Origin: Ulota crispa
Lineage: Eukaryota; Streptophyta; Bryopsida; Orthotrichales; Orthotrichaceae
Length of the DNA: 64,000 bases
NCBI GenBank assembly: GCA_963920765.1
Contig: OY987246.1
Coordinates: 17,666,868 to 17,730,867, forward strand
Direction of reading: 5' to 3'
The notes beneath the pieces are model-generated. The model was not told the DNA's origin, did not search any database, and saw only the letters and a program-made list of their open reading frames with translations. Both the position numbers and the translations under genes were made by a program. Each line of letters starts with the position of its first letter. Position 1 is the first letter of the stretch. Below, in pieces: positions 1 through 64,000 of the stretch.

Positions 1-3000
1 ACTTCCCCTCCTTACTACTCATGTCAATATCAATCAGGGTATCAATAGCATGGGACGCAAGCTCCCGCCAATCGTGGATCGTCTCCTGCACCTCGTCCAC
101 CAGCTTCTGGCGCACGGACCGGTGACGCAACACAGGGGGTCGTCGAAGCCACGGCTGCGGGTCTTTGAAACGACAGGTGGTTTGCGAAAAAGCCTCGTTC
201 ACACAGTCGAAGAGGAGCTTCCGGTCACATCGCCACATCCCGCCGGATTCACACGGGAAGTCACCCTCACCCTCACCCTCACCTTCTCCGCCTTCCAGCT
301 TCTCGAAGAGCGCCGGGTCCACGGCGAGGTCGCGCTCGTACCAGTTCGGTGAGCGTCCCGGACTGCACAGCAATTGAGCTGCAGACAGGATTTCTCTCAC
401 GAATGTCTTCTCCGTTTGCGGCGACGACGCTTGGTTGTTGGATTCGAAGCTTTGGTCACGGTTCTTGAACGAGGATATGTCCAGAATCGCTTGCCGGATT
501 TTGTCAAGCGGTGCCTCCTGGTTAATTTCACATTTAGCGATAGCAGTCTCGGTGGAGTCCGTAGTGGTGTTGTTTTGCTCTTGCCAGTTCGGTGAGCGGC
601 CTGGACTGCACAGCAATTGAGCTGCAGACAGAACTTCTCTCACAAATGACTTTTCTGTTTGCGGTGACGATGCTTGGCTGGATTCGAAGGTTTGGTCTCG
701 GTTCTTGAACGAGGATATGTCCAGAATCGCTTGCCGGATTTTGTCAAGCGGTGCCTCCCGTTCCTGGTTAATTTCACATTCAGCGGCGATAGCAGTCTCG
801 GTGGAGGTCGTGGTGGCGTTGTTTTGCTCTTGATCGCTGGCTGCTCGATGCTCTGACTCTGCAATCACACGGCGTTACCAATTTATAAGGAGAGATTAGA
901 ACGATGCCGCTGTGAAATCAAGGTTTGGCGATTCGATACGGGACACGGAATATTCAGGTTCTCGGGATTCCAGTTCAGTTACAATTTAAAAGCTTTTTAA
1001 CGTTATATAATCATTGTGTGTGCAATTAAAGCTTACGAACTGAATCTCGAAATTAGAATCAGCATACTTAACTGATTGTAAGGCAAGAAAAACGCAATCG
1101 TAAACTGTATGAACAGGACTTATACGTTTGCCAGTGAAGAGAATTTGGAGCCAGGGTAGAAATAACGTGGTGCAGGGTACAATTAACGTGAATTTTGATC
1201 AATGTGGAGTTGTATATTATACATGAGTGTATCTAAACATTGCATTGGTCCAAATACACTCATAATACACTCCATATATAACATACAATTCCACATTGAT
1301 CAAAATTCACGTATCTTTAGGATGGCGAACACGTCGTTCAACGGAAAGGTCTCACAATGACGCAGAGGCGAATAAGCCAAAACGATATCAAGAGTTGGAG
1401 CTTCGTTCAGGGAAAACGAATACTCTCGTTCTTCGGTAACTAAATCAGCAGCAATTTGAGAAGTTCTTTGACATTTTCTAATCTTTGTATGTATACTTAC
1501 AGCTTAAGAACAGTATCTTTAAGGTTAGAAATTGCAAAAAGCAGAAAGTAAGGCCATAAGAATTGCAACCGAAATACTTTGAGAACGAGAGTATTCCGTT
1601 CTCCAGTGACACCGATCGTCAGGAACTTCATAAAAGAAGGTTGTGCATAAAAACTACCAGCTGATGCGCAGTACAAGCTTAGTTTAACATTGTTTCTCTG
1701 CTGAAACCACATTACCATATGTGATTCATAACAATTGCTTTGTGTGAATTCCATATAATCATAATACTTATACTTCTTGTGCTCTTTTTTCACACAGATT
1801 CGTACATGAAAACGATGTGAAACCAAGCTTGAGCTGCGCATTAACTGGTTCTATATAGTTTTTATGATCAGTTGTCTTCCTTTCCTTGAAGTTCCTGATG
1901 ATTTGGAGTCAGTATAGAGACGAACTGGTGCAAAGGATAAGGAGCAATGATAAGCTGGCGAGATTAGCACACCTGTAATGCTGGATTCTGAAGTGGTGCA
2001 AACTTCGTCTCCGAAAGGCGATTTTAAAACAGAGATTGGGCTTGTCACTCCCATGTCCACGTCCAACCTCGATGGCTTGCCCAGAAGGCGTTTTATCAAA
2101 ACGGGAGCCAAGCCTTCGTCGTGGAAATCGGCTCCTGAACAGTCCCCTGCACACTGCATACCACACAAGAAATTTCAAATCAGCCAGAGCGCAATGAACA
2201 CTGCAAAGGCCATGAGAGGAAGCAAACGACTGTGATCAAGAATGAATGGAAAATTTACCTTCAGCGGCGAAGGAGAGCATTCGAAGTCAACATTGCAGAC
2301 ATCTTCGTCCAATGCACCACAAAATGACTGCAAAGACTCGCCAGAAGCACGAATTTCACAATATCTAGCACGGGAGGAGTTTTCTCCTCTTTGATGCTCC
2401 ATCGTCGAATCATCCCAATGGAGATCCTCCATTCCAAGTATTAGCACCTCGCTGTTGCATTGAGCAATCTCCGGAGAAGAGACCGAGTCTCTCATCGGAT
2501 TCTGAACGATTTGCTCGACTTCCTCATGAAGAAGAACATCGCATAAATTCTCATCTGTACAATTTGAACTCTGGTCGACCATGTCGACCATACTTCGAGA
2601 ATCAGGCAGAGCAATGGCCACTAAAACATTCGAAAGACTTTTTTCCGAATTGTTCTCCTCCGTCAGATGTCCTGGAGATTTCGTGGCTTCCAAGGTGTTC
2701 TGGTCGAGACTGCGCTCCCCATGCAGATTCGGTCTTGAAGGTGATTTCCTCGAGATGCTCTCTCTGAGCTTCGGTGATCCGTGCCTGGCCTTTCTTCTTA
2801 TTCGCTTCAAAGCAGCTCCGGTTGACAACGGAGAGTGGCATTGCAGAGCAGGGGATTCAGTTGCCATGGCTCGTCTCTGTTTCTCCTTTTTGGAAGGAGC
2901 TTCATTCTTAACGTAAACTGCGAGCTTCAAGTTATCCTTCGGTCGTCGGCTATGGTTGGGAGAGGTTGCAGCGCTTCTCGACTTCGCATGTTCTGTCAGC

Positions 3001-5134
3001 AGCACGCGGTTGGTCGAAACTGGCAGGCTATTCTCTTGGTTTCGATTACGTGACAATTGGATCGGCCGAAGCCCGTCATGTAAGCTTCCCGGTGTGGAAC
3101 AAGTCCGCAATTGAGACGATGGCACCTCGAGTCGTTCTCTCGAGTTACTTGCGACCCTAAAGTCTCCAGTAGGGGAAGACGTTGCGCTCTTACTGGGAGA
3201 TTTTCTCTGAAAACTGGACAGATGATCCTCTCCAGAAGTACTAAACTTTGCGGTGGAGGCGAACGGCGATTCCTCATCGGACGTGAGAGCATCGTAATGA
3301 TCCTCCAAGCCGTTGGAGTTTCTTGTGGCTTGAAAATGCAGAGTCTCGATCTTCTCCCGTCGATGCAAATGCTGCAAGCTCGACTTGAATTTAGCTTCGT
3401 TGTTATCTTTCCGTGCGCCTGAGGAAGCCTTCCTCACATCGGTCTTGAAATCTCCCACAGCTGCTTCCTGCGTTCGGAGAATCCTCCTTCCTTCGGAACC
3501 TGCAGTTCGTGAGCTCGGCGACGCGGAATCAGAGAGCGAGCCTTCGAAGATATCTCGGCAGATGCGGTCTCTTCTCTGAGAGTCCCGGACGGAAAGCGAG
3601 CTGCGGCTCATCAAGGAGCGATTACTCCGACTGCCTACAGATTCAGCACCGTCGCTTCTATTCCAGGTTTTGCTCATGGACAGAGAATGGAGCCGGTCGG
3701 TGCCTGCGGGGCTGGAAGCAGCAGCAATGGTGCGCATCCCTTCCCTTTCACTCGGAAAGCATTCCTCGTTGTCCGAAATCTCTTCCAAAACCTTCACAGC
3801 CGTTTCGAAAAAGCGCGCTTCGCATTTCTTCAAAGCTGCAGGGGTCGTCGTCGTCGTTGTCGTTGTCGTCGTTGTTGTTGTTGTCACCATCTGATTGTGG
3901 CGCTTGGACGGTTGCAGCACCGGGCTAGGGTGCAAGCGCGCAAGAAACGGCGACTTCTCACCCTTGTATTCAAGAGCGAAGACGGAACGGCAAGGGGAAT
4001 CCACATAGGGCACGAGATTACTGCTCTTGATCGGTGTTGCATTCGCATCGCCCTTCTTCCCTCGTCTCTGATTCTTGTACTCTACAGTTGGCACGGCAAG
4101 ACTTTTATCGTTCCGGGATGTTGCAGAGGATTCACCGTGATCCTGTTTCAACATATCCCGCAGAGGTAGTCTTTCAGGACGACTGTCTTTCTCGGAGAAA
4201 TAGTAAACCGACTCGCTTCCCGAGAAGCTTTGTGATCGTCTATGTATCGAGCTCGGAGTCGCTTCGGGTAATGACTCCAATCCCATCAGACGCGCAACCA
4301 AACCCACAGGTGGTCTTGAGCTCACATTGTCTCCCGAAATAACCCCAGGGTTGTCAAATGATGCCGTCTTCACAGATGGCGAACAGCCCCTGCTACGATC
4401 ATCACGGAAACTCTTGGATCGTCCTAGAGATTTCTCGGGCCTCTCTGCTCAACACAACACCAACAAATCACCAAACCAAGTCAACCAACAGTGCGTTTCA
4501 AAGTAACCTTGAAGAATGGACTCCGAACGAGAATCCGAATGAACTTACGAGCGGTCAATCACAATGTTCACAAATACAGGAGGACTCAAACTGGTGATTA
4601 CCAAGTTATACGGTGATTCACAAGAGGACTAGCCTATGCGTACTCAAGCAAGGTGAAATCAGCAAGAATCGATGTAATACCGCGACATTAACCAAACGAA
4701 AAGGAGACGAGAAGTAAGATTGACAACATATTTACACCACGACTGCCAATGTGGAAGTTCCACTCAGCACTAAAAGAAGGTATCTTATTCCACGAAGTTC
4801 GAAACCCACTAATGGCAAATGCGTAACAGAAGCTCACTCGGCAGACGAGTAAAGACACTCGATTGAATACTATTTTCTGAAATCACGAGAGTGCCAACAA
4901 GTGCCTCCCGACGCCCGAACCTTCGGAACATTTGCGAGCATTCAAAATGATGAACTGTGGTATCCCAAATCCATGGTCACAGCTCAACTTGCCTGGGGGG
5001 AGGCGCTTGGTAGAAGCGATGCGCTTGGTATTGTTCCAGTCGAAGAGGTTGAAAAAGGCGCCCGCGCATCCTCCAATTCGGGGAGTTTGCTGGACGTGGT
5101 TGTGGTGGCTTGTTGGCCTTCTGACCTCCGCCAT
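1..5134 (-). CDS. TRM/LONGIFOLIA-like protein with DUF4378 domain (C-terminus off left edge)
   Basis: Hand-built model with exons 5134-4993, 4444-2259, 2153-1973 and 858 to the window edge; phases 1, 0 and 1 match at every junction. About 1,120 residues are visible. The N-terminus has the motif GGCAGAFFNLFDWN (about residues 21-34), then LPPERPEKSLGRSKSF across the first junction, the TRM/DUF3741 signature VARLMGLESLP (about 97-107), a threonine run (about 235-248), a long disordered Ser/Arg-rich middle, SPISVLKSPFGDE in exon 3 (about 814-826), and a DUF4378 region in exon 4 containing SFVREVLSAAQLL and DPALFEKLEGG. Known for the family: TRM proteins recruit TON1/PP2A complexes to microtubules and affect preprophase-band placement and cell elongation. 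Here the role is inferred from homology only. Start chosen at ATG 5134 because the conserved N-terminal motif follows it directly. The exon-2 frame is open above the GTG at 4373, so that GTG is not the start. Oddities: GC-AG first intron and a duplicated DUF4378 segment. Family identification is confident; subfamily is not. Confidence 0.85.
341..832 (-). repeat. In-frame tandem duplication inside the DUF4378 exon
   Basis: Two adjacent copies, 341-583 (243 bp) and 584-832 (249 bp), both multiples of three and both open in the coding frame. Each encodes a run of Asn/Thr, then APLDKIRQAILDISSFKNRD, then a FVRE[IV]LSAAQLLCSPG helix ending SPNW. The copies differ by scattered substitutions and by two small in-frame length differences (QE versus QERE, and SNNQ versus SSQ). 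The downstream copy continues into the rest of DUF4378 (YERDLAVDPALFEKLEG), so it is the original context. The other copy precedes it as an extra module. Confidence 0.9.
859..1972 (-). other. Third intron of the TRM-like gene
   Basis: Donor ACAG|GTGTGC at 1973/1972 and acceptor GATTGCAG|AG at 859/858. The phase-1 donor G joins AG to give a Glu codon. No coding sequence is seen inside. The reading frame at 1497-1841 has no similarity to the flanking protein and is taken as chance. The intron holds a fold-back repeat at 1186-1312. Confidence 0.75.
1186..1312. repeat. Intronic fold-back MITE-like repeat
   Basis: Inverted arms of roughly 50 bp around a short loop. The left arm begins ACGTGAATTTTGATCAATGT and the right arm ends with its complement. 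The arms continue through imperfect matches around an ATACACTCAT/ATGAGTGTAT pair. No family assigned; it would form a long hairpin in the unspliced transcript. Confidence 0.75.
3844..3885 (-). repeat. Trinucleotide tract encoding a threonine run
   Basis: A GTC/GTT tract on the plus strand. On the coding strand it gives about 14 consecutive Thr codons (ACA/ACG mixes) after HNQMV. It lies in the disordered part of the TRM-like protein and is likely length-variable. Confidence 0.9.
4445..4992 (-). other. First intron of the TRM-like gene, probable GC-AG type
   Basis: Exon 1 ends CCCCCCAG and is followed by GCAAGT, the tight consensus of GC-AG introns. The acceptor is GTTGAGCAG before AGAGGCCC. 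Joining there gives LPPERPEKS, which matches the conserved arrangement in TRM proteins. The nearby GT (4988/4987) would put the join out of phase. Confidence 0.7.
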
Positions 5135-6510
5135 CCCGTTCCAAACAATGCTGACGGTGCTTGAATCCCTCGTCTACTTGCCTCGATTCCTCCGTACTTC
5201 AGATCTCCATTTCCTCCTTGCCCAAGACCCCGTCCAAACCCCGCTTCTTTGACATCCTATTGAAAAAGTTCTGCAGTAAGAGATCTCTACACCCTACAAT
5301 CCTCGTTGTGTCAAATTCACTGGTCTGTACCTTATTGCTCTAGCACTAGATTTAGCAAACAAGGGCTCATTGCCTCTGATCCAATTGCTCTCAATTCATC
5401 GAATATCGGAAAAGGAGATTCTACGGCTCGGAAATTATGAGGATGACGAATCTTTCACCACGATACTCAGTTTTGAGTCCTAGAGTTTGAAACCAGAATG
5501 GCTCCGTTGACATGAAACTGTTTCAACGATCGTATGGGTGCAGGATTCATGCAACACTACCTTGCAGCATTAAAAGTGATCTGTCGTGGGGAGAGCAACA
5601 TCAACCAACCGCGACGTTGACACGGGGATACTACTGTAGCCTACATGGAAGCAAAATTTGAACTTTGAGGCAGTGAGCAAAAAAGCTATGATTCCACACG
5701 AAGCTGGTGGCTGCTACAGCGGAAGCCCCTACACAACGGGACGAGGTCAAGTGGCCTAATTTTTATAAAATCCAGAACAAAAAGAATGAGAGCCGAGCCT
5801 TCACTGACTTCGAGGTGCGCAGTGTTCGGTGCAGTGGAGTGGACTTACAACAAAAGTAAGAAGTTTGTTGGACTTGGCGACAAGGGAAGGGAAGGCCTAG
5901 AGAGTAAATGACCTCAGAGAGGCTCCAGGTTCGAGAAACTCACATTCCGTAGACCTCGCACGAAGACAAAACACCCACAAACAAACAAGTCACAAGTGTC
6001 CAACCAACCTCTTTCAGGGAAGGTTGGATGGAATGTTTCCAACTGATTGAGGAATGTAAGTTAAGGTAAGTAGATACCCATCACCATCCATTTCGTAATG
6101 CTGCCCCCATGTATCAGTGGTATACACCTGTGTTCTAGAATGTACTTTTCCAGTACATGATGGAATAATGGGTTTGTCTACCTTAGCAGCAGGTTTCAAG
6201 GATCATTATGAAAAACTCTCCTGAACGTACTATCCACGTCCCCAAACTTCAAGATGGATATCGATCGCCACTGTAGCTCCGTGCTGCCACAGCATTTTTT
6301 CAAAAATTTGCCCCTGGTTTGCCTCCCCAACGGCTGGCTTGAGTTCAGGTCGGAGCTGCAAGGAAGAGAAGTTACTGTACCATTTTTGCCAGGATGCATA
6401 CACAAGTTACCCAGGATTCCAGGAATAGCTATTGAGCCCACAAGCTCCAGCAAGCGAAAGCGAACATAACATTGTTCACCGGGTTATATTCAGGGTTTAA
6501 TTTTGGATTT
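5135..6510. other. Upstream region of the TRM-like gene; no gene supported
   Basis: Presumed promoter and 5' UTR lie in the first few hundred bases. The sequence to about 6465 is single-copy in this window and less AT-rich than what follows. Overlapping short frames at 6196-6469 occur on both strands without splice or homology support. No TATA box or known cis element is convincing. Confidence 0.4.
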
Positions 6511-6514
6511 TGTC

Positions 6515-6775
6515 AAGGTAGAGCGACCCGCACCCCAGACTGCTGGCAGGTAAGAAAAATCTGGCTAAAATTGGAACAAGTGAATGATTTACAGAAGTTC
6601 ATCCAAAAAACTACTATTATAAGCTACTTTCATCCAAAAATTGACAAATTGGGGTTCTGCTCCTAGAAGGATCTTGCGATTTCATCCAATTTTAGACACT
6701 AATTTCTGCGTGGGAAGGTTGCTAGTGCACTTGTGAGGTAAGATTTAGGCAAATTTTTGCCAACCTATTTAACCC
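6515..6775 (+). mobile_element. Dispersed repeat family J, copy 1
   Basis: Shares with 9800-10200 and, inverted, 19690-19965 the order: GACCCGCACCCC-like segment, GGTAAGAAAAATYTGG, a stretch on ATCCAAAAATTGACAAAT, and GAGGTAAGATTTNGRCAAA at the other end. No open frame. Likely a non-autonomous element; ends not defined. Confidence 0.6.
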
Positions 6776-7379
6776 TGGTTATATTCCTCCCCCCAACTGT
6801 GGAGGGATATTCCCCTTGATGTTAGGAGTAGGTAAAATATTTCTTGTCATTGTTTATATTGATGCGAATCAAAAATAAAAACGTACTTACTCTTTCAAGA
6901 AATGGAAACAAAGGCCTCTTCAAAAGAAATAAATTTTTTGTTTTGATGGCATTGGCAGAGTCAGAGCCTAATTCCTAATGGATCTTCTATTTTCTTAATA
7001 TCTATGCGTTAGTAAAAAAGTTAGTAAAATTTTTAATTTTTTTTTAAAATCATGGATAACCTGGGGGAGAGTTTAGTTATAAATTCTCGAAGCTGATTGG
7101 TGCGGTCTACAGCTACCAAATGACATTTGCTAGGGATCCTCATATTGGGGGAGCAAAAGGGAATCCCCCAGTGAAGGTTAACAATGTTATGAACTCCAGT
7201 AAAGCTTGAATGTTTAGGTAAATTTTGTGATTTTGTGCAAGATGATGCAATTTGCCAACTAAGGAGGTAGAAATTGAAAATGCTACTAATTGAGATCTGA
7301 ATACAATCAAGGATTGAAGTTTGACCCTTAAGAGTTCGTGAAGGTATTGTAAAAAGAATGACTTTGTGGTAAAGTTGTT

Positions 7380-8257
7380 TTAACCCCTAAACTACCAAGG
7401 CCATTTTCTACCAAAAACTACTCAAAATTGCCCTGATTGCTACGTTCATCAAAAAATTTAACAAAATGTTTTTTTTTGAAAATCTAACCATAGGATCTTG
7501 TAATGCACTTGTAGAAGAAGAAGTGGTAAAAATTTCGTGACATTTGATTGTACAGATTGAAAATGTGAGCTTTTGAAGGGAAAAGTTTTTTTTTTCCATT
7601 GTGCCCAAAAATTTCAAATGACTTTGATTGACATTTGCTGATATTTTTTGCACTCCAGACCTTGAAGAGGTAATTTTGTCTTACAAGTAATCAAGTAAGA
7701 CCTTTGTACACCAATTTTCAAGGCAATCAAAGACACAAAACACATCCTAAAAAACATTGCAATGCCATTGTATGACAAGTTTTGCAAATACACTATGACA
7801 TTTTTTAGTGAAGTTTCCCACCACATGTTTTTAGATATAGAAAATCCAAATGGTATGTTTGAAGATGAACATGTACTTCAAATGTCAAAAAGTTAAAAAA
7901 CTCTAAAACTTTAAATTTTAGAAGCTCCCAAAGCCCAATATGACCTCCTAATTGGAAATGAAAGGGGAAATAATGGGGACCACTAGAGCAACATGTGGCA
8001 ACCCCTCCTTGCTCCCCCCTTCAAAGTCAATATTTCCTCCCTTGCCCAAGCTGCCCCTCAAAGTGCTTTTGGCTAAAAAAACCAGTAACTTGTGAATTGT
8101 GTGACATAATCACATGATTTTTTGCATCCCACAAACCTTATACATTCCTCCACACTCATAAAAAGTTTCCAAAAATTATGTAAAAAATTGAGGTCACACG
8201 AGCCTACCCAAAATCCCAAAAGTTCCCCGAGGGGGCTTTGGGGCTTTAGGGGTTTAA
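7380..8257. mobile_element. TTAA element 1 (piggyBac-like MITE)
   Basis: Begins TTAACCCCTAAACTACCAAG and ends GGGGCTTTAGGGG followed by TTTAAA, so the right target site carries an extra T. About 0.88 kb, no transposase frame. The right end is decayed relative to better-kept copies. Confidence 0.7.
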
Positions 8258-8460
8258 AATGTAAGCATTCTTCAAACTAGTGAAAAAAATGAAAAATACA
8301 TCTCTAACAGTTTTGACTAAGAGATGGATGAAAAAAATTCACCAAATACAATACAATCAATGCTAATTTGAAATTGTTTCATCATCATATGCATAGTGGA
8401 TGCTAACCCTCTTAGCTCTAAGAGTAAAATAGTACTTTAATTTGCAACCCTCTGTCCCAT

Positions 8461-9045
8461 AGGTAGCTCAAGAATGGATATGAAATGGTTGTTGAATGGA
8501 TCTCCTCAATGCATAGAAGAAAAGGTATATTCTATTGCAAGAGCCTATCATACTCCTTGGTTTCACCTCATCTCTTTACAAATTGTAGACTAACAATTTA
8601 TGGAAAACACAATATTTGTTAATTTGGGAAAAAACCTTGATTTTGGGAGTTTTGAATCATTATTTTTTAAGAGTTTAAAAGTGATTTAGATTGAATTTTA
8701 TGATGGTTTCTTCAAGACCTTACATCAATGATGAAATATCTTGAAGGAATTATCAAAAGACTCACTTTAAATCTCCAAAATATTCTCACAAATGCAAAAT
8801 TTAGCATCGCCAAAATCCGTTTCGGGAAAGTGTTTTTCCCAAATTAACAAATATTGTGTTGAGAGTCCTAGAGTCACAAATAGGTGTCTTTTACAAAAAA
8901 AACTTTGAAAATTCATCAACAATTCAATAATACTTCAAAATATATGAAAAAAATTATATTACATTTGACATCCATTCCTCTTTATCTGAAAATTAGACAA
9001 AAAAATCTTCTTGTCTCACAAATCCCATGAAAACGCAGACCAGCA
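8461..9045 (+). mobile_element. Dispersed repeat family K, copy 1 (interrupted)
   Basis: Colinear with 46376-46730: shared blocks include TTTCACCTCATCTCTTTACA, GAAAATTCATCAACAATTCA and AATCTTCTTGT near the end. The 46376 copy lacks the 255-bp insertion at 8606-8860, which dates the insertion as younger than the repeat. Function and superfamily unknown. Confidence 0.7.
8606..8860. mobile_element. MITE inserted in repeat K (family L)
   Basis: Terminal inverted repeat AACACAATATTTGTTAATTT extending into GGGAAAAA, essentially perfect over about 27 bp. A relative with similar GGGAAA-bearing ends lies at 21583-21840. Too small to encode a transposase; superfamily unassigned. Confidence 0.85.
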
Positions 9046-9220
9046 GCTTAAAATGGCTATTTTAGAGCATACTACCTTTACTATACTAAATGCCGGTTCT
9101 CCTCGGACCCTGGCCCCACATAAGAAAAGTCCCAATTCCCGATTTGGGAGGATCTAGAAAGTAGCCAGTTCTGGTGGGGCCGTTTGACAAAGGCTGTTTG
9201 CGGCTTTGCGGTGCCGTCAC

Positions 9221-9524
9221 TACACTGAATATTGCATTTGGGTTGCCTTGACAATTAGGTTGCCTTACCATGGTAAGTTACCTCATGACTCATCACTTGA
9301 CCACTTGGAGGCACATACAACTCACTAAATATTTAGATTTCACATGATTTATGACTTGGAAATCACTAGATTATTCTTTTGCAGCTTCAATGTTGTTTAG
9401 GCCCTCTAAAAATGATTTATTGCAGTAACTTTTGATGAAAAATACTGTAGCATCAGTAAATACTCATATAGTGTGAAATGTCGAGAAATTAGAGTGGGGC
9501 AACCTAAACGCAATATTCAGTTTA
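9221..9524. mobile_element. TA-flanked MITE family B, copy 1
   Basis: Left end TACACTGAATATTGCATTTG, right end CGCAATATTCAGTTTA, so TA lies outside a CACTGAATATTGC-type inverted repeat at both sides. Internal landmarks shared by the family: TTGCCTTACC, CCTCATGACTCATC, TTTGCAGCTT and AGTGTGAAAT. A TA target and CACTG tip suggest a Tc1/mariner-type MITE; inferred. Confidence 0.8.
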
Positions 9525-9799
9525 GTGTCTCTCCCTCCTGCCTTTAATGCTCTGCTCTTGTCCCTGCCAAGGTCCGGGACGAATCGTCTGTTGCTTCAAA
9601 GCTAGCCGGTTGGATTCAGAAAAAACAATTTGTAATTTCTAAACATCTACTTAAAATTTGATGAAAAATCAAACTTTTTCATATTCACAGAGAATTAATA
9701 GGAACAGTTCCTTGATGAGAATTGAAACAAATCAACTGGTTGGACTCAAATATTTCTTAGACAATGGTCCTTGCCTATGCTTTAGTCTTTAAACTTTGT

Positions 9800-10200
9800 T
9801 ATTTCATCGGTCGGTCGCACAACAAGCACCCCACAATGCAAGGAGGTAAGAAAAATTTGGACAAGATTGGATAGAATCAACCAGAGCAATTTTTTTCAAC
9901 CTAGCAGTTTTTTCCAAATTCCAAAAGCACGCAAGCGATTAGAAAATAAATGGAGGGAGCATCCCCGATTAGTGGCATCTGTCACCAGTTGGCTCTCTTT
10001 CACCCAAAAAAATGGGCTAGAGTCAACAACTTATGAACACTCATCTATAAAAGCCACTAAATTTAGTAGCTTTCATCTAAATTTTGGCAAATGCTGTGTT
10101 TGCTTGGGGAGGAATCTAGCAATTTTATCCATTTTTCACATCATTTTTCTAGTGTAATGGTAGCTAGTCCAAAATTGAGGTAAGATTTTGACAAAAAAAA
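9800..10200 (+). mobile_element. Dispersed repeat family J, copy 2
   Basis: Begins near GGTCGGTCGCACAACAAGCA and ends near GAGGTAAGATTTTGAC. Longest of the three J copies. The 96-codon frame inside is not conserved in the others. Confidence 0.6.
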
Positions 10201-11120
10201 TTGTTGGAAATTTAAAGGCTATCCTTGCCCGCTTGCCGCACTTTCCTTTAGTCATTCCCAAATTAGCCCTGTTTGGAGCTGCTTTACACTTGCGTTCTTG
10301 GCGTTCTCTAAGCTCTCCTACTTGCTTTTTTCCTCCTTTCACAAAATTGAACCCGTTTTCCCCCACGCTTGATGGTCTCATCCCCTTAACCTTTAAATCT
10401 TTTAGCCATTTTGAAGGTGTTTTGGATCTTGATTTTGTAAGTTATGAAAGGGTGAAGCTTGAAGTACAATGAGTCATTTTTAGGCCAAAGTAAGTGTAAG
10501 ATCTTGTGAAAGCCAAGTCCTTATCATCTCTACAAAGTTTGATTTCAATCCAATGGTTAGATTGGAAGATTATAACAAAAATGTAAAGGGTACTACAAGG
10601 AAACCAATATTTTGGAGTAGTTGAAATTATGCTTTGATTGGTTCTTTTTGACACATAACATTTTAAAAAGTGGGCATCTTATGCTCATTCTCAAGGTAAC
10701 CAAGTTTCACATGCATAGAAACAAGTCTTATATATTTAGGGTAAAAAATGAGTGAGAAAATGGTTTTGCAATAGTGATCACTTCACCCTTAAATTTCAGA
10801 AATTGTGAGTAAAATAGAAGATTTTCACAAATCTATGGCCAAAATTTAACACTACAACTCCAAGACCACCCATGGTTTGCATTTTTTTGTAAATTCAATT
10901 GTGACTCTTCTTCTAAATTTGAAAACACCACTACATAGCTAACTTGTTTCTTTTTCAAATGAGCCAAAGTTCAAGTGACTCTTTACATTCCTAAGTTCAT
11001 AAATGGCTATCTTAAAAAACAATCAACCCATTTTGGGTTGTTGAAAAATTTAAGGGGTTAAGTCTTATCTTTAAAATCTTCCTGTTTTTTCATCCTACTT
11101 TCAAATTGTGTTTTGTTATT
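10201..11120. other. AT-rich stretch without recognised feature
   Basis: No repeat family found elsewhere in the window and no convincing coding sequence. The overlapping frames at 10136-10472 on both strands lack splice context. Confidence 0.4.
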
Positions 11121-11450
11121 TTAGGGCATCTCTAGTTGACCTCAAAAAATTCATCATTGAGAAACACAATGTTGTTGTCCCAATATTGATCACTTTTTTC
11201 CCCACCCTAATTAGGTAAATCGATGTTCAACCAATGACAAGTTGTAACAAATAAGTTCTTCATCATTAATTATTTAGCTTACTAATTAGAGAATTTTTCT
11301 AGTATTTGAGAGAATTGTTGTGCACAGAGAAATTGCAATTTTTACCATGTCAAAGAGAAAATGTTTGCTAGTTCATGCATTAATAGCTCCCTTTTTCATC
11401 CAAAAGTCTCCCCCAGCTTATTGTTCCTTTTATAAGTGGAGATGCTCTTA
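11121..11450. mobile_element. TTA-flanked MITE with GGGCATCTCTA/GAGATGCTC ends
   Basis: Left TTAGGGCATCTCTAG, right GGAGATGCTCTTA, with TTA outside both ends. This matches PIF/Harbinger-type MITEs (3-bp TTA/TAA target). The interior frames are not conserved. Confidence 0.65.
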
Positions 11451-11681
11451 CTCTCTACAACTAAGTTGGGGTACTATTCTCGTGGGTTGCACTCCGAATT
11501 ATGTTTTTTTGATGTATGCTTTGCAACAAAATTATCTTTTAATTTGTTTCAAATATGTAAAGAGATCTTTCAGGTCTTCTATTCTCCAAGTCATTTTTTC
11601 CCCCATTTTTGGTCAACAAAACAGCTATGGGCATGGACCCTCATTTGATGGGAGAGCTTCTGGGCTTCATATTCGCTGTTG

Positions 11682-12240
11682 TTAGAGCATCTCTAGCGTT
11701 GCAATTCAAATTTGATACTTGAGGTAGCAGCACCCATAACCCTCAAACTAAGGGTTTTGAAAATGATAATTATTAATAAACATCTAGCAAACTATAAGAT
11801 TCTATTAGCAACAGAGAAATAATGAGTTTGTACTTTTGAATGCATTATTTGGATAATGTGAGAATAAGTCATGAATTTTTAAAGAGCAAATTGCCATTGC
11901 ACTCATAACCAACACTAAGGTTTCATTTTCACATGTTGTACATCCTTGTCATTACATCTATTTATTTCCACATATTTTTCAGGATCTCAAAGGTGATGGT
12001 TATGGGTACAGTGATGGTTATGGGTGTGGCTACCTTAGAGAGATTACAATTACATTTGAAAAGCCCTCAAAATACTTGTTCTACACCTATGCACTTCAAA
12101 TATGTCCCACAAATAATCATATGACCATTCACTAAGGGGAATATAGGATAAGGCTCACTAAACTTAGGTTGAATAGTGCATTGAAAAGCCGTTGCTTGAC
12201 AGACACCTAGGGGCCAAAGAGTGCTCCATTGTGCCACTAT
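11682..12240. mobile_element. GAGCATCTCTA-type MITE (family D), interrupted; right end unclear
   Basis: Starts TTA-GAGCATCTCTAGCGTTGC. After the family C insertion at 11721-12036 it resumes with ACATTTGAAAAGCCCTCAAA, AAGGGGAATAT and GCTTGACAGAC, the same order as the intact copy at 48032-48317. The right terminus is degraded and was set approximately. Confidence 0.6.
11721..12036. mobile_element. MITE family C (AAGGTAGGAGCACCCATAAG ends), copy 1, nested
   Basis: About 315 bp with ends GAGGTAGCAGCACCCATAAC and GGTTATGGGTGTGGCTACCTT. The interior shares AATAAACATCTAGCAAA, TGAGAATAAG and TTCACATGTTGTACATCC with copies at 30938, 34433 and 57626. Inserted inside the family D element. Confidence 0.8.
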
Positions 12241-12498
12241 ACAAATTTTTTTTTAGCACTAAGTGTGCCCAATTTTCACAAGGGTATGTTAGGTGCAAGT
12301 GTATGAGGATAATTTTTGGAACCCAAAGTTGACTAATGGAGGAACCATTTTACAAAAAAGATTTCACAATTTTGGATGTAATGGGGATGCATTAATTAGA
12401 GTTGGCTAATTGATCAATCTAGTTTAATGGCGGGATTCAAGAACTAATAATTGTCAAAAATTTGGCAAAAATCCCAGCTAACATTGGGGTCCACCAAC

Positions 12499-13073
12499 TA
12501 AGAGCATCTCTTGCCACTCGCTTTGCCAAGCCTTGTCAAATGAGTTTTCAAGGAGCAGTGGCGTGAGCTTGCATGAAGTGGCAGGGCGTGGTTTGAAACT
12601 CATTTGCAGCTCATTGCCTAAACTTGTGTTAGAACATGCCACAGAAGCACACTTGGTTGGGAAGTGACACAATGACAATATGCGGCTTCCACATGCGTGA
12701 ATAGTGCGTGAGAGGGGTCGTGAAAGGGACTTGAAGAGAGTTGAAATTTGGCGTGATTATGTTTAATTTTGGAGGCCCAACACATGCACATTTGCAAGTG
12801 CAGTGATGTTGTAAACTCAAAATCTACAAGCCACTACTTGTTGGTAATAAATTTGTTTTCACACTAGTAGAAAGCTTGATTTTTCTGTTGTTTTGGTCAA
12901 GTTGATCAAGATTTTTTTCTTTTGATGATCAACAAAAATTTGTTGATTTCTACTGATTTTTGTTGAACATCAACAAAAAGATATCCTAATCAACATGACC
13001 AAAACAACAGAAAAAAATGAGTTTTCTACTAGTGTCAAGACTCATTTTTCACGTGTAACAGGAGATGCTCTTA
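12499..13073. mobile_element. GAGCATCTC-type MITE (family D), interrupted
   Basis: Outer ends TAAGAGCATCTCTTGCC and GGAGATGCTCTTA form an inverted pair. A CACTA element sits at 12862-13034. The pre-insertion length would be about 400 bp. Confidence 0.7.
12862..13034. mobile_element. CACTA-type MITE with perfect TCA duplication
   Basis: 173 bp, ends CACTAGTAGAAAGC and GTTTTCTACTAGTG, flanked on both sides by TCA (12859-12861 and 13035-13037). CACTAGTAGAAA is a familiar plant CACTA (EnSpm/CMC) terminus with 3-bp target duplication. The interior is a near-complete fold-back around CAACAAAAATTTGTTGA. Confidence 0.93.
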
Positions 13074-13997
13074 CCAAACTCTCTCATTGCAACTAGCACT
13101 GGGCAATCGCTTCATATGGTAATTCGACAGCCCCAGGGTGGCGATGCTCTAAGAATATCATAGTGACAAATTTGAATTTTCAGCACATTTAGCGATGTTT
13201 TTGGGCACTTGAGCTCATTATGATAATCACATTGGGGAGCACTGAAGCACATGATAGAATGGTAGTACCAAACCACCTGCAGGTTCATAATAACCCAAAT
13301 CCCGGGGTTTGATGACCATGCCTTGTTTAGCATGTGAGGACCTTGAGCCTTGAGGTGCGTGTTTGAATTTCAAGTAGCTTACCTGACCCCAAAAAAATTC
13401 TCATTCCCAAATCCCAAGGTCCAGGATTCCAAGTCAAACATTGGCAGTGTTACCCACACTGCCCAATGCGTGGTGAGATCCAGCAGTTACTATAGTATTT
13501 TATTAGGCAATTGAAATGTAAAAAAACCTATTGAACTTTAGGGCAGAATTTTTTTTTTTTTTTTTTTTTAAATTTATTTCTGGCCAATGGCTATGTGGCA
13601 TTCTTTGAAAATAGATTGTAGCTTGCAGGTTCCATCCCTACTTTTGGTTGGAGTTGAAGGTGGCCCTATGCATGGATTTTTGCAGCATTATGGGATTTTT
13701 TTTATAGGCAAAAAGCAGTCATTAGTCTTTTTTTGAAAATATCAAAATAATCATAGGCAATACTTAATTAATTATTGCATGGAATTGGATTAGGCAACAC
13801 CCCAAATAATTTAGAATGATGGCATCAATTTTCAATTTGATAAGGATTTTAAGAAAGCCTAAGCTGCAATGCAATTTTCATTATTGCAATCTGACATTTT
13901 TTGAGTTTTTTTCCCCTTTTTTTTCCTATAAGCTTGAAGCTAGCCCTTTTTATTTGAGGTAGTTGGGCCTTTAATTGCCCAAAAAAAAAACACTGCT
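13074..13997. other. Spacer without recognised gene
   Basis: Contains a T run at about 13551-13569. No repeated family and no supported coding sequence seen. Confidence 0.4.
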
Positions 13998-14494
13998 TTA
14001 GGGCATCCCTCATGCAACGAGCAAACATGCCCGGTATAACAAACCTGATTTTTTAATTGATAATTGATCAAGATATAAAAATCATATGACTTGAAGGGCA
14101 TTTCTTTTGTTGTTGTAAAACATAATAAAATTTTGGTTTGGACATTAGTTGATTTAGAGACAAGGCATCAAATGTTAAGTAGATTCCAAAGAAATAGAGG
14201 GCTCTCCAATCAAGCCTAAAAAGGAAAATTCATCCAAGGGGAAGGTATAATGACACCCCAATACCGTCCCCTTGGTTGACTTTCCCTTTTTTAGGCTTGA
14301 TTTGAAGAGTCCCCTGATTTTTTGGAATCTAGCTAACACTTAATGAGATGTACCCAAATTCATCAATACCTAAACCCAAATTTTATTGAATTTTCACAAT
14401 GATGTTTTTGATGCCTTCAAATTATAAAAAAATTATGAGAAGATTTATTGTCTTTAAAAAAATGAGGCTTGCTATACCGGGCATGATGCCCTAA
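13998..14494. mobile_element. Long fold-back element with TTAGGGCATC ends
   Basis: Left end TTAGGGCATCCCTCATGC with ATGCCCGGTATAACAAAC just inside. The right end reads GTTTGT-like GCTTGCTATACCGGGCATGATGCCCTAA. The arms stay complementary through most of the element (for example TCAAGCCTAAAAAGG against CCTTTTTTAGGCTTGA-like), leaving a short loop near 14250. The GGGCAT tip and TWA flank suggest PIF/Harbinger type. Hairpin length makes it a possible small-RNA source. Confidence 0.75.
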
Positions 14495-14843
14495 GGTGCA
14501 GATGTGGAGGTATCCATAGCTAACAACATCCCATACCCAACCAGGGTTTAATTTTTTGGCAAACATTTGCTTTGTTGTCCCCTCTTCACTAGAGAATATT
14601 TTGAGAAAATGGAAATCACTGGGGGGAATCTGTCTGAAGTGGCAAGTTGTTGTCAGAAAATTAAATGTTGTACCCCACCAATCAGGTGAGCTATTTTTAA
14701 TCTCAGCAAGGATAGGTGTTTTGGAATGCGTTTTATTGTCCTTTTCAAGGTTGGAACCACTTAAGTCATGCCACATGTCCCAAAGTGAAATAGGAAATAA
14801 TGAGCAAAAACCCTGTAGAACTTGGACTACAAGGGGGAAAATT
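14491..14843. mobile_element. Family E fragment (CTAAGGTGCAGATGTGGAGG start)
   Basis: Colinear with 35365-36312: shared AGCTAACAACATCCCATA-like block, ATCTCAGCAAGGATA, GTTGGAACCACTTAA and TCCCAAAGTGA. This copy shows the uninterrupted sequence where 35512-36050 carries an LTR-like insertion. The 163-codon minus frame here is not conserved. The right end is lost under or next to the B element. Confidence 0.6.
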
Positions 14844-15156
14844 GCACTAATTATTGCATTTATGTTGTCTTGACAATTGGGTTGCTTTACCTTGGAAAAT
14901 AAGCTCACATAGTCATTACGTGGTCACTTCAAGGCGCACACAACTCTTCAAGTATTAGGATTTCACAAGGTTTGCAATCTTGACAATTGTAGTTTGATTT
15001 TTGAGAGTGTTGTTGTTACTTAGTCCTTATTTTTGTTAAAAACAATATATATTACAATAATTATTGATGAAAATTATTCTAGTATCACGAAATGTTTGTA
15101 TAGTGTAAAATGTTGAGAAATTATTGTGGGGCAACCTAAGTACACTATTTAGTGTA
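14844..15156. mobile_element. TA-flanked MITE family B, copy 2
   Basis: Left GCACTAATTATTGCATTTAT, right GGCAACCTAAGTACACTATT then TAGTGTAG. Interior landmarks of family B are present (TTGACAATTGGGTTGC, ATTATTGATGAAAATTATT). Ends more diverged than copy 1. Confidence 0.7.
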
Positions 15157-15722
15157 GTTGAACTTTAAAACTACAAGGAAAAAAATTGGTTGAACTTTTA
15201 AACTACAAAAAAAGTGGTCAAGTTTCTAGAAAATGTATGATTGTAGTATAAGTATAGTCAATACTTGGTGACTTCTGAAAATTTGTGGAACATAATTAAT
15301 GCGCAATTTTTTTGTATGAAGCTCAAGAATCTCCTTACCCATTTGTCTTTTTGTCGCAAAACCGAATACAATTAGAAGCAGTTCACATTATACCCTACAC
15401 CATAATAGGGAAATTTTGGCCACAACGTTACCTCATTTTGACACTAGCTACCTCAGAACTAAATAGATAGATGAAGAAATGAATGAAATTGTAAAATTTC
15501 TCCCAACAAACACTAGGGGTGCCAAGACTAGTGTATTGTATTGATAAATGTGCACACATGGACGGTCATATTTATTTTTTCCGTACATCCACGCATTCTT
15601 AGGTGCATGTCATTTAAGAAGCAAAAATGGAAAAACAAAAACAACGAATCGTGTTTCCCACTACTTAGTATCATAAGACCTAGTATATCCAAGACTACAA
15701 CTTTGAAACTCGACCTGGATTT
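15157..15722. other. Spacer without recognised gene
   Basis: AT-rich and single-copy in this window. A 61-codon frame at 15541 has no support. Confidence 0.4.
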
Positions 15723-16428
15723 TTAACCCCTAAAGGACCAAGCCCCTTTTTGGGGACAAATGGGATTTTGGGCATGTATCTATGACTAAACTATTTTGCT
15801 TGGTTTTTTGAAATTTATATGAAAGATGGAGAATTCAAAGATTTACGTGGGCATCTAATTTTTTTTGCACTTTGACATTTATTGAAGAAGTTAAAAATGA
15901 ATTTCTTGGGAAAGGTCCAGATTGGGCAGCCCAAAAAATTCTTAAAAATTGCTCAAAAAATAAATAAAAATATGAAATAGGTTCTTTAGACTTATATATA
16001 GGTGGAGAGCTTTGAATTATTTGATTTTCATTGATGAGATGAAAGTTATGAGAAGTTTTTGTTTGCAGGTAGGTGTGATTTTGAGAGAAACCATACCTAC
16101 CCACAAACAAACCTCTCATAACTTTCATCTCATCAATGAAAATCAAATAATTCAAAGCTCTCCACCTAGACATAAGTCTAAAGATCCTATTTTATATTTT
16201 TATTTACTTTTTGAGCAATTTTTAAGAATTTTTTGGGCTGCCCAATGTGGACCTTTTCCCAAAAATTCATTTTTAACTTCTTCAATAAATGTCAAAGTGC
16301 AAAAAAAATTAGATGCCCACGGAGATCTTTGAATTCTCCATCTTTTGTATAAGTTTCAAAAAATCATGCAAAGTAGTTTAGCCATAGGTACATGCCCAAA
16401 ATCCCATTTGTCCCCTTTTAGGGGTTAA
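15723..16428. mobile_element. TTAA element 2: near-complete hairpin
   Basis: TTAACCCCTAAAGGACCAAG at the left, CCCCTTTTAGGGGTTAA at the right. The two halves are inverted copies of each other almost from end to end. Very similar peptides can be read on both strands (15835-16173 minus and 16012-16332 plus), which shows the symmetry and not two genes. The centre is around 16080-16100 (GGTAGGTGTGATT against ACCATACCTACC). Confidence 0.9.
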
Positions 16429-17087
16429 TTCCTAAATGCCCAAGGCACCCAATTTGGGTGTTTGCAAAACTTTGAAGACAAACAATACCTTATCAAATCA
16501 CTATTTTTGGTATTTTCTTTTGAACACAAGTTTGTTTTGAAGTCTATTTTCAACATCAAAAACCTAATATAAGAAATGAATATGGATGATTTTTCTACTC
16601 AAGATTTTGTACAAGGGTGTTCACTGCAATCTTGAATTTTTTAGTGTTGGAAGATCTTGAAAATGAGCCTCAAATACACTAGAGCTTGGAGAAAAATCCG
16701 CATTAGAAATACATTTTAAAAAAAGTACAAGAGTAGATTTTGAAAGCTGTAAATTGACTAAAGTTAAACATGTAATGACCTTAAAGTCTTAAACCTCATA
16801 TTTTTTTGATGATCAACTTTTTAGATTTGACATGTGAAATGAGGATTAGAAAACTTCAAGTTACTTTTTGCAATTTTAACACCCTTATGTTCAATCGTTA
16901 TAATCTTTCAAACTATAAGTGATATTGTTGTGTTCTCTTTTTCCATGTAATTTCTAACATGTCAAGTTTAAATTTGTACGGTTACAGTTGAAAAAAACTT
17001 GACAAAGTTTATGAAAAGGTTGGTTGATTGTGCACTTTCTTGAAAATGCCAAGAAATTCAAAAAGGCCTTGGGCATTTAGGGGTTAA
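16425..17087. mobile_element. TTAA element 3, TAAATGCCC subtype
   Basis: Left TTAATTCCTAAATGCCCAAG (two C-to-T changes at the tip), right CCTTGGGCATTTAGGGGTTAA. The left TTAA is the right TTAA of element 2, so the two abut sharing one target. Interior relative of 32233-32886 in inverted orientation. Confidence 0.85.
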
Positions 17088-17823
17088 CAGGGTGAAAACA
17101 TTCTAAGTTGTGATGATTGAATTAAGGTAAGAGGTTTCAAAGTAGCCCAAGCTCTAAAATTTTTTACAATGCATATTGAATTCTTTAATGTATCAACTGG
17201 TATATGTACCCATTGGTTCAAGCAGACGCAAAATAATTGGAAGTCTAATTATGCAAAACATTTTCTATGCAGTAATACATTTTTTTTGTTTTTTATCCTC
17301 ACAATCCAATTTTAGGCGCAATTACGCAAAATGTTTCCCATGAAGTAAAACATTTTTCGTTTTCTACTCATGCAATAATTTTCTTTTCTTTTCTACCCAC
17401 GCAATAAAATGGTCACTACAGTTTTCCGTCATATACACTAGTGCTTGGATAGGTCAACACTTTGGGAGGGAATATACTGTTGATCATATCCAAACATTGA
17501 TTTTAAAGAAACACTCCATCCAACTAACCTAAAGTACAAAAAAGAGAATAGGGACCTTGACACTATCCAAACGTTTCTCTTACAAAGGTTGATCTTATCT
17601 AAGCACCACTATATATGGATGGTGAACATTTCAAACTGTGGGCAAAGGAATTCTCCTTGTTTTTTTTTTGTAACTCAAGTGACATGCACCCAAGAATGTA
17701 AGCTGTGAAAGAGAAAATGGAGAATAACCCTTAAGTGCACATTCATCCATAAATATACTAATATTATAATACTTAGTCCAAAACTTGGCAAACCTAGTGT
17801 ATGTATGAGACAAATTTGGCAAT
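17088..17823. other. Spacer with a short TIR-like pair
   Basis: GTGCTTGGATAGGTCAACAC (about 17441-17460) and, downstream, AGGTTGATCTTATCTAAGCACC form an imperfect inverted pair about 150 bp apart, perhaps a small MITE. No gene supported. Confidence 0.4.
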
Positions 17824-18737
17824 TTAACCCCTCAAGGACCATTGTCTCCTTGGGGAAAAATGGGATTTTGGGCATGTACCTACAACTAAACTACTTTGTG
17901 GATTTTTTGAAGCATTTATAGAAGATGGGGAATTCAAAGATTTACGTGGACATCTAATATTTTCTTCATTCCAACATTTATTAAAGAAGTTATGCAATAA
18001 TTTATCAAAGCTAGGGGAAGAGGGGCACTTTGGCCATGGCCTCTGCTTTGCAAGTGGGTGTTGACTCCAAAGAGGATCAGCCCTTCTAAGCACAAAGGTG
18101 TGGACACTTGGGCAAAGGGGAGTGGAATGGAAGGAACCCGTCTTGGAGGACTCCCAACCCTCCATTCCTTTTGCCCCTTGTAAAATTTGGTAATTTCATT
18201 TTTTTAGTAGTTTTTTTAATATGTTATTTTCAAGTTGTAATAGGCTAATAGCCCTTGCCTTTACCATTTAAATTATCGTAATTCAAATTTCTAAACTTTA
18301 CATAAATCCTCCATATTTGCCTAGTGCATGTGCAAATTTCATGACCTTTTGGCATTCAAAAAAAATTGAAGTACGTTTAACACCTCAAGTTCATATGTAA
18401 ATTCTCCCACACAAAACTAACTTTGTCTTCTACATGGAGAAATTAAACCTCAACTTTGTGTAGAGCAATTTTTGCTATAAAAGTGGTCAAGGCTTCTGAA
18501 ATTTTTGGGCAACAGAGAAAAAAACTTTTTTTCTTCACTTCAAATGTCAACATCTCACTCCTCACCATCTGAAATGACCCAATTCTCTTCCCACAACTAC
18601 CTTCCATAGTCTAGAGAAGATCCTAAGGTTGGATTTTCAAACAAACTTCTTTTCCTACTTTTCTATTCATTCCCTCAAAAATGGTAGTTTTCAATGATTT
18701 CTCATAGAAAAAAAGAGCTTGGTGTTTTAGGAGTTAA
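17824..18737. mobile_element. TTAA element 4 with GC-richer internal segment
   Basis: Left TTAACCCCTCAAGGACCATT, right TTGGTGTTTTAGGAGTTAA. The left 170 bp matches element 14 (GGGATTTTGGGCATGTACCT, ATTCAAAGATTTACGTGG). From about 18010 to 18180 the sequence is markedly richer in G and C and has no counterpart in the sibling elements. Confidence 0.8.
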
Positions 18738-19689
18738 TCCATATTTTTACCTAATTGTTTTTCGTAGTAAGGTTCTAGCAAAATTAAAAATTAAAATGCC
18801 ACAAGAGATTGAGTTGGGTGCAATGGGGCCTTCCTGAAGGGGGTTGGAATACTGCACATATATGTTTGTGGGGTCAAAATGGAAAAGCTCATCTTTCACA
18901 CCATTCAAAAATTGTGAGAGTTTGAAAATTTATCGTTGAGAGATCCAATTCGAAAGTTTTGAACTGATATTTAGATTCAAAGACCCCAATTTTGTTTAGA
19001 AGCTAGGAAGAACATAAATGGATTAACTATAAAATACATAAAAAATTTCAATTACATCCTAGTTTGTAAGAAAAGTTGAGTTCTTCCACCTTCATTCTAC
19101 AAACACATATGTGCAATGTATAGTGCACAACACTTATAACTAGCATTGCAACAAAAAAAAAAACACTAATAAAAACACAACACCTTTCCCCTTTAGCTCA
19201 AAAATAGTTATTATGAAAGTCTAGTTCAAACTAGCAAGGGGAAAAAATTATCTCAAATCTCATTGGTTGGAATATCAATTTTGTCCATTAGGGTTTATCC
19301 AATACTTCAACTTGCCATGTCACCAACCAATATAGCCATGTCAATAGACAAGATAGTGAAGTTTTGGGGCTTGCTACAAGGGTGGCTCCAAACTTGTCTA
19401 GTAGATGAATACTCCTATTTTGTAGCAATTTTTTTCTCCAACACTTGTGGATGACATGGAAGTTCTATGGAAGATGAAAAACTTGACCGGGTGCCATTTT
19501 TTTTTGTTTCCTCCAATCGCTAGTTTGCACATGTAAGAAGCACAAAATTCAAGCTTCATCTTAGTGATCTTGGATTTTTGATGGTTTTTTGTTTTGTTTT
19601 TATTGAGCAGTAGATTGACCGCTCAAATTCAAGAGTTGTTGGTTGTGAGTGTCATGCCCCTTACCAAGCCTTTCTAGAAAACGTTCTTT
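18738..19689. other. Spacer without recognised gene
   Basis: AT-rich, no repeated family recognised within the window. A 63-codon plus frame at 19263 has no splice or homology support. Confidence 0.35.
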
Positions 19690-19965
19690 TTTTTTTGAAA
19701 TTTTTTAAAATCTTACCTCACAAGTCGTCTGGCTACCAATACACTAAGAAATTATGGTGAAAATGTGGATGAAATTGCCATATCCCTCCTTCAGCAAAAA
19801 CCCAATTCACCATATTTTGGATGAAAAGGACTTATGTTAATAGTTTTTGAGACGAACATCCACATCTCATTCATTCTCCCCAATTTTAGCCAAATTTTCC
19901 TTACCTGCTTGCGTATATTTCGGAGTGCCTGTCGATCTACCGTCTGACGAAAACCAAAAAAACGC
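19690..19965 (-). mobile_element. Dispersed repeat family J, copy 3 (inverted)
   Basis: Reads as the reverse complement of copies 1 and 2: AAATCTTACCTCACAAGT at its left, CCAAATTTTCCTTACCTGCT toward its right. Confidence 0.6.
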
Positions 19966-20203
19966 TGCTTTCAGGGGACTTCAAGTCAAATTGCATTGAT
20001 TTTTGTTTCAACATACCAAACCCACTAATTGAAGGATTACAGGAAGAAAGAGACAAATAGCCCCACTACAAATCACACAAATCTAAATATTTTGTCAAGA
20101 TGTTGTTACACTTTTCCTCTAAATAGCAATTTTCCCACCCACAATTTGAATTCAAACGCCCAATCTTAACAGATTCCCTGGTGTTTTGATTGTTGTCGGC
20201 CTC

Positions 20204-20519
20204 ATAGCATCTCTACCGGTTCAGACTCGCTCAAAGTTTTCCATCTGGTTTGGTGAGGCATGAAGGCTCCCAATCTCCACCCATGTTTTTTGAAAAAGTG
20301 ACTTAACACTTCAAGATACCCCATAAATAAGCAATTGACCCCTTATTTAGGGAAGTAGAGAATAAAGCTCACTAAATTTAGGATGAATAATGCATGAATA
20401 GTGGTTTAAAGAGTGGCTTGGTAGACTCGCAAAATAAGAGAGTTTGAGCATGACGTGAGAGGGGCCTAGCTACTTTTCATCCACTTTAAACGAACAAGAG
20501 CCACCGGTAGAGATGCTCT
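20204..20519. mobile_element. GAGCATCTCTACCGG-type MITE (family D)
   Basis: Ends TAGCATCTCTACCGG and CCGGTAGAGATGCTC. Interior GAATAAAGCTCACTAAATTT and GAATAATGCATGAATAG matches the 48032 copy. About 315 bp, non-coding. Confidence 0.8.
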
Positions 20520-20899
20520 CACATATAAAATAGGCTAAACTCTAAAATGGTTGCAAACCTAAAGGTTTCTTCACCTATTTTTGGTTATTATTGGTCGTGG
20601 ATGAATCTCGGAGCATCTCTACCATTACAATAAAACTTCATCCACCATGATTTTTTTGCTTTTGGACTTTAGAACCCCAGTATATAATTACCTGCATGGA
20701 TTTATTTTTCTTTTATTTTACTAGTCAAGTGACGTGTACTTTAGACTCTAGAATGTATGCAAGTGAAGAAATGATGGATGGATTCATATATTTATATACG
20801 TTCATTTATACAAAAAACCATAACTTGAAACTTCATCTAAGTATTGGTAAACCTGATATGTATATGAGCAAGACTGGGAAATTTTATCCATTTTTTCAC
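20520..20899. other. Spacer with a second GAGCATCTCTACC start
   Basis: GGAGCATCTCTACCATTAC at about 20611 looks like one terminus of another family D element, but no partner was found. No gene supported. Confidence 0.4.
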
Positions 20900-21563
20900 T
20901 TAACCCCTAAAGGACCATGACCTTTATTTTGTCAAAAGACACTCAAAACTGCCACTTTTATGGCAAACTTTGCTAACTATGTCCGGGTAATTTCAAAAAA
21001 AAATAGTTTCTTCTAACTTCAAGCCCTATCATCTTGCATTCCATAAGTTCAATGTTTTTAAAACTTTTGTCACATATTTGAAATGTTTGCCTAGAGCTAA
21101 CTTTCTACCATTCAAAATCCAAATAAAATACTTCTTCATTGCACAAGAAATCATGAAAAAATGACTAGTATATTGCCAATTCACTAAACCTCCTTGCACT
21201 AGAGGGTGATTTAGAATAAGTTAGATTCTATATTTGCTTCTGAATTTTTTCATGATTGAACCTAACATCATATACTTGTGATTGGTAAAAAAAATTGTTC
21301 ACTCCAAGAGGGCTCGAATTCTGCTGACCTTGTTTTGCAAGAATGAAAAAAAATTGTTTTTCTCACTTCAAACACTATAACCTTACAATCTACGCAGTCA
21401 AACGGGCTGATTGTTTTTTTCACACATTGCATTACTTGTATATTACACTTCTATACGGTTGAAACTTTAAAGAAAATCTATTTTGAGTTTCAAATAAACC
21501 ATGAACAAATGGCAGTTTTGGTCTTGTTTTTCTCTGCAGCACCCTTTGGACTTTAGGGGTTAA
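20900..21563. mobile_element. TTAA element 5
   Basis: Perfectly placed TTAA at both ends: TTAACCCCTAAAGGACCATG and TTTGGACTTTAGGGGTTAA. 664 bp, non-coding. The region around 21000-21180 resembles, inverted, 24240-24440 of element 6. Confidence 0.9.
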
Positions 21564-21582
21564 AGAAAAGATAGCATATAAC

Positions 21583-21840
21583 ACTGCATTTCTTAAATTG
21601 GGAAAAACAGAGGTACCATTCTATATTCCCACCTTAAATCCAAAAAGTTACCTTAAACCAGATTCGAAGGTATCAGATTTAGTCTGAGCCACTAAGATTT
21701 TTTCCCTTGCAAATTCCTCCTCTCAGGTGAGGGCACGTGTACCCAAAAAAAATGCTGCAAGCTAAGGTTTTAGGTGATCACCATGAACCTCAAAAGTCCC
21801 AAAATGTGCTGTATTTCCCAATCTAACAAATTATACTGTA
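21583..21840. mobile_element. MITE family L, diverged copy
   Basis: Inverted pair AACACTGCATTTCTTAAATT+GGGAAAAA and TATTTCCCAATCTAACAAAT+TATACTGT, related to the ends of 8606-8860. Confidence 0.55.
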
Positions 21841-23114
21841 GGTGGGGAGCAGATTTGGTTGCTCAATGTTGAATTGATTATTTTTTTAGAAGAAATCAAT
21901 TTGGCATTAGATTTTATAATTAAACAAAATTAGGCATTTTCAAAAAAGTTGTTATTATTTGGCATTCAATCAAAAAAATAGTAGAATTAAGTCTTTTTCT
22001 AAGCATCTTCCACATTCTAAAATTAGCACTTGGTAAGAAATTTGCAGTACATTGAACCCTCTTGGAATCAACCTCGACCTTAGTTTAGCTTAATGACTTT
22101 TATAATATTTGGCATTTTAATTTTTGATTTATTTGACATTGGGCATTTTTGGAGAATAATTTATAAAATAATTAGGCAAAGTTTTGGAAAATTAATTTAT
22201 GCCGAATCTGTTATCAACCTACAGTATGCTAGAGTTGTTATTTCTATCAAAAGTGACTTGGTTGGAAGGATAACTAGACTTTGGAAATGCATCCGAGCAA
22301 TAATTTCACTTTTGCATACAGAAGTGGAAACTGGAAAATACTTGGAATTTTTTTATTTTTTACTTTTTGTTGTTGAGGATGCTTGGACTTATTGAGTTAA
22401 GCATTATTACGTATGGGAAGATTTCGAGGTCATTTGTTTGAGGTCTTTAACTTCATTACACCAAGCAAACAACAAATAAACAATATTTGTGATTCATGTT
22501 ATTTATGTTTGAATGACCATTCGATTTTCCTTTGTTATCATAGAATCTAGATAAATATAGAATTAAAAACCTCTAGTGAATATTTTATACTTTATAAATA
22601 TATTTTACAATTTCTTCCTGTATTTGCATTGCAAAGTTTGATAGGTGTTATAAATCCTTAGCTCTTGTTGAAACATGTACAAATGCAAGGATTCATGGCT
22701 CATTGACACCTCCACATCTAATAAACTTTAAATTATGGAAATGAGGGTGGTCTTCAAATACACAATATAACAACACAAATGTTAGTATTAACTTTGGAAT
22801 GCCCAAGCTAACCATTTTGAGTCATTTGCATTCTTGCAAAAGTTATTATGTCATTTTATAGCAACTAATTCCATTCACCCAACATTTGTTGAGATATATT
22901 CCACAAATAATGTCTTTTCTTAGGACTTCATACGTGGTTTTTCTTTAAAAAAAATATAAAAACTGATTATCAAGTGGGTGATTGAGGTTATGCCATTTGG
23001 ATGTAAATTGACGAATTTTTTTTTAATGTAATGTTGTCTTTCGTCACTACTAATCCAAGTTTTAAATTACAACCTTATTAAGAGAACAATGGTTAAATGT
23101 AGTACATATAATGT
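21841..23114. other. AT-rich stretch without recognised gene
   Basis: A 100-codon plus frame (22093-22395) reads a hydrophobic, Ile/Phe-rich peptide with no motif recognised and no start or splice support. Best treated as chance in AT-rich DNA. Confidence 0.4.
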
Positions 23115-24802
23115 TTAACCCCAAAGGACCAAGGGTGTTTTTGAGAAAAGATCTTAGAAACTGCCAGCTTTTAGTGCATTGCTCAAAATTGAAATAAAAA
23201 CCTTTTTCCTGAATTTCAATCATAAAAAGTGTGTTGAGAAAATAAATCAATGTGTGCAAAAAAATTCAGCCCATTTGACCTCGTGGATTGTAAGATTATA
23301 ACATTTAAAGTGAGAAAAACAAATATTTTTCATTCTACAAAAGAAGGTCAGCAAACTTCAAGTTTTCCTAGAGTAAACTTTTTGCTCTACATAAAAAATA
23401 GGTTTTTATCCATTCATAAGTATATGATGTTAGGTTCCCTCACAAAAAAAATTCAGAAGCAAGTGGGTAGTTGCAAGAATGGCCTCTCCGTTTTTGTCTC
23501 AAACACCCTTAGTACTGGTAGTACTAATAGTACTACTGAGCTTTTGGAATATATTTTTTTTAAATAAAACAAAACATGGACAATTTGTAAAGCACTTAAA
23601 ATAGCATACTTGTGAAAATTCAAACTTAGAAAAATTTTATTCTAAAAGTTATGCACAAAACAAAATCACCTTAAAAAGCTAATTTCTTTCTTGCTTTTTA
23701 GAAATAGTAAAATAATTCAATAAAATCAAATAAAAAATAGCCATTTTAGAACCCATTAAACACATTCACATGGTACAATTGCTTTGTTGAGGAGTTTCTT
23801 TGTATTTTGCCAATGAAGGGAGATAGGATGCCCACTTTGAGACAATGTAGAGGCCATGGAATTTATAATTTTGCAAAACCCTTCTACGAATGCATATAAG
23901 CATGCTCCATAACAACATCCTTGATTTATAGCCCTAGAAAAGCTTTTTTGGACCCAAAATAGTACTAAAAACCCCCAAAATGGCCAAGGTAGACACCTAT
24001 TTTGGGGCTGCTTAGAAATAGCAAAATAATTTAAAAAAACACCAAAAAATCACTGAATGTCAATAACTTGCATGTTCATGTTATCCTAAAAGGACAAGTC
24101 GATATGACTTCTTTTGCAAAAGTTACAAGCAAAAAACAAGCCGCAACAGGTGAGAGGGACAAAATGTAGTACAGGTCATTCTTGCAATCACCCAAATATA
24201 GAATTTAGCTTTATTTTAAATCACCGTGCAATGCAAGGTAGGTAAGTGAATTGGCACAGCAGTAGTCATTTTTTCATGATTTATTGTGCAATAAGAAAGT
24301 TTTTTATTTGAAATCTGAATGGTGAAAAGTTAGAGACAAACATGAGGAATGTGAAAAAACAAATTAGAAGCTTTGGGTTTATAGATTGAAAGATAATAGG
24401 GCTCAAAGTTAAAAGAAAATATTTTTTCTTGAAACCGCCTAAACATAGTTAACAAAGTTTGACCCCTCTTAGAATGGGACGTGAGAGCTCAATTTATTTT
24501 ATTTGTTGACAATTGTGATCCATATTATACTGGTTACATTCATGCCAACTTTCAAAAGTTGATGAGAGTTTTAGCATAAAATTCCCCAAAGATGCCCAAA
24601 CTGCTCAAGTTGCCCAAATTCTTTTAGGTAACATAACTTTTGAACCAGGCATCTGATTGGGGAAAAATTACATTTCCACTTGGAGATACATATTTACACC
24701 TTGTGTAATAATTTGAAAACATCCAATAAAATTTAACTCTGTATGACCCTACCCAAATTCTCAAGTATCTTTTGAACAAACACTTGGTCCTTTAGGGGTT
24801 AA
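23115..24802. mobile_element. TTAA element 6, long copy
   Basis: TTAACCCCAAAGGACCAAGG at the left, CTTGGTCCTTTAGGGGTTAA at the right. 1,688 bp, one of the two longest copies, but no frame beyond about 105 codons and no piggyBac catalytic region visible. Might be two fused or nested copies. Confidence 0.8.
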
Positions 24803-25407
24803 AGTATATTCAAAGTAAAAGAAACATACAGAGTAGTAGTACTAGAAAAGGCAAGAATATCAAACAGTATCAAAAGTTCATGAACTTCTTTTGCTTGAAT
24901 TTGTTGTTGAATGTAAATCCGATTTTGACTAGTATTGATGTGGTTGAGGCCACCTTGTGTAAACCAATAAAGAAAGAAATACAGCGACAATCACTTTTTT
25001 TGTAAGACAAGAATTGTAGATTTAAACCCCCTCCCACCAATAGCTCTAAGTTAAGAAACCAATAACCATTAAGAACTTTTTTTAATGCTTATTGAATAGG
25101 CCCTACCTTTCTAAAGTCCTACAAAATTGATACAACAATTACACAAAAGATCTACAAAGTTGGTTGTGTTCTGCTAGATACTCATTGTTTTGAGTGTAGC
25201 CTTCATTCCATCAAGAATATTCAAATGCCAATTAAAACTAAAAAAATCTACACCTTGGTATATTGAAATTCTTTTTGGACATTTTAATAATTGTACTTAA
25301 CAACAATGGTAATGACAAGTCTCACACGGTGCATACCAACATGCAAAGAAATTTGAGTTGGTACTTTTCTATAGAAATAAGTAAGGATACAATTTCCACT
25401 AGTTTCG
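24803..25407. other. Spacer without recognised gene
   Basis: No repeat or coding sequence supported. Confidence 0.35.
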
Positions 25408-27111
25408 TTAACCCCTAATTAAGCGCCCAAGTCATTTTTACCCAAATTAGGGTTTTGGGAGACCTATGACTTTGATGCATAATATCTCAGTCAATCAAAT
25501 GATCCATAAAAAAGTGACCATTGAAAACAGTGAAATACTTACTTGGAAAACAACTTGGAAATTTTGAGAACAGTTGACCATGGGACATAGGAAATTATCG
25601 CATTTGATTAAACAACTAATGATGGCAAAATCTCATTTTTTGGCAAATAGTTACTATTTACCAATTTTTACAAAATTCATTAAGTCTTTGATTTATCTCA
25701 AATTTTGTGAGAAGCTACACTAGATGTGAATGCGCACACTTGCAAATTATGAAAGGGTGTACTTTTTGTATGTTAAGTTTTAGGGCTTCAAATTGCCATT
25801 GTTCAAAAAATAGTGACCAATAGAGGCAGTGAGGGCTATCACAACAAGGATCTAGAACATGCTTACCTCCTTGCCGGTAAATATTTCTATTATTATTATA
25901 CAGCACATGCAAGGAAGCTTGCAAGGGATATTGGAGCGTGTAACCTGTTGCTTGCTAAGGTAGGGTGTTCTTAAAGCGACCTTTTAAGAGCTGATTGCAT
26001 TTTGGAGGAAGAAAAACTCCTTGAAATAGTTTTCCTTAACTTTTGGTAAGAAGAAAAATGGAATTGGCATCTAACCCAAGTCATTTCATATTTTTTGAAC
26101 CTTTGTGGAATTAGTTATGAATTTTTGAAGTTGAAACCTAGTGATCACTAAAAGTGACCCCCTCTTGGAATGTACATTCTAGGTACATTGAAGAAAACAA
26201 AATGTACCTCTATTTTAGAGGTCGCTTTTAGAGCCGGGTCAACTTTAGAGCACCCTACCTTACTTTGCTTTATACAGTGATCCACCCACTTGAGGCTCTT
26301 GGAGCACTTGTACAACATTTGACTAGCGGGTGGATGCATGGTTGGCTGGACCAAAATGCGTGTCCCATTCAATTTTCAGGAACATGTTTTGATTGCATGG
26401 CTTATTTCTTATAGAAGAAAGAGCTTGGAAACATCTTAAATTAGTGAACATATTCTATATTTGTTCATAAAACAAAATATGTAATCAATGTTTGTTGAAT
26501 TTGATAATATAAGAAATAAGGGACTTTTCAATGCATATATTTGGACTGTCCCATTCACAACATCCTATGAAAATGATAGACATAATGTATCAAGTTAGCT
26601 ATAATGCGTGCATAGGGACTACATATGTGATTTAGCATCTTCTAAGTATTTCAAAAACGTGCTATAATTTTAGACAAGTGGTATACAATAATAGCTATGG
26701 ACTTTTTAGTGCCCAAATTAAGGTTGAATGTTTAGGTGGCAACATCTTAATGATTTTAACATTTTTTTTAGTTTTTAATTTTTTTCTTTTGCAAAAGCCT
26801 TCATAATGGCTACATGGGCTTGGTCTTTTTTTGTAGGATGCATGTATTTGTATAAAGGAAAACAAACACTTTGTGATCCATACTCACAGAAATCTCAAAA
26901 TTTTGGACTTTTTATGAGGTTTTAGCTGCCATTTTTGGTCCACTCGACCATGCAAACTCCTGAGCCTTACCATTACTCCACTTACATGGACTACTTGAAT
27001 GCTTTGATAGTTGTATTAATAGCAAGGTCAAAAAATTAGATCAAGTGCCTTAAAGAGGCTTGTGAAATCCTTTGAGGACGCTTTTAGTCTTGTGGGGCTT
27101 TTAGGGGTTAA
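25408..27111. mobile_element. TTAA element 7, interrupted
   Basis: TTAACCCCTAATTAAGCGCC at the left, GGGGCTTTTAGGGGTTAA at the right. The tips are preserved but the subterminal sequence differs from the consensus. Contains the nested AAGGTAGG element at 25955-26263. Confidence 0.7.
25955..26263. mobile_element. AAGGTAGGGTG-ended MITE (family C-prime), copy 1
   Basis: Ends TAAGGTAGGGTGTTCTTAAA and TTTAGAGCACCCTACCTTA. The interior AATTGGCATCTAAC and TTTTTTGAACCTTTGTGGAA matches 53875-54149, confirming a family. Inserted in TTAA element 7. Confidence 0.85.
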
Positions 27112-27182
27112 TCGAATTACAACAATGAAATTAAAGTTTTAAAAATGAAAATGCTTTTTGAATGATTTTGTATTATTATAAG

Positions 27183-27514
27183 GAATTGTTAGAGCAACAT
27201 CTCCAATTGTTAAATTGACACCCTAAGTTTGCCATTGTATGCTATCAAGGTGGCATAAAGACCAAGTGCAAGGTCTTATTGCTAAAAAAGGTGTCCCATA
27301 CCATGATAGAAGTGCACTAGCTTTTGAAAGTAGGTGCAAGACAAGTCCCATTGTATTGCTTGTTGGGGGGGGGTTTGCTAGATTTAGATTTGGCATAGTT
27401 TGTCCAAAAGACGTGTTTCCAATCTTATTTGCCTATGCAACTTTTGTGCTATTTTGGTTTAATGCTATTACAATTAAAATAGTTATGGCTACTATTCTTA
27501 TGATCTTTTAGGAA
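27183..27514. mobile_element. Partial copy of the following long-TIR element
   Basis: GGAATTGTTAGAGCAACATC then CCAATTGTTAAATTGACACC parallels the left end of 27515-27917. Only one end is recognisable. A G run occurs at 27364-27372. Confidence 0.45.
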
Positions 27515-27917
27515 TTACTAAAGCAACACCCCAAATTGTTAACAACACACCCCCAAGGTTCACCATGAGCACGCAAATTGAGAATTTAATGCTAAAATTC
27601 TTAATTTGAACTTAAAATTTTGATTCACCTCTATGATTCTAGGGCTATATCCTAAGAGTTTGATTTGCAATTGAAAATATAAGACTGTGAAATAACAAAA
27701 AGGAAGAATTCAACAATAAAAAGAATAGTATTATATGTAGGAAAGGTTCAATTAAAATTTGTGTTTATTCTTCTTTTTTTCAAGAAGGTAGTAATACCAT
27801 GATTAAAACAATGATGAACCACTTGGATTTAAAATTTTAGCATTAAGTTCTCAATATGCATGCTCATAGTGAACCTTGGAATGTGTCATTAACAATTTGG
27901 GGTGTTGTTTTAATAAT
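27515..27917. mobile_element. MITE with inverted repeats of about 90 bp
   Basis: Left arm CTAAAGCAACACCCCAAATT...TGAGAATTTAATGCTAAAAT, right arm ATTTTAGCATTAAGTTCTCA...CAATTTGGGGTGTTGTTTTA. Arms are about 90 bp and mostly complementary, around a 200-bp non-coding core. Superfamily not assigned. Confidence 0.8.
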
Positions 27918-27924
27918 ACCCTTG

Positions 27925-29105
27925 TTAATCCCTAAAGGCCCAAGCCCTTTTTCTATGAAAGTCACTAAAAACTGTCACTTTTGGGGGAATGAGTAGAAAT
28001 GTAGGAATAATTTTTTGTTGGAAACCCAACTATAAGATCTTGCCCTAGACTATGGGAGGTACTTGTGGGGGAAAAATTAGCTCATTGTAGATGTATAGGA
28101 GTGAGATATTGACATCTAAAGTGAACAAAAAAGTATTTTTTTTGCTCCCCAATCATTTTAGAAGCCTTTGACTGCTCCTATTTTTTTTTTTTTAAATCTA
28201 TGCAAAGTCAAGGTTTATTTTTTTCATGTAGAAGACCAAGCTAGGTAAGTGTAGGAGGATTTTCAATGAACTGGAGGTGTGAATCATACTATAAAATCTT
28301 GCAATGCTGTAAGGCCATGAAATTTGCATATATACACTAGGCAAAATTGGAGGATTTATGTAAAATTGAGAAATGTGAATTACTTTGATCTAGATGGTGA
28401 AAACCAAGGAATCTCAACTTATTACAACTTGGAAAAAAAATCAAAAAAAAATTTAAGCACCAAATTTTACAAGGGACAAAAGGAATGGAGGTCTAGGAGT
28501 CTAATACCTACCTGCAAACCAATTTTTTCACTCATCAATCAAATCGAATGATTCAAAGCTTCCTAGATATATATAAATTTAAAGAACCAATTTCAGATTA
28601 TTATTTTTTAAATGCAAATTTTAAAGAAGTTTTTGGGTACCCACTAGACGACATTATTTTGTGAGCATAGAATGGTGAGCCTGTGAGCAGTGAGCCAAGA
28701 TTTGGTGAGCATGAATTACTTGATCCCAAAATCAATGGAAAAACTGTAAAAAAACTAGTTTGTTAGAAGATAAAGGTTTAAAATGTATAATTATAAGGCC
28801 CTATGTACACAATTATAGGTGAAATTGAATATTTTGAAAAAAAATCTCTGCTTGCGACTCACGGCTCATGGATCCCCGCTCATGAAATAGCATTCCCCGG
28901 TACCCGCCCTCTCCTATTTTCAAAAATTCATGCATAACTTTTTCAATAAATGTCATAATGAAAAAAATGTTAAATGCCCGTGCAGATTTTTGAATCCCCA
29001 CCACCCTCAAAAGTTTTAAGAATTTTATAAAAATTAGTTTAGTCATAGGTACATGCCAGAGGTCCATTTGTCCCCCGAAGGGACACTTGGGCCTTTAGGG
29101 GTTAA
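27925..29105. mobile_element. TTAA element 8
   Basis: TTAATCCCTAAAGGCCCAAG and CTTGGGCCTTTAGGGGTTAA. The right 200 bp inverts the left part of elements 2, 4 and 14 (CATAGGTACATGCC, TTTGTCCCC). Confidence 0.85.
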
Positions 29106-29144
29106 TATAACTTAATATTATCAATATTATTATTAAGATCAATT

Positions 29145-29205
29145 TTTTTCTTGTTATTCTTATTTTATTATTCTTATTCTTGTTCTTGTTCTTATTCTTA
29201 TTATG
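29145..29205. repeat. TTCTTA/TTCTTG microsatellite
   Basis: Imperfect pyrimidine-rich tandem of TTATTC and TTCTTG units. Confidence 0.8.
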
Positions 29206-29450
29206 AATGTGCTATATACTGAATACTGAGGAACGTCTATGTCAACCCTTTTTGGATGTCATCCATGCATTATTGTCATGCATCATTGCAGCCAGCCTCT
29301 CAATAAAATGGATCCAAAACCTTCTACAGTTTTACAAAGACATGCTCGAGCTTCAATATATTTAATACAAATAATTGCTATGTTTCAGAACATTCGGTTC
29401 ACCGGTTTGGATTTTCATTGAACTCTTTTATTATCCATTGCCAAAAAATG

Positions 29451-29492
<42 letters not shown>
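29451..29492. repeat. Poly-A run of 42
   Basis: Uninterrupted A tract. No target duplication or retroposed gene body was recognised beside it, so it is recorded only as a homopolymer. Confidence 0.9.
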
Positions 29493-29494
<2 letters not shown>

Positions 29495-29584
29495 TTATTT
29501 AAAAAACGACGTTCCAATAGTTTCAAAATTCTTTCCTTTGATGTTTTTTTTGTTGGACATATGTGCTTTTTGCCTACTTAAACG

Positions 29585-29865
29585 TACCTTGAACAAAATC
29601 CTTTGCATTTTTTATTATCCTTGAACATAATAACAAAAAATGCAAGGTGGTGTCACGTTAGGTAATATGACTCTTCCCAACAAACAGGAGGTGTGATAAA
29701 AAAAATTTCAAGCAACATTTATGCAAGCTAAGGACCTCATGCACATGCAATCTCACTTTTGTGCCATTGGTTACTTGGGCTTGCCCATGTTCCTCATGTT
29801 TTGAATGTGAGAATGTCCTTAGTTGAGGCCCTTAGGACACAAATTTTCACATGAGGGGCTGTTGT
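29585..29865 (+). mobile_element. Dispersed repeat family H, copy 1
   Basis: Colinear with 50150-50390 and 52030-52315. Starts near CTTGAACAAAATCCTTTGCA, includes AACATTTATGCAAGCTAAGG, CCTCATGCACATGCAATCTC and TTGGTTACTTGGGCT, and ends near GTTGAGGCCCTTA. Non-coding; ends undefined. Confidence 0.7.
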
Positions 29866-30414
29866 TCTTTAATTTCTATTCATATTTACCATCTTACTCA
29901 CTTTGTCCAAAAATCTATGGTCTATATAAAATAAAATAAATGTGGGATTACCGCAATCTTTTCCAAAGTTACAAAATGAAGGTCATCATTTACAAAGGTG
30001 ATTGTACCAAAGTGTATTTTTTAGTTTCTAAAACCACTTGTATAGAAACTAAAAAATGGACTGCAAAAGCTCAATTTTGCATTCTTTACTCAGAATGCAT
30101 GGTGAGCACAATGGTGAATGAAGGCAAAAACAAACACTAGAACCTTGCACATGGGTAAGGGAATTTTGAAACACAATTGCAAGGTCTTCGTGGTGATCAG
30201 TGTTGATCCCTAATCTTGTCAAGAATATCCAAGTAGCACTTAAAAGATTACTAGAAATTGTAAGGGACAAATGTTTTTGGACGAACAAAAAAACCTAAAT
30301 CGTGCATATTTTTTTTAGACCGAGGATACATATTGACATATGTTTTTGTGAATTGTTGTACTCAATAAATATAATAAAGATCCCTCTCAAGATCATTCCT
30401 TGAGCCAGTTTGTG
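29866..30414. other. Spacer without recognised gene
   Basis: A short inverted pair TTTTTTAGTTTCTA / TAGAAACTAAAAAA lies near 30018-30056. The 66- and 79-codon frames are unsupported. Confidence 0.35.
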
Positions 30415-30714
30415 TACACTAAATAAGCAATTAGGTTGCTTTAACAATTAGGATGCCTTATCTTAAAATGTTACCTTCTGACTCATTGTTTGACCAATTG
30501 AGGAACATTCAACTCTCTAAATATTAGGGTTTTGCATGGTTTACGATTGAGATGTCAATAAAATCATTTTGGAGGCTTTGATATTGTTGCTAGGCCCTTG
30601 AAATTCTATTTTTTGCAGTAATTATTGATGAAAATCATCAAATAATCAATAAGTATTCATAAGGTGTAAATGTTGAAAAACTAGAGTGAAGCAACCTAAA
30701 TGAAATATTTAGGG
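30415..30714. mobile_element. TA-flanked MITE family B, copy 3
   Basis: Left TACACTAAATAAGCAATTAG, right GCAACCTAAATGAAATATTT. All internal family B landmarks are present. Confidence 0.75.
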
Positions 30715-30715
30715 C

Positions 30716-31332
30716 TCACCAAATAGTGCATTTCGGTTGCCTTACCTTAGCAAAGATACCTCATGACTCACCCTTGGCCACCTGGAGGGGCATGCAACTC
30801 TCTTTATGCTATGATAATTCCTAGTTTTGTGTAAAGTTCCAACTTCCTTGCTCCTTGATTTTGGCGCTTGTTGCTGCGCACAACCTTTGGTTGCTTTCTC
30901 CCTTGGTTATCACGGTAATTATTGACAAAAGTTATTGTAAGGTAGGAACATCCATAAGCGTTAGTGTCCCCATAACCGTCACCTCTGAAATCTTGAAAAA
31001 TCTGTGAAAATGAATAAATGTAACTACAAGGATGTACAACATGTGAACATGAAACCTTGGTGTTGGTTGTGGGTGCAGTGGCATTTTGTTCTTTAAAAAT
31101 TCACAACTTATTCTCACAATATCCAAACAATACATTCGAAAGTGCAAACTTATTTTTTTTCTGTTCCTAACAAGATCCTATAATTTGCTAGCTATTTATT
31201 AATGCTTATCATGTTCAAAACCCTTAAATTGACGCTTACGGGTGCTCCTACCTTAATCTTGGTAAGTCTTTAAATAGTGCAAAATATTGAGAAATCGGTA
31301 TGGGACAACCTAAATGCATTATTTGGTATAGA
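30716..31332. mobile_element. TA-flanked MITE family B, copy 4, interrupted
   Basis: Begins CACCAAATAGTGCATTTCGG immediately after copy 3 and ends CCTAAATGCATTATTTGGTA. Split by a family C element at 30938-31255, inserted just after the conserved GTTATTGTA landmark. Confidence 0.75.
30938..31255. mobile_element. MITE family C, copy 2 (inverted, nested)
   Basis: Ends TAAGGTAGGAACATCCATAA and CGGGTGCTCCTACCTTA. The interior is the reverse complement of copies at 11721 and 34433. Confidence 0.85.
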
Positions 31333-31702
31333 ATATTACTTTCTACTATTAAAAAAAATGACCATCCTAATTCAATGCAAGTTCCATAGAGAAGCACAAT
31401 GATTTTGCAGAATCTGGGAATTCTGGTAACGCAGTAAATGCGCCCTAGATCAGCATACAGCCGTAATTTCAGAGTTTGTCTGTAATGAAGGGCTGGGATT
31501 ACCAGAGCAGGGACGGTACAAAGGGGGGGCAGAGTTCTGAGGTATGAGAGCTTTCAACCGATTTCAAGCCTGAGATTTTTGAATTTACACAGTCTTGTGA
31601 CAGACCCATACTCATATCCTGTCCTTTGAAAAATGACCCCCATTGACAAGCTTCTTCCTTTTCCAGTTGACCTATGGGCGTGGAGTTTGGCGTTGTGAGT
31701 TT
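31333..31702. other. Spacer, less AT-rich, no gene recognised
   Basis: Single-copy here, with a G run at about 31524-31530. No open frame of note. Confidence 0.35.
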
Positions 31703-31936
31703 TTAACCCTTAAAGTACATACCGTGCCGGTGCAACCAGTAGAATACAAGGTGTTTTTCTTGTATTTGGACTAGATTCATACTTTTACTACAGTTAAAAT
31801 CAACAATAAAGTTGGAGAATATATCAAATTTGTTCTAATGAGCTATTAGAAATTTCAAGTTAAAACTTCTTTTTGGTAGCAAATGCCAATTATACGACAG
31901 CGTATATACTATGCCCTATGATCCTTTTAGGGTTAA
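31703..31936. mobile_element. TTAA element 9, short diverged copy
   Basis: TTAACCCTTAAAGTACATAC and ATGATCCTTTTAGGGTTAA, 234 bp. One C is missing from each tip relative to the consensus. Confidence 0.6.
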
Positions 31937-32232
31937 GTTGTGTTTGGTCACGTCTCTTTTGGTTATATTTCTTAAACCGTTTTTATCTAGGTTTTTTGTA
32001 CTTTATTTTTACAATGAATCTTTCATTTGTATCCAACAAAAAGAACCAAAAATGATAAGCAGTCTCTCGGTGCTGACCAGCCATGCGTTTATCAAGGTAA
32101 AAAAATTCAGCAATATACATCAAACTTTGTTTTATGCAATGGTCATTGCCATAGTTATGAGGAAGTGCCATCTGAAGAAGGTCAGCTGATGAAAAATGAC
32201 CAATGATAAGTTGTATTACTTAAAGCAAAGTA
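31937..32232. other. Spacer with a short block shared with 46960-47040
   Basis: TTTTTGTACTTTATTTTTAC-AATGAATCTTTC resembles CTTTTGTACTTTAATTTTTT-ATAATGAATCTTC near 46973. Possibly a remnant of a common retroposon 3' region. Confidence 0.35.
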
Positions 32233-32886
32233 TTAACCCCTCAAGGCCCATGCACTTTATCGACTATCTCAAAATCTGTTCTTGGATGAACAAAATGTCA
32301 ACAAAAATAAGTTGCATCAATTTTTCTGAATTTTAACCGTACAAATTCAAATTAGATATGTTAGAGATTACATAGGAAAAGAAAACACCACAATATCACT
32401 TATGGATTGAAAGATTATAACATTTGATCATTTGATCAAGAGGGTGTTAAAATTGTGAAAGTGATTTGAAGTCCTTCAATCCTCTTTGTACATCTCAAAT
32501 TCGAAATTGAGGATACCAAAAAAATATGAGTATGTAAAGTACAACATGTGTAACCCTAATCAATTTACGGCTTCTTAAAATCTACTCTACAACTTTTTAA
32601 TTAAGTTTCTAATGTGATTGTTTCTCCAAGTTCTAGTGTACTTTAGGCTCATTTCCAAGAGCTCTCAACGCTAAAAAGTGAAGATTCGCAATGGACACCC
32701 TTGCACAAAATCTTAAATAGAAAAATCATAATTAGTCATTTTCAAATAAGACTTTCTGATATTAAAACAAGACTTCATCAAGAACTTTAAAAAAAAATCA
32801 TTGTAATTAATCATGAAAAAATTTAGACATCCCAAATTACAAACAAGGAGGGACAATTTTGGTCCCCTTGGGCCTTGAGGGGTTCA
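32233..32886. mobile_element. TTAA element 10
   Basis: Left TTAACCCCTCAAGGCCCATG, right CTTGGGCCTTGAGGGGTTCA, so the right TTAA has become TTCA. Contains inverted relatives of element 3 (AATATCACTTATGGATTGAA, CTTTAATTAAGTTTCTAATG region). Confidence 0.8.
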
Positions 32887-33553
32887 GAACCAATGTGTAA
32901 ATGTTGTTTAGGTTAGAAAGGGAAAATCAATGTTGATGCCTCCAAGTTTCATGCACTAGGGATTTTTGTTTCCCGTTCTTTTAAGGGAGTGGCATATAAT
33001 TAGTTGTAGTAATAAACTAGTGGCACATACCAAGGATACTGATATTGCCATGGAATTGAAGCATTGTTTATCTTGTCTCATCCAATTGCCCCGCATAGGT
33101 TTATGTTGAAATGATAAAACCACCTTTGCAATTATTGCTCCTTGGACTTGGGCTCCTCTATTAGTTCAAGGTATTTTGCTGTTGCCAAGTAGCCACATGA
33201 CCTCTTCTATATTACAATGAAGGGCTGTGCTAGGTTCACTTCCCACTCAAGATGCAACAATTGAACATAAAGGGTTTCAAACTTGGTAGCCCTCAAACAT
33301 CTCATGGGGATAGCAAAATGTTTTTGTACAATAGGCATTTGCTATCAGTAAGAAGTTTTAATTTGGGATCTCAAATAGCTCACTAGGATCGCATTGATCT
33401 ATATTTCAACTTCTTTATTGATCTCAAATGTGGTAAAGGTGTAAGTCCATTCCAAATACATGAAAATACCTTATATTGTATTGGTTGCAAAGGGTCTTTC
33501 ATACGATTAAGTGTTTAAGGAGTCTAACAAGTAGAAGTTTCTAAGTTGATGCT
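32887..33553. other. Spacer without recognised gene
   Basis: No repeated family or coding sequence recognised. Confidence 0.35.
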
Positions 33554-34016
33554 AAGCGCTGCTTCACGCTATGGCCAACCAAGTGGAGAGGCCGTGGGAT
33601 TGAAAGGGCAAACTTTGTTGAGAGGCTAAAGACATGAGTTAAAAATAAGCAATGAATTAATTTTTTTGACACCTTTGGCTGCCCTTAATGTGAAGCCTCA
33701 AAGGCCACGTCCAAAGGCCAAAGTCATAACATCTATTGGACTTTCTAAATCTAATGGCCAAGGTCTTATTAACTTTTAATTATTTTATGAAAAAAAATTA
33801 ACAACCTCTCAACCATAATTTGGGTCTTCATTTTGCTCGACCCAAACTTTTTATGAAGAGATTGTAGTTTTGAATAAAAGAGTGATGTCATAGGGGGTGA
33901 GAGATTTTAAATTTTGACCTCTGATTAGAGAGGCCAAACTCTTGATTTCTTGCAATCTCATTGATAGAAAACACCGGCCTCTCTACCTTTGGCCATAGTG
34001 TGAAGCGACCCTAATA
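33554..34016. mobile_element. MITE with GCTTCACRCTATGGCC ends
   Basis: Left GCTTCACGCTATGGCCAACC then GTGGAGAGGCC; right GGCCTCTCTACCTTTGGCCA then TAGTGTGAAGC. ATGCTAA occurs just outside both ends and may be the target duplication, with slippage at the tips. Non-coding core. Confidence 0.7.
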
Positions 34017-34432
34017 TGCTAATGTCCAATAATGCGTGTGACCGTTGCGAAATAAATAAATAAACTGGAGCTTTCCTGAGGAGGAGGAGAAGGAAATTTT
34101 CTCGGGGTCAAGAGTCAAAAAGGAGCTTTGCAAAAACACAGGGCCAGTGCGGGTGTCTGTCAAGGGGGGGAATGATGAGTGGAGACAGGATTGGGAATTA
34201 AATGCCCAGCTCCCTTCAAACATCTCATTGGGGGGTAGGCCCACATGAGTCCATGACAACAAGCAGGCGACTTTAATTGCCATGTCTCTCCTGCACATCC
34301 GAAGGACAGGCTGTCCGTGCGGTACCCGGCCTGTTCCTAGCCTGTTTCATTAATGGGGCTCTTGGCTCTCACCCCATGTATGATGGACAAACGAGCATGT
34401 CTCAGAAGCTCAACGTAAAGATATCTCAGCTC
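34017..34432. other. GC-richer island without gene call
   Basis: About 34070-34370 is noticeably GC-richer than its surroundings, with a purine-rich GAGGAGGAGGAGAAGG run. No frame with splice or homology support was found. May be a remnant exon or promoter. Confidence 0.35.
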
Positions 34433-34755
34433 TAAGGTAGGAGCACCCATAAGCGTCAAACTAAGGGTTTTGAACATGATGAGTATTAATAAACAGTTAG
34501 CAAATTATAGGATCCTATTAGGAACAGAAAAATATTGAGTTTGCACTTTTGAATGTATTATTTGTATACTATGAGAATAAGTTGTGAATTTTTAAAAAGC
34601 AAACTGCCATTGCACCCATAACCACTTTCAAGGTTTCATGTTCACATGTTGTACATTCTTGTAATTACATCTATTTGTTTCCATAGATTTTTCAAGATTT
34701 CAGAGGTGAGGTGACAATTATGGGGATAGTGACGCTTATGGGTGTTCCTACCTTA
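34433..34755. mobile_element. MITE family C, copy 3 (best preserved)
   Basis: Ends TAAGGTAGGAGCACCCATAA and TTATGGGTGTTCCTACCTTA. About 320 bp with the family interior. Confidence 0.9.
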
Positions 34756-35364
34756 AGCTGTTTTTGTAAAGCTGGTGGTGTTGTGTAAGTCATGTGAGCT
34801 CAAGTGCATCCCAGTTTCAAACCAAAGTGTAAAAGTGTAAGGCTTTGGACATGTGCTCGCTCTTGCCACGTGTCCCCCAACAAAAAAGCAGTCTTTGTGT
34901 TTTTGCTAACGTCACTTGAGTTGGGGGCTGTTGTAAGTCTTATGGTGGAGATTGTTGTAATGATCAGCGTTTGAATCTCTGACTGTTTCTGTGTTTGTGT
35001 GTGTGTTTTACACACTTGCAGCTGTTTGCTTGCAAAGGAACTAAGCTACCTCTGTGGCTCGACAAACAATGTTGCCAGAAATACCTTGGTTTGCCCTGTG
35101 CTGTACTTTGCCTGCACTTGGACCTGCACTTGGCCAGTTCACTTCATTACAACCTGGTTGCCTTCTTTGAATTTTGAATGGGGGTGGTTCCCGTATTCCC
35201 ATGCTGGGACAGGAGATCCAGGACCATGGCCAAGGTAGGATAGCCCGAATGTGAGAGCATGCTTGATGGCTGTGTTTAAAACTATTCCATATGATGTGCA
35301 TCAATAATCTTTTGGGGAAATGTGCAACATTTGTTGCAAAATATTTAAAATCAAAACCTTGAAA
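34756..35364. other. Single-copy spacer
   Basis: A GT-rich tract near 34984-35010. Overlapping short frames on both strands, none supported. Confidence 0.35.
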
Positions 35365-36312
35365 TTAAGGTGGAAGCACGCATAGCCAACAACTCCCCAT
35401 AGCCAATCAAAGGGTGCGCTATCTCCAATCTCAGTAAGGATAACTAATAAGTGCTTTGGAATGCAATCTTTTGTCCTTTTCAAAGTTGGGACCACTTAAA
35501 CCATGTCATGTTGTCGGGTAGAGAAGAATTTGCCTCAAGAAATCACTAGGATTCTAGCTGCAACCTATCTCATATCAACATATGGAAAGATACCATAAAA
35601 TAAAATATAGTTCTCCAAAACAAATCTATAAGAAGATAAAAAACAAAAATATGTAAGAAGAAGAGTAAGATATGGAGTATGTAAAATATATTATGAAGTA
35701 CATCTCATCTTTTTCCAAGTAGGTTTCCACCTATATACTAAAGAGAGAAGACATAAAATAAAAGTCCTTCTCTGCTATTAGTTCTTGAGTTAGTTTAAAT
35801 AAAAATAACTCTAAGGTAAAAGCTACTATCTTTTATTGGTCCATGGAATCTCTTTACTAAAGTAAACTCCAATGAACTCTAGTCAACTAACACTCATGTA
35901 CGGTTGTTGCCTCATCAAAACCTTATCCGGGAAAACCTTACTAAACAAGGACAAAACCGCGAATGAAGGAAAAAAAGTACAACACCTCACACATACTATA
36001 AACTAATAATTTATTTAGATTTACCATATGCGGTGATTTACATCACGACAACGTATCCCAAAGTGATGTAGGAAGTAATGAGCAGAAAGTAGTTTGGCTA
36101 TTATCAAAATTGCATGAGTCTAAAGGTTGGCAATGGGTTCAAAGCACTTTTTGACTCCCAAAATTCACAATGATTTTAGTTTTGCAAATAAATTTATGAA
36201 AAATTTGCAACCCAATATTTCTTATCTTCATACATGAAAAAAGTATTTTTGTCTCATTTTGTAGTTTGTTGTAGAATAGCTTAATTTATTGGATATGGGT
36301 GCTTCCACCTTA
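35365..36312. mobile_element. Family E MITE interrupted by an LTR-like insertion
   Basis: Ends TAAGGTGGAAGCACGCATAG and ATGGGTGCTTCCACCTTA. Colinear with 14491-14843 on both sides of the insertion. Without it the element would be about 410 bp. Confidence 0.75.
35512..36050. mobile_element. Probable solo LTR
   Basis: 539 bp, begins TGTCGGGTAG and ends CATCACGACA, giving TGTCG/CGACA short inverted ends. It interrupts family E exactly where the 14491 copy is continuous. Flanks ATGT and ACGT may be a mutated 4-bp target duplication. Carries CTCATCAAAACC and GGGAAAACC motifs of the kind common in plant Copia-type LTRs. No internal domain or second LTR found. Confidence 0.6.
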
Positions 36313-37783
36313 TCTTAGAGATGATAAAAATATCTACTAGTTGGCACAAATGACTTGAGCATGGTGGCAAATCCCTTAAAATTATTTTTTAGTTAGTGTG
36401 TTCCTTGACCTTGGGATGATAGTATGGCTAGTACAATTATCAACCCATATCACTTTAGTACATTGCTTCACATCAGCTTGCAATGCACAAAGCTTATCAA
36501 GGTATCCTTAAAAAGAAGAGAGATCCATCAACCTCTTTGGTCTAGGTGTGATAGCACAGGAAAGTACTTATCCTCCTGTTGGCAGTAAAATAGGCTTAAA
36601 ACACCAAGTAGATGACTCATTTTTGTTCCACAAAGATATAGTTTGTAGATCCTCGAGGTTGTCCGGAACAGGATGAAGAAATCCTGTAGGTAATTTGCAA
36701 ACAGATACAACACACACACACAAAGATAAAGGTAACCAAAAGATCTCTAGCCAATTGACAGGACTCCTAACTATCCTTCTTTTCCTCACTAACGTTCCGG
36801 ACTCCAAGAAGGAGTGGCCGATCCTTGTACCTCTTCCGGATTCAGACGCCAAAACACACATCACGTAACAAAAGTTTAGCCTCTATATCAGAGGGATCTG
36901 CAATTTAATTAAGGAAGAGAGCGTGAGTTCCTACCCTTTGATAGTTTATAGTGAATGAAGTATCACTAAACAAAACACCAACAAAGAACACAAAGACAAC
37001 ATGGTGCAATTATTCCCTCACAGCGAGTCCAGAAATAGATCCAAACTAATAGATCACATAGGAAACCCCTACAACCCCCACAATACTACAATGTCAAACC
37101 CTTCCTGACACAATTCCTAGTGCTAAGATGGTAACTAGATAATTAAAGGATCCTTGCTCTTTTGCTCACAATCACTCTTGGTGGTAGTAGAACCTCTCAA
37201 TTGTTAGCTAGCATACGTTGGGATCACTATCCGGACGCACCCAACCTAAGACTGGCTATCCCTCACAAGAGTACCCGGATCATAAATCCAAACAGAAACT
37301 GCCCCTTGGTACACACAGTTTTCTAACCACCACCTACTGGCTCCAGAAACCGGATCAGATAGGATTTGGGGTCACTTCTTTCTCCTATTCCTCCAACACT
37401 CATATCCCCACACACAACACCCCAAGTGATCAATTTGAAGCACTAAGATAATAAAACTTTGCTTGCATTAGGAGAATCAGAGATACAAAAATGAACCAAG
37501 GCACTAATCTCAACCATGCCTCTAATAACTAATCATGGGGAAGCTAAAAAGTCTCTTTTTGAAAAGCTGTGGTCTCGGAAATGACAGGTGTCATTCCCTT
37601 TACCAAAAAGTAGTGGTCTCCCCTTAGCTACAAAATCCCAAAAAAAAAGGATTTGAGATCATATAATCCCAGATCCGGATGCTACATGCACTGTACCAGG
37701 AAGTAACTATAATTTTACTCATAGTGCCTGCTCCCTTTATTCTATTTATCCTAATTACTTCAGTTAGTACTACTACTAAATGA
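36313..37783. other. Left flank of the decayed coding element
   Basis: From about 36480 base composition matches the pseudogene to the right more than the MITE-rich DNA, with many TCCGG and CCGGA words. Probably the 3' or non-coding part of the same element (it lies downstream of the minus-strand frame). No long frame and no clear terminal repeat. Confidence 0.4.
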
Positions 37784-39651
37784 CTAGGTCTTTTTCTTCT
37801 TTTGAGCTGTAGACACCGCCTTTTGCGCTGGTAGCCTCCGGCTTTCGCTCGCGCCCTTACCCTTGACAGGAACCTTACCTTTCTTCTTCCGGGTACTTTG
37901 AGCTGCAAGCATGACTGCTTCCGAATTAGAGTCATCGGATGAATCCAAACCCTCCAAATCATCCAAAGACTCTGAAGTCTCTCTATCACTTGCTGTTGAC
38001 TCAGCAGGAGAGTCATCTGGAATGTCAATCTTGATCAAAGACGTTGTGCTCTTGTACGGAGAAAACAACTCCCTTGCACATTTAGCCGTTGTCTTCCTCT
38101 TCATTGGACTAGGCATACGTTTTGAAGCCTGCTCCTCCGATGTAGTGGGATCCTAGCTATGATCCTGGGATTCGGGTGCTAGCTTCTCCTCTTTGGCACC
38201 CACATCAATATTGCTGGGTAGACAACCAGACGGGGTCGTCACTTCCTCTGTCTCCTTTGGTGTAGTTGGCTTCAGTGATTGCACTATATGAGACTTTCGA
38301 GTGGGTGTAGCATCCTTGTTTTGCCTAGATCCTTCACCTGCACCCTGGCGGGTTGTGATACCTGCCAGGATGGTCCTCATCTCTAACAGCATCACCTCCA
38401 TCGTTTCTCCGTACTCCACCACCATTGAAACTACCTTGGCCCCAATTTGCAACCCTGCTTTCAAGGCTTCCGCCTCATAGAGCTTTGCTTTGGTCACCAC
38501 ATCGCCCGGATTCCCAACAAAGAGCATGAGCTTAGCGATCTCCATGTTGGCCTTGCAAGCCACCTTGTCTCCTTCACTCTCCTCCTTCAACTTGCCCTGC
38601 AAATCCTTCACCTGTCGGGTCAACTTCTCCACCTCCAATTACCTTGAGTTTTTGAGTTTAATTAAACTCTTCACCTCGGCAATCATGTCTTCCGGTGTAG
38701 CCCCTCCCAAGAGCTTGTGCATGTTGTGGTTATGCTCTTGGTGGATGCGTATCACCCGTTGGACCTCTCCTAGGTCCTTCACAATTCCAGGAATAAGGTC
38801 CGGCTTAAACCTTTCTGGGCCTACCAATTTGGGCACCTCTAATGATTCAGCAATGTCCTTCCCCTTACTATGGACTTCCTTGGTCACCTTTACATCCGGT
38901 GACTCCTCATCCAAGTATTCCTCATCTTCTTCCTCTCCCAATTTTGGTTCTGGGGTAATGTTGTTTACCTTCAATACCTTTGCCTTCTTCCATTTGAGGT
39001 TCTCTCTGTCTCTCAACAAGTCGTGGTAAGAATAGAGATGGAAGAGAAAAGGGCAAAGCCCAAAAGGCTTGGTGTTTCCTAATGCCTTAACTAACCTGTC
39101 CACTAGGTTCCGGATCACTAACCCCCAATTCACCGGCCACTCTCCTGACAACGCACCAAAGATGGTGTTGGCAAAGGTGAGTGTAAGATAGGTAGGACGC
39201 TCAGGAAGCATGATCGGGACTAGGAACTCTACGACTCTTCTCTCTCTCTCCAGATTTTACAATCCGAGACGGAGTGTCCATTCTTACTATGAGGTATGTT
39301 AGAGAATTTCCCCTTAGTAAACTTGTCAGTCCGGGTAGCTAATCCGCTCCCCTTCCGGCTAAACCCGTAAACTTCATTCCAAACCTTGGGAGTCCAATTG
39401 TCCGTGTTAGCTCTCACGGTATCAAGCCACTCACTAGAGGGTTTCTTCAGCAATTCCCTCACAATCTCCTCATCCCTCAAGTTCTAGGGTACTAGGATCA
39501 ACCCCTGGCATCCCATCTTCTTCAAGTCCTCCTCTAGGTTTGCTCTCTTTGTAGGATCTTGGAGTATGCCCGGATGAACCGATTTAAGAGCTTTCGTAAC
39601 CAGAGCCTTGTCTTGTCCGGTCCTTCCCATTGTTCCTGACACTCTTGACAT
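37784..39651 (-). pseudogene. Decayed transposon-associated protein gene, unrecognised family
   Basis: Read from ATG 39651 (MSRVSGTMGRTGQDKALV...). One frame would run about 620 codons but for three in-frame stops (TAG near 39484, TAA at 38641, TAG near 38155) and one frameshift near 39240, inside a GAGAGAGAGA stretch. The N-terminal part has SEWLDTVRANTDNWTPKVWN. After the shift comes VVEFLVPIMLPERPTYLTLT and GEWPVNWGLVIRNLV. The middle has acidic and charged segments and a coiled-coil-like EVEKLTRQVKDLQGKLKEE. The C-terminus is Ser/Asp-rich then very Lys-rich (KKKGKVPVKGKG, AQKKKKT). Overall this looks like a gag-like or domesticated-element protein, but I cannot name the family. Codon and base composition differ from the surrounding MITEs. 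Confidence 0.65.
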
Positions 39652-40308
39652 AAAAACTAGGAAGAACTACAACCTAGACTACCGCAAAGCCAATCTCACA
39701 CAAGCTTTCAAGAGGGGAAGGAAGAGAATGAAGTGTGAATAGGATAGAAGGGAGGGAAGAATAAGAAATGGATGGAGAGGGCCGTTCTTGCCTAACTCCC
39801 CCTAGTTATTGCCCGGAACAATGATTAGAGCCGTTAAGAGACTGTTGCACCTAATCATTGAATATTAGGACCGTTGTTAGAATCCGTTTAAGCTTCCGAT
39901 AGGGTCATTAATACCCGGCGTACTTCTAATCCTTTTCCGATACTGTTCACAGTGCCTCTAACCTTTAATTCTAGGTTTTGATCCTAAATTCTCGGATGAT
40001 AATCTGGTCAAGCTAGGAACCAGTAGGTTCTTTCTTAACTATTTTATCTAATCCGGACCGGACGTAATATACTAACCTTATTCATTTATTAAATTTCCTG
40101 TTTCCGGTTCAAGAAAACAAAAAGATTTAACAAAAGAGGTTAGCTTATATACATAATAAGGAAATAGCTCTCTTTTCTTGACTTATGGGTTGCTACACTA
40201 GTCTAGTAACTAATGTTTGAAATATCATCACCCAAAATTCTAATAGGATAGTTGCTACTTTGATTTATAAAAATGAGCATAGGAGTCTCTATCATTGATA
40301 TGCACCCC
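39652..40308. other. Upstream flank of the decayed coding element
   Basis: Same composition as the pseudogene to about 40060, then AT-rich. A purine-rich GGAAGGAAGAGAATGAAG stretch lies upstream of the ATG. No terminal repeat identified. Confidence 0.4.
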
Positions 40309-40810
40309 TTAACCCCTCAAGGCCCAGGCAGCCTTTTTCTTGATGTCTACGGGTTTTGGGCAGGTCACTACAAATGAGTTTTGCATTTTTTTTTTTTAAA
40401 TTTTCACACATGAAGTACCCAAGGTGTAGCTGTAAGGTCCAACAATTTTCATGACTTTTGATTGCATGGTTCAAAAGTTATTGCATGATTTATTGTTTTC
40501 TTTGCTCGTCAAGGCAGTCCAAGCAGCTCAAAAACTTCTTTAAAAATAACATTTCAAGTTTGGTTTTTTTTAGTTGGTTCTTAAGATCTATATCTAAGTA
40601 GGAAGCTTTGAATCATTCAATTTCCATCAATGAGATGAAAGTTATGAGAAGTTTTAGTTTCTGGGTAGGTATATTGTTGGGCCTTACAGCTACGCCTTGG
40701 GTACTTCATGTGTGAAAATTAAAAAAAAACAAATGCAAATCTCATTTGTAGTGACCTGCCCAAAACCCGTAGACATCAAGAAAAAGGCTGCCTAGGCCTT
40801 GAGGGGTTAA
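40309..40810. mobile_element. TTAA element 11: near-complete hairpin
   Basis: TTAACCCCTCAAGGCCCAGG and CCTAGGCCTTGAGGGGTTAA. The first ~135 bp (to GGTGTAGCTGTAAGGTCCAA) reappears inverted at the right end (GGGCCTTACAGCTACGCCTT onward) with few changes. Intact TTAA on both sides. Confidence 0.92.
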
Positions 40811-41152
40811 AGATTCTTACAACAATAGACATAGAATCTTTAGGGAAAATAACTTTGATGCATTTGATATTGGCTTCTCCCCAAAATTCTAATGTGCATC
40901 CATTATCCAAATCAACAACAAAATGGATCTCATCAACATTTTTTGTCACATTTTCGTTGAATGGACCAATTTGAAAGCCTCTCTTTAGTACACCTAAGTA
41001 GTGTATTGTATGCATCTCAATTTAACAATTCCTTTTTAATACTTCAAATTGATATGCCTTGGGAGAAGAGGACAATATTATGGATGTCCGTAGATTGCTA
41101 GATCCAACTATGACAAAACTTTTCAATAAGCAATTTAATGTTTTTGGATCTA
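40811..41152. other. Spacer between TTAA elements
   Basis: A 79-codon minus frame (40776-41015) reads HFVVDLDNGCTLEFWGEANI, suggestive of a retroelement-polyprotein remnant but too short to assign. Confidence 0.35.
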
Positions 41153-42078
41153 TTAACCTCTAAATGCCCAAGGCACCAGATTTTGGTGTCCAAAAAGCTT
41201 CAAGAAATTTTGAAACCATGTTGAAGGCACAAATTTTTATTGTTTTTATGTTTTTTTTTGGAAAAGTTGCGCACTGAAGTTAGCTTCACCATTCAAATTC
41301 AACTTCCTTCATATCTTATTCCAATTTTTTTTGGTGGAAGGTTAATAATTATAAGCATACATTTTGTGTCATGAATAGTGTCATAAAAAGTGTCATGAAT
41401 AGCAATGTGAATAGTGTCACAGAGCCTATGACATTATGCCACATTGAAAAGATCAAGTTGAAAAAATGGTGAAGATTTCCTTTGGGCACTCCCTTGGGCA
41501 GTAAGGGTCCTTTTGCTGAAATTTTGACATCCAACAAAATCTAAAGTGCTTTAGGACTAATTTCAATTGAAATATCTTTGTTATAGAAATTAGGATTCAT
41601 TCACCATTGAATTTTCTTTCCTTCATAATGATTTATGGTCAAAAATTGAAGCTAAAAATTTTCTTTGTGTTAGATAATTACGCTTTTACAATTCCGTTGC
41701 AAGCTCATTTGTGAAATTGTGGTCATGGATTTGGAAGGTGGGCCATTAGTTTTGAAGTAACAACAATAAACACACAAAAGCATCCTAAGTGGCTACTTCC
41801 CGATTTTGTATCCAAAAGTTGTTAATTTGCACTAGAAGTTTTGGCCTCCAAAAAAAACAAAAAATTATACACTCATCATCATTCAATCATAAATATCTCA
41901 AAATCCACTTGGCCATTTTTTATTTTTTTTGGGTAGCGCCATCTAAAAGCCTTGAAGTTCAAGATTCAATCATTACAATTTGATTTTGATATTTAATAAT
42001 CTTCTTACACATACAATTCAAAAACTTCAAAATTGCCTTCCAAAAACGAGAAAAACACCCTTGGGCATTTAGGGGTAA
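41153..42078. mobile_element. TTAA element 12, TAAATGCCC subtype
   Basis: TTAACCTCTAAATGCCCAAG and CTTGGGCATTTAGGGG, then TAAA, so the right target is damaged. Contains short GTGTCATGAATAG tandem units near 41375-41420. Confidence 0.8.
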
Positions 42079-43316
42079 ACTAAGTATTGAAATGGAGTTC
42101 AAACTTACTAGCATAGAGAGAGAGCTAGCTTGCACAACAATTTAGGTGAAAATCAAAATACTCAAATTGCTAAAAAGCATCAAGAATTCAAGATTAAACT
42201 ATAAAATCAATTCTACCTCCTTACATCTGCAACTTAATTTGGCATTTGGCAAGACTAATTTCTACTTTTCACAAATACCTTCTACTACGTGTAAATATTA
42301 TTGACAAGTTCACATCAATGTTATTGTTGCTAAACTTGTCTTGTTGCTTCCACCACCAAAACGCCTTTACCACATTTGCGCCAATTTTTTTTTTTTGGTT
42401 TTGGACAGGTAGCTTCTCAGGCCAGACATGACCCCTACGAGCCTTTCTAAGGCGGCCTTCCATTATCATTAGGTCATAAGGAAATTTTTAAATGGTGCAG
42501 ATATGGTCACATTAGATTTTTTAAAGTACAAAATTAGGCTGCAAGTCTTTGCACTTTGAGCTTGTTGATTAATGATTGAGACTAAATTTTCCCAAAATAA
42601 AAAACTGGTATTGCAAGAATGAATTTTATGAAAATGTGGGTTACAAAACCTAAAACATTATAACAAAAAAGCTTTATATCAAAAAAAAAATTAAGGGCAA
42701 CTTAATTTTCAAATAAGATGGCTCCACATGGCATGAAGATTAGGTTGTTTTTTGCCTAAATTTCTAGTTGATTGGCTACAAACAACAACATAATCTTTTT
42801 TCTATTGTATGGCACACATCTAAATTTGGAACATTGAGCAACATTTAACACCATGAAGCTATTTATTCTTCATTTTTTGATTTTTTGATTTATTTTTATA
42901 GCTTTCTGGCTTTTAAATGCGTAAAAAACCCCTGATTTGCGCTCTTCTAGCCTTGGGATTGCTCTAAAGAAAAGCTAAAATTGTGCACTTGTAGACATTG
43001 CCAACACCGTGAATGATCTTGAATTCCCTTGTTTTCAGGCCATCCAAGAAAATGACAGATTTTCAACCAGCTATACAAAAGATATACAAAGATTTGCTGT
43101 GCCAACGTGTGGCAAAGTCAATGGCATTGTGGTCAAGATTCTATATCGGAACTTGGGCTTTGGTGGCAGCGTCAATGAAAAAACCATCTTGTCAAAAGAA
43201 ATCAAATTTTCCATAAGGATTAGAGAGTTGACATGAGCTCAAGACCAAGTATAAGTATCTCCTTTTTTAATAGGAAAATGAAAAAATGAAAGATTCATGT
43301 TCTTGAAGTGAATTAA
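42079..43316. other. Spacer without recognised gene
   Basis: A plus frame at 43009-43236 follows TTTTCAG-like sequence, but the peptide has no recognised motif. No repeat family identified. Confidence 0.35.
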
Positions 43317-44257
43317 TTAACCCCTAAAACCCAAAAAGTGTTTTTTTTGGCAACATAGCGATTTTGGGCAGTCCACTACAAATGGATTTTTCATTTTTTT
43401 CTTTGAAATTTTCACACATGATGTGTTCAAGGAGTAGCTTTAAAGCCCAACAAATTTCATAACTTTTGATTTCATGATTTAAAAGTTATTGTATGATATG
43501 TAGTTTTCTTTGTTCAAGGGCAGTCCGGGCAGTTAAAAAAACTTTTTTAAAATTTATATTTTTTGAATTTGTTTTTTGGAATTGATTCTTTAGATTTATA
43601 TATACTTGGGAAGCTTTGAATCATTCAATTTTCATCAATGAGATGAAAGTAATGAGGAGATTCTATTTGTGGGCAGTTATGGATTCCCTACTCTAAAAAA
43701 AACTTTTAAGTCCTATGTTTTACTCAATTTTTAGTATTTTGGAAAATAAAATAAAACCAAAGTATGTAGATTGTTTTTTACAACATTTTGACCATTGGGA
43801 TTGGAATTTTCGTTTTTCATAATTAAAATCTTAACGATTTAATGTTTTGTATCATTCTCTACTTCTTTTTACTTACTATTTTTTTCGCATGTGTTGTACA
43901 TTTCCAAATGATTTGAAATTTTTCAAGTATGTACCTGACTTGCCTTGAAGAATGAATACAAAAAATTACAACCATTTTGAAACCTTTTTCATACAAATAT
44001 GACCTTGTGAAGTGCAGCTGCCGGATTTTTGCAGGGACAAAAAATGACTTTTTGTCAATTCAAACTCAATCACCTAACAATCCGCATGGCAAGAATTTCT
44101 GAATTTTTTTCCACATCTTTAGATACTAGTGTACTACAAGATCTTACGGTTAGATGTGTCCAAAAACAATTTTTATCTAAAATTTGATACTTGCACTACA
44201 AATGGCAGTTTTGGAACAGTTTTGATGAAAACATAGTCAAAAGCCTTTTGGGGTTAA
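43317..44257. mobile_element. TTAA element 13
   Basis: TTAACCCCTAAAACCCAAAA and AAAGCCTTTTGGGGTTAA. Left 250 bp matches the left arm of element 11 (TTTTGGGCAGTCCACTACAA, TTTTCACACATGATG). Carries the shared core TCAATGAGATGAAAGT. Confidence 0.82.
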
Positions 44258-44623
44258 ATCATAGACAAAGATTGATTGCAAGTGAAGAAAGTTTGAAAGT
44301 TTTCAATGAGTGTAGTGTCAATTTCAATGGTAGGAAAGACTAAACAATAACCCTAAATTACAAGCAACAATCATGTGTTTAGCGCAACCTAGAAATCTAG
44401 TTTAACCTCGGAGCTTTGGAGTTGTTTTAGGGTTTTGGAGAAAATGGAGAGTTTAATGGCCACTAGAGCTTGGAAAATTACATCTAGAAAAAGTGACCAT
44501 AGGATTTGAAAAAGGATTACCTTCTCTGATGATGGGACCAGTTTCACCATACAAATCAAGAAAAAAAGTGAGATCAAGTTGTGATCCCCAACGATAGGAT
44601 CATGTCTCTAGGGCGCTCAAGGG
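44258..44623. other. Spacer between two TTAA elements
   Basis: No gene or repeat recognised. A minus frame at 44389-44577 is unsupported. Confidence 0.35.
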
Positions 44624-45554
44624 TTAACCCCTAAAGGACCAAAGTCTCCTTGGGGGATAAATGGGATTTTGGGCACGTACCTATGGTTAAACTACTTTGC
44701 ATGATTTTTTGAAACTTTTATTGAAGGTGGGGGATTCAAAGATCTACGTGGGCATCTAGTTTTTTTTTCATTCTGACATTTGATGAAGAAGTTATGCATG
44801 ACTTTATGAAAAATGGTGTTCAAGGGGTAGCCAAATTTTTTTTTTAAATTTTCATTATTTTCAAATAAAAATCTGAAATAGGTTCTTTAGACTTATATAG
44901 ATGTGGGGAGCTTTGAATCATTCAATTCTAATAGATGAGATGAAAGTTATAAGGAGCTTTTGTTTGCGGGCAATTCTAGATTCTCTACTCTAAAATAAAC
45001 TTTGAAGTCCTTTATTTTACTCAATTTTCAATATTTTGAAAAAAAAACAAAACCAAAGGATGTAGATTGTTTATCACAACATTAGAACTGTTGGGATTTG
45101 CATTTTTCATTTTTATAATTAAATTCTTAATAGTTTAGTGTTTTGAATCATTCTCTACTTCTTTTTACTTACTGATTTTTCCCATGTGCTGTATAGTTCC
45201 AATTGATTTGAAAATTCTCTCACACATACCTAACTTGGTCTTCTACATGGGAAAAATAAATCTCAATTTTGCGTAGAGTAATTTTTTTGATCTAAGAGTG
45301 GTCAAAGCCTTCTAAAATTTCTGGGCAGCAGCAAAAAAAAACTCAAATCTGCAATTCAAATGTAAATATTTCACTCATTTTTTTGTAGATTGAGCTGATT
45401 TTTTTACCACGTGTACCTCTTGTAATCTATTGTAAGATCTTACAATTGAATTCTTGTAAAAAAACTTTTTTTCTTACCATTGTACTTGCTTCCCCAAAAG
45501 TGGCAATTTTCTATGTTTTTCACAGAAAAAATGGCTTGGTCCTTTAGGGGTTAA
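44624..45554. mobile_element. TTAA element 14 (close to consensus)
   Basis: TTAACCCCTAAAGGACCAAA and CTTGGTCCTTTAGGGGTTAA with TTAA on both sides; 931 bp. Left part equals elements 2 and 4, centre carries GATGAGATGAAAGTTAT, and the 44985-45180 stretch matches element 13 (43690-43880). Best reference copy in the window. Confidence 0.93.
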
Positions 45555-46375
45555 GAAAGGAGTTGGTAACTTGTCTAAATAATTGTTGGAGAGTTCCCAT
45601 TCTTTTAGAGCCTTGCTTTTGCCTTCTAATGAGAGGCCCGCACTAAGGCAAGCAAGAATAGCATGCAAAAAGAGCTTTTTGTGGAAGATCCAACTCCAGA
45701 ATTGTGTGATGACTAGCCAAAGCTTCTTCTAATGCCTCTCAAGTAATATCTAACCTACATAATTAGCCCCACCCAATACAAATATGAGCAGTAAGTTCCA
45801 CACCCTAAATTGTGATCATGCAACCATCCATAGTCCTCATACTTGAAACAAGGCTTCAAATCCAAAATGGGCAAAGCAAGAACAATGTTTGTTCTTGAAG
45901 AAGCTCATGCCACATCACCACAAGGGAATAATGTGGAAAATCAAAGCCACAATAGCAAGGCGCTCCAGCCTGCATCTCTCATTCCAAAAATGACATGAGT
46001 ACACACAAGCTAGAAAAGCAACTTGTTGTTACACTTTTCACGCTTCACCATAGATGGTGCTCTTACAATAATTCCCACTTGGTTGGAAATTAGTGTTGGG
46101 TCCAAAAAGATTTTTTTTACAAAATGTAATGTAAAACTATACTTCATTGTTCGTGTAATGCTAGAGATAATTATTATTTTTGGACTTTGGATTGTCCTAT
46201 ATTAGCTCAAATATGACATAAACCTCTCCATTCGTTCTAGCTTTCTTTCATATATTATTAATTTCTTTCTTTTATATTCTAAGTTTCTTTCTTCCTTTCT
46301 AAAATTTGTTCTTCCTAGCTTAATGTCTTTTGAAATTTTACCTAGACGCCAAACATGTAAGGTATGTAGCTTGAA
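45555..46375. other. Spacer without recognised gene
   Basis: No supported coding sequence; TTTCTTTC-type pyrimidine tract near 46240-46300. Confidence 0.35.
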
Positions 46376-46730
46376 ATGGGACCTCTCTCTCTTGTAAAGC
46401 GTTCCATATGCAGCTTAGGAATGAATATGAGGTGGTCCCTGAATGGACCCTCTTTAGTCATTAAAAAAAAAGGTGAATTCTATTACAAGAACCAATCATA
46501 CTTCTTGATTTCACCTCATCTCTTTACAAATTACAAGGGAACGGTTTATGAGAGACCTAGAATCACAATAGGTGCCTAATACATAAAACTTTGAAAATTC
46601 ATCAACAATTCAATAATGTTTCAGAAAATATGAAATAAATTGTGTTACATTTCCCATCCATTTCTCTTTGTCTCAAAATCAGACAAAAATCTTCTTGTTG
46701 CAAAAAGCCCATGAAAAAGGCAGATCAGGC
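46376..46730 (+). mobile_element. Dispersed repeat family K, copy 2 (uninterrupted)
   Basis: Colinear with 8461-9045 but reads through GGTTTATGAGAGACCTAGAA where the other copy has a 255-bp MITE. Serves as the empty site for that insertion. Confidence 0.7.
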
Positions 46731-46845
46731 CTTATTAAATTGTCGCTTTTCCAGCTACCTACCTTAAATCCCAAGCTGTTGAATTTGAACTTTTAGCATA
46801 CCTGCCAGTGTATTTAGAGGATTGAGCAGAAGCTGATTGTATAAA

Positions 46846-46863
46846 GGGGGGGGGGGGGGGGGG
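46846..46863 (+). repeat. Run of 18 G
   Basis: Uninterrupted poly-G in an otherwise ordinary spacer (46731-47239). May be sequence-error prone and polymorphic. Confidence 0.9.
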
Positions 46864-47446
46864 ATGACTGGCTCTGCTCATCTTGGGAAGCAGGTCACAT
46901 GGGAATCGTGTTACACAACACTCCTGCAGATTTGCAGAGCTGTCAGTGAAATTGTACACCAGTCGGCTGGGACCTTTTGTACTTTAATTTTTTATAATGA
47001 ATCTTCTTCTGTTTGTGTCAAAAAAAATACAGAAGATATAAAATACAAAATTGTACAAAGTCACTGAGCACTTCTGCAGCGCTCCAAATGGCAGAGCAGA
47101 AGATATCACCGACTCTGAAGGGGACCAAAATCATATCCAGCATGCAGATTTGCAAACGAGAAATGGAAGATCGAGCCTGTGCACATGTTCCCAAAAAACC
47201 AAGTCCATTATAATAATGAATAAAATAAAATAAAATGACTACCCTAAATATTGCATATAGTTTGCTTTACCTTGAAAAATTACCTCATGACTCATCTCTT
47301 GGACACTTGAAGGCACATGCTACACTCTAGATACTAGGGTTCACATGATTTACAGCTTGCAGGCTACTAGTTTGTTTTTGTGCAACATTGTTGTGGTTGT
47401 TAATGGGCCCTTATCACTATAAATATTGATAAAAATTATTGTACAA

Positions 47447-47952
47447 TAGAACTCCTCTAAACTAATATCCTCTAAACTAGGGTTTGGGGAGAACCAGCGG
47501 TTAGTGTAGTGGCAGCTAGTTGAAATTGCAAAAAATCCGGTTGAGATCTAAAACTATTGGCTAAAAAGCCGGTTCATTTTTTCAAAATTTTTAAATATAG
47601 TGTGTTTATAGTAGAAATTTAAATTTTTTACAAAAAATAACCGGTTCATGTCAGTGTAAATCCAGTTGAAACTGGGAGGTATAGGATTTCAGCTGGTGAA
47701 GCTAAAATTTCTCCCCAAACACTGCTCTAAACTGATATCCTTTATAATCTAATATATAATACAAATCTCAATGTCAAACCATACGTCAATCATAAACCAA
47801 AGTAATTAATTCAATAGTAGTAATGCTCCTTGGTGCTATCTTGGCACTAACCTCGAGGTCACTTCACTTACACTTCCACAATATTAACTAATAACTTACT
47901 TAAATTAATCTAGTTCTTGGAGTCCCAACTATATCAATTTAGAGGAGTTCTA
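47447..47952. mobile_element. TA-flanked MITE with TAGAACTCCTCTAAA ends
   Basis: Left TAGAACTCCTCTAAACTAAT, right ATCAATTTAGAGGAGTTCTA. Itself interrupted by the hAT-like element at 47478-47724; without it about 250 bp. Confidence 0.85.
47478..47724. mobile_element. hAT-like MITE with perfect 8-bp duplication
   Basis: Ends TAGGGTTTGGGGAGAA and TTTCTCCCCAAACACTG, flanked by CTCTAAAC at 47470-47477 and 47725-47732. An 8-bp target and a YAGNG-type tip are the hAT signature. Confidence 0.9.
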
Positions 47953-48031
47953 CTCTAATGCAATCAAATATTTCTATAGTGTAAAATTTTAGGAAATTAG
48001 TAAGGGCAACCTGAATGGAATTCTAGTGTAG

Positions 48032-48317
48032 TTAGAGCATCTCTAGCATTACTTACCAAATTTGACATGGCAAAAAAATCACATTTACTTTTGAAAAACC
48101 CTCAAATTATTTGTCCCCCAAAAATAGTCAATTGACCATGCACCAAGGGGAATATACAATAGAGCTCATTAAACTTACGATGAATAATGTTTTGAAGGGC
48201 CATTGCTTGACACACTAGGATTGAGTGCCACAAGAGTAATTTGATGGGCTTGGAACATTTATCATCCAAGTATGAAGTATGTCAACCCTTTGTTGCCCAA
48301 TGCTAAAGATGTTCTTA
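48032..48317. mobile_element. PIF/Harbinger-like MITE (family D, intact copy)
   Basis: TTA-GAGCATCTCTAGCATTAC at the left, GCCCAATGCTAAAGATGTTC-TTA at the right: direct TTA duplication and imperfect inverted ends. Abuts the right end of the triple nest. Confidence 0.88.
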
Positions 48318-48538
48318 GATTTTATATCTCAAGTCTTTTGCAAAACTTGAATCTATATGAAAAATTATCCAAATGGCTTGAACTTTTTTTCCACACATAC
48401 AAACAATAGTGTTTGCATCTACCGTTGACATTTTGGTATTGTATTGTGACTCTTGTCAATGAAAACTAATTGTTTTTAGAATGTATGTTGACACTAAAAA
48501 CCCAGCTTGACCAAAGGACTACGTGTGTTGTTTAAGAG
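48318..48538. other. Spacer
   Basis: Nothing recognised. Confidence 0.3.
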
Positions 48539-48616
48539 TTAACCCCTCATTGTTGGTGGATCTTGAAATACACGGGAAATGAGAACAATTCATATGCTTA
48601 GGCAATGAGGGGTTAA
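48539..48616. mobile_element. TTAA element 15: 78-bp micro-copy
   Basis: TTAACCCCTCATTG and CAATGAGGGGTTAA are perfect inverted ends around a 50-bp core, with TTAA at both sides. Smallest member seen. Confidence 0.85.
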
Positions 48617-49845
48617 GCATGCATGGTTTTAACCTTTGGTCATCAAAGTAGAAGCTTACAATTGCATTAAAATAAAATAAAAAGTTGCTTTGCAGCAAAC
48701 AACTTGGTCTATGTTTGTCATGGACTCACAACAAAATACAACAACAACAAAGGCTTAAAGCAGTTTCCTTGATGAAAATTTCAAGAAAGATCTTGGAATC
48801 TTTTTAAGAAACATCCTTGAGAATTTTTTTGTAACAAAGTTGCTTGCAATTTTTTTATGAAAGTAGAAGCTCCTTGAGTTTGTAGAAGGTAACATTGAAC
48901 TTTCCCAACAAATGTTATACATAAGAGTAAAAATTGAAAGGATAAAACACATCTCTTGAAGTTCTAGGTCATTTTGTACAAATGTTTTTGTATTATTTTG
49001 GGTAATGTGTGATTGAGTCACTTCTCTTTCCTTGACATTTTGTATGTCTTGTTTTGAATATTTATCTTGATTTCTTCAAAACAAAAAATTTGTATCTTGT
49101 ATATTGTGTAGTTGTAGCAATATCAAACATAGAAATTTGTGAGTTGAAAAAGGCAAGAAGATAATGTAAGACAAAAACAATTGTACAAGAAGACATAGGT
49201 TGTGTTGCTTGTTGAATGATTTTAATCATGGATGCAATGACAAGGTAAGTTGAAGTCTCTAGTTTTTTGTAAATGATATTTGATCACATCTTTGAGAATT
49301 TCAATCTAATCTATGATTTAGGAAGTGAATTTTTTTTGATGAACCAAACACAATTCACAATGGCCTATGCACATTCACTCAATACTATTGAGCCAATGTG
49401 TATTTCAATACCATCTCTAAAATATACATGTTGACAATGGTCATCAAACTTGATTATAGTTGAATTTGGCATCAAGACTTAACTTATTTTGCCATCATAG
49501 CTTCATATGAATTAGATGGTCTATGTGCATTAACTCTTATTTTTTGGTTGCTATGTTGCATCATGATATTTTAATTAGAATTAGAATTTTGATTTCCGTT
49601 TACATAGGATTACAACTCATAATTTTGTAAAACACACCAAATTAAAATTAATAAATCCTTCCGCATGCATATACATAGACACACATCTATACGTATATAT
49701 TGTGTATACAAATAAATAAAACAATAATCTAATACGCCTACGTAACACATTTCTCTTCAATTTTGAGGATACTACAAAGTGAAGATGGCAAAACTTGGAT
49801 AGTAACCTAGCGTAGTAGGCTTATCATTTAGAGATCAAGTCATAC
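48617..49845. other. AT-rich stretch downstream of the last supported exon of the second gene
   Basis: Could contain further exons or the 3' UTR of the minus-strand gene. None could be supported. The 88-codon minus frame at 48755-49021 is low-complexity. Confidence 0.35.
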
Positions 49846-52800
49846 CTTTCCAAGGGCTATGGAAGCGTTTCTCTCACTAGAATTTGCCCTTCTTTCACAT
49901 TGAATACACTTCCAAATTGTATGACAATTGTAACACCACATAACATATTCAATCGCATGTATTTCTCTAATTTTGTCAATTAAAACTGCCTTATAAGCAA
50001 GTCTTGGGCAAATTCCAATTGTCTCACCTGATTCACCAAAGTGGAAATGGTTAAATCTTACCATTTTGGTAGAATTTAAAAATATAAAACTCTCAAGACT
50101 ATGGCCTAGGTCATCCACGTTAATGATGTTAGGGAAGACCTCCCATACTTGGAATGTAAATGTTACTTAAATAAAATCCTTTGTATTTTAAATTGTCATT
50201 ATACTTGTGAACATAATGAAATAAATTATAGAATGGCAATATTTTCTTCAAACAACATTTATGCAAATGGCCTCATGCACAGCCATTCTCATATTGGCTT
50301 CATTGGTTACTTGGGCTCTGCTCTCATTCCCAGTGGCATGAGAATACCCTCAAGTGAGACCCTTAACCTACAGATCGCACATTAATTAGATGTGGTTTAC
50401 ATAATTTGTCTTTAATGTTTTATTTAACCAAATGAAATACAGAATCGCATCGATTCAAAGAAAATCATTACAGTGTAGAAAACCAATCCCTAGCTATGAA
50501 CTTCAGCTTCTTGTAGAATCTTAGAAAAGAGACTTGAGTGAAATTAAAAACACAAAAACTTCATTCGTAATTGTTGATTTACTTACAATATATGTTTCAT
50601 TCCAACCATTACACATGCTGGTAGATCAAACATTTCCATTCATTATTAGTCCACTATTTTTGATAATTGTAGAGCTCAAATGCTGAATCTGGAAATTACA
50701 TCTCTTCAAGACTAAGTGGTTAGATAATTATAACATTGTGCCAAAATTTATTATTTCTTCAGAGATAATAAACCTGGTAGATACAATTTTACAATTTACA
50801 AAGGTCTCTATGAAATAAAGTTTGGCTATGGTGTGCTAATGTATGTAATCATGTTCTTCCGGTGGAGATTACATGACTAATATCACTACAAAGCTCACAT
50901 TTGTATTTCTACAATGGGTATGGTTTGCAATCGATGACACACTATGGATCAATCTAAATCAAACAAAACATTTCTAGCCCAACAACTCACACATATGTGC
51001 CAAGGTACTTGTAAGCAATCAAACTTGTTGAATGCAATTTTAAATTTTTTTTATATTTCAAGATGCAAAAAGAAAATGTGTCTCATACCTTTTTCTCAGT
51101 ATTTTCCCTCTCTATAGCATGTTGGACAGCCAAAAGATCAAATTCTTTATCAACAGTAATAAGTTTTCTTGGTATCAGTAGCAAAGCAACTGGTACACTG
51201 CCAACCCCAGGACACTAACCAGAGAATCCAGTTACAGAGAACACAAGAACAAAATTTTGATGTAATACATGTTAGTTACATATTTGATTAGTGTGTCTTG
51301 AGCTAAAAAATTAATCGTTGCAATTTTTGACCAGCTAAATTATCAGATAATCGACTCTTCACAGGCTCAGGTGACAAAGAAAAACTCCTATGATTCATTT
51401 TCAGTTCCTTCAATTAGTACTAATAGCTCGAGATGGTACAATTTTTTTACATATTTCTCACAATTCAATTGATATTTCCATTCATGATGAGCTTAGAAAG
51501 AAAAAAAGAGAAAGTGTCAACTCTATACAATGAGAGGTTGGGTTTTAGGGTGTAGGGTTTTGGGAGAGATGTCACTTCAATATTTTGTGAGGTTGGGTTG
51601 AGCATGATATTCTTTGAGTGTTCGTCAGTTTGTTCAGCTTGCATCTGCTCTAGCATTAGCCGCTCTTGCTCCTCTTTTTGTAACAATATTAAGCTCTCAG
51701 GGTAGAAAGGATCCGGCTTTGTAAGTTCTTTATAAACCTGCTTGAAATGTACCGGTAACAAATGAAAGACAAGGTGTCAATTGCTACTGATTATGCAATT
51801 ATTTGAGATTCTGCACAACAATTTTTACCAAATATCAACATACATCTCCAATACTAGAGCAACCCAATAGCTTTAAAAACTTCTCATAGTAATTCATACT
51901 GTATTGTTTATGACTAATTTTCAAGATTTATAGAGATTTTATCATTCATCAACAATATATATTTTTGGAACACATTTTACCTCTCTGAATTTAGAGGTTT
52001 AAGGAAGAGGATTGGGTTTGGATATGCAAGAGTAAAGGTTGCTTGAACAAAATCCTTTGCATTTTTGGTTGTTTTTATATTTGTGAATATAACAACAGAA
52101 ATTGCACAGTGGTGTCTCAATGAACACTGTCACTCTTACTAATAGATTGGACACTTGGCAATATTTTTTTCAAGAAATATTTATGCAGGCTAAGAGCCTC
52201 ATGCTCAAACAATCTCATGTTTGTGTGCCATTAGTTACATAGGCTCCGCATTTGTTCCTAATGACTTAAATGAGAAAATGCCCTTGCGTGAAGCCCTTAC
52301 CCTACATTCACTTCTTATTGTTGTTGAATTTTCTCTTGGATCTCTCTCATCTCCTTGGCCAATCTTTGATTCCTGAGCAAAAGAGTCACAAAGTAGAGAC
52401 ACAAAGTAGAGACACAAAGTAGAGATTTTGTTCCACTCCAACTAGCTAGCCAACCCAAACTATAGCTATCATCAAACTTTAGCCTCTAATTGTGAAAAAG
52501 GCAAATAGCTTCTCTAAGATGATACGCTTCTCTTGGCACCCCAGTAAAGTTTCAATCTATGGGACTCCATTAAGGTTAGCCATATTTGCATATTCCAATT
52601 TGAATGAAAATTCATAGAAAAATAGAGTTTTGCTGGAATAAATGGCAAATGATAGCGCACATCTAATTGAAAGAAAATAAAGAGCGCCGCACTGAATGCA
52701 TACCTTTAACGCCTCAAGTTTGCTTTTATGGATTTTGCTCTTTACAGAGAACCGCAGCTCTGATACTAATTTAGTCTTTGCAACATGAGCTAGCTAAACC

Positions 52801-55800
52801 CCAACATGGGAAGTTTGAAAAATTCTACCAAAATGTAGCTTTAAAAATTTTAAAGACTAGTACTTGAAAGTCTTAATGCGCTAGAGCTCGAAGACAAATT
52901 CAATCAAGATATGCACTCTTGACTCATACTTTTTACTTTTTTGTAATCAAGTCAACTCGACACGTAAGGTAGAAGCACCCTAAAGCAACACTTACCTTAG
53001 ATGTGGTAATTTGGAGGGTCTTTTGAGTAATAGCATATACTTTTTAGGAAATGGGTACAAATTCAAGTAAAATTGTTTTTGGAATTTTCTAAGATCATAT
53101 GAATAAATTACAAATTGTTGAAGGTAATTTTCTAAATTGACCTATTGTGAACACTAGACCTTTGAAAAAGCGACAACAAAAAAACCATGTCACACTCAAT
53201 CTTAAATCACCACATTCGCAATTTTTATTCCCTTATGTCAACTTACATGTCTAATTGGGTGCATGCATGTCTTGTTTAGATGTAGGAGTGCTTACTTTTA
53301 GGTTTAATTTTAAATATCCCTAAACGGCTAGTGTCGCTTATGAGTGCTTCTACCTAACATCGCACTATCACTATCCCCTGATACACTATTGAAGGTTTTA
53401 TAATTAGTGATATAAAATCTGCTAATTCATGATCTACATATTTTAAAACACGGGAAGATAAATAGACATTATTCACACATCTCAGCACTCAAACTCACTA
53501 TCGTCATCAAAATTTCATTCCTAAACTTCAGCTCAAAAATGATATCAAGGACAACTCGAAAATACTAAGTATCCAGCTACATGTTGGAAAAGCAGAATCA
53601 TACACGAGAATATCCTTGGGATATATAGTAGGAATTTGAAACCATCTCACAGTTGCCAACACTTCTGCATTTGCCTCTTGAAAAGTGGCTTCAAAGTATT
53701 TCAGAGCTGAGAATTCCTGTATCCCGTCGAAGTTTTGAAAATGATCAAAATTATCAGCCCATGCTTCAATTGAATCGTTCATCACTTTCTAAAGTGATAT
53801 ACATGCAATGCAAGAACCCCCATATATGCCGCAAAGAAATAAAACCAACTTTTCCAACTGAATCTTAGCAACCACTAAGGTAGGAGGCTCGTGAATGGAG
53901 GCTCATGAATGGAGCATCGAAGGGCCGAAACTGAATTTTGGGTAGGTGAAACTTCTTGAAATAATTTTCAGTAAATTGAAGAATTGGCATCTAACTTAAG
54001 TTGTTTCTTATTTTTTGAAACTTTGTGAAATTAGAAATGAAATTTTGAAGTGGAAAGACCATAGGGCTCTGAAATGGAGCACCTTCTCAAATGTACATCA
54101 CATTTACGTTGTTGAAGGGCTATGAAAAACAATTAGAGCCTCCTACTTCAGTTCTCCTTCTCCTTCTGAGCAAACAAGTTACTTCAAGGATTCCTCAAGA
54201 TGTGATTTTTTCCACAAAGAAAGCCTCAATATCAATGACTAGGATCATTACCAATCATCTTCAATCTCGCTTGTGGAAAGATTCAGGATTCTTCCGAAGG
54301 TGAGTTTGATGACACTGATGTTGATAATTAATGTATAAAGTTCAAAGTCGAACTAGTAGCTTTTAGCTACAAAACACTATAAGAACCATGCATTGCGATT
54401 TATTAACATAAGGATGATTTGTTTCCTAAACTACTATTCATCACACCATTGCAGCCAATGCATCTTTCAACATATCCAATAAGATCAGAATGCGAGATCA
54501 AATTGAGCTATTTTCACGCATGACCGTTGCAAATTAATGTCCAGCATTGCCAATGGAAGGCATTTGGAAGTCAACCGTTTGCTCCAAATTTCTGTACAGA
54601 TGCAACGTCAACGACTGTGATTCACCATTTGAAAAAAATGCTGTGTAAGAATTTTTGAAAAATCCATCACATTTGATTGCTTGCGACAAAGAATTGCTAA
54701 ATGCGGTTAAGATGCGTGTTAAGCAATTGCAAAATCCAAGATTAGAGGGAACCACAAATTGTGGAGATACAACTAAAGGCAACAAAAAGAAGCAATCCAA
54801 TCCTTGAGGCTCTCACTCCCATCTTTCGAAGTGACAGCATGTTCCTGAGAATTGTCATTTGTCACTGCCAGCACTAAAACTATGCCAAGTGCTTTCCATG
54901 AGGCTTTTACACACAAACCTCACTGAATATTGCATTTAGGTTGCCTTGACAATTAGGTTGCCTTACCTTTGAACCTAAACCTCATGACTCATCACTTGGT
55001 CATTTAACTTAGAGGTGCTTGGATACTTGAATTTCACATGAATTACAACTTCAATGTTGCTAGTTTGTTCTTTTGCAGCTTTGTTATTGTTATTATGCCC
55101 TTTAAAATTTGATTAGTGCAGTAATTATTGATACAAATTATTGTACAAGTAGTAAATATTCATATAAACATCATATTCATTAAAAGGGGAAAAATATGGG
55201 TCCCATTTATTTTTCACCTAAATCCAGAAAGTCCCCCTTAATTCAATTAAGGAGGTCACCCAAAACTTGCTCAATGAACTTTTGCCCAAAATTCTAGACT
55301 TTCTGTCCAAAAAGAGCGTATTTTTAAATGATATATATCTCATTTCATTGGAAAATAGTTAACAGATTTCCAATTCAATAAGTATGGAGTTCTTGGAAAA
55401 AAAAACAAAACAAAAAAAAACCAGAAGTCCCAATTTTTAAGAGTTGTCCCTTTTTAATGAACATGACGTTTATAGTGTGAAATGCCAAAAATTAGTGTGT
55501 GGCAACCTAAACGCAATATTCAATGTAGCACATGAAATAAGTATATCACCGCAAAGATAATGATTATGTGCACTAATACAAAAGCAACCAACTCTTCACC
55601 ATCTCGCCTTCCAATTACCTTGACATAACTTCCACTCTAAATTTCTATGAAACAACAAAACGGCTCAAGCATGTACATTCTTTTGTTTTTTCCCGCATTG
55701 AATAACTTCCAATTGAATAATATGTCGCTAGAGTGAATCCTCGGCCGTCACAGCATCATACTTTCCACTCAAATTCCATGTCACTATTGATCGATTGCTC

Positions 55801-57025
55801 CTACGCTTGAACGCGGTGCTGTCACAACAATTATAACGTTACTTTACTCCTACACTAAAAATTGCGTTCAAGTTTGCCCTCACTAATTTCTCGAATATGT
55901 AAATATTTACTACTGCAATAGTTATCATCAAAAATTATTGTAACATTTTTAAAGGGCTTGACAACAACAATGAAAGTGCAGCTGCAGAAAATCAAAAAAA
56001 CAAACTAGCAGCATCCAAGTCGTAAACCATGTGAAATCTAAGTATTTAGAAAGCTGCATGTGCCGCCAAATGGCCAAATGATGAGTCATGAGGAGATAAC
56101 TTACGAAGGTAAGGCAATCTAAATGCAATATTCAGTGTAGAAACCATCACCGACTGCATGCAGCCACCTATTTGCCAAAAATGTTAACTCGAATCTGAAC
56201 ATAAAGCATGGAATGCTACCACATCAAGTCACTCCCAATCTCTTCACTATAAACACACATTAAATATTTATTGGCCAGAAATGCCAGAAGTTCAAAAGAT
56301 CTTTTGTGTCAATTTCCAACGTGCAAACCTGGCTAGCATGCTCTAAAGACTGTAAAAAACGATATGATCTATACAACGTCATGTGATCCCGCAATTTGAT
56401 CTCACCATCCATATCAAGCGTCTTTGACTAGTGATATTTTTCGCACAAGGACTCCGTCAACAATGCAAGACAGTGAGGTCCGGCATATGCGTAAAATTGA
56501 ATAAAAGCGGATAGTGAGAGACAGAGGCCAAACTTGCAATGTGCGGGGAGATTTTGAGCCTTTTTGGCAAAATTCCTACATTTCTCATTTACAAACGGTT
56601 TTCTTAGTGCATGCACCAGATATTGCCTATATACTTACGCTATAAACAGAATTGAAAAAACTCAGTCTGTTTTTAGCCGGTTGAGTTAGGTTTCAATCGA
56701 TTTTTTTCACATCTCATTCGGCTGACTTTCTATTGTTTTTTTTGTTTTGTTTAATTTTTTTTTGCTCTCCCCGTACATTGGACCAAAGACCAAATCCTGT
56801 AAATGAAGGGCACAATGCTTGAGACAATATTCATTGTAAAGCACAAAAATAGAAGTTGGCAGCCACATTAATTGGAAAAGCACCAAAAATGAATTGATTT
56901 TGGCGACAGAGTTCCGGGCTGAAGAGGGAAGCACAATTTTACCTTGATTGGAGGAAGCAAGCGGGCCGGGAAAGATGTTGCGGCAGAGCCTCAAGGATTT
57001 GAATTTTCTGTGACACGAAGTCCAT
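49846..57025 (-). CDS. Candidate multi-exon gene of unrecognised family (incomplete model)
   Basis: Exons inferred: 57025-56943 (starts MDFVSQKIQILEALPQHLSR, donor CAAG|GTAAAA, phase 2); 56602-56329 (phase-2 acceptor, donor CCAG|GTTTGC, but an in-frame TAG at 56430-56428); 54314-54252 (VIKLTFGRILNLSTSEIEDD, donor TTG|GTAATG); 53788-53651 (KVMNDSIEAWADNFDHFQNF..., 46 codons, phase 0/0); 52793-52704 (AHVAKTKLVSELRFSVKSK..., 30 codons, 0/0, donor AAG|GTATGC); 51737-51576 (VYKELTKPDPFYPESL then a KEEQERLMLEQMQAEQ coiled-coil-like helix, 0/0); 51214-51089 (PVALLLIPRKLITVDKEF..., 42 codons, 0/0, donor AAG|GTATGA); about 50120-49846 (WEVFPNIINVDDLGHSLESF..., donor AAG|GTATGA). Four central exons join in frame without adjustment. 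At least one exon between 56329 and 54314 and one before 49846 are missing, since phases there do not match. Introns carry MITEs. Function unknown; no family recognised. It may be a real gene or a recent pseudogene. Confidence 0.5.
50150..50390 (+). mobile_element. Dispersed repeat family H, copy 2
   Basis: ATAAAATCCTTTGTATTTTA, ACAACATTTATGCAAATGGC and TTGGTTACTTGGGCT match 29585-29865. Lies in a putative intron directly beside the exon at about 50120. Confidence 0.65.
52030..52315 (+). mobile_element. Dispersed repeat family H, copy 3
   Basis: TTGAACAAAATCCTTTGCAT, GAAATATTTATGCAGGCTAA and TGCGTGAAGCCCTTACCCTA align with the other two copies. Intronic in the candidate gene. Confidence 0.65.
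52965..53356. mobile_element. MITE family C relative (AAGGTAGAAGCACCC ends)
   Basis: Ends TAAGGTAGAAGCACCCTAAA and GCTTATGAGTGCTTCTACCTA. The interior differs from the 320-bp copies. Intronic. Confidence 0.7.
53875..54149. mobile_element. MITE family C-prime, copy 2
   Basis: Ends TAAGGTAGGAGGCTCGTGAA and AATTAGAGCCTCCTACTT. The interior AATTGGCATCTAACTTAAGT matches 25955-26263. A short duplicated GTGAATGGAGGCTCATGAAT lies near the left end. Intronic. Confidence 0.8.
54917..55527. mobile_element. TA-flanked MITE family B, copy 6, interrupted
   Basis: Left CACTGAATATTGCATTTAGG, right GCAATATTCAATGTA. Carries an insertion at about 55161-55470 between CATATAAAC and GTTTATAGTGTG. Confidence 0.8.
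55161..55470. mobile_element. MITE with ATTCATTAAAAGGGG ends, nested in family B
   Basis: Left CATATTCATTAAAAGGGGAA, right GTCCCTTTTTAATGAACATG. Palindromic CTTAATTCAATTAAG-like core near 55235. No frame. Confidence 0.75.
55851..56139. mobile_element. TA-flanked MITE family B, copy 7 (inverted)
   Basis: Left TACACTAAAAATTGCGTTCA, right TGCAATATTCAGTGTA. Interior is the reverse complement of copy 1 (GCTGCATGTGCC, ATGAGTCATGAGG). Intronic in the candidate gene. Confidence 0.85.
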
Positions 57026-57185
57026 GGAAGTCCACGGACGAAACAATGTTCGGAGAAGACTTGGGCTCAACCTACTGATCACCCGGCCCCGCCCTTTTCA
57101 GCTTCAAACTGGCTGTGGCGCCAACTTAGCCAAATGCCGCCCTCATTCAAATCTTGACCCGCCAAAGAACTTTTATTTTCTATGC
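57026..57185 (-). promoter_or_regulatory. Possible 5' region of the second candidate gene
   Basis: Short GC-richer patch (CACCCGGCCCCGCCC at about 57079) directly upstream of ATG 57025. No TATA box or initiator identified. Confidence 0.3.
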
Positions 57186-57518
57186 AAAATTTCATGGATA
57201 CCCAATACCCCTGAAGTTTGCAATATTTACATAGATACCCCTGCTTTTTCAGAAATTACACAAACACACTTGGAGTCTTGGACCATAATTTTGTAGGCGT
57301 TTGTTTTGTTGTGCATGTCACCTCCCTTCTTCCTTTGTGGGCACATTGCTTCTTTTTGGTTTCATTACATTCCCTTCTTCAACATTGGTCATGAAGGAAG
57401 TATGAGCACAACAAATAAATGCCCAAAAATTATGGTCCAAGGGTATTTGCGTAATTTCTGAAAAAGCAAGGGTATCTATGTAAATATTGCAAACTTTAAG
57501 GGGTATCCATGAAATTTT
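57186..57518. mobile_element. Fold-back element with arms of about 100 bp
   Basis: Left arm AAATTTCATGGATACCCAAT, TTTGCAATATTTACATAGAT; right arm ATCTATGTAAATATTGCAAA, GGGGTATCCATGAAATTT. Core of about 120 bp, non-coding. Sits between the candidate gene's start and TTAA element 16. Confidence 0.88.
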
Positions 57519-57541
57519 CCCTATTTTCTACCCAATTTTGT

Positions 57542-58729
57542 TTAACCCCTAAATGCCCAAGGTTACTTTTCTTGTTTCAAGAAGGAATTTTGGAAGTTTT
57601 TGAATTGTAGTTGTATGATCATAGTATGATAGGAACACCCATAAGCATTAATTTAAGGGTTTTGAACATGATGACTATTAATAAACATCTAGTAAATTAC
57701 AAAATCCTATTAGGAATAGAAAATAATAAATTTGCACTTTTGAATGTATTATTTGGACATTATGAGAATAAGTTGTGAATTTTTAACAAGCAAACTGCCA
57801 TTGCACCCATAACCAACACTAAGATTTCATTTTCACATGTTGTACATCCTTGTAATTACATCTCTTTATTTCCACAGATTTTCCAAGATTTTAGAGGTGA
57901 CAATTATGGGGACACTAACGCTTATGGGTGCTCCTACCTTAAACATTGAAAGAAAAGTATAACCATAGGATTTTGAACTTTCAAGGCTTCTAGATGATGC
58001 TGCCAAAAAAATCTAAAACAACCATCCATATGTTATAATATTTGTGGCTGAATGTATAGATAAGTAAAAATTCATTATTTTTTTTGCACTTGTCTAAAAC
58101 TTGTTACGCCAAACTAGTAGCTTTTGGGTGCAAAACAAGGAAACAATTGCATATGAAGATTTAGTCTTTATTTTTGTTACTTCAAAACAAGTGAATCCCC
58201 TTTCAAATCCATGACAACAATTTCACAAAAGAACTTGCAATGCAATAATCAAAGAGATACCACCTAACACAATGAGAAATTTTAGCTTCAATTATTGGCA
58301 AAAATTATAATGAACAAAGAGAATTAAAAAATGGATGAATTTTGATTTCTATAAGAGAGACATTCCAAGCAAAATTAGCATAAAAATACACTTGAATCTT
58401 ATTAGATGATGAGTTTTTGATATATTGAGGCTCCTCACTAACTAGGGGGAGATCTTGACTTTATTTTCAACTTATTGCCCATTTTTCCAAAGTGGCATCT
58501 TGCCATAAGCTCTTCAATGACACTTTTAATACATAGGCATGCTTGGAATTTAGCTTTTACCAAAAATAATTAAAATGCAACATGAAAAACATTCAAATTG
58601 AACAATGAAACTAATTTTAGACTACAACGTCTCCAATGTTTTTTTTAAAACATTCAAATGTTTCCCTTCAACAAGGTATAAAAGTTTACTAAACACAAAG
58701 TTTTGGCACCTTGGGCATTTTGGGGTTAA
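57542..58729. mobile_element. TTAA element 16, TAAATGCCC subtype, interrupted
   Basis: TTAACCCCTAAATGCCCAAG and CCTTGGGCATTTTGGGGTTAA. Holds a family C insertion at 57626-57942. Confidence 0.85.
57626..57942. mobile_element. MITE family C, copy 4 (nested)
   Basis: Ends ATGATAGGAACACCCATAAG and TATGGGTGCTCCTACCTTA. Interior identical in order to 34433-34755. Confidence 0.88.
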
Positions 58730-61245
58730 GGATGTAGCCTATGTCACACAATCCAAATTTAAAATCTTTCATTATGTATTCTTCAATTTGCCATGATATG
58801 CAAAGAGCTTTATTCTTAACTTCTTTCAAAGATGATATTGCCTGACCTTTACAAATTACACGATTTTCCTTATTTTTTGTAAAGATTTGAAATTATGGTA
58901 AAATTTTGAGGAAGGAATAAAGAAATGTAGTAATAAAAGTCCTGGAATTTTCATCGTGTGTATATTATAAAGCATAACCATGTAATGCAAATAAAAGCTT
59001 CATCCCATTTTTTGTTTAAATAAACGGTTACAAATATCAACATGAAATTGCAATTTAATATGCATTTTAAATGAATTACCAATTTTCAAGTGGAATAGAA
59101 ATATAAACTAGATGTTGGAAGCTTCGTATAGTTGGTTTGCTCAAAAGCAAAGAAAGTATTTTGAACGTCAAAATCAACTTTACAAAAAAAACTAACAAAC
59201 ATTCATATTGCTAAAATATATTACATAATTAAAACATATAGTCATTTAAATGTTGTTTTGTATATTAGTAATATAAAAAAACCTTACATGAATTTAACTC
59301 AACTATGTAAATATATTGTACCTGTTGATAAACTGTATAGTCGGATGCCGTAACCTTACCACAAATGGCTTATTTGAGCCATTCAATTTCTTTTGTAAAT
59401 TAGGGTGTATAATTGGCATATTTTGATAAGCAACATTATCATTGCATCCTTTCAAAGTTCCAATCAAGTATACCAAAAATTAATTACAAAGAAAGCAAAA
59501 CTTCCTTTGTGGTGAGTTTTTGAATTGAATATTCTTGATTTTATATTGTATTTTATTAAATATATTTGGTGATGAATTTTTTTAAATTGATTGAGGAGAT
59601 ATGTAGAGAACATCCATATGTATGTGTTCCCTCAAACAAGCATCTCCAAAAATGTTTCACAATTTTTTCTATAGAGGTTTTAATGTCAAAGGGACAATGC
59701 CCAATTTTTGTAAAAATCAATACTTCTTTATTTTAGTTAGATTTTGGCAAAGTAATTGTACCATCAAGCTCAAATGTCCAAAATTAGATACCATGCAAGA
59801 TATCATGTGAGGGACATGAGAGGCCCATCTTCATCAAAGGATAAGTTCTCACACTCCGCTAGTTTCTGCTTCCCTTTGTCAAGGGGAGTTGGAGTAGTAG
59901 ATAGATTCAAGCCATTAGAAGAGAGAGCAACCACTCAACACATTCAAAAGTCGACAACAAAATCATAGGCAGCATAGCCTCTATCAACTTGACAGCTAGG
60001 TTAGACCTACAACAATTCACTTTGCTTTTTGCCCTACGTCTACGAGGTATGTTACAAACTAACATCCCCTTGCTATTGCTGAACGTCCCAAGTGCAAATG
60101 TGCAAGCCTCCTTCAATACACTATAACTATCGACTATAGACTTATTAGCTCTTGTCAAAAGCAGCCCACTAGAAGAACTCAATCCAATGCTTGAGACTCT
60201 AGCATAATATATATGTAACGCTGACCTTGGACACATTGTGAAGGAGATGGACATGGAGACAATAGTAAACACATGCAAACTATATGCACAAAAAAAGGGC
60301 TTGAGGAGATCAAACCTAAACCCTAAACATGCAATTTAGAGACAACAAGTCCAACTTCAAAGGCAAGCAATCACTAATCCACAATGACAAACTTATCTAT
60401 ACTCAAACTTCCATTGTAAAACGCCTCCAATTTCTAATGCAAGTTACAACTATGTTGTAAATTGAAACCTTGCAAGATATGCACAGAAAAAAAGCTCAAG
60501 GAGATCACAACTAAATTCTAAACACCAACTTCAAAGGCAGACAATCTAGATTCCCAAAAGAGAGTAAGCCCGTCACCTAGAGCATTGAGCAAACAAAAGT
60601 AAGGGAATTCAATGATCAATCCAATGTTAAACCTCCAAGATCCCAAACAAAATCAACGTCAAGGTCACAAACTAAGGCTGCTTACAACTCCATAAGTAAA
60701 CAATTGCTCTCTCAATCTTCCTCAAGTTTCAAGAAACAATTGACAAACACTAGTGTTTGCAAAATGCAAGAACAAAAATGGCGATAGAAACCAGAGAAAT
60801 TGTTGGTGATAAGTGGAGTAAAGGACAATGAAAATCATGAAAAAAGCTAAAGACAAGAGCTTCCAACACAGCGGTTTCAGGAGGAAGGAGGTGATTGCAG
60901 CTGGCAAAACAAGCAATGGTGTGGTGCTTCCTGGTGACATGTCCAGGTTTAAAAAAAAATAATATACAGACTCTACATCTGGCAAAAGGACTTCTAAAGT
61001 AAATGATTGTGGCCGTCATAAGTGGGAAAAGGGGGCTAAAGTAGTCCCTTGAAGGGAGAATTTTGGCAAATAACTCTCAATGAAAACAATGACTCTGGCT
61101 CTAATTTAGCCACCCTAATTTTTGTTTGTTTTCTAGCTATTTATTGCCTGAAACAAAAACATTGGTATGGACATAATTGACTCTCCATTGCACCATGTAT
61201 GGGTAATTTAGGAAGGGTGTGCTGTGGAAACATGCCAACTCCGGA
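58730..61245. other. AT-rich stretch without supported gene
   Basis: Two related blocks, at about 60285-60380 (AAAAGGGCTTGAGGAGATCA...AACTTCAAAGGCAAGCAATC) and 60485-60550 (AAAAGCTCAAGGAGATCACA...AACTTCAAAGGCAGACAATC), form a short tandem-like duplication. A 123-codon minus frame (59907-60278) and two overlapping minus frames at 60722-61019 lack motifs and splice support. Confidence 0.35.
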
Positions 61246-62935
61246 CACTAGTAGAAAACTCCATCCAAAACAACATAAAATCAACAAGTTCTTGTTGTTT
61301 TGGGCACTTGCACGCGCTAATTGACTAATTTAACAAAATTCTATAAAAAACTAATTATGTTCTATTGATTTGGACACCATTGTCTAAATCAACAGAAATT
61401 TTAGAATCTTTCAAATTTTATTTTGGAATCTTTGAGAATCTTTCAAAAATCATTAAGAATCTTTTTGAAATCTTTGAGAATCTTTGAGAATCTTTAAGAA
61501 TCTTTGAGAATCTTTAAGAATCTTTGAGAATCTTTGAGAATCTTTGAGAATCTTTTTGTTATGAGTCTCCAAATAAGCATATCACAATAATTTATCACTA
61601 CGCTTTTGCTTTTTGGAGAATCCTGCTACTAATGAACTTGTGGCCTGGCTAGCCTACCCTACGATCATTTGTTTGAAGTTCAAGGTAGTTACCCTGTTCT
61701 TGAGTCGGATTATTGCGAAAACTTGAGAAACGAGCAATACTGCGGGAGGTGGAACATGCACATAGAATGTAGTGAAAACAACTACTTTCTTGGCCTCTTT
61801 TACTGTATTCCTAGAATGCCTATGATTAGAAATCAAGCTAATCATACTCATCCTCATTGACTTGTAGTCTAGCCCCTAGTAAGGGTTCAGCATACCGAAG
61901 GTGATTGGGCACCGAAGCTTTAACTTGTTAACCAAAGTGTTCCTCTTGGTTTTCTTCCTGCGATCATTTTGCTATGAATTCCGGGTTGCCACTCCCATCT
62001 GATGATTGAGAGTTTGCGGGACATTACCGCGCAACAGGGATTACACCTGCATCCGACAAGAGTTACAATACTAAGTTCTGGCCAAAAAAAATCCAGATTT
62101 TTTTTAGTACTTTTAGGTTTGTGGGCCAATGGATCGCACTAATTTTGCACCTTCTAGCATAACAATTTCATTTTTGTCTCTGTCAAAACAATGACCATTC
62201 AAGGGCTGATCAATCAAAATGAGGCCAACCCAACCATTTAGCCAAGTGATGTTATATTCATTTCATGTGGTTAAAACACAAATGAAGGCAGAAAGACGTG
62301 TTCTATTTACACAATCTCGACTAATGGAGCAAGCCAGGAGAGATTGGAGTCGTATGGCTGAGAGTTGTGCCTCATACTCAGTTTCATGAGGAATGCAATT
62401 ACTATGTAATTGCGGGCATAGCAAAAATCTATTTTTTTTGACCTTTTATCACGTTTATGTAATCTTTTATAAGACAAGTAAAATTGGAATCTTTGAGAAT
62501 CTTCTTGTAATCTTTTTGGAATTCATTAAAATACTTCAAAATCTTATATACATATAAAAACCCTTACAATCTTTTTGGGTTTTGGAATCTTTTCAAAATA
62601 TTTTTGAACTTCATTGAAATATATTAAACTTTGAAAAATAAAAGAATCTTTCAAATTCTTTTAGAATCTTTAGTTTATGTTGTATATTGATTTTTTTTCC
62701 TTCACTTTTCACAATTTGACATGATTTGAAATTAGTAGACTCTGAAGTCTACTTAAAGAATGCATGTTTATGAAAACTTGGTTTTTTTGGTTGTTTTGAT
62801 TTTGTTAACTGAGTTAAAATTTTTATTGAAATCAATAGGGTTTTTTTAGATTAACAGATTTTTGTCCAAGTGAATAATAAAGTGAACTCAATCAAAGCAA
62901 TCAAAATAACAGAAATACCCAAGTTTCTACTAGTG
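61246..62935. mobile_element. CACTA-type element, 1.7 kb
   Basis: Left CACTAGTAGAAAACTCC, right GTTTCTACTAGTG. Subterminal direct and inverted copies of AATCTTTGAGAATCTT lie at both ends (61438-61556; 62488-62510). Flanks GGA and ATG do not match, so the pairing of these two ends is not proven. About 900 bp of interior is unrelated to the ends and may be captured sequence. Confidence 0.65.
61471..61550. repeat. 10-bp tandem array in CACTA subterminal region
   Basis: Eight units of TCTTTGAGAA (two read TCTTTAAGAA), exact period 10, with degenerate units either side. Subterminal arrays of this kind are transposase-binding sites in known CACTA elements; role here inferred. Confidence 0.85.
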
Positions 62936-64000
62936 ATGACCAAAACAACAAAAAATCAACAGGTTCTTGTTGATTTTGGACACTTTTGAACACAACTTGA
63001 CTAATTCAAGAAAATTTCTTATAGAAAATACAACATTCTATTGTATTAGATACCACAATTTCTTTATGAAAAAATATTAAAAAATGCCCCGCAATTCTTT
63101 GAAAAATGAAAATTCATCCCTCAAAGATTTAAACTATCAAAAATACCCTTGACTTTTTGAAAAAACACCAATTCTACCCCTAATATTTTGGAAAAATATT
63201 AAAAATGCTCCTCAACTATTTTGAATTATCAAGTATATCCTTGTGTTATTTGAAAAAACATTTTTTACCTTTGGTTTTGTGTAAAATGGCAGTTAATCTT
63301 TACTCTTGGATTTTGAAAATACCATAAATACATCTTGTGTTTTTGTGCCTTTTTCTTGCAATTCTATTTCAAATTCTAAAAAGAAACACAGTGCAATTGA
63401 TGCAATAGTTTTTGCAATGATAAATCTATATGTAAATATTCTACAAAGAGTTTGAAGAACTTGACTATAAGATTGAGTTTGCATTTAACTTGATTCTATT
63501 TTTGTAATTTTCATTGTCATTCTAGTAATTACAAAAATTTGTAACAAAAAACAAAGAATTATGGAAACTTCCAATATCCTCAAAAATAACCAAAGATATA
63601 GTTTAATTGATATTTTGATACAAAAGTGAAGGTAAGTTTTATATTTCAAGTAACACAAGAGTATATTTGATATTTCAAAATAAAAAGCATTTTTGGTATT
63701 ATCTAAAACTAGGGGTATAGTTGATATTTTTACAAAAAGCAAGAGTACTTTTTATATTTTCTCTTCTTGTATTAACCAAATTAACAAAAAAATAAAAATC
63801 TTATGAAAAGTTTTTGGAATCTTCATAAAAGATTCAAAGATCTTCAAAATATTATAGAATTCTGTTTAATCTTTTGGATCCTTTGAAAGTTTGATTGTAT
63901 GATTGCAAGGTTTTTGTTTCCATAACAATTCAAAATTTGATGTTTTTTAAAGCTAGCAAACTATGGAGGTTATTTTAACCTTCTAAGAGTTTTGTTTTAA
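62936..64000. mobile_element. Second CACTA-related subterminal region plus fold-back sequence
   Basis: 62940-63040 repeats the left subterminal sequence of 61266-61370 (AAAATCAACAGGTTCTTGTT, TGACTAATT). About 63180-63270 and 63640-63730 are inverted (TATCCTTGTGTTATTTGA against TAACACAAGAGTATATTTGA). 63790-63880 again has AATCTT-rich units. Likely part of a larger or nested CACTA element running off the right edge. Confidence 0.5.

Follow-up and report, generated by a model that had tools for sequence, protein, structure and literature searches.

Transposons of the piggyBac superfamily, such as piggyBac of Trichoplusia ni and piggyBat of Myotis, target TTAA, have tips that start with CC and encode a DDD transposase of family PF13843 (DDE_Tnp_1_7), features that recur in the moss elements described here. 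Work on piggyBac has centred on animals, insects among them, and the transposon serves as a tool for gene delivery. Short, non-coding piggyBac MITEs with TTAA duplications are known in insects, and the MITEs of a Helicoverpa paper are reportedly counted with them. For plants, passages in two papers state that piggyBac-like elements occur (PMC8086355, PMC10140906), a passage in a review of angiosperm MITEs counts PiggyBac among the seven superfamilies to which these belong (PMC10004981), and the repeat table of a C-fern paper lists 1,230 PiggyBac copies, amounting to 0.00% of the assembly (PMC6890710).

The window, i.e. the whole 64-kb stretch of DNA analysed, lies at C5:17666868-17730867 of a 274.8-Mb assembly. 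A LEAFY DNA-binding exon elsewhere in this genome (L041) has as its best solved match 4bhk, which we take to be moss LEAFY, with 104/106 identical positions in the alignment (9e-73, versus 7.4e-51 for the next, far weaker entry). Within the window, a reading frame at 2175-4448 on the minus strand carries a VARLMGLE motif, presumably that of LONGIFOLIA-like plant proteins. The host is a moss and the window is nuclear.

TTAA-bounded elements in the window

We conclude with high confidence that 16 segments of the window (Table 1) are non-autonomous elements of the piggyBac superfamily in a moss nuclear genome, probably moved by the DDE_Tnp_1_7 transposases of 5-6-kb relatives. All 16 had been delimited by an earlier sequence-only reading; each exists where it was placed and each starts with TTAA. 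As to the further statement that all close with the inverse of the start followed by TTAA, an intact TTAA closes 13 of them, the right TTAA of the other three being changed at one base. Similarly, the CCCCTAAAGGMCC tips ascribed to the segments are closely approached by many ends but are not universal among the 32 tips. CCY follows TTAA on the left in 14/16 (exceptions, 16425 with TTCC and 27925 with TCCC) and on the right in 15/16 (exception, 17824 with CTCC). Exact ends number 6 of 32; with up to two mismatches, TTAACCCCTAAAGG is found in the window at 12 left and 14 right ends, as compared with 0-2 matches, both strands summed, in 20 first-order Markov resamplings of the window at the same tolerance. 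The end motif is thus far above chance.

Together the segments span 13,852 bp (13,848 bp with a shared TTAA counted once), in agreement with the ~14 kb first estimated. However, four spans are composite and contain apparently foreign insertions, called by their matches elsewhere or by a copy lacking the insert, so that the family's own DNA comes to ~11.9 kb of the 64 kb (18.6%). The genome matches that reveal these inserts rule out the nested segments as single long elements. With nested inserts removed, the segments are long MITEs, mostly of ~500-1,100 bp. They are short, non-coding and of high copy number, with no transposase seen within the 16, and have ends in common with a transposase-bearing element, at both ends in one window element.

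Table 1. Features of the window; L-numbers are other loci of the same genome, L023 being a transposase locus
Position	Strand	Feature	Remarks
7380..8256		TTAA-bounded element, 877 bp	right TTAA changed to TTTA; left part like right end of L023 (67% over 381 bp)
15723..16428		TAAAGGACC subfamily, 706 bp	long arms in inverted orientation, 93% over 324 aligned bp
16425..17087		TAAATGCCC subfamily, 663 bp	one TTAA in common with neighbour 15723..16428
17824..18737		AAGGACC subfamily, 914 bp	inner inverted repeat weak
20900..21563		AAAGGACC subfamily, 664 bp	
21888..22081	-	empty-site paralogue of insertion L021:8802-9454	single TTAA, junction ungapped
23115..24802		1,688-bp element	apparently foreign ~730-bp insert, ~23464-24193; uninterrupted relative L037:7147-8115
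25408..27111		1,704-bp element	apparently foreign ~629-bp repeat, ~26328-26956; weakest among the long ones, TIR 25 bp at 84%
27925..29105		1,181-bp element	apparently foreign ~265-bp insert, ~28638-28902, relative to L029:414-1352
31703..31936		234-bp element	derived from longer copy at L030
32233..32886		654-bp element	right TTAA changed to TTCA; related to 16425
40309..40810		502-bp element	TIR 138 bp at 96%
41153..42079		927-bp element	right TTAA changed to TAAA; matched by L024 at either end (82% over 556 bp, 72% over 141 bp)
43317..44257		941-bp element	325-343-bp blocks (81-83%) in common with 40309 and 44624
44624..45554		AAAGGACC subfamily, 931 bp	exact at both ends
48539..48616		candidate element, 78 bp	two matching ends
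57542..58729		1,188-bp element	apparently foreign ~312-bp repeat, 57630-57941; blocks 1-81 and 398-876 match one L024 end region

Interior blocks are common to many of the window elements at 72-100% identity. A library of 18 TTAA-bounded elements drawn from other parts of the genome aligned over 7,419 bp within the 16 segments and over 0 bp outside them. Segments 25408, 31703, 48539 and 57542 have no library match and 41153 is touched over 36 bp only; 41153, 57542 and 31703 match other fetched loci of the genome, and 25408 matches a single fetched locus (L028) over 184 bp. Tip matches are weak in 31703 and 43317, and the 78-bp segment at 48539 is recognised by its ends alone.

Across the assembly, TTAACCCCTAAAGG occurs exactly 7,719 times in forward and 7,692 times in reverse orientation (15,411 in all), compared with 1 and 0 matches for a reversed-pattern control, and there are 2,742 occurrences of TTAACCCCTAAATGCCCAAG. 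Combining the exact fraction of window ends with the 15,411 exact ends gives ~41,000 elements genome-wide, an extrapolation from a single window, in which exact ends are more frequent than in the genome at large. For 16425..17087, 39 other full or nearly full copies were scored elsewhere at 89-91% (best 40 of 4,513 candidates, itself included). Twelve full copies drawn from among these best 39 are each flanked by TTAA left and right and differ pairwise by 5.7-10.1%; when the window copy is included, distances from the majority base are 3.2-5.8%, with an excess of C-to-T and G-to-A changes. Judged by these differences, the pattern is that of a star-like burst.

Target site and transposase-bearing relatives

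The sequence-only reading took TTAA duplication with CCY tips as the mark of piggyBac, a view borne out by the four-base conservation of TTAA and by the presence of PF13843 between such ends. Sixty tips were collected from the window and from 20 transposase loci without demanding TTAA, eight loci picked by a TTAA pattern being left out. In these, T, T, A and A occupy positions -4 to -1 in 52, 53, 54 and 53 tips, respectively (exact TTAA in 45), and positions from -5 outward are near random, i.e. conservation ends sharply at four bases. Genome-wide, TTAA precedes 3,038 of 3,614 exact 16-base CCCCTAAAGGACCAAG tips. The duplication proposed earlier is also seen against an empty site, for an insertion outside the window: the joined flanks of L021:8802-9454 can be aligned to window positions 22081-21888, which hold a single TTAA, with the junction ungapped, and all 40 scored genomic places (best 40 of 810 candidates) are contiguous through the junction. 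Among 81 candidate element pairs screened locally, one further empty-site candidate was obtained, L040:8462-9378, with ambiguous junction alignments; no empty sites were found for the window's own 16 elements. The target-site duplication is TTAA, as in the piggyBac superfamily. A 3-bp TAA/TTA duplication (PIF/Harbinger, Tourist) was rejected on the symmetrical TTAA at both sides and the one TTAA in the empty site.

Searching the genome with PF13843 gave at least 120 matches, from the best 116 of 528 candidates, with E values down to 1.3e-73; none was obtained in 14 control genomes. A DDE_Tnp_1_7 transposase bounded by such ends was thus found as anticipated, several matches lying in longer elements with TTAA-CCC ends. 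Twenty matching loci were taken with their flanks. The transposase frame of L024 matches the solved structures of piggyBat (9c0f, 1.7e-16) and piggyBac (6x67, 3e-13). By a motif pattern placed at what we take to be the positions of the piggyBac catalytic triad, all three Asp motifs (DDD) are present at 6/20 loci (L023, L024, L031, L034, L038 and L039); L033 has Asn at the third, and the remaining loci lack one or more motifs or are broken. A Cys-rich tail, a candidate for the C-terminal cysteine-rich domain of the superfamily, is visible by eye in the L024, L036 and L023 transposases. Stop codons interrupt most scored copies, and we therefore make no claim of present activity. The proposal that an autonomous partner exists or existed elsewhere in the genome is supported: the partner transposase class is there, with the L024 ends common to 41153-42079, but a fully intact transposase gene was not demonstrated among the loci examined.

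The clearest transposase-bearing elements are 5-6 kb long and bounded by TTAA-CCC ends. Two of them, L021:1763-6789 and L030:1797-6822, lie on different contigs, enclose the transposase and align over 5,029 columns at 90.5% identity. Outside the elements the similarity ends, with 6 and 9 of 30 flanking bases alike, and the outer tetramers are TTAA in three of four cases and TTCA in the fourth. L024:1767-7512 has TTAACCCCTAAATGCC tips on both sides with a transposase between, and represents the TAAATG variant of the MITE ends. Its alignment with 41153-42079 extends from both ends with the tips aligned, the sole two-ended match of a window element to a transposase element; the AAAGG subfamily is matched at one end only, to L023. 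Such alignments indicate that at least some of the elements are internal-deletion derivatives of the 5-6-kb relatives, as exemplified by 41153-42079. Scanning outward from the transposase at the 20 loci, the first downstream end is a right end in 16 of the 17 loci having one, and the first upstream end a left end in 11 of 14, some of the ends counted belonging to neighbouring MITEs (e.g. L036:965, L037:8115). A clean left-and-right pair is recognised by pattern at 10/20 loci, and no end at all at L027, L031 and L032.

A transposase tree of 19 of the 20 loci contains several deep clades, and clade membership appears largely to follow end type. By inspection, L024/L036/L023 go with CCCCTAAA(T/G)G, L025/L033/L040 with (C/T)CCTTTA-like ends and L021/L030 with CCC(C/T)TCAT; L028 joins the L024/L036/L023 clade yet carries a different end. 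On this correspondence, the TAAAGG/TAAATG MITEs of the window most likely belong to the L023/L024 clade.

A second conserved coding region, with a motif like WRYLFyRqIAKlLGW, precedes the transposase domain by ~1.5-4.5 kb and is read in the same direction. It was detected at 14/20 transposase loci at E ≤0.01 and at 15/20 at E ≤1 (both counts including the two query loci), with no match at L022, L023, L024, L035 and L036; L024 and L036 instead have a different upstream reading frame weakly in common (39% over 71 residues). Genome-wide, the L033 version occurs at 47 merged places, 21 of which are followed on the same strand, within 6 kb, by a scored transposase (0.24 expected by chance), none has one otherwise placed, and 26 are without a scored transposase nearby. 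A Pfam search with four of the upstream frames gave nothing above cut-off, a PDB profile search no convincing solved relative (best E 0.031) and a fold search a best E of 1.8; the AlphaFold model has four helices at a mean pLDDT of 66.9, too weak to place. The region may encode a protein of its own or be the transposase's first exon. Known piggyBac transposases have N-termini described, in a passage of one paper, as non-conserved and predicted to be disordered (PMC11707139), so that a conserved helical region would be unusual if it formed part of the same protein.

Origin of the elements

The features that identify these elements are in part common to other transposons. Stowaway-like MITEs of the Tc1/mariner type would combine a TA duplication with ACCCC...GGGGT tips and a preference for T-TA-A, and, TTAA being palindromic, an empty site alone cannot separate a TTAA duplication from one of TA with fixed neighbours, the two looking alike there. 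What favours TTAA is the abrupt limit of conservation at four bases, together with the class of transposase: the outer T is conserved in 52/60 tips, as are the inner bases, with no conservation beyond it, and elements with such ends carry a PF13843 transposase. A TA duplication without fixed outer T/A (Tc1/mariner, Stowaway) was rejected on the same equality of outer and inner bases, and we regard a Tc1/mariner origin in general as very unlikely. Neither is TTAA duplication unique to piggyBac, since Kolobok and Sola3 also duplicate TTAA and have transposase classes of their own. Either could have made the MITEs, the piggyBac transposases being bystanders, and the tie of both ends to a transposase element in one window element only leaves some room for this. 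Set against it, a piggyBac transposase lies between these very tips in L024, and a TTAA-CCC end variant of its own is found with each of several transposase clades. We consider such an origin highly improbable. The 78-bp segment at 48539 and the weakness of some tips might suggest chance palindromic ends or an assembly artefact; however, the resampled windows yield next to no matches, as does the reversed-pattern control, the latter compared with thousands of real ends, and interiors are conserved across chromosome-size contigs. Chance or artefact is refuted for the set as a whole, and we give it virtually no credence.

Under the favoured piggyBac origin, and by analogy with piggyBac chemistry, in which excision is seamless and proceeds through TTAA hairpins, the transposases of the 5-6-kb relatives would have moved the window copies by excision and insertion in trans. 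The transposase would bind the TTAA-proximal tips and subterminal DNA, excise the element and reinsert it at another TTAA, so that each flank carries a TTAA, and elements that lack the interior and retain both ends could be amplified by transposases supplied in trans.

Comparison with known systems

The sequence-only reading knew of no large piggyBac MITE radiation in plants. No description of this radiation was found in the literature searched, nor one recognised as concerning piggyBac MITEs of mosses or the conserved upstream region, though an earlier mention may exist; a moss genome paper has 'piggybacking' as its sole term match and no piggyBac (PMC10619864), and a Fontinalis paper contains no 'transpos-' word (PMC9631980). 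piggyBac in plants, by contrast, is already in print, and what seems new is confined to the scale and to the architecture of the elements. We lean slightly towards a broader interpretation, in which the piggyBac elements of mosses form an old branch, distinct and highly diversified, of 5-6-kb elements that encode a further conserved domain or protein, helical in nature, upstream of the transposase, clades and ends having diverged together, and in which deletion derivatives (~40,000 copies, extrapolated from one window) would form a main DNA-transposon component of a land-plant genome.

A moss genome so rich in deletion derivatives of piggyBac, together with many diverged transposase lineages, shows that this transposon can be among the main forces that shape the genome of a land plant. 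The natural series of matched transposases and ends could reveal how recognition co-evolves, the role of the conserved companion region in transposition is open to experiment, and annotations of moss genomes may have to be revised where repeats of this kind are listed as unknown.

Stowaway (Tc1/mariner) and Tourist (PIF/Harbinger) elements are likewise high-copy and non-coding with A+T-rich targets, but differ in their transposases and in their 2- or 3-bp duplications (the latter as given in a passage of PMC10004981). The moss set differs from the insect piggyBac MITEs in its host and in having several end-sequence subfamilies. Compared with piggyBac and piggyBat themselves, the moss system is distinguished by a moss host with more than 15,000 exact ends, by an additional conserved region upstream of the transposase domain in many elements, and by length, the clearest transposase-bearing elements being 5-6 kb versus the 2,472 bp stated for T. 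ni piggyBac in a passage of PMC10140906.

Repeats nested in the MITEs

Two of the TTAA-bounded, piggyBac-like MITEs carry other repeats. The repeat within the 25408 element (25408..27111) recurs at 91–93% identity in at least 39 further places in the genome, and the 57542 element (57542..58729) harbours one copy of the TAAGGTAGGAGCACCCATAAGCGTTA-tipped repeat, at 57630-57941. At least 39 genome matches to this nested copy were found at 86–92% identity, in a search whose full query drew 5,769 candidates.

Other features of the window

Membership of the two CACT-ended elements in CACTA is doubtful, because neither shows a clear 3-bp duplication. The open frame is presumably a LONGIFOLIA-like plant gene.

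Window features
Position	Strand	Feature
2175-4448	minus	open frame, 757 aa, VARLMGLE motif
9218-9527; 54921-56137		elements, inverted ends around CACT(ACACT)GAATATTGCATTTRGGTTGCC
26328-26956		high-copy repeat, ~629 bp, inside 25408 element
30938-31272; 34416-34755; 57630-57941		separate repeat, tips TAAGGTAGGAGCACCCATAAGCGTTA

Paired transposase matches

Among the matches listed by the genome profile search with DDE_Tnp_1_7 (PF13843) are two pairs of equal-scoring transposase matches on opposite strands (G000:C7:18203169 with 18223004, and G000:C2:36765124 with 36779670), spaced about 14.5–20 kb within pairs, which look as if they had been copied by inverted duplications.
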